DNA of 64,000 bases. It comes from an uncultured Faecalicatena sp. (lineage in GTDB: Bacteria > Bacillota > Clostridia > Lachnospirales > Lachnospiraceae). This document shows positions 1 to 64,000 of this stretch, piece after piece. The position numbers were made by a program, and so were the translations under genes. The stretch lies in assembly GCA_948468385.1 (NCBI GenBank), contig CAOKHZ010000016.1, forward strand, positions 1-64,000, given 5' to 3'. Position 1 is the first letter of the stretch, and every line of letters begins with the position of its first letter. A model generated the notes under the pieces. It was not told where the DNA came from. It saw nothing but the letters and a program-made list of their open reading frames with translations, and did no database searches.

Positions 1-55
1 AGTAAATGCAATGGGAAGCGTCAAAGGGAGTTGCATTCAACTTGAAAATTTACTT

Positions 56-149
56 AGCGGTAATATTCACGATTAAATTACCGATTGTTATTGATTTTTA
101 CTGATTATAGCGGTATAATAGGGCGAAAACATATTTTAAGAGCGGTATA
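56..149 (+). promoter_or_regulatory. Three direct AGCGGTA repeats around the promoter
   Basis: AGCGGTA occurs at 56-62, 109-115 (running into the -10 box) and 141-147 (in the early leader); the last two extend to AGCGGTATA. The first copy also forms an inverted repeat, CGGTAAT at 58-64 with ATTACCG at 77-83, just upstream of the -35 box. The layout resembles regulator-binding sites, but no cognate regulator can be named from this window. Confidence 0.35.
91..119 (+). promoter_or_regulatory. Sigma-A type promoter of the Tad/phosphosignalling locus
   Basis: TTGATT at 91-96 and a perfect TATAAT at 114-119 are separated by 17 bases, the ideal vegetative spacing. Transcription would start near 126 and give a leader of about 46 bases before the GTG start at 172. 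The sequence match is seen directly; promoter activity is inferred. Confidence 0.75.
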
Positions 150-171
150 AGGAAGAGGGGCGGAGACGATC

Positions 172-1365
172 GTGGATTATTGTGCGTTGGCGGTAACGGA
201 CGTGGGAACCAGAAAGCAAACGAACCAGGACGGCATTTGCATACGCGTCGCGGATACGAAAGAACATGGTCAGGTCGCGATGGCCGTCATCTGTGACGGG
301 ATGGGCGGGCTGTCCAAGGGGGAGGTCGCCAGCACCACGGTGGTGCGCGCGTTTTCGGATTGGTTTGAGCGCGTAGTGTCGCAAGGACTTTCCATATATT
401 CCACGGAAGAGGTTTCTGAAGCGTGGAGACGGATGCTTAAGGAAGAGAATCAGAAAATCCTTGAATTTGGCAGGGGGATTCATGTGAACATGGGAACGAC
501 ATGCAGTGCGTTGTTTTTGACGGGGAACGAGTATGTCATTGTGCATGTGGGTGATACCCGTATATATGCCTTGATGGGCGAGAGGCATTTGTTGACGCGA
601 GACCCATCGGATATGGGAGGTATGGAAGGTAGCATCAGGCAGCTTACTGCGGACCAGACCTATGTGGCCAGGGAGGTGCGTCTGGGAAACATGACGCCCG
701 AGCAGGCAAGGACGCATGCCAAGAGAAGCGTGTTGTTGCAATGTGTCGGAGCGTCCCGAGAGGTAGAACCGCAGGTCGTTTTGGGAGAGGTCCGGGCGGG
801 AATGGTGTTTCTGTTGTGCTCCGATGGATTTCGGCATGTGTTAAGCGAGGAAGAAATGCATGAAAATTTTTATCCGGTGGATTTCGGAGATGTTGGTCGA
901 TTGGAGAAAAAAGGTATAAAGTTGGTGGAATTGGTAAAGGAGAGGGGGGAGAAAGACAACATCTCCGTGGCGGTCGTCCAATGTGGAGAGGCGGGGCAGA
1001 ATGGGCGAACGATATGTGAAGGTCAAGAAGCGAGGCGGAATAAGTGGGAGGCATGCGGGAGCCAAAAAGTGGGGATGGCGGTATGCAAGAAGCAAAAAGC
1101 GGGTTCGGAAGAAGACGTTCGGGCGAATGTCGGTTGGAGGGAAAAGTTGTGGTGCATGGCAAAAAATAGAAAGCGAGAACGGATGTCAGAGCAGGCGATG
1201 GAAACAGCGCTGGCGGCGGAAATGAAACGACCAGCGAAATCGGCTTCGGCGGCAGAACTAGAACAGACTGCGGAGCTTCCGGCGTTAGAACTTAAGGATA
1301 TAGAAATAACGAAAATCTTACAGAGTATCACGATGGTTCATGCGAATGAGGTCATAAATCATTAA
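172..1365 (+). CDS. PP2C-family Ser/Thr protein phosphatase
   Basis: A 397-residue metal-dependent PP2C phosphatase that should remove phosphate from Ser/Thr residues of proteins in the same locus. The GTG start follows a purine-rich ribosome site at 151-160. PP2C signatures appear in order: NQDG with the metal-binding Asp near residue 20, DGMGG at 42-46, GTTC near 106, VGDTR near 128, a CSDG block near 220 and KDNIS near 263. The catalytic domain ends around residue 270. About 120 charged Lys/Glu/Ala-rich residues follow that are not part of the family and look disordered. It is the first gene of the Tad locus, upstream of a matching kinase and FHA protein, so its likely job is to reset phosphorylation of the pilus machine. 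Family assignment is firm; the substrate is inferred. Confidence 0.9.
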   Translation: MDYCALAVTDVGTRKQTNQDGICIRVADTKEHGQVAMAVICDGMGGLSKGEVASTTVVRAFSDWFERVVSQGLSIYSTEEVSEAWRRMLKEENQKILEFGRGIHVNMGTTCSALFLTGNEYVIVHVGDTRIYALMGERHLLTRDPSDMGGMEGSIRQLTADQTYVAREVRLGNMTPEQARTHAKRSVLLQCVGASREVEPQVVLGEVRAGMVFLLCSDGFRHVLSEEEMHENFYPVDFGDVGRLEKKGIKLVELVKERGEKDNISVAVVQCGEAGQNGRTICEGQEARRNKWEACGSQKVGMAVCKKQKAGSEEDVRANVGWREKLWCMAKNRKRERMSEQAMETALAAEMKRPAKSASAAELEQTAELPALELKDIEITKILQSITMVHANEVINH

Positions 1366-1422
1366 AGTTGAAATGCGTACGATAAAACGCGAATTATGAA
1401 AAAAGAAAGGTGGGAAAGCACC

Positions 1423-2487
1423 ATGGTGATAAAGGTGGCGATGTTGTCGGAAAACGCGAACTATATCAAGCGGATGTCGGCCAATTTTAACAGCTTGTTT
1501 TCCGACAAGTTGGAATTGTACTTGTTTACGAATCAGGACAAGGCGCTGGAGGCGTTGTCCACGCAAAAAATAGACGTTTTCCTGAGTGACGGAGGATTTG
1601 AGATTGACCAGCAGAAAGTGCCGAAGAAGTGCGGGTTCGCCTATCTGACCGATACGCCGGACATCGACACGATACGAGGCGAGCGCACAGTCTGCAAATT
1701 TCAAAAGGCGGAGTTGATTTATAAGGAAATTTTGGACATTTATTCGGAAAACGTGTCCGAGGTCATTGGCTTTAGGACCGACGGGAGCCGGGCGAGGGTC
1801 ATTTTGTTCACGTCCGCCGCCGGTGGGACAGGATGTAGTACGGCGGCAGCAGCTTGTGCGGGTGCCCTGGCGGCGAAGGGAAAGAGGGTGCTGTACTTTC
1901 CGTTGTCAATGTTTGAGCGGGCGGAAGTGTTGTTTCATGCGGACGGAACCGCTGATTTTAGCAACGTGCTTTACGCGCTAAAAAGTAAAAAATCAAATTT
2001 TGCCCTAAAAATCGAGAGCTGCGTGAGACGGGACGAGACCGGGGTTTCCTTCTTCCAGTCGTCGCCGAGCGCGTTGGACATGGTGGAATTTCGTGACGAG
2101 GAAATGAAAATACTGATGGAAGTGTTGGAGTCCGGCGGGGATTTTGATTTTCTCATATTGGACGCGCCGTTTGCGTTACAAGGAAGGGTGTTCGAAATGG
2201 TGCGGGAATCCGGCCAGACCATCTTTGTCACGAATGGCAGTCTGGCGGCGAATGATAAGACGATACGGGCGTTGGAGGCGATTCGCATTTTGGACGAGCA
2301 GAGGGAGGACGCGGTGATGAGCAAGGTGCGCCTTTTGTATAACGGAATGGATGAAAAAGCAGTGAAAATGCCGGGCGAGTGGGGGTCTCTCGTAATGGGG
2401 CAAATTCGCAGGGTGGAGTCACGCGCGTTGGTTTCCAGGATATTGGCGCAGACGGACGCGCTTACGATATTTGGACAGTTCATGTGA
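1423..2487 (+). CDS. TadZ/CpaE-like pilus localisation protein with degenerate P-loop
   Basis: A 354-residue protein with an N-terminal receiver-like domain (about 1-105) and a C-terminal MinD/ParA-like domain, the architecture of TadZ/CpaE proteins that place the Tad machine at a cell site. The ATG at 1423 is preferred over an in-frame ATG at 1396 because AAAGGTGGG ends about nine bases before it. The P-loop at residues 131-140 reads SAAGGTGCST: both lysines of the deviant Walker A motif are missing, so ATP binding may be weak or lost. A Walker B-like stretch (FLILDAP) is kept. It lies directly before tadA, its usual place. Function is inferred from family and position. Confidence 0.82.
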   Translation: MVIKVAMLSENANYIKRMSANFNSLFSDKLELYLFTNQDKALEALSTQKIDVFLSDGGFEIDQQKVPKKCGFAYLTDTPDIDTIRGERTVCKFQKAELIYKEILDIYSENVSEVIGFRTDGSRARVILFTSAAGGTGCSTAAAACAGALAAKGKRVLYFPLSMFERAEVLFHADGTADFSNVLYALKSKKSNFALKIESCVRRDETGVSFFQSSPSALDMVEFRDEEMKILMEVLESGGDFDFLILDAPFALQGRVFEMVRESGQTIFVTNGSLAANDKTIRALEAIRILDEQREDAVMSKVRLLYNGMDEKAVKMPGEWGSLVMGQIRRVESRALVSRILAQTDALTIFGQFM

Positions 2488-2614
2488 CGAGCGCGGCAAG
2501 CGCGGAAAATGAGGAGAATGACGCGTGTGAGTAAGGCGCGGAGAAAGGCGCGTGTGATTAGGGCAGGCATGGCGAGAGATAGGCACGGTCAGAGAGCGAA
2601 AGGGGGAGCGATTC

Positions 2615-3853
2615 ATGGATAATGTAAATGTGGAGGACATGGTGCGGGAAATTAAGACATATATCGCGGCCAACCTTCCGCTTAGTGAGTTCACCGACGA
2701 GGAGTTGGAGGAAAAAATTGAGGACGTGGTGGATAAAAAATTGTCCGGCCAATACTGCTCGATTGACAAGCGAGTCAATATTGTCAAGCAAATTTTCAGT
2801 TCCATTCGGGGATTTGGCATTCTCGACGTGATTATGAATGATGACGATATTACGGAAATCATGGTGAATGGGCCGAAAAATATTTTTATTGAGAAAAAAG
2901 GTGTGCTGCAAAAACTGGATCAGGAATTTGAGAGCGAGCGGCGGCTGGAGGACATTATCCAGCGTATCGTCGGGCTTGCGGGGCGGGAAGTCAACCAGGC
3001 CAATCCCATCGTCGATACCCGTCTGCCGGACGGCTCGCGTGTCAACGTGGTATTGCCGCCCATTGCCTTGTGCGGGCCGACGGTCACGATTCGAAAGTTT
3101 TCCAAGACCCCGATGACTATGGAACGGCTGATTGCGTATGGTTCACTGACGCAGGAAATTGCCGGTGTTTTGGAAATTTTGGTGAAGGCCAAATATAACA
3201 TTTTCATTTGTGGGGGAACCGGATCGGGGAAGACGACGTTTCTAAACGCCTTGTCCAATTATATTCCCAAAAATGAGCGAATCATCACGATTGAGGATTC
3301 GGCCGAGTTGCAGATTACCGGCGTGGACAACTTAGTCGGCATGGAGACGAGGAATGCCAACGCCGCCGGGGCGGGCGAAATCAGCATTCGGGATCTGATC
3401 AAGTCGTCGCTGCGTATGCGGCCCGAGCGGATTGTCGTCGGCGAGGTGCGCGGCGGGGAGGCGTTGGACATGTTGCAGGCCATGAACACGGGGCATGACG
3501 GATCGCTTTCCACGGGTCATGCGAATTCGGCGAAGGACATGTTAAGCCGTCTGGAGACGATGGTGCTGCAAGGGGCGGAAGGACTGCCCCTGGAGGCGAT
3601 TCGGCAGCAAATCGCGTCGGCGGTGGACATCATGATTTTTTTGTCAAGGCTACGTGACCATTCCAGAAAGACGATGGAGATTACGGAAGTGGTTGGTTAT
3701 GAAAACGGAGAAATCATTTTGAACCCGTTGTATCAATTTGAGGAAGATAAATTTAGCACGCTGGCGAAAGTGTCCGGCAGCCTGAAGCGGACGAAAAACA
3801 AGATGATACATGATTACAAGCTACAGTTGTCGGGGTATCGGTTGGAATTGTAG
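2615..3853 (+). CDS. TadA/CpaF secretion ATPase
   Basis: A 412-residue type II/IV secretion ATPase that powers assembly of Flp-type pili. After an N-terminal helical domain, the RecA-like core shows Walker A GGTGSGKTT (200-208), the acidic box ITIEDSAEL near 225-232, Walker B with RIVVGEVRG near 272-280 and a His box TGHDGSLSTGHAN near 292-304. All catalytic elements look intact and the length is typical of the CpaF branch. The ATG at 2615 follows GAAAGGGGGA. The 127 bases before it hold only a short, very basic ORF that is not convincing. The next gene starts nine bases downstream, so this one is probably co-translated with tadB. Confidence 0.95.
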   Translation: MDNVNVEDMVREIKTYIAANLPLSEFTDEELEEKIEDVVDKKLSGQYCSIDKRVNIVKQIFSSIRGFGILDVIMNDDDITEIMVNGPKNIFIEKKGVLQKLDQEFESERRLEDIIQRIVGLAGREVNQANPIVDTRLPDGSRVNVVLPPIALCGPTVTIRKFSKTPMTMERLIAYGSLTQEIAGVLEILVKAKYNIFICGGTGSGKTTFLNALSNYIPKNERIITIEDSAELQITGVDNLVGMETRNANAAGAGEISIRDLIKSSLRMRPERIVVGEVRGGEALDMLQAMNTGHDGSLSTGHANSAKDMLSRLETMVLQGAEGLPLEAIRQQIASAVDIMIFLSRLRDHSRKTMEITEVVGYENGEIILNPLYQFEEDKFSTLAKVSGSLKRTKNKMIHDYKLQLSGYRLEL

Positions 3854-3862
3854 GGGGAGAAC

Positions 3863-4732
3863 ATGAAACTATTTCAGAAGAAGGATGAGCCGGAGAAGGA
3901 ACCGCAGTATTACAAGGCGGCGGTGACGAACATCGCGACGTTGAATTACAAGGTGTATTACATGAGTAAGAAAGAAGCGGCGGCGTATTTTGTGTTGGCA
4001 TTCGTCATCGGGGCGGCGGTCGGATATTTGTTTTACGGTGGGCTTGCCAAGGATGAATTTGGCCAGACCACGCTTCTTACGTGGATTTTGAATGCCGCGA
4101 TATCGGTCGTGGTGGGCTTCGTGGCAGGAAAGTTATTTTTGCCGGTTCGAACGGAACAGATTATCCATAAGAGGCGGCAGCAGTTGAGCAATCAATTCCG
4201 TGACATGCTTGATGGCTTAACAACGTCGCTGGGCGCGGGCAACAACGTGGCCGATTCCTTTCGCGCGGTAAAGGAAGACTTGCAAATGCAGTATGAGGAA
4301 GGCGCGTATATTTTGCGGGAGTTTGACGTGATTTTGGCAGGAATGCAAAATGGTGTTCCCATCGAGGACATGCTATATGACTTTGGCGCGCGCAGCGGGA
4401 TTGACGACATCAAAAGTTTTGCCGAGGTGTTCAAGGTGAGCTACCGCAAGGGCGGCAACATGAAGGACATTATTCGCAACACGCATGCAATTTTGAATGA
4501 CAAGATGGAGATTCGCGAGGACATTGAGACGGTCGTGACGTCGAACAAGACGGAGCAGAACATGATGATTGTCATGCCTATCGTGCTGATTGCCATGATT
4601 AAGGGAATGAGCCCGGAATTCGCGGCCAATTTCGCGACGGTGACGGGCGTGATATCGACGACGATTGCCATCGGGTGCTTCGTGGCGGCGTATTATATTG
4701 GAAAAATGATTCTCGACATCGACGTGTCGTGA
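3863..4732 (+). CDS. TadB-like inner-membrane platform protein (T2SSF domain)
   Basis: A 289-residue membrane protein of the type II secretion F family. Two membrane segments (about 36-56 and 73-95) precede a cytoplasmic helical T2SSF domain with the typical LSNQFRDMLDGL and LGAGNNVADSF stretches. Two more hydrophobic segments lie at the C-terminus. Together with the TadC-like protein it should form the membrane platform on which TadA acts. It begins nine bases after tadA with GGGGGAGA as ribosome site. Family and position agree well. Confidence 0.88.
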   Translation: MKLFQKKDEPEKEPQYYKAAVTNIATLNYKVYYMSKKEAAAYFVLAFVIGAAVGYLFYGGLAKDEFGQTTLLTWILNAAISVVVGFVAGKLFLPVRTEQIIHKRRQQLSNQFRDMLDGLTTSLGAGNNVADSFRAVKEDLQMQYEEGAYILREFDVILAGMQNGVPIEDMLYDFGARSGIDDIKSFAEVFKVSYRKGGNMKDIIRNTHAILNDKMEIREDIETVVTSNKTEQNMMIVMPIVLIAMIKGMSPEFAANFATVTGVISTTIAIGCFVAAYYIGKMILDIDVS

Positions 4733-4782
4733 CGTGAGAAAGCAGTCGATCCGATGGTTTGTAGGAAAGCGAGGAGGAGAAA

Positions 4783-4935
4783 ATGAGTTGGCTTACGAAT
4801 GAAATGATGTTGTATGGCGGTTTGGGAATGGTGGCGTGCGCTTTTCTGGCGGCGGTGGCATATTTTTGTATTTCAAGAATCAAGGCAGTACGCCTTGGCG
4901 CGCAATTGGACGCGGAGTACGGGGAGAAACAGTAG
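4783..4935 (+). CDS. Small single-pass membrane protein of the Tad locus
   Basis: A 50-codon ORF beginning MSWLTNEMML, with a very good ribosome site (GAGGAGGAG, 4771-4779) and the same strand and spacing as the pilus genes. Residues about 11-31 form one hydrophobic segment (GGLGMVACAFLAAVAYF), followed by a basic turn (SRIKAVR) and a short acidic tail ending GEKQ. No family is recognised. Position between tadB and the kinase suggests a small accessory subunit of the platform or a kinase partner. Coding status rests on the ribosome site, membrane segment and operon position. Confidence 0.7.
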   Translation: MSWLTNEMMLYGGLGMVACAFLAAVAYFCISRIKAVRLGAQLDAEYGEKQ

Positions 4936-5032
4936 GCCAGAGGGGAGCATGACGCGGGGAAAGCCGCGTTTGACTGGAAAGCGTATCGTGTAGGAGATGA
5001 TGGGGGCGAGGGGCATGGAAGGGAGTGCACGT

Positions 5033-8000
5033 ATGTCAAATATCATAGGGACGACATATGAAATCATAGGAAAAATAGGTTTCGGCGGGGGCGGAAACGT
5101 CTTTCTGGCGAATCATCTGCGTCTGGGGAAGAAGGTGGTCTTAAAGGCGGACAAGCGAAAAATTACCGCCCGGCCGGAGCTTTTGCGCCGCGAGGTGGAC
5201 ACGCTGAAGAACTTGAGTCATTCCTACATTCCACAAGTGTACGATTTTTTCGTGGAGGGAGATACCGTCTACACGGTCATGGACTATATTGAAGGAGAAA
5301 GCCTGGACAAACCCTTGAAGCGGGGAGAAAAATTTTCCCAGCCGCAAGCGATAAAGTGGGCAAGACAATTACTTGAAGCACTTTGTTATTTACATAGTCC
5401 AATTCATGGGGTGCCGCCTCGGGGATTTGTGCACAGCGATATCAAGCCGGCAAACCTGATGAGGACAAGCGATGGAAATATTTTCCTGATTGATTTCAAT
5501 ATCGCGCTTGCCTTGGGCGAGGAAAATGTGGTCGGCTGTAGCGCGGGATACGCTTCGCCGGAGCATTATGGTCTGGATTTTTCCATGGTGGGAGGGATGA
5601 CCGGCACGCAGACGGACAAGCAAACGGAAACGATGCCGGGAGTGGAGACGGAAACGGTGTCGGACGTGGAGATGGAAACAGTACTTGATACGGAGACGGA
5701 AACAGTACTTGACACGGAGGCGGAAACAGTGCTTGACGCGGAGGCGGAAACGGTGCTTGACACGGAGACGATGACGGACGTGCAAACAGTGCCGGATACG
5801 GACACGCTGCCGGATTCGCGCCAATCAAATATGTCACCGAGTTCGATTTCGAATGCCTCGCCAAGCGTGTCGTCAAATTCTTTGCCGAGTTCGTCATCTG
5901 GTTGGTCGTCCGGCTCGTCGATGCGAAGAATCGTTCCTGACGTGCGTTCGGACATTTATAGCACGGGGGCGACGCTTTACCATTTGCTGTGCGGAAAAAG
6001 GCCGGCCAAACATGCGAAGGACGTGGTTCCACTTTCGGAAAAGGAGTTCAGTCCGCAAATTGTGGCAATCATTTCCAAGGCGATGAACCCGAATCCGAAT
6101 TTGCGTTATCAGTCTGCCGAGGAAATGTTGGAAGCGTTTTCTCGTTTGCATGAAAAAGACCCACGAACAAAGCGGTTGAAAAGAAATAATCGAATTGCAT
6201 ACACGGCGATAGGGGCTTGCTTCGCGCTGGGTGTGGTATCGGCGTTTGTCGGGCTGAAACGGATTCAGGTGCTGGAAAGCCGGTTGAAAGTGGTCGAGTA
6301 TTCGCAGAAAGCACTTGCAGGTGGCGACAAACAAGAGGCACTTAAGCTCGCGTTGGAAACCGTGCCGGAAAAAAACGGGCCACTTACCCCGGCGTACATT
6401 CCACAATCGCAGAAAGCATTGGCAGACGCGCTTGGGGTGTATGATCTTGCGGATGGATTTAAGAGATACAAGGTCGTCGAATTGCCGGGCAATCCGCTCA
6501 TGATGCGTATTGCGCCGGACGGGAAAACGGCCGCTTGCATTTATGAGGGATTCGTGGCGGTAATCAATACTGAAACGGCGGAAATCGTGGTCACGCTTCC
6601 GGTAGAAACATCGGTGTTGGCCGAGGTGCGGTATTTGGATGACGACAGAATTGCCTATGCGGGCAGGGACAAAATCGCGGTTTATGACATTGCGAGGGGG
6701 ATGGAAATCTGGTCGGGTCGGCCGGCTACGGCCATTGCCGTTTCGCAGGATGGAAAGACAGTGGCGGCCATATACAAGGAAGATACGTTCGCGACCGTGT
6801 ATGACGCGAATGATGGCCGTGTAAAATGCGAGGTGGATTTTCAAGGGAAGTATCAGGGCGTGGCGGAAAATAACGGCTTTGCGAATCCAGATGACAATCT
6901 GCTGGCATTGAACGAGGATGGCACATTACTGGCCGTGAGTTTTGAAGATGGTTCGCTGCAAATATTTGACTTCAAAGATTTGCAAAATGTGGGTACAAGT
7001 GCGGCGGGCGAGGATTTGCTTGGCACGGGCGAGAGTACGGGCAATGCGGATTCGCGCGTGCGAGGTGCAAGTTTGAAAATTTTGGATGAAATGTCAGGTT
7101 ATACCAATTTTGACGGTGGATTTTATGGAAATTATTTTGCGTTTTCGGCGGGAATGAATCGGGCGGCAATGCGGGAGAGCTCCACCGATTTGTCAGGAAC
7201 GGAATCGGGGGCAGAGCAGTCAAAACCGGGTTCAAGTCAATTGGCAGGTGCGTCATCGGAAGCGGACTTGGAAGCACAAGCGTCAACAAACGCAAAAAAA
7301 TGTATCGTGGCGGTGATTGATACTGAAGCGAAAACGCAGGCGGGCGGTTTTGAGTCGGACGGGTATTGCAAGGTGGCGACGGATGAAAATGGAATTTATT
7401 TGCAGCGAAATAACGTGCTGGTGAAAATGAACCCGCTCACCGGGGAGCAAGAGCCGTTGGTTGACATGACGGGTGGTATTCGAAGTTTTGACACGGATGG
7501 CGTGAACACCGTGGCCGCGACCGTTGATAAGTTATTGTTTTTTGATGAAAACGCAAGACCGGCGGGAAGCTTCGAGGAGGATGGAACGGGTGAATTTGTG
7601 CAGACGGCGAATGGCGTGGCGGTAAGCGGCAGTTTGAATTCGCCGGTGGTTCAGATTTTACGGCATGAAAACCAAGCGGGAGCAGAAGTGTTTCATTACG
7701 ATGCCTCTTATGAACATGCCGAGGCAAGGGTGAGCGTGGATGGAAAGACGATGATGTTATTTTCCTATCGGGGATTTCGTATTTGCGGAGACAACGGGAC
7801 AGTGATTGCCGAGGTGGAAATTCCGGATGCCGGGCAGGTGTATGACCAGCAATATGTCAGGGACGATGAGGGTGAGCGGCTTGAGGTGACATACAATGAC
7901 GGGACGATGCTGGCGTATGACGGGCAGAGCGGGGAAATGGTTTCCGATGGGAATAGCGGCGGGGGGTTAAAGTCGGGAGAGGATGGACGAGCATCGGGGG

Positions 8001-8359
8001 CGAAAAGGGATGCCGATGAGGAGTATTTTACGGATGCGTACAAAATCGTCGCCCCACTCCATGGAACGCCGACGGTATATGACAGAGAGTCGGGCGAGTT
8101 GGTGCGCGAGTTGGAAAAGGATGCGTATTTGACCTACGTGACGGAGGTCGGCGACTACATTGTCACACAGTATGCGGCTACGGACGGAAGTTATTATGGA
8201 ATTTTGTTAAATGGAAAATGTGAAGTATTGGCCGAGTTGCCATATTTATGCGACGTAATCGGGAAGGACTTGTACTTTGACTATCCGACGGGAAGTGTGA
8301 GAAAGACACACATTTATAATATGGAAGAACTTTTGACGCTGGCGCGGGCTGCCGAATGA
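5033..8359 (+). CDS. Transmembrane Ser/Thr protein kinase with beta-propeller-like sensor domain
   Basis: An 1108-residue Hanks-type kinase. The ATG at 5033 is preferred over ATGs at 4997/5000 because GGAAGGGA precedes it at proper distance and the domain begins at once. Seen: glycine loop GFGGGGNV (16-23), VVLK with catalytic Lys38, alpha-C Glu54, HSDIKPAN with catalytic Asp136 (HRD changed to HSD), IDFN at 153-156 (DFG changed to DFN) and SPE at 175-177 in place of APE. About 115 low-complexity Thr/Glu/Ser-rich residues are then inserted before the conserved DVRSDIYSTG. A membrane helix lies near 380-402. Some 700 outer residues with many short beta-strand repeats resemble a WD40/PQQ-like propeller. 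It sits inside the Tad locus and probably phosphorylates its components in response to an outside signal (inference). Confidence 0.88.
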   Translation: MSNIIGTTYEIIGKIGFGGGGNVFLANHLRLGKKVVLKADKRKITARPELLRREVDTLKNLSHSYIPQVYDFFVEGDTVYTVMDYIEGESLDKPLKRGEKFSQPQAIKWARQLLEALCYLHSPIHGVPPRGFVHSDIKPANLMRTSDGNIFLIDFNIALALGEENVVGCSAGYASPEHYGLDFSMVGGMTGTQTDKQTETMPGVETETVSDVEMETVLDTETETVLDTEAETVLDAEAETVLDTETMTDVQTVPDTDTLPDSRQSNMSPSSISNASPSVSSNSLPSSSSGWSSGSSMRRIVPDVRSDIYSTGATLYHLLCGKRPAKHAKDVVPLSEKEFSPQIVAIISKAMNPNPNLRYQSAEEMLEAFSRLHEKDPRTKRLKRNNRIAYTAIGACFALGVVSAFVGLKRIQVLESRLKVVEYSQKALAGGDKQEALKLALETVPEKNGPLTPAYIPQSQKALADALGVYDLADGFKRYKVVELPGNPLMMRIAPDGKTAACIYEGFVAVINTETAEIVVTLPVETSVLAEVRYLDDDRIAYAGRDKIAVYDIARGMEIWSGRPATAIAVSQDGKTVAAIYKEDTFATVYDANDGRVKCEVDFQGKYQGVAENNGFANPDDNLLALNEDGTLLAVSFEDGSLQIFDFKDLQNVGTSAAGEDLLGTGESTGNADSRVRGASLKILDEMSGYTNFDGGFYGNYFAFSAGMNRAAMRESSTDLSGTESGAEQSKPGSSQLAGASSEADLEAQASTNAKKCIVAVIDTEAKTQAGGFESDGYCKVATDENGIYLQRNNVLVKMNPLTGEQEPLVDMTGGIRSFDTDGVNTVAATVDKLLFFDENARPAGSFEEDGTGEFVQTANGVAVSGSLNSPVVQILRHENQAGAEVFHYDASYEHAEARVSVDGKTMMLFSYRGFRICGDNGTVIAEVEIPDAGQVYDQQYVRDDEGERLEVTYNDGTMLAYDGQSGEMVSDGNSGGGLKSGEDGRASGAKRDADEEYFTDAYKIVAPLHGTPTVYDRESGELVRELEKDAYLTYVTEVGDYIVTQYAATDGSYYGILLNGKCEVLAELPYLCDVIGKDLYFDYPTGSVRKTHIYNMEELLTLARAAE
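5642..5761 (+). repeat. Five 24-bp tandem repeats inside the kinase gene
   Basis: Five in-frame 24-base units encode an eight-residue motif of the form xExETVLD (VETETVSD, VEMETVLD, TETETVLD, TEAETVLD, AEAETVLD). They lie in the insertion between the SPE motif and subdomain IX of the kinase. Copy number could change by slippage without breaking the frame. Confidence 0.85.
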
Positions 8360-8462
8360 GTTCGCCGCTTGTCAAATGAATGGCTAGGTGAGTCGACGTT
8401 TGACTCATGAATGGCGGCATCTATTGCACGTAAGTGCGCATGAATGAGGGAGAATGACGAAA

Positions 8463-9341
8463 ATGATGTTTTTACCTATTTTGGACTTGGTGGTGTTGGG
8501 AATCGGTTGCGTATTCCTTGGAATCTGGCTGTTGATTTTCATGCAATCAAAAAAATACGACAGTATTTTCCAGACGCTGGATGAAAAGGAATATCCATTA
8601 AAGGAGCTGTATTCCACCGGGTACGCGGTTCTGGAACTGCTTCATTACAATTACAAAAGCAAGTACGACCGAAAATTCCGTCAGGAGTTGGAAGTGCTTT
8701 ATGAAAAGAAATATGTGGAATTTTATTTGCGCGTGGCCTACGCGAGGGCGCTTACCTATGGAATGCTGATGTTTTTGTCCGGCTTCATTTTGTATGGCGT
8801 TTCGGGAGAAATCTTGTTGCTTCCGCTGGCGTGTCTCTACAGTGGCGTGGCGGTATACTATTTTCTGACATTGAGCGGGCAAAAAATCAAAAAACGCTCG
8901 GAGGAGCTTTTGAAGGATTTTTCCGAGGTGGTGTCCAAGCTGGCACTTTTAACCAATGCGGGAATGATATTGCGGGAGGCGTGGGAACTGATTGCCAAGG
9001 CAGGAGAAGGGACGTTTTATCAGGAAATGCGTTTGGCAATGGATGACATGCACAATGGAATTTCCGAGGTGGAGGCATACCGCAGATTCGGGATTCGCTG
9101 CATGGTGCCGGAAGTGAAGAAATTTTCTGCCACGCTGATTCAGGGCGCGGAAAAGGGAAACAAGGAATTGACGGCCATGCTGCAGGAGCAGAGCGCGGAA
9201 GTGTGGAATACAAGGAAGCAAAACGTCAGGAGAGAGGGCGAAAAAGCGGCGAGCAAGCTGATGCTGCCCATCTTCATGATGTTTATCGGGATATTGATCA
9301 TGGTGATTGTTCCCATATTCGCAAATTTAGGCGGAGTCTAA
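8463..9341 (+). CDS. TadC-like inner-membrane platform protein (T2SSF domain)
   Basis: A 292-residue second T2SSF-family protein, partner of the TadB-like protein. An N-terminal membrane segment (LDLVVLGIGCVFLGIWLLIF) is followed by two central hydrophobic stretches, a cytoplasmic domain with FSEVVSKLALLTNAGM, and a C-terminal membrane helix ending PIFANLGGV. A start at 8454 is also possible, but GAGGGAG at 8446-8452 fits 8463 better. The large kinase gene separates it from tadB, so kinase and platform genes are interleaved. A 94-base spacer before it holds only a small TGAGTC/GACTCA hairpin (8389-8407). Confidence 0.85.
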   Translation: MMFLPILDLVVLGIGCVFLGIWLLIFMQSKKYDSIFQTLDEKEYPLKELYSTGYAVLELLHYNYKSKYDRKFRQELEVLYEKKYVEFYLRVAYARALTYGMLMFLSGFILYGVSGEILLLPLACLYSGVAVYYFLTLSGQKIKKRSEELLKDFSEVVSKLALLTNAGMILREAWELIAKAGEGTFYQEMRLAMDDMHNGISEVEAYRRFGIRCMVPEVKKFSATLIQGAEKGNKELTAMLQEQSAEVWNTRKQNVRREGEKAASKLMLPIFMMFIGILIMVIVPIFANLGGV

Positions 9342-9408
9342 CTGCGGAATGCAGATTAGATAAAAAGGGCGTCCCTGTGGGCGCGACAAAAAAAGAAGGA
9401 GGATGAAA

Positions 9409-9645
9409 ATGATGGACAAGGTAGATGCAATGTTACTGCGCCTCGTGGTGCAGGCGAAGATGTTCGCATGGAGCCTCGTGTATGATGAGGAAGGGGATGT
9501 GAACATCGTGAGCATGGTGGTGCTGATCGGAGTGGCGGTGCTGCTGGCGATGCTGTTTAAAGAACAGATTGGCAACTTGTTAAAAACCATGTTGGATACA
9601 ATTACAGGCCAGGCAAACAGGGCGGTAACGGAAGGGGTAAATTAA
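9409..9645 (+). CDS. Flp-type major pilin (Flp1-like)
   Basis: A 78-residue small protein with one strongly hydrophobic helix (residues about 31-47, IVSMVVLIGVAVLLAMLF), short charged ends and the position of the pilin gene between tadC and tadE. It fits the Flp1-like pilins of Clostridia. Start 9409 or 9412 is chosen because AAGGAGG lies at 9397-9402, too close for an ATG at 9403. The likely processing region is EEG^DVNIVS near residue 29. The glutamate at +5 expected in canonical Flp and type IV pilins is absent (Val instead). It should be the main fibre subunit, cleaved by the prepilin peptidase encoded downstream. A long hairpin follows the stop codon. Confidence 0.72.
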   Translation: MMDKVDAMLLRLVVQAKMFAWSLVYDEEGDVNIVSMVVLIGVAVLLAMLFKEQIGNLLKTMLDTITGQANRAVTEGVN

Positions 9646-9654
9646 TATGCGAAT

Positions 9655-9768
9655 GGGGCGTTGCATCTTTTTATTTGCGTCTAAATGCCACATTTATATT
9701 TAAGTGGAGAAGATGACAGGGTTACGGAATGAGATAAAAAGGTGCAATCGCCCCGAAATCCTTTGGGG
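9655..9768 (+). promoter_or_regulatory. Long-range RNA hairpin after the pilin gene, with an alternative fold
   Basis: The arm at 9655-9674 (GGGGCGTTGCATCTTTTTAT) pairs with 9734-9754 along its whole length, with one bulge and one G-U type pair, enclosing about 59 bases that contain a small CCAC/GTGG hairpin. The CCCC at 9751-9754 can alternatively pair with GGGG at 9765-9768 (CCCC-AAA/TTT-GGGG with one bulged G). The two folds are mutually exclusive. It lies between the pilin stop and the TadE-like gene, with no T-tract after the large stem. A likely role is protecting the pilin mRNA end or tuning read-through; this is inference. Confidence 0.55.
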
Positions 9769-9801
9769 AAAAGAAAAATAGAATCTGCGAGAGGAAGATA
9801 A

Positions 9802-10422
9802 ATGAGAACTCTATGGAAGGAAAACAAAGGCTCTTTGATTATTGAGGCAACCTACGTGTTTCCAATCATGTTTTTTGTTTTACTTTTTTTGATATATATG
9901 GGTAACATGTTTTACATGCGTTCGCAGGTGGATTCTATCGTAACGCGGGCGGCGGTGAAGGCGGCGGCCTATCAGGCGGATCCGCAGCTTAAGACCATCA
10001 TGGAACAAGGCTCCGTGCCGGGACAGATGAATGACATTCAGCCGTATCATAGTTTGTTTGGGACATCGGCTTCAGCTAATGCGGTGCGAAACGAGATGGT
10101 AGAGCAGCTTAATACTTTGGGAACGGGATTTTTTGCCGGGATGGGGCTACGTGACATCGTGATTGACGAATTCCAGTATAACGGTTCCTTGGTCGCCAGT
10201 ACGTTTTCCGTGAAGGTGACGTATCGTATTCGATTTCCCATCCGTTTTCTGGGAGATAATTCGCCGGTGATTTTGCAGATTCGTTCGCAGGCCACGGTGC
10301 CGGTGACGGACACGCCGGAATTTATACAAAACGTGGATATGGCGATGGATTTTGCGGATTCCACGGGAGTGACGGATAAAGTGAAAGACTTTGCGTCAAA
10401 GGTGGGAGAATTTTTCAAGTGA
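9802..10422 (+). CDS. TadE-like pseudopilin
   Basis: A 206-residue protein with the TadE layout: short basic N-terminus, processing-type motif G10-SLIIE15 (glutamate at +5), one hydrophobic helix (about 16-36) and an extracellular domain with beta-strand-rich sequence. TadE pseudopilins are processed by the prepilin peptidase and are needed for fibre assembly in other Tad systems. The ribosome site is GAGGAAG. It follows the pilin after a 156-base spacer holding a long hairpin. Confidence 0.85.
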   Translation: MRTLWKENKGSLIIEATYVFPIMFFVLLFLIYMGNMFYMRSQVDSIVTRAAVKAAAYQADPQLKTIMEQGSVPGQMNDIQPYHSLFGTSASANAVRNEMVEQLNTLGTGFFAGMGLRDIVIDEFQYNGSLVASTFSVKVTYRIRFPIRFLGDNSPVILQIRSQATVPVTDTPEFIQNVDMAMDFADSTGVTDKVKDFASKVGEFFK

Positions 10423-10448
10423 AAGTGTAGGGCAGGGGGACGAAAGAC

Positions 10449-13400
10449 ATGATGCGGATGTTTCGTAAAAAAGACGGGGCGGTGACGGTTTTTTTGACCA
10501 TCATTCTGGTGCCGATTATCGTAATTAGCTGTTTGTTCGTGGACGCGAGCCGGATTCGGCTGGCGCAGTCGGTCGTGTCATCGGCCGGAGATTTGACACT
10601 GAACACGGTGCTGACGCAATATGACCCGATATTAAATGATTATTATGGAATGCTTGCATCGTGTCAGGATATAGAGGATTTTTTGGAAAAAGCGGACGAG
10701 TACTTCATGGCATGCGTTACCTCACAAGGCGTGGAACATTCGGACGCGAGGAAATATGTGGATCAAATAAATGGCATGATAAATGGAAATGGCGGCGAAA
10801 TCGTTGACCTCTTGCAGATTGGCGAGGCGGACGGGGGAGAGTTTACGGTGGCACCAGTGAAAAATGGCACATTGGCCAATCCGGCGTTGGTAAAGAAAGA
10901 GATTGTCGAGTTTATGAAATACCGGGCGCCGATTGACGCGGTAGGGGAACTTTTGGAAAGGATGCGCAAGGCGGCGAAGAATTTGGAGGGGACAAAGGAC
11001 GACGCGGATTTGACGGAAAAAAAGAAGAACTATTATGAGGCCGAGGGCGAGGTATGTAAAAAGGCGTTGGAAGTATATAAAGAATTGAAAGAGTATAATA
11101 ACCTGAATATTGACGCGAACGCGGTGGCATCGATGAAGCAGACGCTTCAAGACACGGAAAACCACTATAGGCAATGCCATGAAAAAATGGTGAAGGACCT
11201 TTTTAACACGGAAGGGATGGGGAAGTTCCAGGCGGGAAATATCAACGTGAATTATCAGGCGACGGCGAGTGAAGTGAGAAAGGATCAGGTGGATATTTAT
11301 ATAGATACGACATCGCAGTATATCAGTGAATTTGTGACAAGGGCAAATAGCCTGGACAGTTTGTACCAGAATACCCAATTACTACCGACATATAATTCGG
11401 GCACTGTGTATGATATCCAGTTTTGGCGGGTGTGGGATAGAAATCTACGTTCGAATCGTTCCACCTATGACCAATATGTTTCAAGCGCCAACAAGTTGAT
11501 TCAACGAATGGCAAGGCTTACGAAGGCGATGGAAGAAGAGCTTTCGGAGGAGGAAAAAAACGAAACCTACGCGCTGACATGGAGAAGCGGAGTTGATAGT
11601 GACGGGACGAAAACACGGCAGGAACATTATGAAAGCTTGAAGAAGCAATATGATGAATTGTGCAAGAATTATTTGAAGAATTCAAATAGTGCCTACCAAA
11701 AAATAACGAATTTAATGACCCGCTTATCAAACGATTATATAGGAAGCATAGATTCAAGTGAGACAAACGCGAAGATTCAGTCGATTTACAGTACGTTTAA
11801 CGAGTATTATTCGAAATTTGACAACGCGATTAAGTACCTTGATAATGCGATTAAGAAAACGGAAGAATTGATGAAATTGGTGAACAAATATCAATCATCG
11901 TTTGAGCAATGGAATTCGGCGGCTACGAACTATAGCACGGACTTGGCCAAGGAAGATAGGGACGCGATTGCGGAATTGGACAAGGAGGTCAAGGAAAACG
12001 TGACGGCACAGTCCGTGGACGAATTGCTCCAGCGGCTGAAAAACATGAAGAGCCTGATGGAAAGCCTGAAAGCGATGGTGGACGGGTACAAGTACAATAA
12101 CACCCGCGTCAGGGATATTGACAATTATCAGACGTTTAAAAACAAGTCGGGCGTGGACGCGAGCCAAATTACGTATGATAGGAACGCGTTGAACAACTAT
12201 GCAAGTTCTAGTTTTAAGTTCAGTGGCCCGGCGAATGCGGGAAACATCCAGATAACGAATCAAAACAATCCGTCATTGGAGGTGAACAGCCCGAAGCTGT
12301 ATAAGTGGATGGTGGATAAATTCAAGGATGCCGATGATAACGAGATAAAGAAGCAGGAGAATAAGAAGAAAGACGAGGAAAAGAAATACAAAGACGAGAT
12401 AGACCAAAAGGATGTCGGGAAAGGGAATCCGAACAGTAGCAACGAGATTACGGGCGACAACCTTCCGTCCGCGCAGTATGGAAAAGACCTTGCGGATGGT
12501 ATCATCACGACGGACGTGTCGAAAATATCCGAGAAAGTGGCGAACCTATTTTCCAATTTTGGGGCGAACGTGGGGCAGAGTGCGGTGGATTTGCGGGACG
12601 ACTTGTATGCGCTCGACTACATTACCCACATGTTTAGTTATGACACGTTTGAATATGAGGGAAAATACCAGCTTTGTAACGGTGATGTCACGCTGGAAAA
12701 TTATGTGCAGAAATATGCCTCCGTGGAGGAAAAGTGGAACAGCGAGAAATTGACGGACACGTACAATAAAAGCCTGATGAACAAGCTGATTAACACGGAC
12801 AATAACTTTTCTTATGGAAACGAAGTGGAATACATACTGTATGGAAAGAGCAATAAGGAAAACAAGCAGTCAGCCTACGGAACAATATTTGCCATCCGCT
12901 ATGCCCTGGATTTGCTTCCCGTATCCCAACGGTATTGGAAGGCAAGTGAAAAATATCCGGAAAGTGTGGTATTGGATGGGATAGCGGATACCGTACAAAC
13001 GGTGTCGCACGGGATTATTCCCAAACCGTTGTTTAAGTTGGTGGTCATACTGGGACTTACCGCGATGGAGGCGGCAAGGGACGTCCGGTATCTGAAATGC
13101 GGAATGCCGATTGAATTGACCAAGAAGCCGGACGATTTGGAATGCACGTTCTCGACGGACGGTGCCGATGAGACGACGAAAAATAAAAGCAAATCGGCCT
13201 CCGCGATGTTTTATAGCGACTATATCAAGATTTTGTTGTTTTTGAAATTGCTTGGCAGTGAGGAATACAACGTATATGCCAGGGTGGCCGACGTGATACA
13301 AGTCAACATGAACAAAGTGACCGGGAAATCATTTTCCATGAATAAGTCGGTCGTATATTTCCAGGGGACGGCGACGTTGGAAGTCGCCCCGTTGATGCTG

Positions 13401-13490
13401 GATTTGCCAATCGCGACGAATTACGGTGTGGACGCGCCGGAGGGCGGCGACTGGAACCAGATTCAATACAAGTCGATTCGGGGATATTGA
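10449..13490 (+). CDS. Large TadG-like membrane-anchored protein (DUF5702-like)
   Basis: A 1013-residue protein starting with a basic stretch and the hydrophobic segment AVTVFLTIILVPIIVISCLF (residues 11-30), followed by DASRIRLAQSVVSSAGDL, the typical entry of TadE/TadG-like proteins. The long extracellular part is rich in Asn, Lys, Asp and Tyr, with coiled-coil-like stretches at about 180-260 and 330-560 and a very charged Lys/Asp/Glu segment near 620-660. It resembles proteins annotated DUF5702 beside Tad genes of Clostridia; that is recalled, not searched. It may be a pilus tip, surface base or adhesin component. The upstream TadE-like gene ends 26 bases before it. Confidence 0.75.
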   Translation: MMRMFRKKDGAVTVFLTIILVPIIVISCLFVDASRIRLAQSVVSSAGDLTLNTVLTQYDPILNDYYGMLASCQDIEDFLEKADEYFMACVTSQGVEHSDARKYVDQINGMINGNGGEIVDLLQIGEADGGEFTVAPVKNGTLANPALVKKEIVEFMKYRAPIDAVGELLERMRKAAKNLEGTKDDADLTEKKKNYYEAEGEVCKKALEVYKELKEYNNLNIDANAVASMKQTLQDTENHYRQCHEKMVKDLFNTEGMGKFQAGNINVNYQATASEVRKDQVDIYIDTTSQYISEFVTRANSLDSLYQNTQLLPTYNSGTVYDIQFWRVWDRNLRSNRSTYDQYVSSANKLIQRMARLTKAMEEELSEEEKNETYALTWRSGVDSDGTKTRQEHYESLKKQYDELCKNYLKNSNSAYQKITNLMTRLSNDYIGSIDSSETNAKIQSIYSTFNEYYSKFDNAIKYLDNAIKKTEELMKLVNKYQSSFEQWNSAATNYSTDLAKEDRDAIAELDKEVKENVTAQSVDELLQRLKNMKSLMESLKAMVDGYKYNNTRVRDIDNYQTFKNKSGVDASQITYDRNALNNYASSSFKFSGPANAGNIQITNQNNPSLEVNSPKLYKWMVDKFKDADDNEIKKQENKKKDEEKKYKDEIDQKDVGKGNPNSSNEITGDNLPSAQYGKDLADGIITTDVSKISEKVANLFSNFGANVGQSAVDLRDDLYALDYITHMFSYDTFEYEGKYQLCNGDVTLENYVQKYASVEEKWNSEKLTDTYNKSLMNKLINTDNNFSYGNEVEYILYGKSNKENKQSAYGTIFAIRYALDLLPVSQRYWKASEKYPESVVLDGIADTVQTVSHGIIPKPLFKLVVILGLTAMEAARDVRYLKCGMPIELTKKPDDLECTFSTDGADETTKNKSKSASAMFYSDYIKILLFLKLLGSEEYNVYARVADVIQVNMNKVTGKSFSMNKSVVYFQGTATLEVAPLMLDLPIATNYGVDAPEGGDWNQIQYKSIRGY

Positions 13491-13594
13491 CCAGCACGAA
13501 TGGTGTGAAGATGGAATGAGGAGGATGGAAAGCAAAAAAGCGTCGGCGGGCGCGGCGGCGCGAAGCGGCGAACGAAATGGCAGGAGGAAGTCGG

Positions 13595-14641
13595 ATGAAA
13601 AGGAAGAGGCAGGAAGGGGCGGTCGTAATCGAGGCGACGATTTCGCTGACGACGGTGATGTTTTTAATCGTTACGATATTGTCCATCGTCAACATTTGCC
13701 TGGTGCAGGCAAAAATCAGCACGCTGACGCATGGCATTGCCAAGGACATTTCCAATTACACCTATATTTATACCCTGATGGGACTGAACCAAAAGGAGGC
13801 GGCGATTTCGGCAAAGGCGGATTATAGCCGAAGGACGCTAGACACGGCGGGCAAATTGCCAGGTGAATTCACGGAGGGCAGCACGGAAGTATATGGGAAG
13901 ATTGCGGAATTGTCAAAGACGGTGATGGACACGGAGTTTTGGGAGAGTTCCCTATATTTGGTGGCACAAGGCGGGCTCGATACGGTAAAGGGCGATGTCG
14001 TGGATGACTTGTGCAAGCTGGCGGCGAGGAAACGGCTTGCAAGTATGGGAACGGACGCGGACGCGTACCTTCGTCATCTGGGAATTGAGAGCGGAGTTGA
14101 GGGGTTGAATTTTGAACATTCCGAAGTTTGCTCGGGCGGCGGTGATGACATTAAAATTATTGTGGTGTACGAGGTGCATTTGCTAAAGCTTTTGGGAGTG
14201 GATTTTGATTTCCGATTTGAGCAGTGCGCTTACACGAAGACCTGGTGTGCGAGAAGCGGGGACGATAGGCGGGACGTTGGCGGGAAAAAAGAAAGCTCGG
14301 AAAAGGAAGAAGCAGAAATAGAAGGCTCTGGCGAACCGGTTGCGGGATTGGACAGAATGCAGGAGCCAGGATATGGAGGGCGATGCGAAAGAGGATTCGA
14401 TGTGACATATGGGCTTAAGAAGAGGAGTGTTGTGGGGAATGGCAGTGAACGTGATACGGTATGCGACGATTGTCGTGGCGGTTTTGGTTTGTGCCGTGGA
14501 GTACCGATTTATGAAGGAAATAAAAGACGTGCCAAAGCCGGAGACGAAGTGGGAGAAAATGTATTTTCAATGCATGCCGTTTGCCCTCCTGCTTCTTTCG
14601 CTGTACTTGATAGTGAGAACGGATGCGGCGCATGTGTTTGA
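13595..14641 (+). CDS. Second TadE-like pseudopilin with an unusual C-terminal extension
   Basis: A 348-residue protein; the start at 13595 is chosen because AGGAGG (13582-13587) fits it better than the ATG at 13577. It begins MKRKRQ and has the processing-type motif G8-AVVIE13, followed by a hydrophobic helix (about 14-38). The recognisable domain ends near KTWCARSG (about residue 220). The remaining ~125 residues are charged, then Cys/Gly-rich, and from 14439 they are read out of frame over the prepilin peptidase gene. That tail looks non-native, so the original stop may have been lost by mutation or frameshift. Role: minor pseudopilin of the Tad machine. Confidence 0.78.
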   Translation: MKRKRQEGAVVIEATISLTTVMFLIVTILSIVNICLVQAKISTLTHGIAKDISNYTYIYTLMGLNQKEAAISAKADYSRRTLDTAGKLPGEFTEGSTEVYGKIAELSKTVMDTEFWESSLYLVAQGGLDTVKGDVVDDLCKLAARKRLASMGTDADAYLRHLGIESGVEGLNFEHSEVCSGGGDDIKIIVVYEVHLLKLLGVDFDFRFEQCAYTKTWCARSGDDRRDVGGKKESSEKEEAEIEGSGEPVAGLDRMQEPGYGGRCERGFDVTYGLKKRSVVGNGSERDTVCDDCRGGFGLCRGVPIYEGNKRRAKAGDEVGENVFSMHAVCPPASFAVLDSENGCGACV

Positions 14642-15089
14642 TTGTTGGAAGCTCGTGGCGGTGGCGGCATTGCTCTGGCCGGTCGCCTTCATTGACTGGA
14701 AGACGAACACGATTCCCAATGAATGGATTTTACAAGGAATTGCCTTGCGGGGAATGATTTGGATTTGCGAATTATTGTACCAGCCTGCGGATGCGGCGGC
14801 ACGTATCGTGGCGGACTTGTTGGGATGTGTCATTTTGTTGTGCGTGTGCATCATGTTAAGGTTTTTCTCGCGGAACGGGCTGGGAATGGGGGACGTGAAA
14901 CTGCTTTCCATACTGCCATTGTTTTTCGGGATGATAAATGGATTTACGGCGGTCATTTATTCGCTGCTCGTGGTGTTTGTCCAATCCTGCTATTTTCTGA
15001 TTACGAAGAAAAAAGGGAAAAAGGACGTGATACCGATGTGCCCATCGATTCTAGTGGGGTGCGTGATTACAATTTTATTGAAAGGATAA
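14439..15089 (+). CDS. A24-family prepilin peptidase (TadV/CpaA-like)
   Basis: A 216-residue polytopic aspartic protease that cleaves the leader of the pilin and TadE-like proteins. The two active-site regions are visible: FIDWKTNTIPN (first Asp) and GMGDVKL (second Asp in the GxGD motif). Five to six hydrophobic segments surround them. The N-methyltransferase domain of large PilD proteins is absent, as in other Tad peptidases. An in-frame ATG exists at 14409, but AGAGGAG at 14421-14427 favours 14439. The gene overlaps the upstream ORF by about 200 bases in another frame. Confidence 0.88.
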   Translation: MAVNVIRYATIVVAVLVCAVEYRFMKEIKDVPKPETKWEKMYFQCMPFALLLLSLYLIVRTDAAHVFDCWKLVAVAALLWPVAFIDWKTNTIPNEWILQGIALRGMIWICELLYQPADAAARIVADLLGCVILLCVCIMLRFFSRNGLGMGDVKLLSILPLFFGMINGFTAVIYSLLVVFVQSCYFLITKKKGKKDVIPMCPSILVGCVITILLKG

Positions 15090-15093
15090 TGAC

Positions 15094-16410
15094 ATGAAAA
15101 ATTACAAGAACGCGGTGGCAATCGCGATGGTGGCTTTGATGGTGTTTAGCGTTTATTCTACGGTGGCAAATGCAAACAGCCAGGAGGCGGAATATGAGGA
15201 ATACCTTGCAATTGCACGGGAAAAGGCCGAGTTGGAAATCATCGAGGACGCGGCCATCAATTACCGCAAGGCGTTGGACATGAAGGACACGGTGGACGTA
15301 AATATCGAGATTGGGCAGATGTACGTGGACAACGGATGGCTGAGCGAGGCCATTTCGTGGGGCGAGGACGTGGTGGAAAAGTACCCGAAGGAGCCTACGG
15401 CGTATGAATTTTTGCTACAACAATATATTAGCGCGGAGCATTATGACAAATGTTTCGTGTTGCGTGACCAGGCCGAGGGACGGGAGGCGGTGAATGCCGG
15501 ATTTGAAGAACTGATGGCGCAAATTGAATATGTGTTTGAATTGGAATACTCCACTTATGACGAGGTTGGCGTGTTTGGCAATGGATATTGCGCCGTCCTG
15601 GACGAGGATAGGTGGGGCTATTGTGATTTATATGGGGATGAGGAAATCAAGCCGAAATTCTTGTGGGCGGGAGCGTTCACTACGGATGAGGTGGCTCCGG
15701 TGCAGGATGAAAATGGTGATTTCTATTATATTTCGACATCGGGAAATAAGAAAATAGCAATTCAAAATCTAGAAAAATGCATGGATTTAGGCGTATCCAT
15801 CAACCAGGTTTTACCTGCCGGGGATGATGGAAAATATGCGTATTATAACCAGAAATTTGAGAAAGTATTTGACGGGGAATTTTCTTATGCGACGGCCATG
15901 AATGGCAACGTGGCGGCGGTCGAGGTGGATGGAAAATGGGATTTGATCGGAGCCAATGGAGAAATGCTCACGGAGACGGGATATGACGGCGTGATTTGGG
16001 ATGAGAAGGGCATCGTGTTCCGCAATGACCGGGTGTTCGTGGAAAAGGACGATCAAATTATCATGACTGACAAGGAAGGAAACCAGATTGGCGGACAAAC
16101 GTATGATGACGCGGAATTATTTTTGCAGGCCGACGGATATGCGGCGGTTGAAGTTGACGGAAAATGGGGATTCGTGGATAAGGAAGGGGAGATGGTGATA
16201 GAGCCGCAGTACGAAGCGGAGAGGTCGTTTTGCAATCAGTATGCGGCCGTGAAAAAGGGCGGTTCTTGGGGATTTATCAACGCTGCCGGGGAGCCGATTA
16301 TTGAGTTCGCGTTCGAGGACGCAAAGGACTTTAACGAGCGCGGATGCGTGTTCGTAAAAATGAATGGAAAATGGCGGATTTTGAAATTGATGAAGATGAA
16401 TTATAAATAG
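15094..16410 (+). CDS. Exported WG-repeat protein
   Basis: A 438-residue protein with a signal peptide or N-terminal anchor (residues 1-27, ending TVANA), a helical TPR-like part (about 30-140) and then WG repeats: WGYCDLYGDEEIKPKF, KWDLIGANGEML, KWGFVDKEGEMVIEPQY and SWGFINAAGEPIIEF. WG repeats form beta-rich domains often found in surface proteins of Clostridia, with no fixed biochemical role. It starts four bases after the prepilin peptidase stop, so it is probably co-translated and part of the Tad operon. A pilus-associated or sensor role is inferred. A larger WG-repeat gene occurs at 25384. Confidence 0.8.
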   Translation: MKNYKNAVAIAMVALMVFSVYSTVANANSQEAEYEEYLAIAREKAELEIIEDAAINYRKALDMKDTVDVNIEIGQMYVDNGWLSEAISWGEDVVEKYPKEPTAYEFLLQQYISAEHYDKCFVLRDQAEGREAVNAGFEELMAQIEYVFELEYSTYDEVGVFGNGYCAVLDEDRWGYCDLYGDEEIKPKFLWAGAFTTDEVAPVQDENGDFYYISTSGNKKIAIQNLEKCMDLGVSINQVLPAGDDGKYAYYNQKFEKVFDGEFSYATAMNGNVAAVEVDGKWDLIGANGEMLTETGYDGVIWDEKGIVFRNDRVFVEKDDQIIMTDKEGNQIGGQTYDDAELFLQADGYAAVEVDGKWGFVDKEGEMVIEPQYEAERSFCNQYAAVKKGGSWGFINAAGEPIIEFAFEDAKDFNERGCVFVKMNGKWRILKLMKMNYK

Positions 16411-16441
16411 GAAATGAATGCAAAGAGGAGGATGTCGAGAA

Positions 16442-18163
16442 ATGAATGCGTTTCAATGCGAGAAACAAGGGGCAAACACGTACATGGTGTATGAACTTTC
16501 GGAAAAAGAAGAGGTGGACAGCTTAAGTCTCGGAATGTTGCTAAATAATAGGATTCGAGGACTGGCACAAGTCATTTACGGACAGATGGACGACGTGCAG
16601 TGCCTGCGCTACAACATTTCTTCCAAGACATCTCTCTCCCAATATTTGACGGGAATATTGAGTAGGGAACGCATTTTGAAAATCTTCCGATTGGTGACGG
16701 AAACGCTTCTGGAAGCGGAAGAATACATGATAGAGCCATCGTCAATTTTGCTGAGTCCCGAGCATGTTTTTGTGGATTCCCAGACGGGGGAGACGGCGTT
16801 GATTTGTCTGCCGCTCATGAATATCGAAGGAACGGATGTCAGCGCGTTTTTTAAAAACATTATGTTCGGTTCTAATGCAATTTTTGACTCACGGGAAAAT
16901 TGTGATTACGTGGCGCGGATTATCAATCATTTGAATAGTGCGGAAACATTTTCGTTGGTGAATTTCCGTGGCTTGCTGATGGAATTGGAAAAAGAGCCGC
17001 AAGGCGCGGTCGGGGGGCCGGGCGGAGTCGGTGCACAAGGAGTACCAGGAACGAGCGGCGCACGAGATGTATCAGGAGGGCAAAGCGTATCGGGAGTACG
17101 AAGTGTGCCAAGTGGTCAGGTGGCACCGAAGATGGATGCTGCGCCGGGAATGATGGGAACGCAAGGCGCGTCAGGAAGAAATGGCGCACAAGGAGCGGCT
17201 GTGGGAAATATTGCGCCGGGAGCGGGTGGTATGCGAGGAGTGAATAGTGTGCCGGGCGTGGGAAATGTCCCGGTAGGACAAAACGTGGTGAATGTGCAAG
17301 GAGCGTCAGGTGTACAAAGCCCGGTGAGAGTAAATGGCGCGTCAGGAGCACAAAGCCCGGTAGGAATAAATGGCGCGTCAGGGATGCAAAGTGTACCAAG
17401 AACGAATGGCTTGCCGGGAGTGCAAACTGTGGCAGGATTGAAGAGCATACCGCGAGCACAAAGCGGAGGAAATATGCAAAAGGTACCGCTGGCACAAGGT
17501 GCGCCAAGGGGACAGGGTATGGCGGGAAACGGGATGCAGCCAGTTGGTTTTGACATTCCCGGCGCGGCGGCAGTTGGCTCTGGCGCGGGTAGTGCGGGAG
17601 TAGAAGAGAAGAAAAAGTGGTCGTTGTTTGGCGGCAAGTCAGATAAGGAAGAAAAAAATAAGAAAGCAAAGGATGAGAAAAAAGCATCCAAGAAAGAACA
17701 AGGAGAGAAAAAGTCGGGCGGCATTTTCGGGTCGTTATTTGGAGGGAAAAAGTCGAATGAAGAAGATCAGAGAAACAGTGGGATTGGAGCTTCGTATGGT
17801 AGTTCGTCCTATGACCCGGACGAGACATCTATCGTAATGGATGAGGAAGTGACCACATTGTTAGATAACGAGCCAAGACTGATACGGGAACGGAACCAGG
17901 AAATTATTTTCCTGCAAAAGGACGTGTTCCGTATCGGCAGGAAACGCGAAGTAGTGGATTATTGTATAGAGGGGAATCCTACCATCGGTCGTTGTCATGC
18001 GGTAATCGTCAGAAAAGGAGATGCGTTTTACATTGTGGACGCAGACTCGAAAAATCATACTTATGTAAATGGAATCATGATAGAAAGCAACGTGGAAGTT
18101 CCACTTGAGAATCAGGCGGTGATAAGGCTGTCGGATGAAGGATTCGTGTTTGAGGTGAGGTGA
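16442..18163 (+). CDS. FHA-domain protein with N-terminal DUF6382-like domain and repetitive linker
   Basis: A 573-residue cytoplasmic protein. The ATG at 16442 fits AGAGGAGGA (16424-16432); in-frame ATGs further upstream lack a site. Residues 1-180 match the N-terminal domain that commonly accompanies FHA domains in Clostridia (DUF6382-type, recalled). Residues about 185-390 are a Gly/Ala/Gln/Val/Pro-rich repetitive linker, then a Lys-rich segment. The C-terminal FHA domain (about 480-573) shows the RIGR...GNPTIGRCHAV...DADSKNHTYVNG pattern of phospho-threonine readers. A TSIVMDEEVTTLL stretch before it contains threonines that could be kinase targets. As last gene of the locus it is the natural reader for the kinase/phosphatase pair. 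Confidence 0.87.
   Translation: MNAFQCEKQGANTYMVYELSEKEEVDSLSLGMLLNNRIRGLAQVIYGQMDDVQCLRYNISSKTSLSQYLTGILSRERILKIFRLVTETLLEAEEYMIEPSSILLSPEHVFVDSQTGETALICLPLMNIEGTDVSAFFKNIMFGSNAIFDSRENCDYVARIINHLNSAETFSLVNFRGLLMELEKEPQGAVGGPGGVGAQGVPGTSGARDVSGGQSVSGVRSVPSGQVAPKMDAAPGMMGTQGASGRNGAQGAAVGNIAPGAGGMRGVNSVPGVGNVPVGQNVVNVQGASGVQSPVRVNGASGAQSPVGINGASGMQSVPRTNGLPGVQTVAGLKSIPRAQSGGNMQKVPLAQGAPRGQGMAGNGMQPVGFDIPGAAAVGSGAGSAGVEEKKKWSLFGGKSDKEEKNKKAKDEKKASKKEQGEKKSGGIFGSLFGGKKSNEEDQRNSGIGASYGSSSYDPDETSIVMDEEVTTLLDNEPRLIRERNQEIIFLQKDVFRIGRKREVVDYCIEGNPTIGRCHAVIVRKGDAFYIVDADSKNHTYVNGIMIESNVEVPLENQAVIRLSDEGFVFEVR
17300..17443 (+). repeat. 36-bp in-frame tandem repeats in the FHA protein linker
   Basis: Units of 36 bases encode 12-residue repeats: GASGVQSPVRVN, GASGAQSPVGIN, GASGMQSVPRTN and a diverged GLPGVQTVAGLK. 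Related but looser Gly/Ala/Gln/Val repeats extend on both sides. The linker probably spaces the FHA domain from the N-terminal domain. Confidence 0.75.
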
Positions 18164-18335
18164 GACGGGGTGATGCACGGGTATGAGATGAGATAGAGGG
18201 ATGAGGCGAGACGGGGAGTACAGAGTAAGGTGGTGTTGTAGGTAAAGAGTTGCAAGTAAAAGGAGATAGGAAGTAAGTAATAAAAAGCGGCATGTGGATG
18301 CTTAAAGACCAAAATAAGAAGAAGGGAAGAAAGAA

Positions 18336-20202
18336 ATGAAGAGAATAAAAAGAAAATTGGCAATAATGTTGGCAGTAGCGATGGTAATAGGAATGCAGTC
18401 TGTTACGGTGTTGGCAGAAGAAAACGCAGATGATGCAATGACGGAAACGGCAGTGAATATCGTTGGAATGGAAAAGGATGTCGAATCAGAATTAAATGTT
18501 GAAGTAGAAGCGAATGCAGAGAATGGCCAACAAGAAAATAATGAAATGGATACGGACAGATGTAGAATCAGTAGGAATTGAAACATATGCGGCGGAAGAC
18601 GTGGTTGCATCGGGAACTTGTGGGGATAACCTGACATGGGCGTTGACGGAAGATGGGACGATGACGATTAGCGGAACCGGGGATATGTGGGGCTATTATG
18701 AAGTAGAGGATAAAACATTTTTTGAGAATCCACATCGAAAAGAAATCAAAAAAGTAATAATAGAAGAGGGTGTGACCGGAATGGGAGTGGATGCGTTTTA
18801 TAACTGTACTGATTTACAAGAAATTAAGATACCAGAGGGGGTAACATACATAGGATCGAGCGCGTTTTCTGGCTGTAGTAGTTTGATTGAAATTGAAATT
18901 CCAGATGGAGTAAAGCGCATAGAAGGGGCAACGTTTGAGTATTGTAGTAATTTGAAAGAAGTACGATTACCAGATAGCATAACAAGTATAGGGCCGGGCG
19001 CATTTAATAGTTGTGTTAGTTTGCAAGAAATTAAAATGCCTGATGGAGTAGCAACCATAGAATCAATGGCATTTGCTAGTACTGGATTGATAAAAATGGA
19101 GATTCCGAATGGAGTAAATTATATAGGATATGGTGTTTTTGACGGTTGTTACTATCTGGAAGAAGTTCGATTACCAGACAGTGTGACTAGTATAGGACAA
19201 GCTGCATTTTGCTATTGTAGAAGTCTGAAAGAGATTAGAATACCAAAGGGAGTGACATACATAGGGTCGAGTGCGTTTTTTGACTGTAGTGGTTTGACTG
19301 AGATTGAGATTCCGAGTGGGGTGAGCCAAATAATGCTAGAAACGTTTCTGAATTGTAGTGGTCTGAAAAAAGTTATGATTCCAGATGGAGTAACTACGAT
19401 AGATGCGAGAGCATTTTATGGATGTTCTCAATTAGAAGAAATTGAGATTCCAAGTGGAGTGACATACATAGGCGATTATGCATTTTCAGGCAGTCGTTCT
19501 TTAAGAGAAGTACGTTTTAAAGGGGATGCACCCGAGTTTGGAAAAAAGGAGGGAGGAGAGTTGCCGGATAAAAATGATGAATGGGGGACTTTTGGAGAAG
19601 TCACAGCTACGGTTTATTATCCTAAAAATAATCTGACATGGACTGCAGACAAGATGCAAAATTATGGTGGTCGGTTGACATGGGTTGCCTATGGGAATTC
19701 TGCAGATGAACTTGCGATTGTTTTGGATGTGACAGATAAGACGTATCTCATTGGAAGCGGCAATGATGCAACCATCAAATGTACTGGCGAGTTAAAAGAT
19801 TTCGTCAATGTCGCCATGGATGGGCAGATTGTAGAGTCATCAAATTATACGGTAGTAGAAGGGTCAACAGTGATTACGTTTTTATCATCTTATCTGGACA
19901 CGCTTTCCGCAGGCGACCATGTGGTGACGCTGAATTATACATATGGTTCCGTAGACACGTCATTGACAGTGATTGAGAATAATACGAATTTAAACACGCC
20001 AGCAAATACAAATGGAACGAGCATATCAGGTAATGCAGGAAACGTGAATGGTAGTTCCAATTCCAAGCAGAATGGTTCGATGCAGGGCGGCGCACCAAAG
20101 ACGGGAGACAGTACAATGGTGATGTTGTGGTTGTTTGCCGTGCTGGCAGCGGGAAGTGGTTGTTTTATATTGTTCCGAAGACAAAGAGAACTGCATAGTT
20201 AG
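18336..20202 (+). pseudogene. BspA-like leucine-rich repeat surface protein, frameshifted after the signal peptide
   Basis: The first frame (18336-18581) encodes a signal peptide ending near VLAEE and an acidic linker. The leucine-rich body and C-terminus are read one base further along (18514-20202). Skipping one base near 18558 joins ENNEMDTD to DVESVGIETYAAED, matching the intact paralogue at 20419 (ENNG...GVEADGIEAYAEEE). The body holds about 11 LRR_5-type repeats (IPxGVTxIGxxAFxxCxxL), a beta-rich ~90-residue module and a sorting-type end APKTGD, hydrophobic helix, RRQRE. The secreted form would need frameshift repair or recoding. It may be a true pseudogene, phase variation or a one-base sequencing error. 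Confidence 0.8.
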
Positions 20203-20230
20203 TGCTTTAGTGGCTGTTCAGTGGAGAATG

Positions 20231-20315
20231 TCGGGAAATGCTGTTGCCCCATAATATATGGCTGTGAATTCAGATGCATCACAGCATATATTGTAGGCTT
20301 ACAGTCATTACCCGA
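20231..20315. repeat. Nested palindromic intergenic element (copy A)
   Basis: Outer arms TCGGGAAATGCTGTTGCC (20231-20248) and GGCTTACAGTCATTACCCGA (20296-20315) pair with a few bulges. Inside, AATATATGGCTGTGA (20253-20267) pairs with TCACAGCATATATT (20279-20292). There is no T-tract. The TCGGGAAATG edge and AT-rich inner stem recur in the element at 41324-41422, suggesting a dispersed palindromic family. Confidence 0.6.
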
Positions 20316-20418
20316 TATCCCCGTGAAAAAAGGATTAAAGCTTTATAGAAAAGCAAATCAAAAACGGTAAATCATGGAAACATGATGCGAGAAAATGTAA
20401 CGAGAGAGGTTTGAAAAG

Positions 20419-22305
20419 ATGAAAAAATTCAAAAAAGACATGGCAATTATGCTGATAATGATTATGGTGATTGGGACGCAATCACTTACAGCATTTGCGG
20501 ATGGAGAAGAAAACGCGATAGAAGAACTTGTCGTAAGTGCTGAAAATGCAGAAACTATAGAAAACACGGAAGGCACAATAAACACGGAAAATGCAGGAAA
20601 AATGGGGAGCACACTTGTAGATGAAGAATTTGCTTCGGAAAATGAGAATGTGGAAACGGAAGTGTCAGGTGAAAATAATGGGAATCCGGCGAATGAAGGT
20701 GTGGAGGCTGATGGAATAGAGGCATATGCAGAAGAGGAAGTACCAAAATCAGGAACATGTGGTGATAATTTGACATGGACGCTGTCGAACGATGGAGTAT
20801 TGACGATTAGCGGAACGGGAGTAATGAAAGATTATATTTATCAAAATGACGATGGATATAACGAGTCACCATTTTATGCGTGCAATAGTAAAAAAGTGAT
20901 TGTAGAAGAGGGTGTGACAAGTATTGGGAGTTGGGCGTTTAGCGGTTGCACGAATTTAAGTGATATTCTTATCCCTAAAAGTGTAACCAACATAGGCAAT
21001 GGAGCGTTCGAATATTGCACCAATTTAGAGGAAATTCATATCCCAGAGGGTGTGACAAGTATCGGGAGTTGGGCATTTGAGGGGTGTACAAATTTGAGCG
21101 AAATTCATATTCCTCAAAGCGTAGTGAGAATAGGAGAGGGTGGATTTGCCGGGTGCGAAAAAATAACAAGAATCCAACTTCCAGAAGGTTTGAAAAGTTT
21201 AGAGTCATCTACATTTGTAGGATGTAAAAGTTTAAGCGCTGTTTATGTTCCTTGTAGCGTGGAAAATATAGGACATGGTGTATTTAATGGTTGTAGTGGT
21301 ATGAATGAAATATGGATTTCAGAGGGGGTGACGAGCATAGAAATGTGGGCATTTCGGGATTGTATAAATTTAAGAGATATTTATATTCCTGACAGTGTGA
21401 AAAGCATAGGCAATGGAGCGTTTAGCGGTTGTTATAGTTTGACGGAAATGCATATTCCGGAGGGAGTGACATCTATAGCTGAAGATACATTTTATTTTTG
21501 CCAGAGTTTGGCTGATATTACTATTCCGAGTAGTGTGACGAGAATAAGTGGCGGAGCGTTTTATTATTGTACCAGTTTGCGAGAAGTGGAAATTCCAGTT
21601 TCTGTAACTGAAATAGAAGGCGGCGTGTTTTCGGGATGTTTTGCACTTTCTTCTGTTTTTTTAAAAGGTGATGCTCCAGAGATAAGTAATTATAGGGGTG
21701 AGGGCTATAATAAAGAAGAAGCATTTACTGATGTAACGGCTAAAATTTTTTATCCTAGCGGGAACACCACTTATACAAAGGATAATATGCGGGATTATGG
21801 CGGAAATTTAACGTGGGTTGCATATGACTCTACGGATAATCTTGCCATTGTTTTAGAAGTATCGGATAAGGTTTACTATATTGGTAGTGGTGGCGATGCA
21901 ACCATTAAGTGTACTGGCGAATTTAAGGATTTTGTTAGTGTTGCGGTGGACGGCGTGCTTATAGATTCATCAAACTACACAGTGGTGGAGGGGTCCACCG
22001 TCTTGACATTTTTATCGTCCTATTTAGACACGCTTTTTGTGGGTGACCATGTGGTGACATTGAATTATACGTATGGTTCGATTGACACGACACTAACAGT
22101 GCTAGATAGGAATACAAATGCATCGGATTCAATTACGACGGGAAATACAAATTCTACATCTAATCTCGTGCAGGGTAACTTAATGCAAAATAGTGTACCA
22201 AAAACGGGGGACCAGACCTTGAAGTTACCATGGGTGTTTGTCATGTTGGTGACTGGATGTGGTTGTCTGGTGCTTACAAAGGAAAGAAAACGAAAATCTA
22301 TATGA
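20419..22305 (+). CDS. BspA-like leucine-rich repeat surface protein with PKTGD C-terminus
   Basis: A 628-residue exported protein, intact paralogue of the frameshifted gene upstream. Signal peptide (1-26, ...SLTAFADG), acidic linker to about 105, a GTCGDNLTWTL...LTISGTG motif, then about 12 LRR_5 repeats with the VTSIGSWAFxGCTNLSxIxIP pattern. A ~90-residue beta-rich module (about 470-560) follows, then a linker and the wall-anchor-like end VPKTGD, hydrophobic helix, KERKRKS. Such proteins are surface adhesins or binders; ligand unknown. Codon composition is visibly more A/T-rich than the Tad genes. Confidence 0.88.
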   Translation: MKKFKKDMAIMLIMIMVIGTQSLTAFADGEENAIEELVVSAENAETIENTEGTINTENAGKMGSTLVDEEFASENENVETEVSGENNGNPANEGVEADGIEAYAEEEVPKSGTCGDNLTWTLSNDGVLTISGTGVMKDYIYQNDDGYNESPFYACNSKKVIVEEGVTSIGSWAFSGCTNLSDILIPKSVTNIGNGAFEYCTNLEEIHIPEGVTSIGSWAFEGCTNLSEIHIPQSVVRIGEGGFAGCEKITRIQLPEGLKSLESSTFVGCKSLSAVYVPCSVENIGHGVFNGCSGMNEIWISEGVTSIEMWAFRDCINLRDIYIPDSVKSIGNGAFSGCYSLTEMHIPEGVTSIAEDTFYFCQSLADITIPSSVTRISGGAFYYCTSLREVEIPVSVTEIEGGVFSGCFALSSVFLKGDAPEISNYRGEGYNKEEAFTDVTAKIFYPSGNTTYTKDNMRDYGGNLTWVAYDSTDNLAIVLEVSDKVYYIGSGGDATIKCTGEFKDFVSVAVDGVLIDSSNYTVVEGSTVLTFLSSYLDTLFVGDHVVTLNYTYGSIDTTLTVLDRNTNASDSITTGNTNSTSNLVQGNLMQNSVPKTGDQTLKLPWVFVMLVTGCGCLVLTKERKRKSI

Positions 22306-22400
22306 TTATGAGAAAAGGCAATAGAGTATTACATGATTAAAAATGTAAAAAATAATAGTTGATTACTTGAAAAGATAAAAACAACCGGGAGGAAATTAAA

Positions 22401-22814
22401 ATGTTAACAAAAAAGAGCGTATTAAGCATAATCGTAATTTTGAGTATATGTGCGATAATGTTAGGTGGGTGTGGGAAAAAGTCTGATGTTGATAAATTGA
22501 TTGGTACTTGGAAGATAGATGATATGGATGCAGGGTCAATATTTGGGGATTATGTGATTGAGTTTTATGAACCAGATGAGAAAGATGGTAATAGTGGGAG
22601 TCTGGGATACATAAATAGGCATGATGCCCATAGAAGAGGAGAATACAGTTATCATGAGTCGTCCAAAACGCTTGAATTGGCATTATATGATGAATTTAAT
22701 GTTCCAAATGATTGGACGGATTATTTGACCGCCACGGTGAAATTTGAAGATGATAATTGCATTTGGCTAGAGTCTGAAAAGTGGACGTTAAAATTGACCA
22801 GATACGAAGATTAG
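22401..22814 (+). CDS. Small lipoprotein, lipocalin-like fold suspected
   Basis: A 137-residue lipoprotein: a hydrophobic signal ending in lipobox LGGC (Cys24), then DKLIGTWKIDDMD, a pattern often seen in small lipocalin-like or DUF5640-type proteins of Clostridia. The remaining beta-rich sequence ends VKFEDDNCIWLESEKWTLKL. The ribosome site is GGGAGG. Substrate and role are unknown; an envelope role is inferred from export. Confidence 0.7.
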   Translation: MLTKKSVLSIIVILSICAIMLGGCGKKSDVDKLIGTWKIDDMDAGSIFGDYVIEFYEPDEKDGNSGSLGYINRHDAHRRGEYSYHESSKTLELALYDEFNVPNDWTDYLTATVKFEDDNCIWLESEKWTLKLTRYED

Positions 22815-22865
22815 GGAAAAAATTGATAGAAAGAACGTTTAAAATGAAGTAGAGGGGGAATCGTG

Positions 22866-23588
22866 ATGCGTTGTCCAAGATGTAAGGTAAAAATAACGGA
22901 TGATTCGACATTTTGCTCGGAGTGTGGCTGTAAACTTCCACCGAAGGGGCAAGACGATGAATTGCGGATAATTATCATGGGATTAGCCTTTTCGTTGATA
23001 TTGGGGGTAGGTGCGGCTGGAGAGACTTTTGTAGATAAATATAACGAAAAACAAGAGGAAAAACTGGCACGTCGTCAGGCAGAGGTGCGTTATGAGCAGC
23101 AACAAAATGACAGTTACGTTTCCGAAAGAGAGGAAGAAAAGGAAATAAAGGATACAAGGCAAATGGGAGAAATGGTTGAGCCAATGGATTTGGACGACTA
23201 TCTGGAGTATGGTGCCAGTAATACGTTTGGTAATTCCACGAATAAGGGTACAGAAGAGGACGATGTTGATGAGAAGACAACGGAATACATTATCAAGGAC
23301 AGTGCATCAAGATACCTCACGGATGCGGACGTGAAGGGGTTGACTTTGCAGGAAATCAATTATGCCAAGAACGAGATTTACGCGCGGCATGGCAGGAGGT
23401 TCAAGTCCAAGGAACTGCAAGATTATTTTGACTCCACTTCGTGGTATGTGGGGAAATATAGTCCAGAAGACTTTGACCAAAACTATAGCGAGAGAATGTT
23501 AAACGATTTTGAAAAAAGGAATGCGGACTTTTTGAGTGAAAAGGAGTTCTCAATCGCGCCGAACGGATATCAGCTGGACGCAAATTGA
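22866..23588 (+). CDS. Zinc-ribbon membrane protein with YARHG domain
   Basis: A 240-residue protein: N-terminal zinc ribbon (CPRC...FCSECGCKL), membrane segment (about 38-55, IIIMGLAFSLILGVGAAG), a charged coiled stretch, and a C-terminal YARHG domain (EINYAKNEIYARHGRRFKSKEL...FDSTSWYVGKYSPEDF). YARHG domains are extracellular and usually found in surface-associated proteins; biochemical role unknown. The ATG at 22866 fits AGAGGGGG. It belongs with the other zinc-ribbon genes of this cluster. Confidence 0.85.
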   Translation: MRCPRCKVKITDDSTFCSECGCKLPPKGQDDELRIIIMGLAFSLILGVGAAGETFVDKYNEKQEEKLARRQAEVRYEQQQNDSYVSEREEEKEIKDTRQMGEMVEPMDLDDYLEYGASNTFGNSTNKGTEEDDVDEKTTEYIIKDSASRYLTDADVKGLTLQEINYAKNEIYARHGRRFKSKELQDYFDSTSWYVGKYSPEDFDQNYSERMLNDFEKRNADFLSEKEFSIAPNGYQLDAN

Positions 23589-23606
23589 GTCCAAACGCGC
23601 TTGCCC

Positions 23607-23652
23607 TAGTGTCTTGTCCAGTTTTGCTGAAAGTCAACGGAACATGACACTA
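23607..23652. repeat. Imperfect palindrome between YARHG and amidase genes
   Basis: TAGTGTCTTGTCC (23607-23619) pairs with GGAACATGACACTA (23639-23652) with one mismatch and one bulge. No T-run follows, so a terminator role is doubtful; it may be a small dispersed palindrome. Confidence 0.4.
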
Positions 23653-23739
23653 ACATCATCGGAGGGTCTAAAGAGCAAAATATAAGGAACTGCAAAGTTA
23701 TTTGTTTACGGTTCCTGAGGTGGAAGGTGATATGTAATT

Positions 23740-25329
23740 TTGAAAATTCGAAAAATAATATGGACAATGTGGTGCATCCTTTTCGTCATATGCATGTTGA
23801 GCGGATGTAAGGAAGAAAATGACACTACGGAGAAAGAAGTGGAAGTGAAAGACTTAGAAATCGTCCTTGATACGGAGCCACAAGACGTGGCAGGGATGGC
23901 AGAAACGAATGAGGAGGCACGTCCGGGCGAACAACCCGTAAAAGAGGAACCCGTGAAGAAAGGCATCTTAATAGCCATTGACCCTGGGCATCAGGGGGAG
24001 TCGGTTGACATGAGCGCGTTGGAGCCAGAAGCACCGGGCAGCGACAGCATGAAAATGAAAGCGACGGGAGGAACCAGCGGACGGTATACGGGCGTTCCAG
24101 AATATCAATTAAACTTGGACATTTCACTTGCCTTGAGGGACGCGTTGGAAGCACAAGGATACGACGTGCTATTGACCAGGGAAAATAATGAAACGGCAAT
24201 TAGCAATGCGGAGCGGGCCATGTTGGCAAATGATGCGGGGGCGGACATTTTGATTCGCATTCACGCGAACGGGAGCGAGGACGCAAGCGCAAACGGGGCG
24301 TTGGTTTTGATTGGTTCGCAGTCCAACGCTTACGTGGGACATTTGTATGAGCGAAGCTATCATCTGGGTGAAAGTATATTGAACGCGTATTGCGACAAAA
24401 CCGGGATGCAAAATCGTGGAATTGTTACGAATGACCACATGACGGGAATCAACTGGAGCCAGATGCCGGTTATTATTTTGGAAATGGGTTTCATGACAAA
24501 CGAGCAGGATGATTGGAACATGGCGGATGCGGAGTACCGCAGGAAAATGGTGGAGGGGATTGTCGAGGGGATTAATATGTATTATCAACCCGGATTACAA
24601 GGATTGGACATGAAAATACAAGAAAATATAAAGTCGCTGCAAGAAACTGGTGCGAAGGTGTCCGTTTATGTAGAAGACTTGACATATGGCGCGAAAGTAT
24701 TTCTGGGTAATGCGCCCATGAAGTCGGCAAGCCTGATTAAGCTCTATGTCGCGGGCTGCGTGTATGAACATATGGGGGAATTGCAAGCAAGCGAGCAGTA
24801 TGCGGGTGAGACGGAAAATTTGATTTGCAGGATGATACAAAGCAGCGACAATGATGCAACGAATGCACTGATTACCCGCCTGGGAAGCGGAGATGCGGAA
24901 AGAGGAATGGAATTGGTGAATCAGTTTTGTGCGGGACACGGTTATGCGGAAACAAGTATCGGCCGACAAATGCTGGATTTTAGTACGGATAGGGACAACT
25001 ATACGTCAGTTCAGGATTGCGGGAAATTTTTGCGCGACATATATGATGGCAGTTTATCCGGCGCGGAACAAATCCTTTCCTATATGAAAAATCAGGAGCG
25101 GAGAAGCAAGATACCGGCGGGAGTGCCGGACGGAGTCGTGACGGCCAACAAGACGGGGGAACTGGCGGACGTGGAGAACGACGTGGCAATCGTATATGCG
25201 GAAAGCGGGACATACAGCCTTTGCGTGATGACAAATGATTTGAGTGATACAAGTAGGGCAAGGCAAGTGATAACGGAATTGTCAGGAAATGTGTATCAGT
25301 ATATGGCGGAGAATGGGTGTGGATGGTAA
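23740..25329 (+). CDS. Lipoprotein fusing N-acetylmuramoyl-L-alanine amidase and a class A beta-lactamase-like domain
   Basis: A 529-residue exported lipoprotein with a TTG start and lipobox LSGC (Cys23). Residues about 75-285 form an Amidase_3 domain: IAIDPGHQ (zinc His), GVPEYQLN (zinc Glu), LIRIHANGS (zinc His) and IILEMGFMTN (catalytic Glu). Residues about 290-525 form a serine hydrolase of class A beta-lactamase fold: SLIK (SxxK nucleophile) in KSASLIKLYV, SDN in QSSDNDATN and KTG in NKTGELADV. The fusion joins peptide-stem removal with a penicillin-recognising-type enzyme. A cell-wall role is likely; whether the second domain hydrolyses beta-lactams or peptides is open. Confidence 0.88.
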   Translation: MKIRKIIWTMWCILFVICMLSGCKEENDTTEKEVEVKDLEIVLDTEPQDVAGMAETNEEARPGEQPVKEEPVKKGILIAIDPGHQGESVDMSALEPEAPGSDSMKMKATGGTSGRYTGVPEYQLNLDISLALRDALEAQGYDVLLTRENNETAISNAERAMLANDAGADILIRIHANGSEDASANGALVLIGSQSNAYVGHLYERSYHLGESILNAYCDKTGMQNRGIVTNDHMTGINWSQMPVIILEMGFMTNEQDDWNMADAEYRRKMVEGIVEGINMYYQPGLQGLDMKIQENIKSLQETGAKVSVYVEDLTYGAKVFLGNAPMKSASLIKLYVAGCVYEHMGELQASEQYAGETENLICRMIQSSDNDATNALITRLGSGDAERGMELVNQFCAGHGYAETSIGRQMLDFSTDRDNYTSVQDCGKFLRDIYDGSLSGAEQILSYMKNQERRSKIPAGVPDGVVTANKTGELADVENDVAIVYAESGTYSLCVMTNDLSDTSRARQVITELSGNVYQYMAENGCGW

Positions 25330-25383
25330 GCGCGTTCGGAAAATGGAAATAAAAAATTTGTACATGTCAGGAGGAGTGAGAGG

Positions 25384-26922
25384 ATGTACTGTGGAAAGTG
25401 CGGGCAGGAACTGGAAGAGGGAAGCAGGTTCTGTACGAGATGTGGAAATTCGGTTGGACAAAAACCCGCATATCAAGAGACGGAAAACAAATCGGTAACA
25501 GAAAACTATTCGATGATGAAAGACATGTCCGTGATGGAAAATGAGTCGGGGACGAAAAACAAGGCGGGGACGGGGAAAAGAAGTAAAACTTACTGGGTCG
25601 TTGGTGTCTTACTTGTCGTTCTGATATTGTGTGGGGCGGGCGGCTTGGGATATTATCGTTCTTGCGTTGACCGGGAGCATGCCAATCAATATTATGCCCG
25701 CGTGTACAAAGGCGGAAAATGGGGCTATATTAATTTGTATAAAGAAGAGGTCATTTCCTGCAGATTCGATAAGGCGGATGATTTCAGGGATAATGGAACT
25801 GCCGTTGTGGGGAAAGTGAGCGGATACTATGAGGATGGTTCTAGTAAACACAAGTATGCATTGATTAATGCAGAGGGAGTACAACTTACGGAATTTAAAT
25901 ATTTTAGCATAGACGATTTTCAGGACAACGGTTTGGCACGAGTAGATGTGAGGGTGGGCTCCGAAGATGATCCTGACTGGATTTATGGCTATATAGATGC
26001 GGAAGGAAACGAAGTGATAGAGTGCAAATATGATAGTATCGGAGAGTTTTCTTCTAATGGTATCGTTTGTGCAAAAATTGACGGATATGCCATATTTCTT
26101 GACGAGAAAGGAAATAGGGCAATTGAGGATACATATGAGGATGCTGGAGAATTTGGCGATAATGGTCTTGCGCCGATAGAAAAAGATGGGTATTGGGGAT
26201 ATATTGACGAATTCGGGAATGTCGTGATTCCATGCAAATATAGTTGGGCAACAAGTTTTGAGGACTCTGAGTTGGCTCGAGTTGAAAATAAAAGTGGAAA
26301 ATATGGTTACATTGACTCTAACGGTGAAGTGGTCATTCCATTTGAATTCGACTATGCATATCCTTTTTCAGAAGGGGTTGCGGTGGTGAGCAAGGGAAAC
26401 GATTTCTCAGACATGAAATATGGCTTGATAGATATGCGTGGCAATTTGATTTTGGATTACGAATTCGATTATTTGGGGAGTTTTGGGGTGGATTTTGAAG
26501 GATTGGCAAAGGCGAAATTTGACCGTGAAAATGGGATGGGATCTGGCCTGATAAATAAGTCGGGAGAGGTTGTGCTGCCGATGGAGTATGAACTTATTGG
26601 CCGGCCGCGAAAATATGTGGACGGGACGGAATATGGTATTGTTTATAGGGAAAAAGCCACTATAAATGGGCATTATAGGTTAATAAAACCGGAAATTATT
26701 AATGGAAAAGGGGAAATCGTGTTTTCTTATGAAGAGTATATGGAGATGTTGGCGGACAGTTGGAGAGATGTGGAACAAGATGGTTTTTTGAGTCCGTATG
26801 GCGATAACGGTTGGGCCGTATGTGGGGATGGGTTTTATACCTATTGGTTTGACGAGGAAGGGAAAGTATGGTTGATTTCGGATGAGTATGATTTGGCAGG
26901 AGAATTTATAAAGGTGAGATAG
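25384..26922 (+). CDS. Zinc-ribbon membrane protein with extracellular WG repeats
   Basis: A 512-residue protein. An N-terminal zinc ribbon (CGKC...FCTRCG, residues 3-20) is cytoplasmic; a membrane helix lies near 63-88; the outside part has six or more WG repeats such as KWGYINLYKEEVISC, IYGYIDAEGNEVIEC, YWGYIDEFGNVVIPC and KYGYIDSNGEVVIPF. The layout suggests outside sensing tied to a metal-binding tail inside. Gene start follows AGGAGG. It shares its zinc ribbon with the next two genes and its repeats with the Tad-locus gene at 15094. Confidence 0.85.
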   Translation: MYCGKCGQELEEGSRFCTRCGNSVGQKPAYQETENKSVTENYSMMKDMSVMENESGTKNKAGTGKRSKTYWVVGVLLVVLILCGAGGLGYYRSCVDREHANQYYARVYKGGKWGYINLYKEEVISCRFDKADDFRDNGTAVVGKVSGYYEDGSSKHKYALINAEGVQLTEFKYFSIDDFQDNGLARVDVRVGSEDDPDWIYGYIDAEGNEVIECKYDSIGEFSSNGIVCAKIDGYAIFLDEKGNRAIEDTYEDAGEFGDNGLAPIEKDGYWGYIDEFGNVVIPCKYSWATSFEDSELARVENKSGKYGYIDSNGEVVIPFEFDYAYPFSEGVAVVSKGNDFSDMKYGLIDMRGNLILDYEFDYLGSFGVDFEGLAKAKFDRENGMGSGLINKSGEVVLPMEYELIGRPRKYVDGTEYGIVYREKATINGHYRLIKPEIINGKGEIVFSYEEYMEMLADSWRDVEQDGFLSPYGDNGWAVCGDGFYTYWFDEEGKVWLISDEYDLAGEFIKVR

Positions 26923-26952
26923 ATTTTATAAAAACAGAGGAGGATGAGAAAA

Positions 26953-27471
26953 ATGTACTGTGGAAAATGTGGAACAGAAAATCAGGATGGTGCCAAGTTT
27001 TGTAAAGGCTGCGGGGCAACGCTTGGGAGGTCGGCGCAAGCTTCTGCGAGCGGGGAGGAGCAAACTATCTATCTGGGGCAAGACGGAGCCTCTGTAAATT
27101 ACCAGGCCGGAGCACTGCAAGGCGAAGTGCAAGAAGGACAAGATGCATGGCAAGAACAAAACGAACAGCAAAGGCGAGATATGTTGTTAGATAACCTTTT
27201 AAAAAAGGCGGCGACTGAGCAGCGAGAACCAATCATACCATCTGGTTATGAACCAATCGGGATGTGGGGATATTTCGGATATTCCTTGCTTTTTAGCATT
27301 CCACTTGTAGGATTGATTATGCAATTGATATTTGCGTTTGGCGGGACGAGCAATATTAATTTGAGAAATTTTGCAAGAGCGCAATTTTGTGTCGTCATTT
27401 TATGGAGTGCCGTAGTTCTCATATTCCTGATGCCGGTTATTTCTTCCTTTATGAGTTATATGAGATGGTAA
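26953..27471 (+). CDS. Zinc-ribbon protein with two membrane segments
   Basis: A 172-residue protein with a zinc ribbon MYCGKCG...FCKGCG at the very N-terminus, a Gln/Glu-rich linker, and a C-terminal pair of hydrophobic segments (about 107-128 and 140-163). The ATG at 26953 is preferred over 26944 because GAGGAGG ends ten bases before it. Function unknown; it follows the WG-repeat gene by 30 bases and is likely co-transcribed. Confidence 0.75.
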   Translation: MYCGKCGTENQDGAKFCKGCGATLGRSAQASASGEEQTIYLGQDGASVNYQAGALQGEVQEGQDAWQEQNEQQRRDMLLDNLLKKAATEQREPIIPSGYEPIGMWGYFGYSLLFSIPLVGLIMQLIFAFGGTSNINLRNFARAQFCVVILWSAVVLIFLMPVISSFMSYMRW

Positions 27472-27591
27472 TACATTTAAGATGAAAAAGAAAAAGCGAT
27501 GTCACGATTCATGGGGCCGTGCGCTTCGCCGCAAGGCCTTCGGTCGATAAAGCGATTGTGAATAGCGGAAAAAACGTGGAGGGAGTTTGAG

Positions 27592-28410
27592 ATGGCATTT
27601 TTAGACGATATCGGGAAAAAAATTGGCATGGCGGGGCAGACCGCGGCACAAAAGGCAATGGTAATGACGGACGTTGCCCGCATCAATGCGGACATTGCCG
27701 AAGAAGAAAAAAAGATGGATAACAATTATTTACAAATCGGGAAATTATACGTATCTTTGCATGCGGAAGATTGGGAGAAGGAATTCGACGGCATGATAAC
27801 GGCGATAAGGGAGTCGGAACATAGAATAAAGAGTTATCATGAGCGGATTCAAAGTATCAGGGGTGTGGTGCGCTGTGAACGGTGCGGCGCGGAAGTGGCA
27901 AATACGGCCTCATTTTGCAATTCGTGTGGAGCTGCCATGCCGAGAAGGGTACAAGCAGTAAGTCAGGAACACGTGCGGACATGTTCCAAGTGTGGCGCGA
28001 GGATAGATGATGACAATCGATTTTGTACGGTTTGTGGTACGCCGGTTACAATGACGCAACAAGTGGAAGAGCAGTTGGTACGGCGAATGGAAACAAGACC
28101 GCAGGTACAACACACGGAAATCGAGCAACCAATGGTACAACGTATGGGAGAACAATCATTGGTACGAAGTCAAATGTATGACGAAGAAACGCAAATGTTG
28201 ATGACAGAAGGGCAAAATGGGACGGCGGAACAGTTGGAACAAAGTGCGGCAACGGAACAATTGGGGCAAAATATGACGTCAGAATCATGGATACAACAAA
28301 CGCCGGAAATGCCGGTACAAGGTGATACGATGCTGGTTTGTGCGAATTGCCATGCGTATGTGGAGCCAGACATGCTTTTCTGTACGGAATGCGGACAAAA
28401 ACTAAAGTAA
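27592..28410 (+). CDS. Cytoplasmic protein with three zinc ribbons
   Basis: A 272-residue protein without membrane segments. Residues 1-85 are helical (coiled-coil-like, AEEEKKMDNNYLQIGKLY). Three CxxC...CxxC zinc ribbons follow: CERC...FCNSCG (~88-106), CSKC...FCTVCG (~126-145) and a C-terminal CANC...FCTECG. Between the second and third is a Gln/Met/Glu-rich linker. Role unknown. The 120-base spacer upstream shows no clear promoter or terminator. Confidence 0.78.
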   Translation: MAFLDDIGKKIGMAGQTAAQKAMVMTDVARINADIAEEEKKMDNNYLQIGKLYVSLHAEDWEKEFDGMITAIRESEHRIKSYHERIQSIRGVVRCERCGAEVANTASFCNSCGAAMPRRVQAVSQEHVRTCSKCGARIDDDNRFCTVCGTPVTMTQQVEEQLVRRMETRPQVQHTEIEQPMVQRMGEQSLVRSQMYDEETQMLMTEGQNGTAEQLEQSAATEQLGQNMTSESWIQQTPEMPVQGDTMLVCANCHAYVEPDMLFCTECGQKLK

Positions 28411-28487
28411 TAAAGAATAAACAGATAACATTTTATTGATAAAAATAAACGGATAAAGAAAGAACGGACAAAGGGAGAGAATGAAAC

Positions 28488-28907
28488 ATGCAAAGGACGA
28501 AGTTGGGAATTTCAGCTGGATTATTGGGAGCGGCAATTTGTTTTTCAGGGCTTTTTGGCGGCTATCTGCTTACGGGGATCCTTGTCGGATACGTTTTGCT
28601 GTTTGAAGAAAACATCTGGTTGCGGAAATCGGCTGTAAAAACATTCGCATTAATGATTGGTTTTTCTTTGATGTCGGCGGTGATAGGATTGCTTCCGAGC
28701 GCGATTAATATGGTGAATGACATCTTTATGATGTTTGGCGGCTTTTTTTCAATAGGTTTTATTACGAATTTTATTGCGGCCATTCTGACGTTGTTGGACA
28801 TGATTAAAACAATTTTGCTGGTTGTGATGGGAGCGAGAGCCGTCACACAAGGAACCGTTGCCATTCCGGTGATTGACAATCTGATAAATAAGCATATGGG
28901 GAATTGA
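28488..28907 (+). CDS. Small polytopic membrane protein
   Basis: A 139-residue very hydrophobic protein with about four membrane segments (near 8-38, 48-70, 78-100 and 100-120). No motif of a known transporter or enzyme is seen. The ribosome site is AGGGAGAG. It stands four bases before the next gene and is probably co-translated with it. Confidence 0.65.
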   Translation: MQRTKLGISAGLLGAAICFSGLFGGYLLTGILVGYVLLFEENIWLRKSAVKTFALMIGFSLMSAVIGLLPSAINMVNDIFMMFGGFFSIGFITNFIAAILTLLDMIKTILLVVMGARAVTQGTVAIPVIDNLINKHMGN

Positions 28908-28911
28908 GCGG

Positions 28912-29985
28912 ATGAGAAAAAAGAGTGTTTTGAAAATTGTTATCGCTTTGTTGGCGGCAATGAATTTGGTGGTGTACATAACGGGAATTGTTGCTTATTT
29001 TGACATCGTGGAAATTCCATTCCTGGATTCGATTTTGGGACATTTTCAAACGGAAGATGTAGATGAAGAAAATGAATTGGAAGCGGAAGCTCCTTTGGAA
29101 AATCAGGATGATGAGAAGACGTTGACTGAGGATGAAAATGATTCTAAGCAGCCCGTGTCCGAGGAGTGGAAGCAGGCATATCTCGACCTTATGAAAAAGC
29201 CGGGTGGTGACAACGTGAAGTATAAGCTGGTATATATCGATGACGATGATATTCCCGAATTATATATATTGGGTAATACTGTTGCCCAAGGTGACATGTT
29301 GTGTACCTATAGAGAGGGAGAGGTATGGGGAATGCATATGTATAATTATGGGTTATCCTATTTGGAGCGGCAGAATAGCTTTTGTGATAGCGGCGGGCGC
29401 ATGGATTCGTATTTTGATTATGTGTATTCCTTGGAAGATGAGGGCGCGATTATGTGGCATAAAGGCGAGTTTGGCGCAGGAGGCACTCGTGTCCAATATG
29501 ACAAAGAAGGAAATTTCATTTATGAGTATAGATGGGATGGAACTGTGGTTTCCGAGAAAGAATATGAGACGAATTTAAAAAAGGTGTATGACGAATCGAA
29601 AGCGAAGTTAGGATATGAAGGGGCATGTAGTCGGGATGAAATGAGGGAAATCATTGAAAGGATGGGAATGTCCTCGTCCGTAATGGAAGATGAAAAAAAG
29701 AGTGAAAATTCGGCAGAGAAGGAATCAGGAGTAGATGGAAATTATGTGGCAGAGCGAGTGGTTGCATCGGGAGAATGCGTTTCGCTTGAGACGGTATATT
29801 TTAGAGGGGATGCCTCAGCGTTTAATGTTGACGAGGAGCAGTTTGACATAGGGACGGATAGAAAGTCAACCTTTGCGTGGGACACGGTGACGATATACTA
29901 TCCAGCTAATTATCCGACGTGGACTGAGGAAAAATTACAGGATGAATATGGGGGATGGCTTACTTGGCGGCCTTGGAAGCCATAA
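28912..29985 (+). CDS. Membrane-anchored extracytoplasmic protein with an LRR-protein-like C-terminal motif
   Basis: A 357-residue protein: N-terminal membrane helix (about 7-30), acidic linker, and a globular outside part of unknown fold (about 80-245). The C-terminal 65 residues (YFRGDASAF...TVTIYYPANYPTWTEEKL...YGGWLTW) match the stretch that follows the leucine-rich repeats in the BspA-like proteins at 18336 and 20419 (FKGDAPEF...VYYPKNNLTWTADKM...YGGRLTWVAYG). This suggests a recombined or shared binding module. Function unknown. Confidence 0.68.
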   Translation: MRKKSVLKIVIALLAAMNLVVYITGIVAYFDIVEIPFLDSILGHFQTEDVDEENELEAEAPLENQDDEKTLTEDENDSKQPVSEEWKQAYLDLMKKPGGDNVKYKLVYIDDDDIPELYILGNTVAQGDMLCTYREGEVWGMHMYNYGLSYLERQNSFCDSGGRMDSYFDYVYSLEDEGAIMWHKGEFGAGGTRVQYDKEGNFIYEYRWDGTVVSEKEYETNLKKVYDESKAKLGYEGACSRDEMREIIERMGMSSSVMEDEKKSENSAEKESGVDGNYVAERVVASGECVSLETVYFRGDASAFNVDEEQFDIGTDRKSTFAWDTVTIYYPANYPTWTEEKLQDEYGGWLTWRPWKP

Positions 29986-30064
29986 AGTACGAGGAAAGAA
30001 GATAAGAAATTTGAGTGATTGTTTGAAGGGTGTGAAGAAGTTACAAAATGGAGCGGAGGATGGC

Positions 30065-31747
30065 ATGCCGAAAAGTCAGAAGAATTATTTATATTGGTTT
30101 TTGTTAATGATAATCGTGTGCTCCGGCGTGGCCGGAGGAGGGTATTTTTGTTATGTGTCGGCGGTGGCATCCGTCGTTCTTATGTCGGCGGTGGTCTGTT
30201 TCCTGGTACGTACGGGTTGTTTTAGCATATCCCTTGACTGGAACCTTGTGGCAATCGCCGTATTGGTATTCGGATATTTTGTGGTTGGCTTGTGGGCGGT
30301 TGATTCCGGCATGGCTTTGATGGGGGGCATCAAATTTCTGCCGGTTTTTCTTTACTTTTTTCTTATGTGCCAGGCGTTGGAGGAGAGGGAGCGTCTGATA
30401 CGATTTTTGCCGGTTTTGGGAAGTCTGATGACCCTATTTTCCTTCGTGATGATGCAATTTCCCGTATTTTTGCCCTATGTTTCTGTTGCGGGAAGGCTGG
30501 CCGGATTTTTCCAATATCCAAATACATACGCCTTGTTTTTGCTAGTATGCTTGTTGATTTCAATCTATCAGATTCATCTCGAACATGTTGACTGGATGCT
30601 TGTCGTCCATATTCTCGCCGCCCTGACAGGAATTTACCTGAGTGGGAGCCGGACGGTCATGGCTTTGGCCGTGGCCACGTTCTTTTTGCTCTTTCTTTTT
30701 AAAAAGGAGCTGCGCAAATATGCCGCATTGTGCGTGGGAATCTTTTTAATCGCGGTCATGATTTTGGCCTTTTGCGGATTTGGAGAGGGAATCTATAGGC
30801 GGCTGTTGGTTTTGGCGGGAAACGCAAGTACGTTTTTGGGAAGGCTTTTGTATGACTGGGATGCATTGAAAATGATTGCGGCGCATCCTTTCGGAATGGG
30901 ATATTATGGGTACTATTTTGTACAACAAGAAATGCAGACGGGGGTCTATTCCGTGGTGAATGCCCATAATGAATTTCTGCAGATTATGTTGGACATTGGA
31001 ATTGTTCCCGCGATTCTGATGTATGGTGCCATCCTTCGTTCCATATTGTCAAAAAACACATCGGAAAGAAACAAGGTCGTCTTGTTGGTCATGTTCCTGC
31101 ACGGTTTGTTTGATTATGACTTTCAGTTTTTGGCATTGTATTTTGTATTGTTGTTATTCTTGGACGTGCGAAATATAAAGAAAGTAAAAATATCCGTGCT
31201 GACGAAGGGAACGGCCGTGGCAGCCTTGGCCGTCCTTGTCGTTCTGTCCGGCGTGGTCGGGACTTCGGAATTTTTATATGTTAATAGAAAACCGGAAGCA
31301 GCGGTCAGGATTTATGGTGGAAATACCCTGGCGAAGATGGAATTATTGAGTTTGGCGGAAGAGGCAGATGAGTTGGAGGAACTGGCGGATTCGATTTTGG
31401 AGGGCAACAGCCATGTTTCGGTCGCTTACAGTGCAAGGGCACGGGCTGCGTTCGCGAGAGGGGACGTGGAGGCGTTTGTTGAAAACAAGCTTACGGCGAT
31501 TCGACTGGCACCGTACCAGTATGAGGAATATCTGGATTATCTGGCCGCCCTGGTTTATAGTGTAAAGCTCTATCGCGAGGCAGGAGATGAAGAGAGCGCG
31601 AAATTTTGCGTGGAGCGGGCAAAGGAGATTCCCCGGATGCTGGAGGAGGTAAAGGAGAGGACGAGTAGTTTGGCGTGGATGATTAATGACCGGCCGGAGG
31701 TGACATTGTCCGAAGAAAACATGAGGTTAATCGAGGAAATGGAATGA
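30065..31747 (+). CDS. O-antigen ligase/polymerase-like membrane protein with C-terminal helical domain
   Basis: A 560-residue protein with about 11-12 membrane segments in residues 8-425 and a cytoplasmic or outside helical, TPR-like tail. Features of the Wzy/O-antigen ligase family are visible: SGSRTVMALAVATF and the periplasmic-loop motif NAHNEFLQIMLDIGI. An in-frame ATG at 29942 overlaps the previous gene; GGAGG at 30055-30059 supports 30065. The next gene, a transpeptidase, begins inside the stop codon (ATGA at 31744), so the two are translationally coupled. It probably polymerises or transfers a surface glycan; the substrate is unknown. Confidence 0.82.
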   Translation: MPKSQKNYLYWFLLMIIVCSGVAGGGYFCYVSAVASVVLMSAVVCFLVRTGCFSISLDWNLVAIAVLVFGYFVVGLWAVDSGMALMGGIKFLPVFLYFFLMCQALEERERLIRFLPVLGSLMTLFSFVMMQFPVFLPYVSVAGRLAGFFQYPNTYALFLLVCLLISIYQIHLEHVDWMLVVHILAALTGIYLSGSRTVMALAVATFFLLFLFKKELRKYAALCVGIFLIAVMILAFCGFGEGIYRRLLVLAGNASTFLGRLLYDWDALKMIAAHPFGMGYYGYYFVQQEMQTGVYSVVNAHNEFLQIMLDIGIVPAILMYGAILRSILSKNTSERNKVVLLVMFLHGLFDYDFQFLALYFVLLLFLDVRNIKKVKISVLTKGTAVAALAVLVVLSGVVGTSEFLYVNRKPEAAVRIYGGNTLAKMELLSLAEEADELEELADSILEGNSHVSVAYSARARAAFARGDVEAFVENKLTAIRLAPYQYEEYLDYLAALVYSVKLYREAGDEESAKFCVERAKEIPRMLEEVKERTSSLAWMINDRPEVTLSEENMRLIEEME

Positions 31748-33141
31748 ATAGAAAGAGAATTGTGGGCGCAGTGGCCGTATCCGCAGCTTGTGCGTTGCTT
31801 GCATGTGTCGGCCATGTTTTGAGCGTGGAGAAAAATGGTGTCGTCGTGGATGCCGAAGGAAATGAAATTGCAAGGCTCATGTATGACAATCGGATGGATG
31901 ACGGCCAGACCGTCCGTTATGACTGCGAGGACGGATATGAGGCGTATATCGACCTTGCGTGCAGGGAGGCGGCAAAGATTCTGTGCGACCGGGAAGGCGT
32001 AAGGGAAGCGGAGGCGTTTCAAATGCTCGTGGAAGAGGAGATGACGATTCAAACGACGCTTTGTCAGGACGTGATGAAGGGGCTGTTGGACGTGTGCGGG
32101 GAAGAACAAACGCCTTCGGGAATATTGGTGTCTGAGAGGTGCGCGGCGGTCGGTGACACGAAAGGGCATATCCTGGCTTGTTATAGTCATTCGGTGGAAG
32201 ATGCGTCGCGTAATTACGTGACCTATCCGACCTATGCCGGATCGACAATCAAGTCCTTAAGCGTCTATGGGCCGGCGGTAGAAGACGATGTCGTCTGTTG
32301 GTCGGATCTATACATGGACAGTGCCTATTGCCGGATTGTAAATGCCGATGGGGAGGAAGCGGACTGGCCGGTAAATACGAGGAACTATACCAATAGAATG
32401 TGGACTGTCCAAGAGGCGTTGAAAAAATCAAATAATGCAATTGCGGTGAAAATATTAAAGGATTATGGCGTGGGAAATTCCTGCCGTTTCATCCGGGAAG
32501 CGTTTGGATTGAAGACGGAGGCGGAAGAACGGGCGGTTCTGGAGGGGAAGGAAGACGACGTGCTTTCAAATATCGCGTTGGGCTATCTGGAAGCGGGGGT
32601 CACCATGCGGGATTTGATGGGCGGGTATCAGACATTTGCAAATGGGGGCAGTTATACGCCGATGCATGCGGTTACTGCAATCAAGAGTGGGAGTGGTGCG
32701 GAATATTATAAGGAAGATTTTGAAGTGACCCGGGTTTTTTCGGCGGAAACGGCTTATATTATGAACCGGATGTTAAAGACGGTCGTCGAAGAAGGGGGAA
32801 CGGGAGCGGCGGCCTTCATTGAGGGATTGGATATCTGTGGAAAGACGGGAACCAGCGATGAGTCCAGGGATAATTGGTTCGTGGGGATGACCCCGGAATA
32901 TGTCTGCGCGGTGTGGTATCGACTGCCGAGGGCGGGAATGGAGAACGAATCACCAGCGGTATTTCGAGAAATCATGGAACGGATGGAACATCGGAAGGAA
33001 ATCGGGTATCAAAAACCGGAGGACGTGGTGGAGGTGGCATATTGCGAAAAGACGGGGCTGCTGGCAAATGATTTTTGCGTGGAACGGCAGAATGGGTATT
33101 ACAAAAAACAAAATATGCCGGAGAAATGTGACTGCAGATAG
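31744..33141 (+). CDS. Penicillin-binding protein, transpeptidase domain only
   Basis: A 465-residue class B-like penicillin-binding protein. An N-terminal membrane anchor (about 6-25) is followed by a short pedestal region and the transpeptidase domain with SxxK in AGSTIKSL (near residue 167), SxN in KKSNNAIA and KTG in CGKTGTSD. A glycosyltransferase domain is absent. It overlaps the upstream O-antigen-ligase-like gene by four bases. It should cross-link wall peptides or attach a polymer made by its partner; the second possibility is speculative. A 216-base leader region with a small ORF follows. Confidence 0.88.
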   Translation: MNRKRIVGAVAVSAACALLACVGHVLSVEKNGVVVDAEGNEIARLMYDNRMDDGQTVRYDCEDGYEAYIDLACREAAKILCDREGVREAEAFQMLVEEEMTIQTTLCQDVMKGLLDVCGEEQTPSGILVSERCAAVGDTKGHILACYSHSVEDASRNYVTYPTYAGSTIKSLSVYGPAVEDDVVCWSDLYMDSAYCRIVNADGEEADWPVNTRNYTNRMWTVQEALKKSNNAIAVKILKDYGVGNSCRFIREAFGLKTEAEERAVLEGKEDDVLSNIALGYLEAGVTMRDLMGGYQTFANGGSYTPMHAVTAIKSGSGAEYYKEDFEVTRVFSAETAYIMNRMLKTVVEEGGTGAAAFIEGLDICGKTGTSDESRDNWFVGMTPEYVCAVWYRLPRAGMENESPAVFREIMERMEHRKEIGYQKPEDVVEVAYCEKTGLLANDFCVERQNGYYKKQNMPEKCDCR

Positions 33142-33218
33142 CGGCGTAGGGATTTTGGTTATAAGGAATGGAAGTTCCTATAACATATGGGCAAATCGGC
33201 CGAACGGCCGGTAATGTT

Positions 33219-33334
33219 TTCAGGAACAGTTCACATTTTTGAATGGTTCCTGAATAAGGAGGTGGGAATGAAAAGGGAGCCATTGTATGGCAAAGAGTTT
33301 TGCTTTGGAAGAAAGGGCGGTTTTTGACACCGCC
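33219..33334 (+). promoter_or_regulatory. Leader with hairpins and a 19-codon upstream ORF
   Basis: TTCAGGAAC (33219-33227) pairs with GTTCCTGAA (33246-33254). A perfect ribosome site AAGGAGGTG follows directly, then ATG at 33268 opening a 19-codon ORF (MKREPLYGKEFCFGRKGGF) that ends at 33327. A second hairpin, GGCGGT (33316-33321) with ACCGCC (33329-33334), holds that stop codon in its loop. The LRR gene starts 30 bases later. The layout suggests a leader-peptide switch; this is inferred. Confidence 0.4.
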
Positions 33335-33357
33335 AAAGAAAGGAGAAAGTTTAAAAC

Positions 33358-35667
33358 ATGATTACAAAATTTGAAAAGCAGGTGGTTGCTTTGTTTTTGG
33401 CGGCGACCATGTGCCTTGCCGCCGTGCTCTCTTGCGGCGCGTCGGCGTATGCGGGAGAGGGAGATTCCCCGGCAGAGGCGGAGACGGTGGAATCTGCCAC
33501 GCCATCGGAGAAGACACCGGCCGTGAAATCTGAGGTGGCATCGGTTGGGGCATCTGCGGAGACTCAAGCCGCGCCATCTGAAGAGGCATCTGCAGGAGTT
33601 CCTGCTATAATGTCTGAGGAGGTTCCCGTAGAGGAATCCGAAAATGGGAATGATGCAGTCGAGGGAGATACCATGGAAAACGAGCAGAAAACCGCAAGGG
33701 CATCGGTAAGCGAGGGCGATTATGAATACGCCATCCTCGCGGATGATTCTGTCGTTATCTCAAAGTACAATGGAACAGAAACAGAAGTGTCCGTTCCCGG
33801 AACATTGGGCGGGAAAACCGTCAGCAGCATCGGGGAATCGGCATTTGAGCAGAATGACACGATAGAGAAGGTAACGCTTCCGGCTTCTGTCACGTCCATA
33901 CAATATATGTCGTTTTATGGCTGTACGAATTTAAAAAACGTGGAATTGTCGGGAAACACTCTAAAGACGATAGGGGATAAAGCGTTTTTGGCGAGTGGAT
34001 TGTCAGAGTTTGTAGCTCCCTCGGTAGAGACGGTCGGAGCAGAGGCCTTTCGTGGATGCAGTGATTTGGAAAGCGTGGTATTTGGAACACAATTGAGATT
34101 CTTGGGCGAGTATGCATTTCAATACTCAGGGATAAGGTCAATCCAGATATCGGAAAGTATTCTTTCACGTATTGAAAACGGTACATTTTCGGGATGTAAT
34201 AATCTTAGCCAAATTAAGCTGCCAAATGGCGTGAAGAGTATCGGAGATAGTGCATTTTCCGGCTCTGGGCTTGAAATGATTCAGATACCGGATTCGGTCG
34301 AGGCGATTGGAGGGTGGGCGTTTTATTACTGTCAAAAGCTGACAACAATTGAATTGCCGAATTCGCTTAAGAGGATTGGGGAGAGGGCGTTTGGTTCTAC
34401 TGGGCTTGTGGTAGTCGAGATACCGGATTCGGTCGTGGAGCTTGGAAGGGAGGCATTTTCTGGATGCCAAAAGCTGTCTTCTGCGACAATTGGAAATGGC
34501 GTGGCGGTCGTGGGAGCTCGTGCGTTTGAAAACTGTACGCTTACAACCCTGACGATTGGAGGAAGGGTAGAGGTGATAGACAGCTTTGCATTTGCAGAAA
34601 ACCGCGAATTAAGTAAAGTTGTGATACCTCAGAACGTGACAAGGCTGGAGTATGCGACTTTCGTAGATTGTGAGGCGTTGGCCGATATTACCTTCCCGGA
34701 GACATTAACGAAGATTGAGGGGCGGGCATTGGACGGAACAGCATGGTACGCAAATCAGGCGGACGGCGTCGTGTATGCGGGCAAGGTGTTGTACCGGTAC
34801 AAGGGTGACATGCCGGCGGAGACTTCCGTAAAGATCCAGGACGGAACCAAGGGAATTGCCGCGTTCGCGTTTTATGAATGTAAAAACCTAAGAGAAATTG
34901 AGATTCCGGAGGGCATCACGAATATAGGACGTTTTGCATTTTATGATGCCGGCCCGATGTCGTCCGTTCGGATTCCTGCGAGCGTGACCGAGATTGGAAG
35001 GAAGGCTTTAGGATATTTTGAATCCGAAAACGGGACATATTTTTATGATAATGTCACTGATGTAAATGATGCCGGTACTGAAGTAGGATGCTATGAAAAG
35101 ATTCCCGGTTTTACGATTTACGGGCGAACCGGTTCTGCCGCGCAGAAGTATGCCGAGGAGAACGGCTTTATTTTCGTGGCAGATGATCCGAAATTGGAGA
35201 TTGTTTTGGATGTGACGGACAAGGCTTATCTTATCGGCAGTGGCAGCAATGCGACCATCAAGTGTACCGGCGAATTAAAAGATTTTGTCAGTGTTGCAGT
35301 GGACGGGAGGCTTGTTGACCCGTCTTGCTATACTGTATCGGAGGGTTCCACCGTCCTGACATTTTTGTCGTCTTATTTGGACACGCTTTCCGTTGGCGAT
35401 CATGTGGTGACGTTAAATTATACGTATGGTTCGATTGACACGACATTGACGGTACTCGACCGAAATGCCGCGAACAACGGTGCAAATATTCCAGAGAGTG
35501 GGAGCTCGGGAAATGCAGGAGCCGACGCGGGTAACGGCGCAAAGCAAACGGTAGCGGGCGGCACACCGAAAACCGGCGACGCGAGATTGATTTGGCCGTT
35601 GTGCCTTGTGTTTCTTTCTTCGGGCGTTGTCATATTGATGCTCTCAAGGAAGAGAATAAACGTATAA
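33358..35667 (+). CDS. BspA-like leucine-rich repeat surface protein with PKTGD C-terminus
   Basis: A 769-residue exported protein: signal peptide 1-31 (ASAYAGEG), a Pro/Ala/Glu/Ser-rich linker to about 115, a beta-rich entry domain, and about 15 LRR_5 repeats. The C-terminal ~90-residue module (LDVTDKAYLIGSGSNATIKC...DTTLTVLDRN) is nearly identical to that of the other two LRR proteins. It ends TPKTGD, hydrophobic helix, SRKRINV, a wall-anchor-type signal. Linker and codon use differ from the other two, so only the C-terminal module looks recently shared. The ribosome site is AAAGGAGAAAG. Confidence 0.9.
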   Translation: MITKFEKQVVALFLAATMCLAAVLSCGASAYAGEGDSPAEAETVESATPSEKTPAVKSEVASVGASAETQAAPSEEASAGVPAIMSEEVPVEESENGNDAVEGDTMENEQKTARASVSEGDYEYAILADDSVVISKYNGTETEVSVPGTLGGKTVSSIGESAFEQNDTIEKVTLPASVTSIQYMSFYGCTNLKNVELSGNTLKTIGDKAFLASGLSEFVAPSVETVGAEAFRGCSDLESVVFGTQLRFLGEYAFQYSGIRSIQISESILSRIENGTFSGCNNLSQIKLPNGVKSIGDSAFSGSGLEMIQIPDSVEAIGGWAFYYCQKLTTIELPNSLKRIGERAFGSTGLVVVEIPDSVVELGREAFSGCQKLSSATIGNGVAVVGARAFENCTLTTLTIGGRVEVIDSFAFAENRELSKVVIPQNVTRLEYATFVDCEALADITFPETLTKIEGRALDGTAWYANQADGVVYAGKVLYRYKGDMPAETSVKIQDGTKGIAAFAFYECKNLREIEIPEGITNIGRFAFYDAGPMSSVRIPASVTEIGRKALGYFESENGTYFYDNVTDVNDAGTEVGCYEKIPGFTIYGRTGSAAQKYAEENGFIFVADDPKLEIVLDVTDKAYLIGSGSNATIKCTGELKDFVSVAVDGRLVDPSCYTVSEGSTVLTFLSSYLDTLSVGDHVVTLNYTYGSIDTTLTVLDRNAANNGANIPESGSSGNAGADAGNGAKQTVAGGTPKTGDARLIWPLCLVFLSSGVVILMLSRKRINV

Positions 35668-35673
35668 GTGCAA

Positions 35674-35752
35674 GGATAATCCAATCAAAAGGATTATTAT
35701 GTATTTGATTTTGGGTATGGAATACCAACGTTTTTAAAGCTTTAATGTGTAC
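35674..35752 (-). pseudogene. Relic fragment of a PIN-domain toxin gene
   Basis: On the minus strand this stretch reads VHIKALKTLVFHTQNQIHNN then PFDWII, matching KHIKALETLVFHNQNQIHND plus PFDRIMI of the intact PIN toxin at 36833-37237. The DNA is nearly identical to 36922-36999. It has neither start nor antitoxin and lies seven bases after the LRR gene stop, so it is a remnant of duplication or of a lost toxin-antitoxin module. Confidence 0.85.
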
Positions 35753-35758
35753 ATCATA

Positions 35759-35796
35759 TTATACTGGGCGGCAGAGTTATCTGCCGCCCAGTATAA
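35759..35796. terminator. Perfect 17-bp hairpin after the LRR gene
   Basis: TTATACTGGGCGGCAGA (35759-35775) pairs perfectly with TCTGCCGCCCAGTATAA (35780-35796) around a GTTA loop. No T-tract follows on either strand, but the stem is very stable. A transcription stop or a small mobile-element end are both possible. Confidence 0.55.
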
Positions 35797-36051
35797 ATCT
35801 AACTGAAAAAATAATGGAGAAATGAAAAAAAAGAGACGAAAGAAAACAATCTGTCGATGACGCTTGATGAGAAGTATTTCTTAGAAAACGGCGTTTGGAA
35901 GAAAGGTTCAAACAACTTGACCGATAATAGGTAACTGTTTATAATATAGAAAGTATTACATCAGATAATGTGACGGAATTGCAATCTCAATGGCTATGGT
36001 GAATGCGCCGCAGGCTGTGGCGATGGAATTGCAGAAGGGGGAACAAAAGAG
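35797..36051. other. Intergenic scar without a convincing gene
   Basis: Only short reading-frame scraps are visible: one beginning MTLDEKYFLENGVWKKG near 35858 that stops after 25 codons, and a 21-codon one (MAMVNAPQAVAMELQKG) whose stop overlaps the ATG at 36052. They look like worn gene remnants or a leader. No clear promoter was found. Confidence 0.4.
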
Positions 36052-36570
36052 ATGATTGAAAATAGGAATGTAAATATCATAACCGATGCGGACGGCAAAA
36101 AGCTTGTCTTGATTAACGATATCCGTTTCAAAGGGAAACGGCAGATTGACTGGGATGATGTAAAACGGTATCTTGAAGGGTATGTCGGGGACTATTACGA
36201 GATTGAGGAAAATGCGGAGCGCATTTATATTGGAAGCGAACTACCTGAAGAATACACGGAATCAGAGAGCCGGAAAAGCCTTATGGGTGCAAATGCAAAA
36301 GCGAAGGCAAACGCCGCTACTGCGATACCTGAACTGATACAGATAGCATCAAACCCGGCTTATGAAGAAAACCGCAAGGAAAAACACAACAAAAACGCCA
36401 GATACGGCTGGTACAGGTATGATGTCCGTTTTGCCCTCCCGGTTTATGATGAGAATGTGCTTGTCAGATACAATATATTCCATGCCCGTCTTTTAATTAA
36501 CCATGCTGAAAATGGCAAAAAATATCTGTATGATATTTTGGCAGTAAAAAAAGAAACGAGCAAGCCGTAA
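36052..36570 (+). CDS. Orphan protein resembling large-polyvalent-protein-associated domains
   Basis: A 172-residue ORF with a ribosome site AAGGGGGA. The N-terminal half is acidic, the centre has a helix with AKAKANAATAIPELIQIA, and the C-terminal part (YDVRFALPVYD...FHARLLINHAENGKKYLYDILAVKKE) recalls LPD3-type domains of long phage and conjugative-element polyproteins. This match is by eye and weak. Standing alone beside toxin-antitoxin genes, it may be the tail of a lost mobile-element protein. Confidence 0.5.
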   Translation: MIENRNVNIITDADGKKLVLINDIRFKGKRQIDWDDVKRYLEGYVGDYYEIEENAERIYIGSELPEEYTESESRKSLMGANAKAKANAATAIPELIQIASNPAYEENRKEKHNKNARYGWYRYDVRFALPVYDENVLVRYNIFHARLLINHAENGKKYLYDILAVKKETSKP

Positions 36571-36790
36571 CAAGATGTACGGTGAAAACCCATTTCTTAT
36601 TGTCAATAATAAGCCATTTCTTCTGTCTTGTCAATCCCCGATTTTGATTTTTTGCAAAATCTCCAGTGGCATGTTACTATAAGCTGAAGGCAATTTCACT
36701 GGCAAAATATGAGATGGGACGAATGTCAGGAGGTTTTAGCACTATGGGATTGACGGATGTACCGTAAATTTGTCCTATCCGTAATTAAAT

Positions 36791-36834
36791 GAGGTTCGCA
36801 AGAGATTGTTTTCCAAAAAGCTCTTATGAACCTC
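36791..36834 (-). terminator. Hairpin at the 3' end of the PIN toxin gene
   Basis: GAGGTTC (36791-36797) pairs with GAACCTC (36828-36834), and AAGAG with CTCTT inside, around a loop of about 16 bases. It overlaps the toxin stop codon on the minus strand. The T-tract is weak. Confidence 0.5.
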
Positions 36835-37237
36835 ATACGGGTACGATGCAAGATTCTTTGTAAAATGGAATTTTAGAATCATGCGTGATAAATTTTAGAT
36901 ATTCGGCTTTGGCCTGCGCAATCATAATCCGGTCAAAAGGATCGTTGTGTATTTGATTTTGATTATGGAATACCAACGTTTCTAAAGCTTTAATATGCTT
37001 GTCGGTAATTGGCAACATTTGGTATCCCATTTCTTGGCATAAGTCAGATAGTTTTGAACCATTAATTCGAATCTTGTCGGGTTTTGACATATATTTTATT
37101 GTTGTTTCCCAGATGGAGGCTGAACTATAGTAAATTTCGTTTTGTTCATCCATAATTAATGTCCTGGCCTTATTAGATAGTTTGGGATTATCGTTTAATG
37201 CCCATAAAATAATGTGCGTGTCTAATAGTAATTTCAT
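36833..37237 (-). CDS. PIN-domain toxin of a type II toxin-antitoxin module
   Basis: A 134-residue PIN ribonuclease, VapC-type. Acidic metal-binding residues are visible: LLLDTHIILWA (Asp6), ASIWETTIK (Glu44), NDPFDRIMIAQA (Asp near 100) and THDSKI (Asp near 119). It should cut RNA when freed from its antitoxin. Its ATG overlaps the antitoxin stop by four bases, the usual coupling. A relic of a close paralogue lies at 35674. Confidence 0.88.
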   Translation of the reverse strand: MKLLLDTHIILWALNDNPKLSNKARTLIMDEQNEIYYSSASIWETTIKYMSKPDKIRINGSKLSDLCQEMGYQMLPITDKHIKALETLVFHNQNQIHNDPFDRIMIAQAKAEYLKFITHDSKIPFYKESCIVPV

Positions 37238-37464
37238 TTTGTCACTCCAAACATTTCTGCAATTTCAGGATTCATCTCATCAAAATCGTAGTCATCATCA
37301 TATAAGTCTTGCCCTTTTGCAATTCCGATTCTTTTTGCGTGAATTACAGTTTTTTCCTGAGCAATGTCGGGTTGCATGAAGCGATTTATCATTTCCAATA
37401 AAAACTTTAGGTTGTCATCGGATAAAAACTGGACTTTTCTAACTACTTGTTCTTGCAATGTCAT
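37234..37464 (-). CDS. Antitoxin of the PIN module (first gene)
   Basis: A 76-residue acidic protein (MTLQEQVVRKVQFLSDDNLK...NPEIAEMFGVTK) directly upstream of and overlapping the PIN toxin. The N-terminal helix pair is of the kind found in small DUF2281-like antitoxins; the Asp-rich centre (DLYDDDYDFDEMN) likely binds the toxin. The ribosome site on the minus strand is AAAGGCGGTG. DNA binding and self-regulation are expected, not shown. Confidence 0.8.
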   Translation of the reverse strand: MTLQEQVVRKVQFLSDDNLKFLLEMINRFMQPDIAQEKTVIHAKRIGIAKGQDLYDDDYDFDEMNPEIAEMFGVTK

Positions 37465-37509
37465 CGTTGGAACACCGCCTTTCTTGAAATAAGAATTTTA
37501 ACTAATGTT

Positions 37510-37538
37510 ATTATATACCCAAAAGATTTTTTTCTCAA
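37510..37538 (-). promoter_or_regulatory. Promoter of the minus-strand toxin-antitoxin operon
   Basis: On the minus strand TTGAGA (37538-37533) and a perfect TATAAT (37515-37510) are 17 bases apart. The start would be near 37503, leaving a leader of about 40 bases before the antitoxin ATG at 37464. Confidence 0.75.
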
Positions 37539-37559
37539 TCATTTTATGAAAGGTATTGC

Positions 37560-37673
37560 ATGGATATGGATTGGATGCGCCAAGCTATCTATGACGCTGC
37601 AAAGGTATTTGCACCGGAGTATGATGTGGATGTGATTGTGGAGAGGTTGAAGGAAAAAGAGGTAGGGAAATGA
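37560..37673 (+). CDS. Possible 37-codon small ORF
   Basis: MDMDWMRQAIYDAAKVFAPE followed by a Val/Asp/Glu/Lys-rich tail ending KEKEVGK, with a weak ribosome site GAAAGG. The composition is protein-like and helical. It could be a small gene or the end of a decayed one; no promoter was found for it and no family recognised. Confidence 0.35.
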   Translation: MDMDWMRQAIYDAAKVFAPEYDVDVIVERLKEKEVGK

Positions 37674-37715
37674 CGGTAGATTAAAATAAAAGTTATATAA
37701 AATGAATGCTATTGC

Positions 37716-37744
37716 TTGCTATATGAGTCAAATTTGCATATAAT
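37716..37744 (+). promoter_or_regulatory. Promoter of the plus-strand toxin-antitoxin operon
   Basis: TTGCTA (37716-37721) and a perfect TATAAT (37739-37744) with a 17-base spacer. The leader of about 40 bases ends at the antitoxin ATG (37790), preceded by AAAGGAG. Confidence 0.72.
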
Positions 37745-37789
37745 AATAGTGAACCTTAATAGGAAACAATAATAAAGGAGCAGATTATT

Positions 37790-38086
37790 ATGAAAACCAT
37801 TAGTATCAGATTAGAGGATTCGATATATGAAGAACTTGGAGAAATGCTGGAGGCAATGGGGCAGACAAAGCAGACATTTTATGAAACCTTTACCAAAACG
37901 GCATTAAGAGAAAGAAGTATCCCGTTTATCATTTCGGCACCGCTTAACAGAAAAACGACGGAGGATAGTGATAAAGTGGCTGCTTTTCAAAGACTGGAGG
38001 CTTCCAGAAAAAGGACGTCAGGGACGATTGATTATGATAAAGAAAGGGAGGCGGCGATGAATGAGAAATATGGTTGTATTGATTGA
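37790..38086 (+). CDS. RelB/DinJ-family antitoxin
   Basis: A 98-residue protein beginning MKTISIRLEDSIYEELGEML, a ribbon-helix-helix DNA-binding start, followed by MGQTKQTFYETFTKTALRER, typical of RelB/DinJ antitoxins. The charged C-terminus should wrap the toxin. The toxin gene begins 26 bases before its stop, in another frame. Confidence 0.85.
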   Translation: MKTISIRLEDSIYEELGEMLEAMGQTKQTFYETFTKTALRERSIPFIISAPLNRKTTEDSDKVAAFQRLEASRKRTSGTIDYDKEREAAMNEKYGCID

Positions 38087-38483
38087 CACGAATATTCTTC
38101 TCAATTATATTACAAACCGCGAGGACTCCTATCTTGAGCAGTCAATAAAAATTGTGGAGTTGTGTGCAAAGGGGAGAATCAGTGGATGTATTGCTTTTCA
38201 TACATTATCAACTTTGTGGTATGTATTGAGAAAAAGGGAAGATAAAGAGCGAAGAAGTATTTTAAAGGATATCTATGAGATATTCATTGTAACGGCTGCT
38301 TCTCAAAAGGAAATTCTTGATGCGATTGAGAAAGATGCCTTTAAGGATTTTGAAGATTGCCTGCAGGATAAATGTGCGAAGGAAATAGGAGCGGATTACA
38401 TTATCACATGCAATGAAAAGGATTATTGTAATTCGGAGGTTCCGGCAATCAATCCGGATAGCTTTTTAAAAGGCTTGAAGTAA
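38061..38483 (+). CDS. PIN-domain toxin (second module)
   Basis: A 140-residue PIN-fold protein of a different branch from the 36833 toxin. Acidic sites: VVLIDTNILLNYI (Asp9), a central Glu-rich helix, FEDCLQDKCAKEIGADYIIT (Asp near 105 and 121). It should be an RNase neutralised by the RelB/DinJ-like protein. A RelB-type antitoxin with a PIN toxin is a mixed pairing. AGGGAGGCGG lies just before the ATG. Confidence 0.85.
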   Translation: MRNMVVLIDTNILLNYITNREDSYLEQSIKIVELCAKGRISGCIAFHTLSTLWYVLRKREDKERRSILKDIYEIFIVTAASQKEILDAIEKDAFKDFEDCLQDKCAKEIGADYIITCNEKDYCNSEVPAINPDSFLKGLK

Positions 38484-38632
38484 GAGGAGGAAAATGAAAA
38501 AATTTCGAAGTACGCAAATGAAAACGAATGAATAGGCCAAATTGCAGCGGGATTTTAAATATATTGAAAAATGAGATTTCCAAACCGTGTTCGCCATGTT
38601 AGAATAAGACACATGGAAGCGAGGTGTTTGTT

Positions 38633-39441
38633 ATGTTGAATAAGCCATTAGGCATTGGTGTTGAAAACTATAAGGATATTACCGGAAGACCGTATTGTTA
38701 TGTGGACAAAACGCTGATGATAAAGGATTTGTTGGACTATGGTACAAAGGTGAGCCTTTTCACCCGCCCCCGCCGGTTCGGGAAGACGCTCACGCTCAGT
38801 ATGATAAGAACGTTTTTTGAAAGGGAGCTTGCGCATTAATGTGGATGCACCATCATCACTAGGCTCGAAAGAACCTCGCCAAGTGAATGAGGCGGGCGTT
38901 CATGCTAGGCTCGAAAAGACCTCGCCAAGCATTTACAGCCAGAGCATATTTACCGGTTTAAATAACCTGGATATTTACTCCACTCTGGAGAATAAGTTTT
39001 CCAGATATTTGGGTTTTACCCAGCGGGAGGTTGAGGACTTGTTGAATTTTTATGGACTTCTTCAAACAATATTATCCGTGAACTTGTGGAGAAAGCGGAT
39101 GCTGTCACGAAAGACGAGATTGAACGATTGTTTTCCTGTCCGGGGTGTTGAGTGGCTTTCCGGATTACCACGTCCGCTCCAATCGGGAAAGCGGTGATAG
39201 TCGTCCGGATTTGCTGCTAATTCCTTTGGACGAGACGCAGCCGGTCATCATCGTGGAACTGAAGCATGTGGACAAGTTCAATCAAATGGAAAAGGGGTGC
39301 GAGGAGGCTTTGGAACAGATAGAACGACAAGACTATGCGGCGGGCGTGCTGGAGGAGGGGTATGAGAATATCGTGAAGTACGGGATATGCTTTTGTAAAA
39401 AAAGTTGCGTTGTGAAGTCGGGGAATAAAAAGGCGTCATGA
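38633..39441 (+). pseudogene. Decayed copy of the AAA-ATPase/PD-(D/E)XK gene
   Basis: Pieces in different frames match the intact gene at 39482: the N-terminus with Walker-type [13 protein letters not shown] (38633-38820), the SIFTGLNNLDIYSTLENKFS segment (~38940-39055), NNIIRELVEKADAVTKDEIE (~39070-39135, another frame), and the nuclease end with SNRESGDSRPDLLL and VIIVELKHVD (39145-39441). At least two internal deletions, of roughly 175 and 60 codons, and several frameshifts separate them. A pair of 31-base hairpins sits at the first deletion junction. Confidence 0.85.
38856..38932. repeat. Two 31-base hairpin units with covarying stems
   Basis: Unit 1 (38856-38886) and unit 2 (38902-38932) share AGGCTCGAAA and CCTCGCCAAG. 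Their outer stems differ but stay paired: TCACT/AGTGA in unit 1 and ATGCT/AGCAT in unit 2, each continuing into GGC/GCC after an A-A mismatch. Spacing between unit starts is 46 bases. The paired change at both ends shows that structure, not sequence, is kept. Confidence 0.7.
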
Positions 39442-39481
39442 TTGGAAAATTCGTTTTAGCAGAGATGTCGGAGGTGACATA

Positions 39482-41176
39482 ATGAAGAAAGCGTTGCCGG
39501 TGGGCGTGGATAATTTTGCAAAATTGATAAAAGAAGATTACTATTATGTGGATAAGACATTGCTTATTAAGGAATTGTTGGATCTGAAGGGAGAGGTGAA
39601 CCTCTTTACCCGTCCCAGGCGTTTCGGGAAGACGTTGAATTTGAGCATGCTGCGCTATTTTTTCGAGGACACGGGAAGTGACGTGGAGAATGCGCGGAAT
39701 AGGGAACTGTTTCAGGGCTTGAAAATCATGGACGCGGGCGGGGCATATACGAATCGGATGGGGACGTGCCCGGTGATAAACCTGACGTTAAAGTCGGCGA
39801 AGCAAGATACCTTTGAATCCGCATATGGGAAGCTTCGGGAGGCGATTGCGGAAGAGTTTGAGCGGCATTGTGAAGTATTGGAAAATGATGGGATAAATGA
39901 GGAATCGAAACAATTATTCCGGGAAATTTCCGGCGGGACGGCGGGATATGATGCTTATTCGGGCGCGTTGAAGTTTTTGAGCAAATGCCTATACCAGGCG
40001 ACGGGGGCGCAAGTGGTCGTTTTGATTGACGAATATGACGTGCCATTGGAAAATGCTTATTTTAAAGGATTTTATGACAAGATGGTTGGTTTTATCCGCT
40101 CGTTGTTCGAGTCCGTGCTGAAAACAAATGATTATTTGCAGTTCGCCGTGATTAGCGGATGTTTACGAATTTCCAAGGAGAGCATCTTCACGGGGTTGAA
40201 TCACCTAAACATCGTTTCGATATTGGATAAAAAATATAGCGAGCATTTTGGTTTTACGGAAGCGGAAGTGCGCCGGATGATGGCGTATTACGAGGTGGAA
40301 AGCCGCTTTCCGACAATGAAGAGGTGGTACGACGGGTATTTGTTTGGTAATACGGAAGTGTATAATCCTTGGAGCGTGATAAAGTTCATGTATGATTTAT
40401 ATTCGGACATTGATGCATTTCCGCATCCATATTGGATTAATACAAGTTCGAATGACATCATCAAGGAACTTATTGCCGAGGCGGACAGGGAGACAAAAGA
40501 ACAGATTGAGCGGCTCTTGAACGGGGAAACGTTGGACATACAGGTGCACGAGGAAGTTACCTATGCGGACATGCACGACAAAGGGGAAAATCTATGGAAT
40601 TTCCTTTATTTTACGGGGTATCTGACCAAGGAAAGTGAATATTTTAAAGAGCCGTTTATTTTCCTGCGGCTGAAAGTCCCAAATACGGAAGTGAAAACCA
40701 TTTACCAGAGCACGATAATGGGATGGCTGCGTAAAAAGATAGAGAAGCAGGATTTTCGGGATTTGTACCGAGCGATGGAGGAGGGAAACGCCGAGAAGGT
40801 GGGAGAGGTTTTGAATGAACAGCTTTTCCCGACGATTAGTTTTTATGACGGCGCGGAAAATTTTTACCATGGTTTCCTTACGGGGATTCTGAGTCAGAGT
40901 GAGAATTATATTGTGAAGTCGAACCGGGAGTCCGGTGATGGCCGTTCCGACATCATGGTGAAAAGCCCATCCCTACGGGGGAGGTCTTTTATCGTGGAAG
41001 TGAAAGTCTCGGAGAGTATTGACGATTTGGAAATGGACGCCGAGCGGGCGTTGCAGCAAATATATGACAAAAAATATATGGAGGAACTGCGGACGGAGGG
41101 GTATCGGAAAATTGACTGCTTCGGGGTGGCATTTTATCGAAAGGACTGCGAGGTTCGATTTGGAAAAGGAATATAA
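39482..41176 (+). CDS. AAA-ATPase-like protein with C-terminal PD-(D/E)XK nuclease domain
   Basis: A 564-residue protein of the widespread AAA-ATPase-like plus DUF1703 nuclease family found in many copies in gut Clostridia and Bacteroidetes. Seen: [10 protein letters not shown] and [13 protein letters not shown] at the N-terminus, a Walker A-like [15 protein letters not shown] near residue 40-55, Walker B-like [12 protein letters not shown] near 180, the [12 protein letters not shown] block, and the nuclease end [14 protein letters not shown] with EVKVS (Asp and ExK). Length is complete. The natural role is unsettled (selfish element or defence have been proposed). A decayed paralogue lies directly upstream; the start follows CGGAGGTG. 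Confidence 0.85.
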
Positions 41177-41215
41177 AAGGTAAAATAAAGAAGGGTGTCG
41201 CTTTGCCGATATCCT

Positions 41216-41256
41216 TTTTCGTGATATAGGAAACTTTGTTTCCTATATCACGAAAA
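41216..41256. terminator. Perfect 18-bp hairpin after the nuclease gene
   Basis: TTTTCGTGATATAGGAAA (41216-41233) pairs perfectly with TTTCCTATATCACGAAAA (41239-41256) around CTTTG. A-rich sequence lies before and T/C-rich within the stem, so it can act as a terminator in both directions. It ends the nuclease transcript 40 bases after its stop. Confidence 0.65.
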
Positions 41257-41270
41257 CCCTCCGGGAGGAT

Positions 41271-41323
41271 GCGCACGGGCGCGAAGGGAATCTTGTCGTA
41301 CATACGACCGCGCACGGGCGCGA
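41271..41323. repeat. Direct repeat GCGCACGGGCGCGA
   Basis: Two identical 14-base copies at 41271-41284 and 41310-41323 flank a small GTCGT/ACGAC hairpin. They lie between two large palindromes and may be ends of an inserted element. Confidence 0.5.
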
Positions 41324-41422
41324 GGGGCTGTCGGGAAATGGTATTTCTGAACAATATATAGATGTGACGCGTGAGCGTTTGTACTATATATCGTGCATGA
41401 TTTGTCATTTCCCGACAGCCCC
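41324..41422. repeat. Nested palindromic intergenic element (copy B)
   Basis: GGGGCTGTCGGGAAATG (41324-41340) pairs perfectly with CATTTCCCGACAGCCCC (41406-41422); inside, ATATATAG (41354-41361) pairs with CTATATAT (41384-41391). TTTGTTTTG follows the right arm. It shares TGTCGGGAAATG and the AT-rich inner stem with copy A at 20231-20315. The rest of 41423-41495 shows nothing recognisable. Confidence 0.65.
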
Positions 41423-41495
41423 TTTGTTTTGATAGGGGAAACTCTTTATTCATGCATATTTCATCCAGTTCCCTAATAGATTGTTAATAAAATAA

Positions 41496-42134
41496 ATGTG
41501 TTCAGGTTATTATATGGGCAATCAAGAACCAGGTTTGAAGCGAACCGAGAAGGCAAGGTCGGCGCGGCCGTATGGCGTGAAGTTTGCACGGCTTTTAGGT
41601 GGCACGCGGCCTCGTGGCGCGAAGTTCATGCAGTTTTCGCGTGGCACGAAGTTCACGCAGGCTGCCGGCGGGCAAAGGACGTTGTCACGCGTCATGGACG
41701 GATTCGGGAAATTCTGCCATGCGGTAGGCCCCGCGCGGGCTTGCGTCATCGTCCTTTTGCTGGCAGTGACGCTTTTGTCAGGATGCGTTGACCGAATACA
41801 AAAGACGGAAAAGCTTCGGGACATTCCGTTCGAAGTGCTGGCGAAGGAGGACATCCCGCAGGAATTTGCCAATATCATAGAACAAAAGAAGGATATGCCT
41901 TTCCGGCTGACGTATACGGACGCGGGTTTCTTGTATATTGCGGAAGGGTACGGGGCGCAGTTAAAAACGGGCTACAGCGTTTCCGTGACGGAACTGTATG
42001 AGACGGAGGAGGCCATTTATCTGCATACGAACCTGCTGGGGCCGCCCAAGGGGGAAAGGACGGAAGAAATCACGACGTTTCCTTACGTGGTGATTAAGCT
42101 GGAAGCGATTGACAAGACGGTGGTGTTTGATTGA
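41496..42134 (+). CDS. PrcB-like exported lipoprotein
   Basis: The recognisable part is a lipoprotein signal (ACVIVLLLAVTLLSGC) followed by a ~110-residue domain (FEVLAKEDIPQEF...AEGYGAQLKTGYSVSV...GERTEEITTFPYVVIKL) of the PrcB_C type, which in other bacteria assists surface proteases. The ORF is open from ATG 41496, but its first ~65 residues are basic and contain short repeats (GVKFARLLGGT, GAKFMQFSRGT). A later ATG at 41694 gives a normal signal peptide, so the true start is uncertain. It is followed closely by the SPOCS-LysM gene. Confidence 0.75.
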   Translation: MCSGYYMGNQEPGLKRTEKARSARPYGVKFARLLGGTRPRGAKFMQFSRGTKFTQAAGGQRTLSRVMDGFGKFCHAVGPARACVIVLLLAVTLLSGCVDRIQKTEKLRDIPFEVLAKEDIPQEFANIIEQKKDMPFRLTYTDAGFLYIAEGYGAQLKTGYSVSVTELYETEEAIYLHTNLLGPPKGERTEEITTFPYVVIKLEAIDKTVVFD

Positions 42135-42145
42135 AGGAGGTTTTT

Positions 42146-43702
42146 ATGGAACTGGTACAGAAACGTATTCATTACATGCAGGAGGGCAGGCGCACCTTCG
42201 ACCAATTTTATTTAGACGAGGACGTCAACGTCCCCGATGCCAAGGAGGATGTCGGCATAATCGTGCAGGGGCAGGCGAACGTGAAGGTGGAGGATCTTCG
42301 CCTGGTGGAAAATTATCTGCGCGTGGCGGGAAAGCTGTACTATCAGATTCTTTACATTACGGACACGGCCGATCCAAGGCCGGCGGTACTTGAAGGGACG
42401 TTGCCGTTCGAGGAGATGGTGTATGTCGAAGGTGGCCAGGATCAATTCTACATAGAGAACACGCGCACGGAATTTACGGCCACGCTGGTACATTCCCGCA
42501 AGATGAGCGTCCGCGCGATGGTGGAAATGGAAATCGGGCGGGAGGTCTTAAGTGACGAGGAGACGACGGTGGACGTGGAGTCTTCCATACCGGTTTATAA
42601 AAAGATGCGGCAAATCGCCCTTCTCGGCTTGCACACCACGAAAAAAGACACGTACCGCATCAAGGAGGAAATCACCCTTCCGGGAACAAAGGAAAGCGTA
42701 GGGCAGATGTTGGTGACGGACGTGAAAAGCCGCCGTCTGGAAATACGCGTACAACAAGATGAGCTGATATTGCAGGGGGAAATCTTGTTGTTCTGCATGT
42801 ATTTGTCCGAAGACGGAAAGACTGACTGGGTAGAGCAAAGCATTCCTTACAGCGGGCGCATTGCATGCAGTGGCGTGGAAGAGGGAATGTATTATCATGT
42901 GCAGCCGTCACTCTCCGACAGCCTGATTGACGTTCGTCTGGACGAGGACGGGGAGATGCGCGTGTTGGGCGTGGAGGCGACGCTGGGGCTTAAGATGAAC
43001 ATTTATAAGGAAGAAAATATAGAGCTTTTGGAGGATATGTATTCGCTGGAGCAGGAATGCCGCTTTGAAACCAGGGGAGCGGTTTATGAGGAATTAATGA
43101 TTCAGAACCATTCGAAATGCAAGATTTCCGAGCGCCTTTCGTTGCCGGAGCTTGGCGACGACGTGCTGCAAATCTGTCACAGTGACGGGATGATACAGAT
43201 TGACCATACGGAAGTGGAGGAAGGCGGGGTACGTCTGGAAGGCATTTTGCATTTAAGCTTTCTTTATTTGCGGGCGAACGACACCCAGCCGTTCGGGAGT
43301 TGGCAGGGAATGGTGCCGTTTTCCTGGTTATTGGAATGCCAGGGAATCGCGGATGACGACAGATGTGACATTTCCCGCCATGTGGAGCAGTTGTCAGTGA
43401 ATCTGGCCGGAAACGAGGCGGTGGAAATCAAGGCGGTACTGGCGTTTGACACCTTGGTTCGCAGGCCGATTACGATGCAGGTCATTACCCGGGTAGAATT
43501 CGCCCCGGTATCGGAGGAAGAAGTCGCGCGCGCGCCCGGCATCGTCGGATATATCGTAAAAAGCGGCGACGAGCTTTGGACGCTTGCCAAGCGGTATCGC
43601 ACGACGGAAGAAGGCATTCGGGAAATGAACGGGCTGGATTCCTCACAAATAAGGGAAGGTGAAAAATTATTGATTTTTAAAGAGAATATGAGTATACTAT
43701 AA
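42146..43702 (+). CDS. SPOCS-domain protein with C-terminal LysM
   Basis: A 518-residue protein; AAGGAGG at 42133-42139 fixes the ATG at 42146. Repeated SPOCS (DUF3794) domains fill residues 1-450, recognisable from QGQANVKVEDLRLVENYLRV and HSRKMSVRAMVEMEIGREVL. A LysM domain ends the protein (VGYIVKSGDELWTLAKRY...NGLDSSQIREGEKLLIF). SPOCS-LysM proteins are found in spore formers and are linked to spore coat or peptidoglycan (established for related proteins). It leads the ispE gene by 36 bases. Confidence 0.88.
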   Translation: MELVQKRIHYMQEGRRTFDQFYLDEDVNVPDAKEDVGIIVQGQANVKVEDLRLVENYLRVAGKLYYQILYITDTADPRPAVLEGTLPFEEMVYVEGGQDQFYIENTRTEFTATLVHSRKMSVRAMVEMEIGREVLSDEETTVDVESSIPVYKKMRQIALLGLHTTKKDTYRIKEEITLPGTKESVGQMLVTDVKSRRLEIRVQQDELILQGEILLFCMYLSEDGKTDWVEQSIPYSGRIACSGVEEGMYYHVQPSLSDSLIDVRLDEDGEMRVLGVEATLGLKMNIYKEENIELLEDMYSLEQECRFETRGAVYEELMIQNHSKCKISERLSLPELGDDVLQICHSDGMIQIDHTEVEEGGVRLEGILHLSFLYLRANDTQPFGSWQGMVPFSWLLECQGIADDDRCDISRHVEQLSVNLAGNEAVEIKAVLAFDTLVRRPITMQVITRVEFAPVSEEEVARAPGIVGYIVKSGDELWTLAKRYRTTEEGIREMNGLDSSQIREGEKLLIFKENMSIL

Positions 43703-43738
43703 GTGTCGTGTATACAAAATACAAATGGAGAAAATAGA

Positions 43739-44617
43739 ATGAGAAAACTGGTTTTAAAAGCCCTGGCGAAAATCAACCTGGGGCTTGACGTACTAGGGAG
43801 AAGGGAAAACGGATATCATGACGTGCGCATGGTCATGCAGTCTATTTATCTTTATGACGAAGTCGTGATGGAGGTTAAGTCTGCGCCGGGAATTTCGCTC
43901 CGGACGAATTTGTCGTTTTTGCCGACCGGGGAGGGAAACATTGCCTACAATGCGGCGGCGATGCTTCAGAAGGAGTTCGGCCTGACGGAGGGCGTGCGCG
44001 TCACGCTTGACAAACGTATTCCGGTGGCGGCCGGAATGGCGGGGGGAAGTTCCGACGCGGCCGCGGTGCTGTTCGGGATGAATCGCTTGTTTGAACTGGG
44101 GCTTACGCAGGAGCAATTGATGGAGCGGGGGGCGCTCCTTGGCGCGGACGTTCCATACTGCATCATGCGGGGGACGGTGCTGGCAGAGGGAATCGGTGAA
44201 AAGCTCACCCCCCTTCCGGCGATGCCCAAGTGCACGGTGCTGGTAGCCAAACCGCCGGTCAGCGTGTCCACCAGGGTGGTGTACGAGGCTTTGGACGCGG
44301 GGAAAATTGAGAAACATCCCGATATTGACGGGTTGATTGCAGGACTTGAAAAAAAGGATTTAAGGAAAATTGCCTCTTGCATGGGGAACGTGTTGGAGGA
44401 CGTGACGATTCCGATGTGCCCGGTCATCGAGCAGATTCGCGGGGAAATGTTGGAAGCGGGCGCGCTAGGCGCGATGATGAGCGGTAGCGGTCCCACGGTG
44501 TTTGGCCTTTTCGGGGATAAGCTGGCGGCCATCAAGGCGCAGGAAAATATCAGGAAAAAGGCACTTGCCAGACAGGTTTATATTACGAACGTGCATAGTG
44601 CGAGGAGGGACAAATGA
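43739..44617 (+). CDS. ispE: 4-diphosphocytidyl-2-C-methyl-D-erythritol kinase
   Basis: A 292-residue GHMP kinase of the non-mevalonate isoprenoid pathway, using ATP to phosphorylate the 2-hydroxyl of CDP-ME. Seen: KALAKINLGLDVLGRRENGYHD at the N-terminus (substrate Lys), the ATP loop PVAAGMAGGSSDAAAVL near residue 95-111, GADVPYC and the C-terminal SGSGPTVFGLF. Length is normal. The ATG at 43739 is preferred over 43703. Its stop overlaps the next gene's ATG (ATGA at 44614), a common arrangement of ispE with a GntR gene in Clostridia. Confidence 0.95.
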   Translation: MRKLVLKALAKINLGLDVLGRRENGYHDVRMVMQSIYLYDEVVMEVKSAPGISLRTNLSFLPTGEGNIAYNAAAMLQKEFGLTEGVRVTLDKRIPVAAGMAGGSSDAAAVLFGMNRLFELGLTQEQLMERGALLGADVPYCIMRGTVLAEGIGEKLTPLPAMPKCTVLVAKPPVSVSTRVVYEALDAGKIEKHPDIDGLIAGLEKKDLRKIASCMGNVLEDVTIPMCPVIEQIRGEMLEAGALGAMMSGSGPTVFGLFGDKLAAIKAQENIRKKALARQVYITNVHSARRDK

Positions 44618-45288
44618 CGGATTTGAAGTTCGAGGCTTCCATGAGCGAGTACCTGCCGCTTCGCGACGTTGTGTTCAACACGCTGCGGCAGGCTATTTTG
44701 CGTGGGGACTTGAAGCCGGGGGAGCGTTTGATGGAAATTTCACTGGCGAACAAACTGGGGGTCAGCCGCACGCCGGTGCGCGAGGCCATCCACAAGCTGG
44801 AACAAGAAGGATTGGTATTGATGATACCGCGCCGGGGGGCCGAGGTGGCGCAGATTACCGAGAAGAGCCTGCGGGACGTCCTGGAGGTGAGAGGGGCATT
44901 GGAGGAATTGGCCGTGCGGCTGGCTTGCGAGCGCATGACGGAGCGGGCGCTTGGGGAGTTGAACCAGGCGGCGGAGGCATTTGAAAAAATTCTCGGGGAT
45001 TCGGACATTACGGCGGTGGCCGAGGCGGACGTGGCCTTTCACGACGTGATTTATATGGCGACGGACAACCAGCGCCTGATCGCGCTTTTGAATAATTTGC
45101 GGGAGCAGATGTACCGTTACCGTGTGGAATATTTGAAGCGCAGGGAATGTCACGCGCAACTGCTATCGGAACATCAGGAGATTATTGCGGCCATTACGAA
45201 TAAGGAAGTGGAACGGGCGGTGGAGGTGACTTGCCGCCACATTGACAACCAGGTGGAAGCCGTGAGTGACACGATACGGCAGCTGTAG
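44614..45288 (+). CDS. GntR-family regulator with FCD domain
   Basis: A 224-residue regulator. The winged helix (about 15-80) has RQAILRGDLKPGERLMEISL and GVSRTPVREAIHKLEQEGLV; the helical FCD effector domain (about 90-215) has EVRGALEELAVRLA, a metal-site-like DVAFHDVIY and the HQEIIAAI and CRHID stretches. It is translationally coupled to ispE. The FCD ligand, usually an organic or sugar acid, is unknown and no target is visible here. Confidence 0.88.
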   Translation: MTDLKFEASMSEYLPLRDVVFNTLRQAILRGDLKPGERLMEISLANKLGVSRTPVREAIHKLEQEGLVLMIPRRGAEVAQITEKSLRDVLEVRGALEELAVRLACERMTERALGELNQAAEAFEKILGDSDITAVAEADVAFHDVIYMATDNQRLIALLNNLREQMYRYRVEYLKRRECHAQLLSEHQEIIAAITNKEVERAVEVTCRHIDNQVEAVSDTIRQL

Positions 45289-45499
45289 CGGCGCGCGCCG
45301 TAGATGCGCGGTTTGTAACAATTTACCCCACATGTCGGCTTGGGGGGGATGCCCGTGAAAGGAAAGTACGCCAAAAAATGGGATTTCATGGTGTATATTT
45401 TCCGTTGAATATGTAAATACTCCCAACATCAAAAAATTAAGAGGCATTGCGATGGAAGTGTTTTGCGGATGCCATGAATGATGAAGGGAGTTACATAAA

Positions 45500-46279
45500 A
45501 TGTGGAAGGACAGATGGGAGCAATATAAGGAAAAATGCGGGCAATATAAGGAACAATATGGGAAATCGCACGATGGGCATGCCGGTGCTTTCTCCCGGGC
45601 GCGGCGCGGAAAGGTACCTGGCGGTCGGCGTGACATCCGGCTTGGGGCGCGTCTGGCAATTCTGGCAGCCGCGTTTTTGATGGCGGGATTTGTCTGCGGG
45701 ATGACGTTTTATCAGCGGCAGCAGATGATGCAGGAACAAGCACAGCAGCATTTGGCACAAGAGGTGTTGCGTTTTCATGTGTTGGCGAACAGCGACGACG
45801 AGGCGGATCAGCGGTTGAAAATCGAGGTGCGCGACGCGGTGCTTGCATACATCGAGGAGGCGATGCCAAGTGAGAAGTCCGGCGAGAGCGATATGGACGT
45901 GGAGCAGACGAAGGATTGGATGCGAAAACACGTGGACGACATTGAAAAAATCGGGGCGGACGTGGTCTGCGCGGCCGGGTATGACTATCCGGTGAACGCC
46001 GCCGTCACGACTTGTTGGTTTCCTGACAAGACGTATGGGGACGTGACGTTTCCGGCAGGAAATTATGAGGCGCTGCGGGTTGAAATCGGGGCGGCGAAAG
46101 GACACAACTGGTGGTGCGTGCTGTATCCGGGATTGTGCTTTTTGGATTCGGCCAACGCGGTGGTACCCGACGAAGGAAAGGAAGAACTGCGAAACGTCCT
46201 TACCGAGGAAGAATACGAGCGAGTCACGGTCGATACGAAATTTGAAATCAAGTGGTTTTTCCTGGATTTTTTGAATTAG
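45500..46279 (+). CDS. spoIIR: Stage II sporulation protein R
   Basis: A 259-residue exported protein. An N-terminal basic stretch and membrane segment (about 51-70) are followed by the SpoIIR core: LRFHVLANSDDEADQRLK, VRDAVL, YPVNAAVTTCWFPDKTYG, FPAGNYEALRVEIG and GHNWWCVLYPGLCF. In Bacillus, SpoIIR is made in the forespore and signals SpoIIGA to process pro-sigma-E. This gene is a strong sign of a spore former. The 211 bases upstream hold no promoter that could be assigned with confidence to a forespore sigma factor. Confidence 0.93.
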   Translation: MWKDRWEQYKEKCGQYKEQYGKSHDGHAGAFSRARRGKVPGGRRDIRLGARLAILAAAFLMAGFVCGMTFYQRQQMMQEQAQQHLAQEVLRFHVLANSDDEADQRLKIEVRDAVLAYIEEAMPSEKSGESDMDVEQTKDWMRKHVDDIEKIGADVVCAAGYDYPVNAAVTTCWFPDKTYGDVTFPAGNYEALRVEIGAAKGHNWWCVLYPGLCFLDSANAVVPDEGKEELRNVLTEEEYERVTVDTKFEIKWFFLDFLN

Positions 46280-46296
46280 GGTTACGGTTCATGGTC

Positions 46297-46360
46297 GGAT
46301 GAAACTTGACAAGTCGTTTCGCAAGCCTGCTTGCGTGAAGCCGCTTTTCAAGTTTCATCC
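46297..46360. repeat. Nested hairpins after spoIIR
   Basis: GGATGAAACTTGA (46297-46309) pairs with TCAAGTTTCATCC (46348-46360); inside, CGCAAGC (46320-46326) pairs with GCTTGCG (46329-46335). No T-run follows. The nested layout resembles the elements at 20231 and 41324, but the sequence differs. Confidence 0.5.
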
Positions 46361-46440
46361 AATCGTAATCAAGAAGAGAAGCGGCCGCGTTTTTCCGGGA
46401 CGTCTGGAATACGGCAGAAGGAGCTTGAAGGAGAGGGGAC

Positions 46441-47619
46441 ATGACGGAGTTTTTGGTCAGACATTTCGTGAAGGATTATGAGGATGTCGAGCGGGTGTCG
46501 GTGCGCACGGCGTATGGCGTGCTGTCGAGCGTCGTCGGCATTTTCTGCAACGTGGCGTTGTTTTTGGTAAAATTGGCGGCAGGGATGGGGTTACATAGTG
46601 TTTCCGTGTTGGCGGACGCGTTTAATAATTTATCGGATGCCGGTTCGTCCATCATTAGCTTCGTGGGGGTGAAGATGGCGGAGAAACCGGCCGACGAGGA
46701 TCACCCTTTCGGCCATGGGCGAATTGAATATATTGCGGCGTTAATCGTCTCGTTCCTGGTGTTGGAGGTGGGATTTTCCTTTTTGAAGGATTCCGTTGGC
46801 AAAATACGCGAGCCGGAGGCCTTGTATTTTCAATCGGGCCTGGTGTTGGTATTGTTGTTGTCCATCGGCGTGAAGCTGTGGCTGGGGCTTTTCAACCGCA
46901 AGCTGGGTGAAAAGATTGATTCCAAGGTTTTAAAGGCGGTGTTTACGGATTCTATGGGCGACGTGATGACGACGGCGGCGACCATCGTTTCCATGGTATT
47001 TTTCCGCTTCACGGGCATCAATATCGACGGCGTCATCGGCGCGGGCGTGGCGCTGGTAGTCATGTGGGCGGGGGTTGGCATTGCCAAGGACACGTTGGCC
47101 CCGTTAATCGGGGAGGCCATTGACCCGGAGGTGTACCATAAGATTAAGGACTTTGTCGAGCAATATGACGGTGTCATTGGCACGCACGACCTGATCGTGC
47201 ACAATTATGGCCCGAACCGCAGCATGGCATCCATTCATGCGGAGGTTCCAAGTCATGTGGACATCGAGCGGTCGCATGAAATAATTGACCGCGTGGAACG
47301 CGACGCGGTGGAGAAGTTGGGGGTGTTCCTCGTGGTGCACATGGATCCGATTGACACGGATAACAAGGAGGCGCGGGGAGTTTATGAAAAGGCAAAGGAA
47401 ATATTGCGTGAAATAGACGTGCAGTGTTCGCTCCATGACTTCCGCATGGTCAATGGGGAAAAGCAGGCAAATTTGATATTTGACCTGGTCGTGCCGTTTT
47501 CCTATGGGGAGGAACGGCAGCAGGAAATCAAGGCGGCCTTGTGTGAAAAGATGCATAATTTGGACAAACGTTACCAGTGCGTGATTACGGTGGAACATGC
47601 ATACGTGGCGGAGGGATAA
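46441..47619 (+). CDS. Cation diffusion facilitator transporter
   Basis: A 392-residue metal exporter of the CDF family. Six membrane helices span about 25-215, with the metal-site motifs LADAFNNLSDAGSS (helix 2) and DSMGDVMTTAA (helix 5), and the loop motif HPFGHGRIEYIAAL. A dimerisation domain (about 220-310) is followed by an extra ~80-residue C-terminal part repeating the same type of fold (NLIFDLVVPF...CVITVEHAYV). The metal cannot be told from sequence (Zn, Mn or Fe). The start follows AAGGAGAGGGG. Confidence 0.92.
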   Translation: MTEFLVRHFVKDYEDVERVSVRTAYGVLSSVVGIFCNVALFLVKLAAGMGLHSVSVLADAFNNLSDAGSSIISFVGVKMAEKPADEDHPFGHGRIEYIAALIVSFLVLEVGFSFLKDSVGKIREPEALYFQSGLVLVLLLSIGVKLWLGLFNRKLGEKIDSKVLKAVFTDSMGDVMTTAATIVSMVFFRFTGINIDGVIGAGVALVVMWAGVGIAKDTLAPLIGEAIDPEVYHKIKDFVEQYDGVIGTHDLIVHNYGPNRSMASIHAEVPSHVDIERSHEIIDRVERDAVEKLGVFLVVHMDPIDTDNKEARGVYEKAKEILREIDVQCSLHDFRMVNGEKQANLIFDLVVPFSYGEERQQEIKAALCEKMHNLDKRYQCVITVEHAYVAEG

Positions 47620-47635
47620 GCGGGAGGTGTTTTCG

Positions 47636-48340
47636 ATGTATCAGTTGGATAAATTGGAAAAGAAACTTCTGGGGTCACAAGTAGAAGAGGAGTTAATGAA
47701 CTATATTTTGAAATGTCCCGTGAAGATCGGGGAAAAGATACCGAATGAGTTTGAACTGGGCGAGAGGTTCGGCGTTGGACGTAGCACGATTCGGGAGGCG
47801 GTAAAGGGGCTTGTTTCCAAAGGGGTCTTGGAGGTGCGCCGGGGGTCGGGCACGTACGTGGTCAGTACCATTTCCGTGGAGGACGACCCGCTGGGCTTGT
47901 CCAAGCTGGAGGACAAATTCAAATTAGCGATGGAGCTTTTAGAGGTGCGTTTAATGTTGGAGCCGGAAATCGCACAGATGGCGGCGAAATACGTGACCAA
48001 GGAGGATAAAAAACATCTGAAGGCTTTGTGCGACGAGGTGGAGACGCTTTTGACGCATGGCGAGGACTATATTAGGAAGGACGTGGAATTTCATACATAT
48101 ATCGCCCGCTGTAGTAAGAACCGTGTTGTGGAAATGCTGATTCCGGTCATCGACACGGCGGTGCTGACGTTTGCCAGCCTGACACGGCGGGCACTTTCCA
48201 AGGAGACGATAGAGACGCACCGGGCGATAACGGATGCCATCTTGTCTGGCGACGAGATGGGGGCGAAGTGCGCGATGATGATGCATTTGACATATAATCG
48301 TCAGGAATTGATGCGTTTGCAAGAGCGAAATGAGGAATAA
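47636..48340 (+). CDS. GntR-family FCD regulator of the downstream sugar operon
   Basis: A 234-residue regulator; GGGAGGTG before ATG 47636 makes this the start. Winged helix (about 10-80) with KIPNEFELGERFGVGRSTIR and GSGTYV, then a FadR-type FCD domain (about 95-230) with LEVRLMLEPEIAQMAA, a metal-site-like DVEFHTYIARCS and ETHRAITDAI. It is followed by a terminator and then by a sugar transport operon with two identical palindromic sites at the promoter, so it is the likely repressor there (inference). Confidence 0.88.
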   Translation: MYQLDKLEKKLLGSQVEEELMNYILKCPVKIGEKIPNEFELGERFGVGRSTIREAVKGLVSKGVLEVRRGSGTYVVSTISVEDDPLGLSKLEDKFKLAMELLEVRLMLEPEIAQMAAKYVTKEDKKHLKALCDEVETLLTHGEDYIRKDVEFHTYIARCSKNRVVEMLIPVIDTAVLTFASLTRRALSKETIETHRAITDAILSGDEMGAKCAMMMHLTYNRQELMRLQERNEE

Positions 48341-48350
48341 TGACTAAATT

Positions 48351-48386
48351 GAACCGCTTATTTCCACAAAGAGCGGTTCTTTTTTT
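48351..48386 (+). terminator. Intrinsic terminator after the GntR regulator gene
   Basis: GAACCGCT (48351-48358) pairs with AGCGGTTC (48372-48379), followed by a run of T to 48386. It separates the regulator gene from the sugar operon. Confidence 0.85.
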
Positions 48387-48413
48387 GTGGAAAATAGAGA
48401 AAACAAAACTAAG

Positions 48414-48477
48414 ACATCAGATGTATTGACAAAAAACCAACAAAAATATAAAATATAATCACGGAAACATCAGATGT
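48414..48477 (+). promoter_or_regulatory. Promoter with two identical palindromic operators
   Basis: TTGACA at 48426-48431 with TAAAAT at 48449-48454 (17-base spacer) makes the promoter; a TATAAT at 48454-48459 would need a 22-base spacer. The perfect palindrome ACATCAGATGT occurs at 48414-48424, just before the -35 box, and at 48467-48477, just after the start region. The 53-base centre distance is about five helical turns, fitting repression by two bound dimers on one face or a loop. Confidence 0.75.
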
Positions 48478-48508
48478 CTTATGTTTTAAAAAACAGAAGG
48501 AGGGAAAA

Positions 48509-50008
48509 ATGGGTGAGAAATGTCTGTTAAAGGCAGAAAACGTATCAAAATCGTTCGGCCCTACCCGGGCGGTGTCAAATTTCTCAATGGAAGTTGCCTA
48601 TGGTGAGGTTCGAGGGCTTATTGGGGAGAACGGGTCGGGAAAAAGCACGTTTTCGTCCTTGCTCGCGGGGGTGCTCAAAAAAGATGGTGGAACGTTTGAA
48701 GTGGATGGGAAGCCATATGACGTGTCGTCTTCCGTGGAGGCGGCTGAGAAGGGGGTCGCCTTGATCATGCAGGAGATTGCCACCGTGGAGTCCATTACCG
48801 TGGCGGCAAATATTTACATGAACAAGGAGAGACGTTTTGCGAACAAGGGATTAATACGGTACAAGAGGATGCATGACGCGGCAGGGAAGGTGTTGGCATC
48901 TTTGGGACTTGAGAAGATTTCGCCGGAAACCATGGTGCGCCAGTTGAATTTAGAGGAGCGGAAAATGGTTGAGATTGCAAAGGCCATGGTGGATAACCCC
49001 AAGATCCTTATCGTGGACGAGACTTCCAATGCCCTGACAAAGACGGGGCGCGACCATCTTTACCATGTCATCAGACAAGTCAAGGAGTCAGGGGGCTCCG
49101 TTTTGTTCATTACGCATGACATGGACGAGATGGTTCAGGTTTGTGACAGCGTGACAATCATGAGGGACGGATGTCTGGTGGCGACGCTTTTTAAGGAAGA
49201 GATGGAGCCGGACAAAATAAAGTCCCTGATGGTGGGACGAGATCTCTCCGAAAATTTTTACCGTGCCGATACCGCGCCTGATTATGGGGAAAACGTGGTG
49301 CTCAAGGTGGAGGACGTGGACGGGCTGGATACCATTCATGTATCTTTCGAGTTGCACGAAGGAGAGATTCTTGGCATAGGAGGACTTTCCGACTGCGGCA
49401 TGCATGAGTTGGGGCGGGCACTGTTTGGTCTGGACGGCCAGAACAAGGGAACGGTCACCGTCTTGCCGGAGGGAAAGGAAATACATACTCCATTAGATGC
49501 CATTCGAAGCAGGATTGGTTATCTTTCCAAAAACAGGGATACGGAGGCCTTGCTTCTCAATACTTCCATCCGAGACAATATTTGCTTGCCGGTGCTTTCG
49601 AAGCTTTCCAAGGGCGGCTTTATACGGACTGGCGAGGAACGGGAGTTTGCCGCGAAGTGGGTGGAAAACCTGCGCATCAAGTGCAGGGACACGGAGCAAT
49701 ATTTGCGTGCCCTAAGCGGCGGCAATAAGCAAAAGGTGGTGCTTGCCAAGTGGATGGGAAATGATTCGCGTATCATGATTATGGATTGCCCGACCCGTGG
49801 AATTGACATCGGAGTAAAGGAGTCCATTTACCGAATGATGGAGCAAATGAAGCGGGAGAAAAAGGCGGTTATCATGATTAGTGAGGAATTGCCGGAGCTG
49901 ATAGGGATGAGCGATCGTATCATGATTATGAGGGGGAACCTTGTTACGAAGGTGATAGATAGAAATCCTGACATTACGGAGCAGCAGTTGATTGAATACA
50001 TGATTTGA
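48509..50008 (+). CDS. Ribose-type sugar ABC transporter, ATP-binding protein
   Basis: A 499-residue tandem ATPase of the RbsA/MglA kind. First half: Walker A GENGSGKST (39-47), a degenerate signature near QLNLEERKMVEIA, Walker B ILIVDETS. Second half: a degenerate P-loop (GIGGLSDCGMHELG), signature LSGGNKQKV and Walker B IMIMDCPTRGIDIG. One functional and one degenerate site is typical of the family. It starts the sugar operon, after AAGGAGGG. Confidence 0.93.
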   Translation: MGEKCLLKAENVSKSFGPTRAVSNFSMEVAYGEVRGLIGENGSGKSTFSSLLAGVLKKDGGTFEVDGKPYDVSSSVEAAEKGVALIMQEIATVESITVAANIYMNKERRFANKGLIRYKRMHDAAGKVLASLGLEKISPETMVRQLNLEERKMVEIAKAMVDNPKILIVDETSNALTKTGRDHLYHVIRQVKESGGSVLFITHDMDEMVQVCDSVTIMRDGCLVATLFKEEMEPDKIKSLMVGRDLSENFYRADTAPDYGENVVLKVEDVDGLDTIHVSFELHEGEILGIGGLSDCGMHELGRALFGLDGQNKGTVTVLPEGKEIHTPLDAIRSRIGYLSKNRDTEALLLNTSIRDNICLPVLSKLSKGGFIRTGEEREFAAKWVENLRIKCRDTEQYLRALSGGNKQKVVLAKWMGNDSRIMIMDCPTRGIDIGVKESIYRMMEQMKREKKAVIMISEELPELIGMSDRIMIMRGNLVTKVIDRNPDITEQQLIEYMI

Positions 50009-50024
50009 GAAGGAGGGATGAAAG

Positions 50025-50981
50025 TTGGACGGGACGGTATTGAGACGAGTAAATTCGGGCCAAAGGTTTGGAAAGTTGGTGGCTGAGAACATGGCATTGG
50101 TCGCGCTTTTGGTAATATTGCTCGTGTTTCAAATCTTGACGAGCGGGCGCATGTTGACGGCACAGAACTTGAATTCCATTTTCTTCCAAGGCTTCCAGCT
50201 GATGCTTGGGTGTATGGCGGTGACGTTTCTTTTTGCCCTGGGGGGACTGGATTTGACCATGGGTAACACGATTGGCTTTGCCGCCTTGCTTGGCGCGCGG
50301 GTGGCCGGGATTTCTATCTGGCTTTGCCTTTTGGTTTGCCTTTTGGTGTCGGTGTCGGTCAGTTTGTTAAACGGATTCTTATATACGAAGGCGAAACTTC
50401 CGCTTTTTATCGCCGGACTTAGCATATCTTTCGTACTGGGAGGCTTTTTACAGCCGCTGAGCAATAATGGCACGATTGCCATTCCTTATCGGTACGTGAG
50501 TTGGAATAATTCGGCGGTAAAGATCGTGGTGTTGATGGTGGTTTTCCTGATATATGGATATCTTTTCGTCTACACGAAAATAGGACGGCAAATGAAGGCA
50601 ATCGGAGCCGGGGAAGAGGCGGCCGTCCAATCAGGTGTGAACACGGGTCGGATGAAGCGCCTGGCGTTTGTCTTAAGCGGAATCGTATCCGGTGTGTTGG
50701 CATTCATGACGTTGCTTCGGGACTTGGGAGCTGACAGTGACACGGGCAGCATGTTTGAATTTAACGTCATGGTGGCTTTGGTGTTGGGCGGCATGCCCAT
50801 GTCGGGCGGTTCCAAGGCAAGGTTTCGTTTCGCCATTTATGGCGCGCTGACTTTGTCGGCAATTACGAACGGCCTGACGCTCTGGGGCGCGAACGGAAAC
50901 ATTCAAAATATTGTCAAGGCGGGAATCTTTATCATGGTGTTGGCAATAGGTGCCGTTTTTGAGCGTGGAAAGGATGGATAA
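50025..50981 (+). CDS. Sugar ABC transporter permease (RbsC-like), first
   Basis: A 318-residue permease with about eight to ten membrane segments and the family motif GGLDLTMGNTIGFAALLGA, plus GVNTGRMKRLAFVLSG near 205-220. The TTG start at 50025 is fixed by AAGGAGGG; no ATG in frame is well placed. It should carry the sugar across the membrane with the ATPase and a second permease encoded further on. Confidence 0.9.
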   Translation: MDGTVLRRVNSGQRFGKLVAENMALVALLVILLVFQILTSGRMLTAQNLNSIFFQGFQLMLGCMAVTFLFALGGLDLTMGNTIGFAALLGARVAGISIWLCLLVCLLVSVSVSLLNGFLYTKAKLPLFIAGLSISFVLGGFLQPLSNNGTIAIPYRYVSWNNSAVKIVVLMVVFLIYGYLFVYTKIGRQMKAIGAGEEAAVQSGVNTGRMKRLAFVLSGIVSGVLAFMTLLRDLGADSDTGSMFEFNVMVALVLGGMPMSGGSKARFRFAIYGALTLSAITNGLTLWGANGNIQNIVKAGIFIMVLAIGAVFERGKDG

Positions 50982-51067
50982 GCCATTTTTGTAAAGGTAT
51001 CAGGAGAAACCATTGTACCAATTTAGTAGAAAATAGTAGAAGAATTTTATACGAGGAGGTTCTTGTT

Positions 51068-52222
51068 ATGAAAAAATTAATCGCGTTATTGTTAATGGCA
51101 ATGATGGTGTTAAGCCTTGTGGCTTGTAGCGGCTTCGAGGAGCAAAAAGGTGAGGATGGTTCTAATGACGGGAAGATGACGGGAAATGAGTCTTCCGTCA
51201 AGGTGAAAATCGGCATGTTCGGGACGGCCACGACGGACGTGGCGGTCAAACCCAGGTATGACAATGCGATTGCCTTTATAGAGGCGGCTGGCGGGGAGGT
51301 TGTCAATGCGGAAGTGGAGAACAATGATTATGTGAGCGCGTTGGAAACGCTGATTAACGCGGGATGTAACGGAGTCATTTTTGAATCGGTTGATGAGGCG
51401 AGCCTGGCCGTGTTTATCACGAAATGCGAGGCGGCGCAAGTGTACTTTGTTTGTTCGGATACGAACATCGCGGAGGAAGGCGACATTGGGGAACTGATGA
51501 AAAGTAGCAAGTATTATCTGGGGTGTCTGGGAAAATCCGAGGTGCAAAATGGTTACGATTGTGCCTCCATGTTAGGGGAGGCGGGCGCGTCTAAGGTAGG
51601 ACTTCTTGGTCTTCCGATTACGTTCACCATGGGAGCCGACCGGGACGAGGGATTTAAAAAGGCTTATGGTGACTATGACATGACGCTCCTTAGTGAAGTT
51701 CGGGATTATAATAAGTTCATGAATGCCGCGGGTGGCGCGGACGTGACCCAGTCATTTTTGTCGGCGTATCCAGAGATGGACGGCATCATTGTAGGCGGTT
51801 GTACCCAGTACTGCCTGCCAGGGGTCGTGCAGGCGGTGAAGAATTCCGGGCGTGACATCAAGGTGGCGGGAATTGACTATGATGAAAACATCTTGCAGCA
51901 CATGGAAGACGGCACGGTGGTTGGATTCACCGGCGGGAACTGGAATGATGACGTGTTGGCGGCGTGTCTGATTATCAACGCGATTCAAGGAAACCGTTTG
52001 TGTGAGGAGAGGGTCAATTTGACCACGGGATATTTCGTCGTGGATGATTTGGAGAAGTGTCAGATGTTCATGGACGTGTGGAACAACGGTAATTGCATGA
52101 TTTATACGGAAGAACAGATGAAGGACATGATTGTTTCCAACAATCCGGACTTTACGTTGGAGAAATTGTTGGAGATTAACGATTCCTATAGTTTGGAATA
52201 TATCTTGGAAAATAGGAAATGA
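51068..52222 (+). CDS. Sugar-binding lipoprotein of the ABC transporter
   Basis: A 384-residue periplasmic-type binding protein. Signal with lipobox LVAC (Cys20), acidic linker and a two-lobed sugar-binding fold (about 48-350), with ETLINAGCNGVIFESVDEA and YCLPGVVQAVKNSGRDIK typical of ribose/galactose-type binders. It is placed between the two permease genes. Its ligand is unknown; neighbours suggest a sugar acid or lactone. Confidence 0.88.
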   Translation: MKKLIALLLMAMMVLSLVACSGFEEQKGEDGSNDGKMTGNESSVKVKIGMFGTATTDVAVKPRYDNAIAFIEAAGGEVVNAEVENNDYVSALETLINAGCNGVIFESVDEASLAVFITKCEAAQVYFVCSDTNIAEEGDIGELMKSSKYYLGCLGKSEVQNGYDCASMLGEAGASKVGLLGLPITFTMGADRDEGFKKAYGDYDMTLLSEVRDYNKFMNAAGGADVTQSFLSAYPEMDGIIVGGCTQYCLPGVVQAVKNSGRDIKVAGIDYDENILQHMEDGTVVGFTGGNWNDDVLAACLIINAIQGNRLCEERVNLTTGYFVVDDLEKCQMFMDVWNNGNCMIYTEEQMKDMIVSNNPDFTLEKLLEINDSYSLEYILENRK

Positions 52223-52247
52223 TGGCAAGGCGGGGAGGAATTTTGAC

Positions 52248-53231
52248 ATGGATATCAAAAAAATGATGGAAAAATTAATTGCATTCGTTCCTCCGATGGC
52301 AGTGTACCTGGTTTTTGCAGTGTTGCGTCCAGAGACGTTTTTGAGTGGTGGAACGTTGCTGATGATTTTCATGCAAAGTATTCAAAGCGCGATTATCGCA
52401 TGGGGCATCAGCTTCAACATGACGGCGGGCGTGGTGGACTTTTCGGTGGGGGCGGAAATCGCCCTCGCCGGCGTGGCCGGCGTGTATTTGTCCCGGCTCA
52501 TGGGCGTGTGGGGAATTGTGTTGGGTGCATTGGCCTGCACGATGGTCGTTGGCTTGTTTAAGGCCATCGTGATGGACGCGGTAAAAGTGAACTCCATGGT
52601 AATCAGTATCGCCTTTACGTACATTATCGCATCTCTCAGCGCATTGGCGGCCAGCAAGACGACGTTGGTCGTGAGTGCGAAAGACACCGTGTTAGGGGAA
52701 CTGCCGTTTTTGGTCGCCATTTTTATTGTCATGGGTGGCCTTATGTATCTTTTGAATAAATATAGTACGTTTGGCGCGAAGGTACGGGCAATCGGGGGAA
52801 ACGAAACCATTGCGATAAGTTCCGGCATTCGCCCAAACCGAATTCGTTTCATGACGGTCATGATTGCCTCGTTCTACATGGCGGTGGCGGCCATCATACA
52901 AGTCAGCCGGGGGGCGGGCGCGGCGGCCACGCAGGGGCTTTCCAGCATGTCGTCGGTGTTCACTTCCATGATGGCATATTTTCTGGCCATGGTGTTGGCA
53001 GGGTTTGTAGACAGTACCATCGGTGTTATCAGTGGAGCACTCTGCTTTACGGTATTGGAGGTTGGATTGATTTCCGTGAACATGCCGGCGAACTATAAAA
53101 ATTGTTTCGTGGGCGTGGGATTGATCGTGTTGCTGACGGCGTTTGGCATCCGTACGGCGAGGCAAAAGGAAAAGATTTTGCGGCAGCAAAGCGAGGAGCG
53201 GCATTTGAAAGCCGAGGCGGCAAAGGCTTAA
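52248..53231 (+). CDS. Sugar ABC transporter permease (RbsC-like), second
   Basis: A 327-residue permease with about nine membrane segments and the family motif GVVDFSVGAEIALAG; GGNETIAISSGIRPNRIRF marks the conserved loop. The ATG at 52248 follows GGGGAGG. It is a second, distinct permease, so the transporter may be a heterodimer in the membrane. A charged C-terminal tail (RQQSEERHLKAEAAKA) ends it. Confidence 0.9.
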   Translation: MDIKKMMEKLIAFVPPMAVYLVFAVLRPETFLSGGTLLMIFMQSIQSAIIAWGISFNMTAGVVDFSVGAEIALAGVAGVYLSRLMGVWGIVLGALACTMVVGLFKAIVMDAVKVNSMVISIAFTYIIASLSALAASKTTLVVSAKDTVLGELPFLVAIFIVMGGLMYLLNKYSTFGAKVRAIGGNETIAISSGIRPNRIRFMTVMIASFYMAVAAIIQVSRGAGAAATQGLSSMSSVFTSMMAYFLAMVLAGFVDSTIGVISGALCFTVLEVGLISVNMPANYKNCFVGVGLIVLLTAFGIRTARQKEKILRQQSEERHLKAEAAKA

Positions 53232-53271
53232 ATGGAAGAAATGTTTGACAAAAATCAAGGGAGGATTTTTT

Positions 53272-54198
53272 ATGCCATATTTTACAAATTCACAAGGGTT
53301 GGACATCTACTATGAGGAAAAAGGAAAAAAGAACGAGAAGACCATATTATTTTTGAACGGGAGTGGCGCGAATTGTTCGATGAACAGACAAATTGCGGGG
53401 CTGTTAAAGGATGATTATCATTGCGTGCTGATGGATTACCGAGGTTATGGAAAGTCGCAGCCGAGCAGGTTTAATTCCATGGCGTGGTGCGCGTTCGACG
53501 TAAAGGAGTTGATTGAGCATCTGGAACTTGACAAGGTCACGTTATTTGGACACTCCATGGGAGTTTCCGTGGCGTTGGGGTATTGCAAGGCTTATGGCAT
53601 GCAATATTTGGATAGGATGATCCTTACGGATCAGTCGCCTTATGTGACTTCCGACGGGGATTGGACGCATGGCAGGCTTCAGGGACGGCAAGACAAGGAT
53701 ATGTTTTTGAAATTTGTACAGAGGATTTTTGACAATCCGGACATGTTCTTCATGGAGGAGATACCGCGGATGCTTCCAGGTTATTACCCGGAGTGTGAAT
53801 ATCCGAAGGAAATGCTGGAGCAAGGCGCACTTGATTTTTCTTGGATTCCGCAGAGTGAGGAAAAAGGAGCCGGACTTGGATCTATGTTTGATTTTCGGGA
53901 AGTGGTTGCCCGGGGGATGAGAGGAGATTGCGACCCGCTGGCTTACGTCGCCACCTGGTTTGATTCGGGGTATCAGGATTATCGTCCGGTTTTGCCAAAC
54001 ATTACGGTGCCGGTGTTATATCTAGCACCGTATCCAGGTACGGAATATGACTATGAGTCCAATTTGTATTATAAGGAACATTTAGGCGGCCCGGTGGATT
54101 TCGTGGAATTACGCCCCGGAACGCACATGGCGATTTATGAGCATTTGGAGGAAACAATCCGGCATATTCGGGAATTTATGGAACGGGAGTATGAATAA
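53272..54198 (+). CDS. Alpha/beta hydrolase
   Basis: A 308-residue hydrolase. Oxyanion-side motif LFLNGSGANC, strand DYRGYGKSQPS, nucleophile elbow GHSMG (Ser near residue 96) and a late His in RPGTHMAIYEH (near 290) form the expected triad with an Asp/Glu before it. The fold is close to lactonases and esterases. Between a sugar transporter and a sugar-acid dehydratase, a lactonase role is plausible but inferred. Start 53272 follows GGGAGG. Confidence 0.85.
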   Translation: MPYFTNSQGLDIYYEEKGKKNEKTILFLNGSGANCSMNRQIAGLLKDDYHCVLMDYRGYGKSQPSRFNSMAWCAFDVKELIEHLELDKVTLFGHSMGVSVALGYCKAYGMQYLDRMILTDQSPYVTSDGDWTHGRLQGRQDKDMFLKFVQRIFDNPDMFFMEEIPRMLPGYYPECEYPKEMLEQGALDFSWIPQSEEKGAGLGSMFDFREVVARGMRGDCDPLAYVATWFDSGYQDYRPVLPNITVPVLYLAPYPGTEYDYESNLYYKEHLGGPVDFVELRPGTHMAIYEHLEETIRHIREFMEREYE

Positions 54199-54219
54199 AC
54201 GTTACGGAGGGGCGACAAG

Positions 54220-55962
54220 ATGGAGTTGGTCAGTCAGAGAATGCGAAAACTGGCACCGGAATTAGACCCGCTTCGTTTGGGGGCGGGGTGGAAGCCGGAG
54301 GATTTGGGAAAACCGCAGGTGATTATCGAGAGTACGTTCGGGGACAGTCATCCGGGCAGCAGGCATTTGAACCTTTTGGTGGAAGAGGTAAGGAAGGGAA
54401 TTGGCGAGGCGGGCGGTTTTGGCGCGAGGTATTTTTGTACGGACATTTGCGATGGGGAAAGTCAGGGAACCGACGGTATGAACTATAGTCTGGTGAGCCG
54501 GGAAATGATTGCCAATATGATTGAAATCCATGCGAAGGCGACGCCGTTTGACGCGGGGGTTTATCTGGCAAGTTGTGACAAGGGGCTGCCCGCAAATTTG
54601 ATTGGCTTGGCCAGGGTGAATATTCCGGCGGTCGTGGTACCGGGCGGGACGATGGGAGCCGGGCCGAACATGTTGACGTTGGAGCAGCTCGGAACATATA
54701 GTGCGAGATATCAACGCGGAGAAATTAATGAGGAAGAACTAAATTGGGCGAAAGGTAATGCCTGTCCTGGTTGTGGCGCATGCTCGTTTTTGGGAACGGC
54801 TTCTACGATGCAAATTATGGCGGAAGCTTTGGGACTGGCTTTGCCAGGGAGTGCGCTGATGCCGGCCGAGGAAGCGGAAATTTTAGAATACGCAAGACGG
54901 GCGGGTGCGTTGGCGGTGAAACTTGCCCAGATGCCCCGCATGAGGCCAAGTGACATTGTGACCAGGGAAAGTTTTGAAAACGCAATACTGGTGCACGCGG
55001 CCATATCAGGAAGTACCAATTGTCTATTGCATTTGCCGGCCATCGCACATGAACTTGGAATTGAAATCACGGGAGACACGTTCGACCGCCTGCATCGTAA
55101 TGCGCACTATCTTCTTGATATACGTCCGTCAGGTCGTTGGCCGGCAGAGTGCTATTATTACGCGGGAGGAACGCCGGCAATTATGGAGGAAATAAAAGCG
55201 TTTTTACATTTGGAGGCCATGACCGTGACCGGGAAGTGTCTTGGGGAAAATCTGGAAATGTTGAGGAAAGATGGTTTCTATGAGCGATGCGGGGAACGGC
55301 TGGCGGCATTTAATGAACGCCAGGGAGTGTCCTTGGTAAAAGAAGACATTATCCGACCTTATGACAAAGCGTTGGGAACAAAAGGGAGTATTGCCGTCTT
55401 GCGTGGAAACTTGGCACCGGAAGGAGCCGTTATCAAGCATACGGCGTGTCCGGGAGAAATGTTCAAGGTGGTTTTACGAGCCAGACCGTTTGACAGTGAA
55501 GAAGAGTGCCTGGACGCGATTTTAAAACACAAAATACACAAGGGAGAGGCGGCGTTTATACGCTATGAGGGGCCGAAGGGAAGCGGAATGCCAGAGATGT
55601 TTTACACTTCGGAAGCCATCAGCAGTGATAAGGAATTGGGAAGGAGCATCGCGTTGATTACGGATGGCAGATTTTCCGGCGCTTCCGCAGGACCTGTCAT
55701 AGGACATTGCAGTCCGGAGGCGGCAGATGGAGGACCGATTGCGTTGGTAGAGGAAGGCGATTTGATAGAAATCGACGTGGAAGCGCGTAGACTGAACATC
55801 GTTGGAATAAACGGAGAGAGAAAAACATTGGCACAGATTGACGATGTCTTGAAGGCTCGCCGCAAAAACTGGAAACAGAGGAAACCGAAATGTCAGGGTG
55901 GTGTATTGCGTGTGTTTTCTGAACATGCGGTTAGTCCGATGAAGGGCGCGTATCTGGAATAA
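54220..55962 (+). CDS. IlvD/EDD-family dehydratase
   Basis: A 580-residue iron-sulfur dehydratase of the dihydroxy-acid/phosphogluconate family. Cluster cysteines and motifs are visible: TDICDGESQGTDGMNYS (near 75-91), SCDKGLPANLIGLARV (near 122-137) and GNACPGCGACSFLGTAST (near 178-195), and LITDGRFSGASAGPVIGHCSPEA at the C-terminus. IlvD itself belongs to branched-chain biosynthesis; here the sugar transporter context suggests an aldonate dehydratase. Substrate is inferred. Confidence 0.9.
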   Translation: MELVSQRMRKLAPELDPLRLGAGWKPEDLGKPQVIIESTFGDSHPGSRHLNLLVEEVRKGIGEAGGFGARYFCTDICDGESQGTDGMNYSLVSREMIANMIEIHAKATPFDAGVYLASCDKGLPANLIGLARVNIPAVVVPGGTMGAGPNMLTLEQLGTYSARYQRGEINEEELNWAKGNACPGCGACSFLGTASTMQIMAEALGLALPGSALMPAEEAEILEYARRAGALAVKLAQMPRMRPSDIVTRESFENAILVHAAISGSTNCLLHLPAIAHELGIEITGDTFDRLHRNAHYLLDIRPSGRWPAECYYYAGGTPAIMEEIKAFLHLEAMTVTGKCLGENLEMLRKDGFYERCGERLAAFNERQGVSLVKEDIIRPYDKALGTKGSIAVLRGNLAPEGAVIKHTACPGEMFKVVLRARPFDSEEECLDAILKHKIHKGEAAFIRYEGPKGSGMPEMFYTSEAISSDKELGRSIALITDGRFSGASAGPVIGHCSPEAADGGPIALVEEGDLIEIDVEARRLNIVGINGERKTLAQIDDVLKARRKNWKQRKPKCQGGVLRVFSEHAVSPMKGAYLE

Positions 55963-55992
55963 GGGGCTAATGAATCGAAAACGTAACACAAG

Positions 55993-56032
55993 ATTCCCCG
56001 CAAGTCTTTGCATGATGAGGCTTGAGGGGAAT
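55993..56032. terminator. Bidirectional hairpin between convergent genes
   Basis: ATTCCCC (55993-55999) pairs with GGGGAAT (56026-56032), extended inward by CAAG/CTTG with a mismatch. It stands between the dehydratase stop and the end of the minus-strand DUF305 gene and could end both transcripts. Confidence 0.6.
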
Positions 56033-56064
56033 TTCGCGTGTCATGAAAGATGACAAATGGTTTG

Positions 56065-56616
56065 TTAGCGTTGCCTCAGTAAACCCTTCATCTGCCGCAC
56101 GCCTTTTTCCTGCGAGGTAATGATGGAGTTAAGAATCGGCACGAGTTCCGGGCAAATGGGGAAACATAAGGCGTTTTTTGACATTTGGATGGTACCCTCG
56201 TGGTGCGGTATCATCTCACGTATAAAGTTTCCATTAATATCGTTTCCCCGGCGGGCCGTGTTCATCCGGGAGAACATGTTTTGCGCGATTCGGTCAAGTC
56301 TTTTCTGATAAAAGCACAGTTCATGCGGGGAATTGACGCATCCGCTGCATCTGCTTAATGCGGCTTTCATGTCATGGATACTTTCCGTCTGCTCGGTTAT
56401 GATGTTTTGTGCGATGTCCTGCAATGGAATCAGGGTGGTGTATCGCAAAAGGTTTTGCGACATTTCAATCGCCGCCATGTGGTGGGGAATCATCTGCGTG
56501 ATAAAGTTGTGCGACACGCTGTCAATCAGCGGCGCGCCGGTCATGTCTTTCACCATGGTATCCAATATCTCATAGAAGCGGCATAGATAGGCTTGCGTGT
56601 TGTTGCTAAGCTGCAT
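56065..56616 (-). CDS. DUF305-domain protein
   Basis: A 183-residue protein with two copies of the DUF305 motif: FITQMIPHHMAAIEMSQNLL (about 38-57) and FIREMIPHHEGTIQMSKNAL (about 130-149), each rich in His and Met as in four-helix metal-binding proteins. A CSGC pair lies between. No signal peptide is seen, so it appears cytoplasmic. DUF305 proteins are linked to copper or other metal handling in some bacteria; the role here is unknown. Confidence 0.88.
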   Translation of the reverse strand: MQLSNNTQAYLCRFYEILDTMVKDMTGAPLIDSVSHNFITQMIPHHMAAIEMSQNLLRYTTLIPLQDIAQNIITEQTESIHDMKAALSRCSGCVNSPHELCFYQKRLDRIAQNMFSRMNTARRGNDINGNFIREMIPHHEGTIQMSKNALCFPICPELVPILNSIITSQEKGVRQMKGLLRQR

Positions 56617-56799
56617 GTTGTTCTACTCCTTTCGGCCGGTGCAAGATTATTCCCGTGGGTAATGGCCAGACGGGCATGCCCCCAGGGCACTTTCTCTCGC
56701 CGCAAGTGGCAATTCAGCTTGTGCTTGCTTGCACGAAATGCCGTGTTGCTTCTATATAGGATATGATGCCAGGTGGAAAAAGGTTATACATTTCATCAT

Positions 56800-57536
56800 T
56801 TATATGAAGTGTATAGCACCGGCTTTACTTTGGATTGCCGCCAAAATAGTTTCCAAAGGCAAGTCGAGTAAGAGCGCGACTTGTTCGGAGTCATTGAGCT
56901 TTGAGTATAATTTTTGAATAATTGCAAGTTGGTCTTGTGCAGTGACTTCCTCCCGGACTTCCGTTTCGACTTCTTCCCAAATTTTCGTTTTGACTTCTTC
57001 CCGGACTTCCGTTTCGATTTCTTCCCGGCTCTCAGATTCTTCTTGATTAATCCGAGTATATCATCAAAAATCAAGGACTTCTAGTCATTTATATCTTCCT
57101 TGGAGCGACTTTTCTCAAGTTGTTTGCGTGATCGTAGAATCATGAAAGGAATCAGGATGATCATGTTTTGTTCATCCAATTCTTGTGGAGAACGTTCCAT
57201 CAGCTTATAAACCGGGACGTGGTAATCAAACGTTCCTTGGGTGCCAAAGTCAAGCGTTATGATCTCTTCATCCGGCAAATTCCTTCCGCTATAAAGATAT
57301 ACGATTTTGGGTTCTGGAAAACGCAAAACATTCTTGTAATTACGGGTAATCAGGGCATGCTTATAGCTATAATCAAACACGCGAAATTCAATTGCCTCGT
57401 CTTTATATGCTTGTGCTTCGATGTGATAAGTATATTGGTCGTTAATGGTGAGGATGGTGTCGGCGAGCGTGCGTTTCAAATTGTTATCGTGGTGCTCCGT
57501 CCAGTTGTAGGATCCTTGACAAGTTTTGTGTGTCAA
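56800..57536 (-). pseudogene. Broken Rpn-like PD-(D/E)XK nuclease gene
   Basis: The main piece (57536-57081) holds the nuclease core: LADTILTIND with Asp, YHIEAQAYKDEAIEFRVFDY with the ExQ/K site, and GTQGTFDYHVPVYKLME. It ends at an in-frame TAG (57081-57083), but homology continues past it (KSLIFDDILGLIKKNL). A frameshift near 57000-57040 then moves to the frame REEIETEVREEV...LYSKLNDSEQVALLLDLPLE, ending at 56800. N-terminal residues before NWTEHHDNN also seem missing. Relatives promote recombination or act as transposase-like nucleases. Confidence 0.82.
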
Positions 57537-57541
57537 AAAGG

Positions 57542-57570
57542 TTGAGAAAATATCGAAAATCGTTTATACT
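57542..57570 (+). promoter_or_regulatory. Promoter of the thioesterase/oxidoreductase genes
   Basis: TTGAGA (57542-57547) and TATACT (57565-57570) are 17 bases apart, just before the AGGGAGG ribosome site of the thioesterase gene. The leader would be very short (about 15 bases). Confidence 0.7.
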
Positions 57571-57591
57571 CTATGGAGGGAGGAAGACATC

Positions 57592-58308
57592 ATGAAGTAT
57601 ACGATTGACGCGAGAGTGCGATATAGTGAAATTGACCACCGGGGGACGTTGACGCTTCCTGGCATAATTAATTACTTTCAGGATTGCAGCACGTTCCAGT
57701 CGGAGGATATCGGATATGGGGTAATGCGTTTGAAGGAGCGGAAGAAAGCGTGGGTTCTTTCCTATTGGCAGATTATCGTTGACCGTTACCCGAAGATGGG
57801 AGAGCGGATTTGCGTGGGCACGTTTGCCACGTCGTTCAAGCGCATTATTGGTGAGAGGAATTTTTTCTTAGACGACGAGGCGGGCAACCATCTGGCGCGG
57901 GCGGCATCCGTATGGGTATACATGGACGTAGAGCGAGGACGTCCCACAAGGCCTGGTGATGACGAGATGAATGCGTACGGGCGGGAGGAGCCGCTTGACA
58001 TGCCTTATGAAGACCGGAAAATCGCGTTGCCGACCGAGTGCAGACCATGCGAGCCTTTTGCGGTGAAGCGTTGCCACATAGATACGAACGAGCATGTTAA
58101 TAATTGCCAGTATGTACAGATGGCGATGGAAGAGATTCCGACGGAAAGCATCATAAGGCAGGTACGCGTGGAATACAAAAAGTCCGCGGTGCTGGGGGAT
58201 ATCGTTCATCCGTTTATCGCGGAAGAGGACGAGCGGACGGTGGTGGAACTGCGTGACGGCGAGGGAAACGTTTACGCCGTCGTGGAGTTTCAGATGGCAA
58301 GCGAATGA
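57592..58308 (+). CDS. Acyl-ACP thioesterase
   Basis: A 238-residue double hot-dog enzyme that frees fatty acids from acyl carrier protein. The first fold carries RVRYSEIDHRGTLTLPGIIN and FQSEDIGYG; the second carries RCHIDTNEHVNNCQYVQMAME, with the typical Asn/His active-site block (NEHVNN). The ATG at 57592 follows GGAGGGAGG. It precedes an FAD enzyme by 19 bases and may form an operon with it. Confidence 0.9.
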   Translation: MKYTIDARVRYSEIDHRGTLTLPGIINYFQDCSTFQSEDIGYGVMRLKERKKAWVLSYWQIIVDRYPKMGERICVGTFATSFKRIIGERNFFLDDEAGNHLARAASVWVYMDVERGRPTRPGDDEMNAYGREEPLDMPYEDRKIALPTECRPCEPFAVKRCHIDTNEHVNNCQYVQMAMEEIPTESIIRQVRVEYKKSAVLGDIVHPFIAEEDERTVVELRDGEGNVYAVVEFQMASE

Positions 58309-58327
58309 GAATAGGAGTAAAAGAATC

Positions 58328-59776
58328 ATGAAGTACGACGTTATTATTATCGGAGCCGGGCCGGGCGGCATTTTTTCGGCGTATGAACTGGTAAAACAAA
58401 ATGAAAATCTGAAGGTTGCCGTTTTCGAGGCGGGCAATCCGTTGGAGAAGAGGAAGTGCCCCATCGATGGCAAAAAGGTAAAAGCGTGTATCAGCTGTCC
58501 TACTTGTGCCATCATGAGCGGCTTCGGTGGCGCGGGCGCGTTTTCCGACGGAAAGTATAATATTACCAATGCGTTTGGCGGCACGCTTTACGAGCACATT
58601 GGGCGAGATCAGGCAATTGAGCTTATGAATTACGTGGATGAGATTAACGTCTCCCATGGCGGTGAGGGCACGAAGATGTACTCGACGGCGGGGACGGGCT
58701 TGAAGAAAATCTGTATGCAAAATAAATTAAACCTTTTGGATGCCAGCGTCCGCCATCTTGGGACGGACATTAACTACGTGGTATTGGAGAATCTTTATGC
58801 AGAGTTGAAGGACAAGGTGGATTTTAAGTTCCGCTGTGAGGTGGAACGGCTGGAAATCCTTGAGGGTTGTGCGGCCAAACAAGTGAGTGAAGGCGTTGAC
58901 GGGACGGAGGGCGTGGATGTCCGGACGGCGAAGTCCGGTTGCGGCTACCGCGTACATTATGCCGGCGGCAGTGACGAATGTGACAGGTGCATCGTCTCCG
59001 TGGGACGCAGCGGCAGCAAGTGGATGCAGCAGGTCTGTGAGGATTTAAAAATACCGACGAGTTCCAACCGCGTGGATTTGGGCGTGCGCGTGGAACTTCC
59101 GGCCGAAATATTTTCCCATTTGACAGATGAGCTATATGAGAGTAAGATTGTGTATCGTACAGAAAAATTTGAGGACAACGTGCGGACTTTCTGTATGAAC
59201 CCGTATGGCATCGTTGTAAATGAAAATACCAAGGGAATCGTCACCGTCAACGGCCACAGCTACGAGGATCCCAAGAAGCAGACGAAAAACACCAATTTCG
59301 CCCTATTGGTGGCCAAGCATTTTTCCGAGCCGTTCAAGGACAGCAACGGATATGGCGAAAGCATCGCCAGGCTGTCGAACATGCTGGGCGGAGGGGTCAT
59401 CGTGCAGCGGTTCGGCGATTTGATTCGCGGGCGTCGCAGCAATGAGAAGCGCATCGAGGAAGGCCTGGTGAGGCCGACGCTTGCGGCCACGCCCGGGGAC
59501 TTGAGCCTCGTGCTTCCCAAGCGGATTTTGGACGGCATCATCGAGATGATTTACGCCCTCGACAAGATTGCGCCGGGAACGGCGAACGACGACACGCTGC
59601 TTTACGGCGTGGAAGTAAAGTTTTATAATATGGAAGTGGATATTGACGAGAACCTTGAGACGATTTACAATGGGCTGTACGTCATCGGGGATGGAAGCGG
59701 CGTGACGCACTCCTTGTCACATGCGTCCGCGAGCGGCGTGTACGTGGCTAGGCGTATTGCGTCAGTAATAGCGTAG
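58328..59776 (+). CDS. FAD-dependent oxidoreductase
   Basis: A 482-residue flavoprotein. The N-terminal dinucleotide-binding motif is IIGAGPGGIFSAYE (about 7-20), a CxxxxxKVKACISCPTCAIMSGFGGAGAFSDGK-type segment holds a cysteine cluster (short pieces CISCPTC and FGGAGAFSDGK), and GLYVIGDGSGVTHSLSHA marks the second FAD site near the C-terminus. It is of the FAD-dependent dehydrogenase group annotated in many Clostridia without a known substrate. The ATG at 58328 follows AGGAG. Confidence 0.87.
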   Translation: MKYDVIIIGAGPGGIFSAYELVKQNENLKVAVFEAGNPLEKRKCPIDGKKVKACISCPTCAIMSGFGGAGAFSDGKYNITNAFGGTLYEHIGRDQAIELMNYVDEINVSHGGEGTKMYSTAGTGLKKICMQNKLNLLDASVRHLGTDINYVVLENLYAELKDKVDFKFRCEVERLEILEGCAAKQVSEGVDGTEGVDVRTAKSGCGYRVHYAGGSDECDRCIVSVGRSGSKWMQQVCEDLKIPTSSNRVDLGVRVELPAEIFSHLTDELYESKIVYRTEKFEDNVRTFCMNPYGIVVNENTKGIVTVNGHSYEDPKKQTKNTNFALLVAKHFSEPFKDSNGYGESIARLSNMLGGGVIVQRFGDLIRGRRSNEKRIEEGLVRPTLAATPGDLSLVLPKRILDGIIEMIYALDKIAPGTANDDTLLYGVEVKFYNMEVDIDENLETIYNGLYVIGDGSGVTHSLSHASASGVYVARRIASVIA

Positions 59777-59837
59777 CAAAATGAATTTTTAGGAAGTGAA
59801 GCAAAAAGCCGTAAAGGCACGAAAGGACAAAGAGAAC

Positions 59838-60662
59838 GTGAAATTAGGAAAAAAACAAGTATTGACGGTAGTGAAAAAGGTGAATTTTGGGGTATACCTG
59901 GGAAATGACGAGGAGCGTGTGTTGTTGCCGGGAAAGCAGGTGCCGGAGGGGACGGAAATCGGCGATTCGGTGGAGGTCTTTTTGTACAAGGATTCTTCTG
60001 ACCGCCTGATTGCCACGACGAGGGAACCGAAGCTCATGCTGGGTGAGATGGCGGTGCTTACCGTGGCGGACACGAACAAATATGGGGCGTTTTTGGAATG
60101 GGGATTGGAAAAGGATTTGTTTTTGCCGTTCAAACAGCAGACGGTAAGGGTTAAAAAGGGCGACAAGTGCCTGGTATCTTTGTATATCGACAAGAGCGAG
60201 CGCCTTTGTGCGACGACGCAGGTTTATAGGATGTTAAAAACGAATTCGCCATATCAGAAGGGTGACCGGGTGACTGGGTTCGTTTATGACATCAGCGAAG
60301 GCTGGGGCGTGTACGTGGCGGTGGACAACCAGTATTCTGCACGGATTCCGAAGAAAGAGTATTTCGGCCATCTGGAAATCGGAACCACGATAGAGGCCCG
60401 GGTGGCGGAAGTCAAGGAGGACGGAAAGCTGGAGCTTAGTATCCGTGAAAGGATACCGGAGCAGATGGACAAGGACGCGGAAAAAATCCGCGAGTCATTA
60501 AAGGAACAAGGAGGGAAGCTACCCTTTACGGACAAGTCGGATCCGGAGCGCATCAAGTCGGAACTTGGCATGAGCAAGGCGGCATTTAAGCGCGCGGTCG
60601 GAAAATTGCTCAAGCAAGGCGAAATCGAGATTGGCGAGGAGCACATATGCTTGAAGAATTAA
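59838..60662 (+). CDS. CvfB-like RNA-binding protein with S1 domains
   Basis: A 274-residue protein with three S1-like domains and a C-terminal winged helix, as in CvfB. Seen: LGKKQVLTVVKKVNFGVYLG at the start, GAFLEWGLEKDLFLPF, GDRVTGFVYDISEGWGVYVA and the winged-helix tail GMSKAAFKRAVGKLLKQGEI. The GTG at 59838 matches the usual CvfB start; an upstream GTG at 59796 is possible but badly placed. CvfB affects virulence gene expression in Staphylococcus; role here inferred as RNA-binding regulator. Confidence 0.85.
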   Translation: MKLGKKQVLTVVKKVNFGVYLGNDEERVLLPGKQVPEGTEIGDSVEVFLYKDSSDRLIATTREPKLMLGEMAVLTVADTNKYGAFLEWGLEKDLFLPFKQQTVRVKKGDKCLVSLYIDKSERLCATTQVYRMLKTNSPYQKGDRVTGFVYDISEGWGVYVAVDNQYSARIPKKEYFGHLEIGTTIEARVAEVKEDGKLELSIRERIPEQMDKDAEKIRESLKEQGGKLPFTDKSDPERIKSELGMSKAAFKRAVGKLLKQGEIEIGEEHICLKN

Positions 60663-60689
60663 CGTACATTGGATAAGGAGGCTTGATAC

Positions 60690-60920
60690 ATGAGGGTGCA
60701 TGGCATTACTGACGTGGAGGCGTTTTTCTCCGTGGTTGATCGGTGCAAAGGGAAGGTGGAATTGGTAACGCCGGACGGGGATCGGTTGAATTTGCGCTCC
60801 AAGCTCTGCCAGTACGTTTCCGTGGCGAGGCTCTTTTCCGGCGATGAAACCCCGGAAATGGAGATTGTCACCGACGAGGCGGAGGACGAAAGGGAACTGA
60901 GGAAATATTTGGTATCATAG
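60690..60920 (+). CDS. Small conserved-looking protein of unknown function
   Basis: A 76-residue protein with an excellent ribosome site (AAGGAGG) and a hydrophobic-polar pattern (DVEAFFSVVDRCKGKVELVT...LRSKLCQYVSVARLF). Acidic C-terminus. It is packed between the cvfB-like gene and dnaE. Family not recognised; coding status supported by site and spacing. Confidence 0.7.
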   Translation: MRVHGITDVEAFFSVVDRCKGKVELVTPDGDRLNLRSKLCQYVSVARLFSGDETPEMEIVTDEAEDERELRKYLVS

Positions 60921-60968
60921 TTACTATTCGTGATTTGATGTAGGAATCATCGGAAGACGGGGTGGCAC

Positions 60969-63900
60969 ATGAGTTTCGCACACTTGCACGTCCATACGGA
61001 GTATAGTCTGTTGGACGGCTCAAATAAAATAAAAGAATATGTGGCGCGTGTCAAGGAACTGGGAATGAACAGCGCGGCAATCACCGACCATGGCGTGATG
61101 TACGGCGTGATTGATTTTTACCGTGCGGCGAAAAAGGAAGGAATCAACCCCATTCTTGGTTGCGAGGTGTACGTCGCGCCGGGGTCGCGCTTTGACCGCG
61201 AGGTGACCGGCGGCGACGACCGGTATTACCATTTGGTCTTGCTGGCGGAGAACAATACGGGATATGCCAACTTGATGAAGATCGTCTCCCGGGGGTTTAC
61301 GGAAGGGTACTATTACAAACCACGCGTGGATAAGGAAATATTGCGCGAGTACCACGAGGGAATCATTGCCCTGAGTGCTTGTCTGGCGGGAGAGGTGCCG
61401 AGATACCTGACCAAAGGGATGTATTCGGAGGCGAAGGAGAAGGCGTTAGAGTATCAGGATATTTTCGGCAAGGGAAATTATTTTTTGGAACTGCAGGATC
61501 ATGGGATTGCGGAACAGGCCGCGGTGAACCAGCGCCTGGTGCAAATGTCGCAGGAGCTGGGAATCGACTTGGTGGCGACAAATGACGTGCATTATACTTA
61601 TGCGGAGGATGAGAAGCCGCATGACATCCTCTTGTGCATCCAGACCGGAAAGAAGCTAAGTGACGAAAACCGGATGCGTTACGAAGGCGGGCAGTATTAC
61701 GTGAAGTCGCCGGAGCAGATGGCGGAGCTGTTTCCCTATGCGTTGCAGGCACTGGAAAATACGCAGAAAATCGCCGACCGTTGTCACGTGGAGATTGAGT
61801 TTGGCGTGACCAAGTTGCCCAAGTTCGACGTGCCGGACGGTCAGACATCGTGGGAATACTTGAACAAGCTGTGTTATGAAGGGCTGGAGCGGCATTATGA
61901 AAATCCGTCCGAGGAATTGCGGGCGCGGTTGAAATACGAGCTGGACACGATTCAGAGCATGGGGTACGTGGATTATTTCCTCATCGTGTGGGACTTTATC
62001 AAATATGCCAAGGATCATGGAATCGCCGTGGGACCGGGGCGTGGCTCGGCGGCCGGCAGCATCGTGTCGTATTGCCTGGAAATTACCAACATTGACCCGA
62101 TCCGTTACCAGCTGCTGTTTGAGCGGTTCTTGAACCCGGAGCGCGTGACCATGCCCGATATCGACGTGGACTTTTGTTTTGAGCGCAGGCCGGAGGTCAT
62201 TGATTATGTGACGGAGAAATATGGCAAGGACCGTGTGGTGCAAATTGTCACGTTCGGTACGCTGGCGGCACGGGGCGTGATTCGCGACGTGGGACGGGTG
62301 ATGGATTTACCATACGCGTTCGTCGATTCCATTGCCAAGATGGTGCCGCAGGAGCTAAACATCACGCTGGACAAGGCATTGAAAATGAATCCCGAGCTGC
62401 GGAAAAGCTATGAGTCGGACGAGCAGGTGAAGTACCTGATTGACATGTCGAAGCGTCTGGAAGGGCTTCCGAGACATTCCTCGATGCATGCCGCCGGCGT
62501 GGTCATCAGCCAGAAGGAAGTGGACGAGTACGTACCGTTGTCCCGCGCGTCGGACGGGACAATCGTGACCCAGTTCACGATGACGACGTTGGAAGAACTC
62601 GGGCTTTTGAAGATGGACTTTCTGGGGCTGCGAACGCTGACCGTGATTCAGAACGCGGTGCGGCTTGCGCATTTAAAAAATCCAACGCTTGACATGGAGC
62701 GGATTGACTACGATGACAAGGTGGTGTTCGATTATATCGGAACTGGAAAGACGGACGGCATTTTCCAGCTGGAAAGTGCCGGGATGAAGGGGTTCATGAA
62801 GGAGTTAAAGCCCCACAGCCTGGAGGACATCATTGCCGGAATCTCGTTATACCGTCCCGGGCCAATGGACTTTATTCCGCAGTATATCAGGGGGAAAAAT
62901 GACGCGAAGTCCATCACCTATGACTGTCCCCAGTTGGAGCCGATTCTGGCCCCGACCTATGGTTGTATCGTTTATCAGGAGCAGGTCATGCAAATCGTGC
63001 GTGACCTGGCAGGATATTCGCTGGGGCGAAGCGATCTTTTGCGCCGTGCCATGTCTAAGAAGAAGGGCGACGTCATGCAGAAAGAGCGGCAGACGTTCGT
63101 CCACGGCGACGAGGAGACGGGCGTTTTAGGTTGTATTAAAAATGGCATCAGCGAACAAGTGGCGAATAAAATATATGATGAGATGATAGATTTTGCCAAG
63201 TACGCGTTTAACAAATCCCATGCGGCGGCTTACGCGGTGGTCGCCTACCAGACGGCGTACTTGAAATATTATTATCCGGTGGAATTTATGGCGGCCTTGA
63301 TGACGTCCGTCATTGAAAACCCGTCCAAGGTGTCGGAGTATATTTACGCCTGCCGCCAGATGGACATTGAGATCCTGCCTCCGGACATTAACCGGGGTTA
63401 TGCGGACTTTTCGGTAGATGATGGGAAAATACGATACGGGCTGGCGGCCATCAAGAGTATCGGCAAGCCGATCATCCATGCCATCGTGGCGGAGAGGAAG
63501 GAATTTGGTGAATTTAAAAATCTGGAAGACTTCATTCATCGGATGTCTGTCAAGGAAACCCTGAACAAGCGTGTCATTGAAAATCTGATCAAGGCGGGGG
63601 CGCTGGATTGTCTGGGCGGTACCAGGAAACAATTCATGACCATTTATATCCAGGTCATGGAGCAGGTAAATCAGGAAAAGAAATATGCGATGAGCGGCCA
63701 GATGACGTTGTTTGACTTTGTTGACGAGGAACAAAAAGCGGATTTCCAAATCAAGCTGCCAAACGTCGGGGAGTATGCGCGGGAGAACATGCTGGCGTTT
63801 GAGAAGGAGGTGCTTGGCATTTACATCAGCGGGCATCCGTTGCAGGCGTACGAGGAGCATTGGAAGAAAATGATTTCCGCCACGACGGCGGACTTCCAGC

Positions 63901-64000
63901 CGGACGAGGAAAGCGGGCGGTCGAAGGTGCACGACGGCGCGAAAGAGATTGTCGGCGGGATGATTAGCGACCGTACCGTGAAGGTGACGAAGACGAACCA
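60969..64000 (+). CDS. dnaE: DNA polymerase III alpha subunit, cut by window end
   Basis: About 1010 codons are open to the last base without a stop; the usual DnaE length is about 1150-1200, so the C-terminal OB-fold and tau-binding end lie outside. The PHP domain starts FAHLHVHTEYSLLDG (residues 3-17), with TDHGVMYG and LGCEVYV. Polymerase motifs: GPGRGSAAGSIVSY (near 355-368) and PDIDVDF (near 396-402), which bears catalytic aspartates; HSSMHAAGVVIS and the LSRASDGT region follow. HASYAVV-type KSHAAAYAVVAYQTAY lies near 740-755. This is the replicative polymerase DnaE of Gram-positive type. The ATG at 60969 lacks a strong ribosome site. Confidence 0.93.
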   Translation, partial: MSFAHLHVHTEYSLLDGSNKIKEYVARVKELGMNSAAITDHGVMYGVIDFYRAAKKEGINPILGCEVYVAPGSRFDREVTGGDDRYYHLVLLAENNTGYANLMKIVSRGFTEGYYYKPRVDKEILREYHEGIIALSACLAGEVPRYLTKGMYSEAKEKALEYQDIFGKGNYFLELQDHGIAEQAAVNQRLVQMSQELGIDLVATNDVHYTYAEDEKPHDILLCIQTGKKLSDENRMRYEGGQYYVKSPEQMAELFPYALQALENTQKIADRCHVEIEFGVTKLPKFDVPDGQTSWEYLNKLCYEGLERHYENPSEELRARLKYELDTIQSMGYVDYFLIVWDFIKYAKDHGIAVGPGRGSAAGSIVSYCLEITNIDPIRYQLLFERFLNPERVTMPDIDVDFCFERRPEVIDYVTEKYGKDRVVQIVTFGTLAARGVIRDVGRVMDLPYAFVDSIAKMVPQELNITLDKALKMNPELRKSYESDEQVKYLIDMSKRLEGLPRHSSMHAAGVVISQKEVDEYVPLSRASDGTIVTQFTMTTLEELGLLKMDFLGLRTLTVIQNAVRLAHLKNPTLDMERIDYDDKVVFDYIGTGKTDGIFQLESAGMKGFMKELKPHSLEDIIAGISLYRPGPMDFIPQYIRGKNDAKSITYDCPQLEPILAPTYGCIVYQEQVMQIVRDLAGYSLGRSDLLRRAMSKKKGDVMQKERQTFVHGDEETGVLGCIKNGISEQVANKIYDEMIDFAKYAFNKSHAAAYAVVAYQTAYLKYYYPVEFMAALMTSVIENPSKVSEYIYACRQMDIEILPPDINRGYADFSVDDGKIRYGLAAIKSIGKPIIHAIVAERKEFGEFKNLEDFIHRMSVKETLNKRVIENLIKAGALDCLGGTRKQFMTIYIQVMEQVNQEKKYAMSGQMTLFDFVDEEQKADFQIKLPNVGEYARENMLAFEKEVLGIYISGHPLQAYEEHWKKMISATTADFQPDEESGRSKVHDGAKEIVGGMISDRTVKVTKTN

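Follow-up and report, generated by a model that had tools for sequence, protein, structure and literature searches.

A Tad pilus locus that also encodes a PP2C phosphatase, a membrane Ser/Thr kinase and an FHA protein raises the question of whether these three genes control the pilus or simply share its neighborhood. We examined one such locus in the window, a stretch of 64,000 nucleotides from an uncultured Faecalicatena sp., where it occupies positions 172 to 18163 with every gene on the + strand:

172 to 1365, +, PP2C phosphatase, the eraser (Pfam PP2C_2, 5.8e-13)
1396 to 2487, +, TadZ, receiver-like domain and ATPase (Pfam TadZ-like_ARD, 1.4e-41)
2615 to 3853, +, TadA/CpaF motor ATPase (Pfam T2SSE, 9.3e-60; TadA clade support 100/99)
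3863 to 4732, +, TadB (Pfam T2SSF, 2.1e-6)
4997 to 8359, +, membrane Ser/Thr kinase, the writer (Pfam Pkinase, 2.9e-34)
8454 to 9341, +, TadC (Pfam T2SSF, 6.7e-10)
9403 to 9645, +, Flp major pilin (Pfam Flp1_like, 4.2e-13)
9802 to 10422, +, TadE pseudopilin (Pfam TadE, 2.8e-7)
10449 to 13490, +, DUF5702 pseudopilin-like protein (Pfam DUF5702, 1.8e-19)
13577 to 14641, +, TadE/F-like pseudopilin (no Pfam match; alignment to the G398 relative)
14409 to 15089, +, prepilin peptidase (Pfam Peptidase_A24, 5.1e-10)
15094 to 16410, +, WG-repeat protein (Pfam WG_beta_rep, 7.3e-36; one N-terminal hydrophobic segment)
16418 to 18163, +, the reader, DUF6382 domain, linker and FHA domain (Pfam DUF6382, 6.9e-22; FHA, 7.5e-14)

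TadA, TadB, TadC, TadZ, the Flp pilin, TadE-like pseudopilins and the prepilin peptidase were all present on one strand, as in a Tad/Flp pilus locus, and the coordinates and Pfam matches confirmed the order given in a preliminary description of this DNA, with PP2C first, the kinase in the middle and the FHA gene last. Intergenic gaps ranged from 4 to 264 nt, except where the pseudopilin-like frame at 13577 to 14641 overlaps the prepilin peptidase gene in a different frame, and a gap of 350 nt follows the FHA gene at its 3' side. The first base of the contig is also the start of the window, and the PP2C gene is the first of the locus in it; in G398, a relative from the same genus with the same gene order, the PP2C gene also comes first and its upstream neighbor lies on the opposite strand. 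The kinase gene sits between tadB and tadC in both. Promoter and terminator scans were uninformative, with 34 promoter-like sites on both strands versus 21.0 expected, and 15 terminator-like sites versus 17.3 expected. An LRR protein gene lies downstream of the cassette, as it also does at a second cassette of this genome, on C24.

Distribution of the trio among Tad loci

The preliminary description had asked whether the trio stays with Tad genes across Clostridia, its absence from most related Tad loci counting against the proposed switch. The trio did stay within the window's own TadA clade (type A), where 16 of 19 testable loci carried PP2C, kinase and FHA genes, but by that same measure the proposal failed for the ordinary (type B) Tad loci of the family. 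PP2C and kinase occurred together at 16/19 type A loci versus 0/35 ordinary loci (Fisher 4.6e-11), and the kinase at 17/19 versus 0/35. The 35 ordinary loci had a DUF6382 gene in 34 cases, with the FHA part seen in 28, and neither kinase nor phosphatase in any. Because the ordinary type retains the FHA protein with no local kinase, the reader may be able to act independently of a kinase.

The stretches fetched for type A loci were longer than those for ordinary loci; in equal stretches (-6 to +14 kb), PP2C plus kinase was found at 8/19 versus 0/35 and the kinase alone at 9/19 versus 0/35. At 12 of 18 type A loci and none of 23 ordinary loci, a kinase gene lay no more than 4 kb from that for DUF6382 (Fisher 2.4e-6). 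All 17 kinase-bearing loci fell in a single TadA clade of 22 (support 100/99), in which the exceptions were G005 and G133, lacking the kinase on long contigs, and G053, lacking PP2C. Both PP2C and kinase were present at 50 of the 55 named Tad loci that span 19 kb or more, and two of the five misses have the missing gene or genes past the fetched flank; a gene for the WG-repeat protein was present in 55/55 and is typical of this subtype. The genome scan was seeded with five close FHA proteins, so its 80 resulting loci are biased to type A. Records with the trio-bearing subtype were titled Lachnospiraceae, Oscillospiraceae, Ruminococcus, Clostridium lacusfryxellense and Family XIII. Type A carriers in culture include Schaedlerella arabinosiphila DSM 106076 and a strain with a record titled Lactobacillus rogosae ATCC 27753.

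A chance neighborhood was rejected on the count of 17/19 type A versus 0/35 ordinary loci. Kinase density would place a kinase within a 40-kb stretch in 0.93 of 16 genomes, which had been picked for their kinase-bearing Tad loci, so that 17/19 versus 0/35 are the fair figures. In 16 ordinary-type genomes with genome-wide kinase positions, no kinase was located within 30 kb of the Tad site on the same contig. The window locus thus belongs to a distinct clostridial subtype of Tad pilus loci, one in which writer, eraser and reader are conserved.

Writer, eraser and reader

The window kinase has a single hydrophobic segment (aa 400-418) preceded by KRLKRNNR, from which its C-terminal part is predicted to lie outside the cell. 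Propeller matches to this part were weak in Pfam; its AlphaFold model (pLDDT 80, with 90 of 692 residues below 50) matched WD40 propeller chains in Foldseek at E ~1e-18, with TM-scores of only ~0.2-0.4 among the rows listed. The outside propeller named in the preliminary description is therefore a predicted beta-propeller region, its arrangement only approximate at such low TM-scores. Propeller kinases have DFN or DYN in place of DFG and HSD or HGD in place of HRD, and the NCBIfam PASTA kinase match of the window kinase was under the curated cut-off. A Thr-rich insert in its kinase domain (~aa 196-320) contains four ETVLD repeats, exact only in the window and degenerate in G398 (TETALD/TETMLD).

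The phosphatase likewise matched NCBIfam Stp1 under the curated cut-off, and carries a C-terminal extension (~aa 275-397) that includes EQTAELP and ends in ITMVHANEVINH. This tail resembles that of a small membrane protein from other loci (0/2000 shuffles scored as high), and both EQTAELP and the C-terminal end are retained in the same-genus G398 and G391. PADLOC matches of the kinase domain to several defence kinases (PD-T4-6, mad6) and of PP2C to PDC-M21C (1.9e-10) could be expected of any such enzymes and the FHA protein had none, and we rejected an anti-phage reading.

The reader consists of a DUF6382 domain, a long low-complexity linker, the motifs DETSIVMD and EVTTLLD, and an FHA domain; it has no hydrophobic segment and hence no transmembrane (TM) helix. 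In its predicted structure (pLDDT 93.5), DUF6382 adopts a kinase fold; the pseudokinases TraF, EssB and YukC stand among the top Foldseek rows (8cba, 4ann and 6z0f; TM-scores ~0.5 by query length), and HRD and DFG were absent from the window reader across 44 alignment columns around the expected catalytic loop. DUF6382 is thus predicted to be a pseudokinase domain, its fold recognized by fold comparison only, as searching PDB sequences with its profile returned nothing relevant. The domain shares its predicted fold and its missing catalytic motifs with EssB/YukC and TraF, whereas EssB carries a TM helix and an outside domain on its chain and the window reader carries an FHA domain. In a sample of 150 genomes from the window's family, 148 encoded DUF6382.

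Candidate phospho-acceptor motifs

Motifs of the ETTVL type precede the FHA domain in the reader, and a small single-TM protein encoded beside most kinases repeats them, up to eleven times in a relative. Of 73 new FHA linkers, 58 contained them (3.7 in shuffles), and 105 of 107 linker matches lay no more than 60 aa from the FHA domain. Of 47 new small membrane proteins, 42 contained them (8.6 in shuffles). A control set of 313 proteins, which includes PP2C, had them in 71 (66.2 in shuffles). Counts in Tad core proteins showed no clear excess over shuffled sequences: a loose motif gave 41 matches in a set of 128 proteins versus 30.6 in shuffles (maximum 56) and 87 versus 80.8 in the 313 controls, where a strict motif gave 9 versus 4.2 (shuffle maximum 12). 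With no clear enrichment in either set, phosphorylation of Tad core proteins, which the preliminary description had raised, is not predicted by the sequences, and we set it aside; the likely phospho-acceptors are instead part of the cassette, namely the FHA linker and the small membrane protein.

The FHA domain itself appears to be matched to this short repeated motif. Readers with a K/S pocket had T[TEV][VIL]L in 62 of 67 cases, 48 of the 67 with two motifs, versus 3 of 18 readers with an R/G pocket; collapsed at 60% FHA identity, the counts were 16/18 versus 3/10 (p 0.003). On the tree, just two independent pairs were supported, and shared ancestry could account for this covariation. The window FHA domain has Arg508, Arg525, His527, Asn546 and Thr548, which together with the Ser at 524 we take to be phosphate-contacting; position 524 is Gly in the window but Ser in the pocket of most relatives, and the window motifs TSIVMD and TTLLD are off-consensus.

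The missing pocket Ser would fit a reader that uses no phosphate at all, with FHA as a plain protein-binding part of the Tad assembly and the kinase and phosphatase acting mainly on other targets. The FHA protein at 28/35 Tad loci with no local kinase points the same way, as do FHA domains of T7SSb EssC, which are described as interacting with EssB although they lack a pThr site (PMC11217815; PMC9600267). We consider such a reader improbable, since His527, Asn546 and Thr548 are kept in 94, 93 and 92 of 94 aligned rows, the ETTVL motifs lie right against the FHA domain and are found again in another protein of the cassette, and 15 of 27 ordinary-type FHA linkers carry them as well.

Related cassettes and the proposed switch

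The preliminary description had likened the trio to PpkA, PppA and Fha of type VI secretion, where kinase, PP2C and FHA protein are likewise encoded with an envelope-spanning machine. That machine is a different one, its Fha reader is unlike the pseudokinase-FHA reader in architecture, and membership in T6SS was rejected because no T6SS family appeared among Pfam matches of 28 window ORFs (18 at 172-25329 and 10 between 25384 and 41176). A nearer match is the T7SSe (and T7SSf) cassette of Bacillota, for which Garrett et al. (2024, PMC11217815) describe membrane kinase TseD, PPM phosphatase TseF, DUF6382-FHA protein TseJ, small single-TM proteins TseH/TseK and giant surface protein TseI, as well as Ig-like domains in TsdI, a T7SSd relative of TseI, and a TadZ-like TsfV in T7SSf. 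The window also encodes kinase, PPM phosphatase and DUF6382-FHA together, but its machine is a Tad pilus, and EssC, YukD and WXG100 had no Pfam match among the 28 ORFs. We met no mention of the ETTVL motif or the DUF6382 pseudokinase fold in the portions of PMC11217815 available to us and found no Tad version in the literature searched; published versions of the set belong to T7SS variants.

Two further systems place an FHA domain comparably. GarA/OdhI of Actinobacteria have a regulatory Thr motif (ETTS) immediately before the FHA domain (PMC12321487), an acidic-Thr-Thr motif placed like those of the Tad readers (DETSIVMD/EVTTLLD in the window); Tad readers differ in often having two motifs, in carrying a pseudokinase domain within one polypeptide with FHA, and in that a membrane-anchored protein repeats the motif. 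Class III CpaF (PMC12019362) also links FHA to a Tad machine, with the domain N-terminal on the motor itself, whereas the window FHA is on a separate pseudokinase protein that a dedicated kinase and phosphatase accompany.

In the same genome, the C24 cassette of kinase, phosphatase and reader sits at a type VII secretion locus with EssC, YukD and WXG100, which suggests that the same control cassette is plugged into different cell-surface machines. Cassettes with no Tad genes in view adjoin giant secreted proteins or T7SS genes. Together with the C24 site and the LRR protein downstream of both cassettes of this genome, these neighbors lend some weight to control of a neighbor-encoded system (giant surface proteins, BspA-like LRR proteins or T7SS) by a cassette that merely shares its locus with Tad. 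We think this unlikely, given that the trio accompanies 16/19 testable loci of the TadA clade while kinase and PP2C are at 0/35 other Tad loci, that the kinase gene is inserted between tadB and tadC in the window and G398, and that the DUF6382 gene is at 34/35 ordinary Tad loci (FHA part in 28) with no cassette.

We therefore favor, as probable on the sequence evidence, a phospho-threonine control cassette acting on the pilus of this distinct clostridial subtype. The outside propeller region of the kinase would receive a surface signal, and the kinase would phosphorylate Thr in [D/E]T-x-[V/L]-[L/D] motifs, as their conservation suggests. Its targets would be the reader linker and, in most relatives, the small single-TM protein; in the window lineage, they would also include the kinase's own Thr-rich insert and perhaps the PP2C tail. 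Binding of these pThr motifs by the FHA domain could close the reader on its own linker, as in GarA/OdhI, or hold it at the membrane on membrane-anchored sites. The pseudokinase domain and TadZ might then couple to TadA/TadB/TadC so that pilus work is allowed or stopped, and PP2C would reset the state.

Only the sensor half looks homogenized between the Tad and T7SS kinases of this genome. More speculatively, and in our view doubtfully, one surface cue may drive both machines, with the sensor half gene-converted and the catalytic halves, phosphatases, TadZ and FHA proteins machine-specific; ETTVL arrays would then be membrane pThr antennas that recruit the reader, their length setting the response. 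With a shared sensor half, contact would switch both attachment by the pilus and type VII secretion at once.

To our knowledge, little has been described of how Gram-positive Tad pili are switched. This locus offers a self-contained, testable circuit of writer, eraser and reader, in which the peptide consensus of the reader is predicted and the acceptor sites can be counted. By implication, the kinase/PP2C/DUF6382-FHA set known from T7SS is a portable control cassette that serves pili too, and DUF6382, widespread in the window's family, gains a predicted pseudokinase fold.

The phosphatase–kinase–reader cassette among Tad loci

The TadZ domain PF21194 was detected at 73 places in 64 of the 150 genomes of the family, of which 62 places, the window included, were used; the 11 omitted were near a contig end or were partial domain matches. 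Across the class, matches at 1e-12 came from 5 of 243 genomes, the window's own genome among them, and four places from other families brought the sample to 66 loci: 22 of type A (the clade of the window's TadA), 42 of type B (other, ordinary Tad loci, including that of genome G003 with no TadA in view) and two cassettes without TadA. Genomes G077 and G100 gave weak TadZ scores and were assigned to type A once their gene content was known, and the TadA tree independently placed both in the type A clade. In this tree of 62 rows, all 17 kinase-bearing loci fell inside a single clade of 22 (support 100/99), and all 38 rows labelled kinase-less fell outside it. The remaining five clade rows were truncated at contig ends (G041, G009 and G160) or lacked a kinase (G005 and G133, the latter retaining TadZ and TadA alone).

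We compared testable loci, defined as carrying both TadA and TadC with no less than 6 kb of sequence past TadC, for the trio of PP2C phosphatase, membrane Ser/Thr kinase and DUF6382–FHA reader. The preliminary description had bound this trio to the Tad machine, a link that held within the type A clade, where 16 of 19 loci carried all three genes, and failed in type B, where PP2C and kinase were found in none of 35. The exceptions in type A were G005 (FHA, PP2C and kinase all absent), G053 (PP2C absent) and G009 (where the contig ends). DUF6382 was present in 34 and FHA in 28 of the 35 type B loci. Since the type A stretches compared were longer, we also counted PP2C plus kinase in equal-length stretches (8/19 type A vs 0/35 type B) and at distances of up to 4 kb from the DUF6382 gene (12/18 vs 0/23). 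Type B genomes did have kinases, with 65 matches across 16 of them, none within the Tad stretches compared. The window's genome has a second Tad locus, of the ordinary type, on contig C7 (around 27179-67178; L022, L040); this 40-kb stretch contained a DUF6382 gene and yielded neither a kinase nor PP2C.

A scan of a species-genome collection with a type A FHA protein, a query that biases the sample to type A, showed 227 relatives, and 80 loci were retained, 68 of them surrounded by at least three Tad gene families. Among the 55 named Tad loci that were 19 kb or longer, PP2C occurred in 52, a kinase in 50 and both in 50; all 55 had a WG protein, 40 a small membrane protein and 10 a propeller kinase. 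In two of the five loci without both, L124 and L203, the missing genes sit past the flank; neither gene was in view in L126 and L147, and L202 had PP2C with no kinase in view. In L126 and L194, where PP2C/kinase were not in view, an EssC gene follows the Tad genes in the same locus.

The window locus and its threonine motif

The first base of the window is also base 1 of its contig, C16, which belongs to a 4.25-Mb draft genome of the Lachnospiraceae. Thirteen genes, all on one strand, run from PP2C to DUF6382–FHA. G398, a genome of the same genus, has an identical gene order, in which tadB and tadC flank the kinase gene; a gene on the opposite strand lies upstream of PP2C there, and the profile used gave no Flp match. 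Within the window, the TadF-like ORF at 13577-14641 stops aligning to its G398 counterpart near residue 240, and its last 233 nt overlap the prepilin peptidase gene in a different frame, likely reflecting a frameshift, deletion or assembly error. Other features of the window are:

18514-20202, large LRR_5 (BspA-like) protein near the Tad locus
20419-22305, large LRR_5 (BspA-like) protein near the Tad locus
23740-25329, N-acetylmuramoyl-L-alanine amidase and beta-lactamase-like domain in one ORF
33358-35667, large LRR_5 (BspA-like) protein near the Tad locus

An ETTVL-type motif, T[TVE][VIL][LVI], recurred in the FHA linkers of the first set, with 19 matches in 13 of 16 type A linkers (shuffles mean 0.70, maximum 4); of the 27 type B linkers, 15 carried it, for 17 matches in all (2.37, maximum 10). 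Other Tad proteins gave 41 matches in 32 of 128 (30.6, maximum 56), and whole kinases showed no enrichment of the loose motif (6 matches vs 6.36 by shuffling). The validation set excluded five FHA sequences already seen.

Motif validation: proteins with the motif and with the strict form [DE]T[TEV][VIL]L (shuffles in brackets)
FHA linkers: motif 58/73 (3.68); strict 50/73 (0.08)
Small membrane proteins: motif 42/47 (8.64); strict 31/47 (0.47)
Controls: motif 71/313 (66.2); strict 8/313 (4.05, maximum 12)

The small membrane protein has an N-terminal transmembrane helix, 0 to 11 copies of T-x-[VIL]-L (2 of the 51 proteins have none) and a C-terminal end that is conserved and resembles ITYIHTDEVI. 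None was recognised in the window locus. The window PP2C, like those of G398 and G391, is extended at its C terminus by a segment that contains EQTAELP and finishes with the same end, a likeness noticed post hoc and scoring too low with the tail profile for listing; this extension may be a relocated tail of the small membrane protein.

Two positions co-vary among 94 FHA domains of this type from type A and named-record loci, being Lys/Ser in 68 and Arg/Gly in 21. After removal of six duplicates, T[TEV][VIL]L occurred in 62 of 67 Lys/Ser proteins vs 3 of 18 Arg/Gly proteins (Fisher 5.7e-10; 2.1e-9, 1.4e-6 and 0.003 after collapse at 90, 70 and 60% FHA identity), and 2 of 57 small-protein loci had the Arg/Gly pocket vs 11 of 18 propeller-kinase loci (4.1e-7). 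These tests are uncorrected for ancestry; the tree offers only two independent well-supported pairs for motif and pocket, mostly agreeing.

Cassettes at other machines and the variable kinase

A second cassette was detected in the window's genome:

Contig C24, about 14000-33999 (L108) and 1-14000 (L204), second cassette

It comprises DUF6382–FHA, PP2C, a second FHA protein, TadZ and a propeller kinase, alongside YukD, EssC (5e-189), WXG100, a BspA-like LRR protein and another similar secreted protein, making the locus a type VII secretion system (T7SS) with a cassette of the same kind as the window Tad locus. The LRR protein beside this cassette resembles the window's three LRR_5 proteins. G398 also has both copies, its T7SS label coming from likeness to C24. 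Informative DNA sites in the four kinases (two machines in two genomes) were sorted by grouping (machine/genome/cross): residues 1-190 grouped by machine (51/4/2), as did PP2C (246/9/5), TadZ (407/10/8) and FHA (357/5/7), and the outside part of the kinase grouped by genome (33/113/21). The kinase tree agreed, at 100/100 for G398 and weakly for the window's genome. This pattern, seen in two genomes, fits gene conversion limited to the sensor half of the kinase.

Six further cassettes had no Tad motor gene in the stretch by the profiles used, with EssC outside the search: G037 (L059), G067 (L009), G009 C17 (L116), G126 C3 (L121), G021 C5 (L122) and G412 (L114). Secreted proteins of at least 1,900 residues follow four of them. 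By eye, the FHA domain in L116 and L121 is on a chain resembling a secreted trypsin-like protease.

Related sets have been described in T7SS: according to Garrett et al. 2024 (PMC11217815), T7SSe comprises kinase TseD, phosphatase TseF, DUF6382–FHA protein TseJ, small transmembrane proteins TseH and TseK, and TseI; T7SSf has a TadZ-like TsfV, T7SSg and T7SSh adjoin Tad genes, and the type VI secretion parallel is already drawn. TseH and TseK are both candidate counterparts of the small membrane protein. In the literature searched, with subscription journals mostly outside it, we found no report of the kinase/PP2C/FHA set on Tad loci and no mention of ETTVL, and DUF6382 appeared by name in one paper.

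The observed parts of the proposed mechanism are its gene content and conservation, the motif and the predicted fold; a surface signal, phosphorylation, binding and a pilus output would complete it. The commonest kinase in relatives has about 560-660 residues and is followed by the small single-TM protein; in the window and some other loci the kinase is of the propeller type and contains a Thr-rich insert (11.3% Thr in 20 inserts vs 5.6% in the rest), and the kinases at the Tad loci of G022 and G194 are more distant. That the kinases differ among such loci suggests that the activity is needed there.
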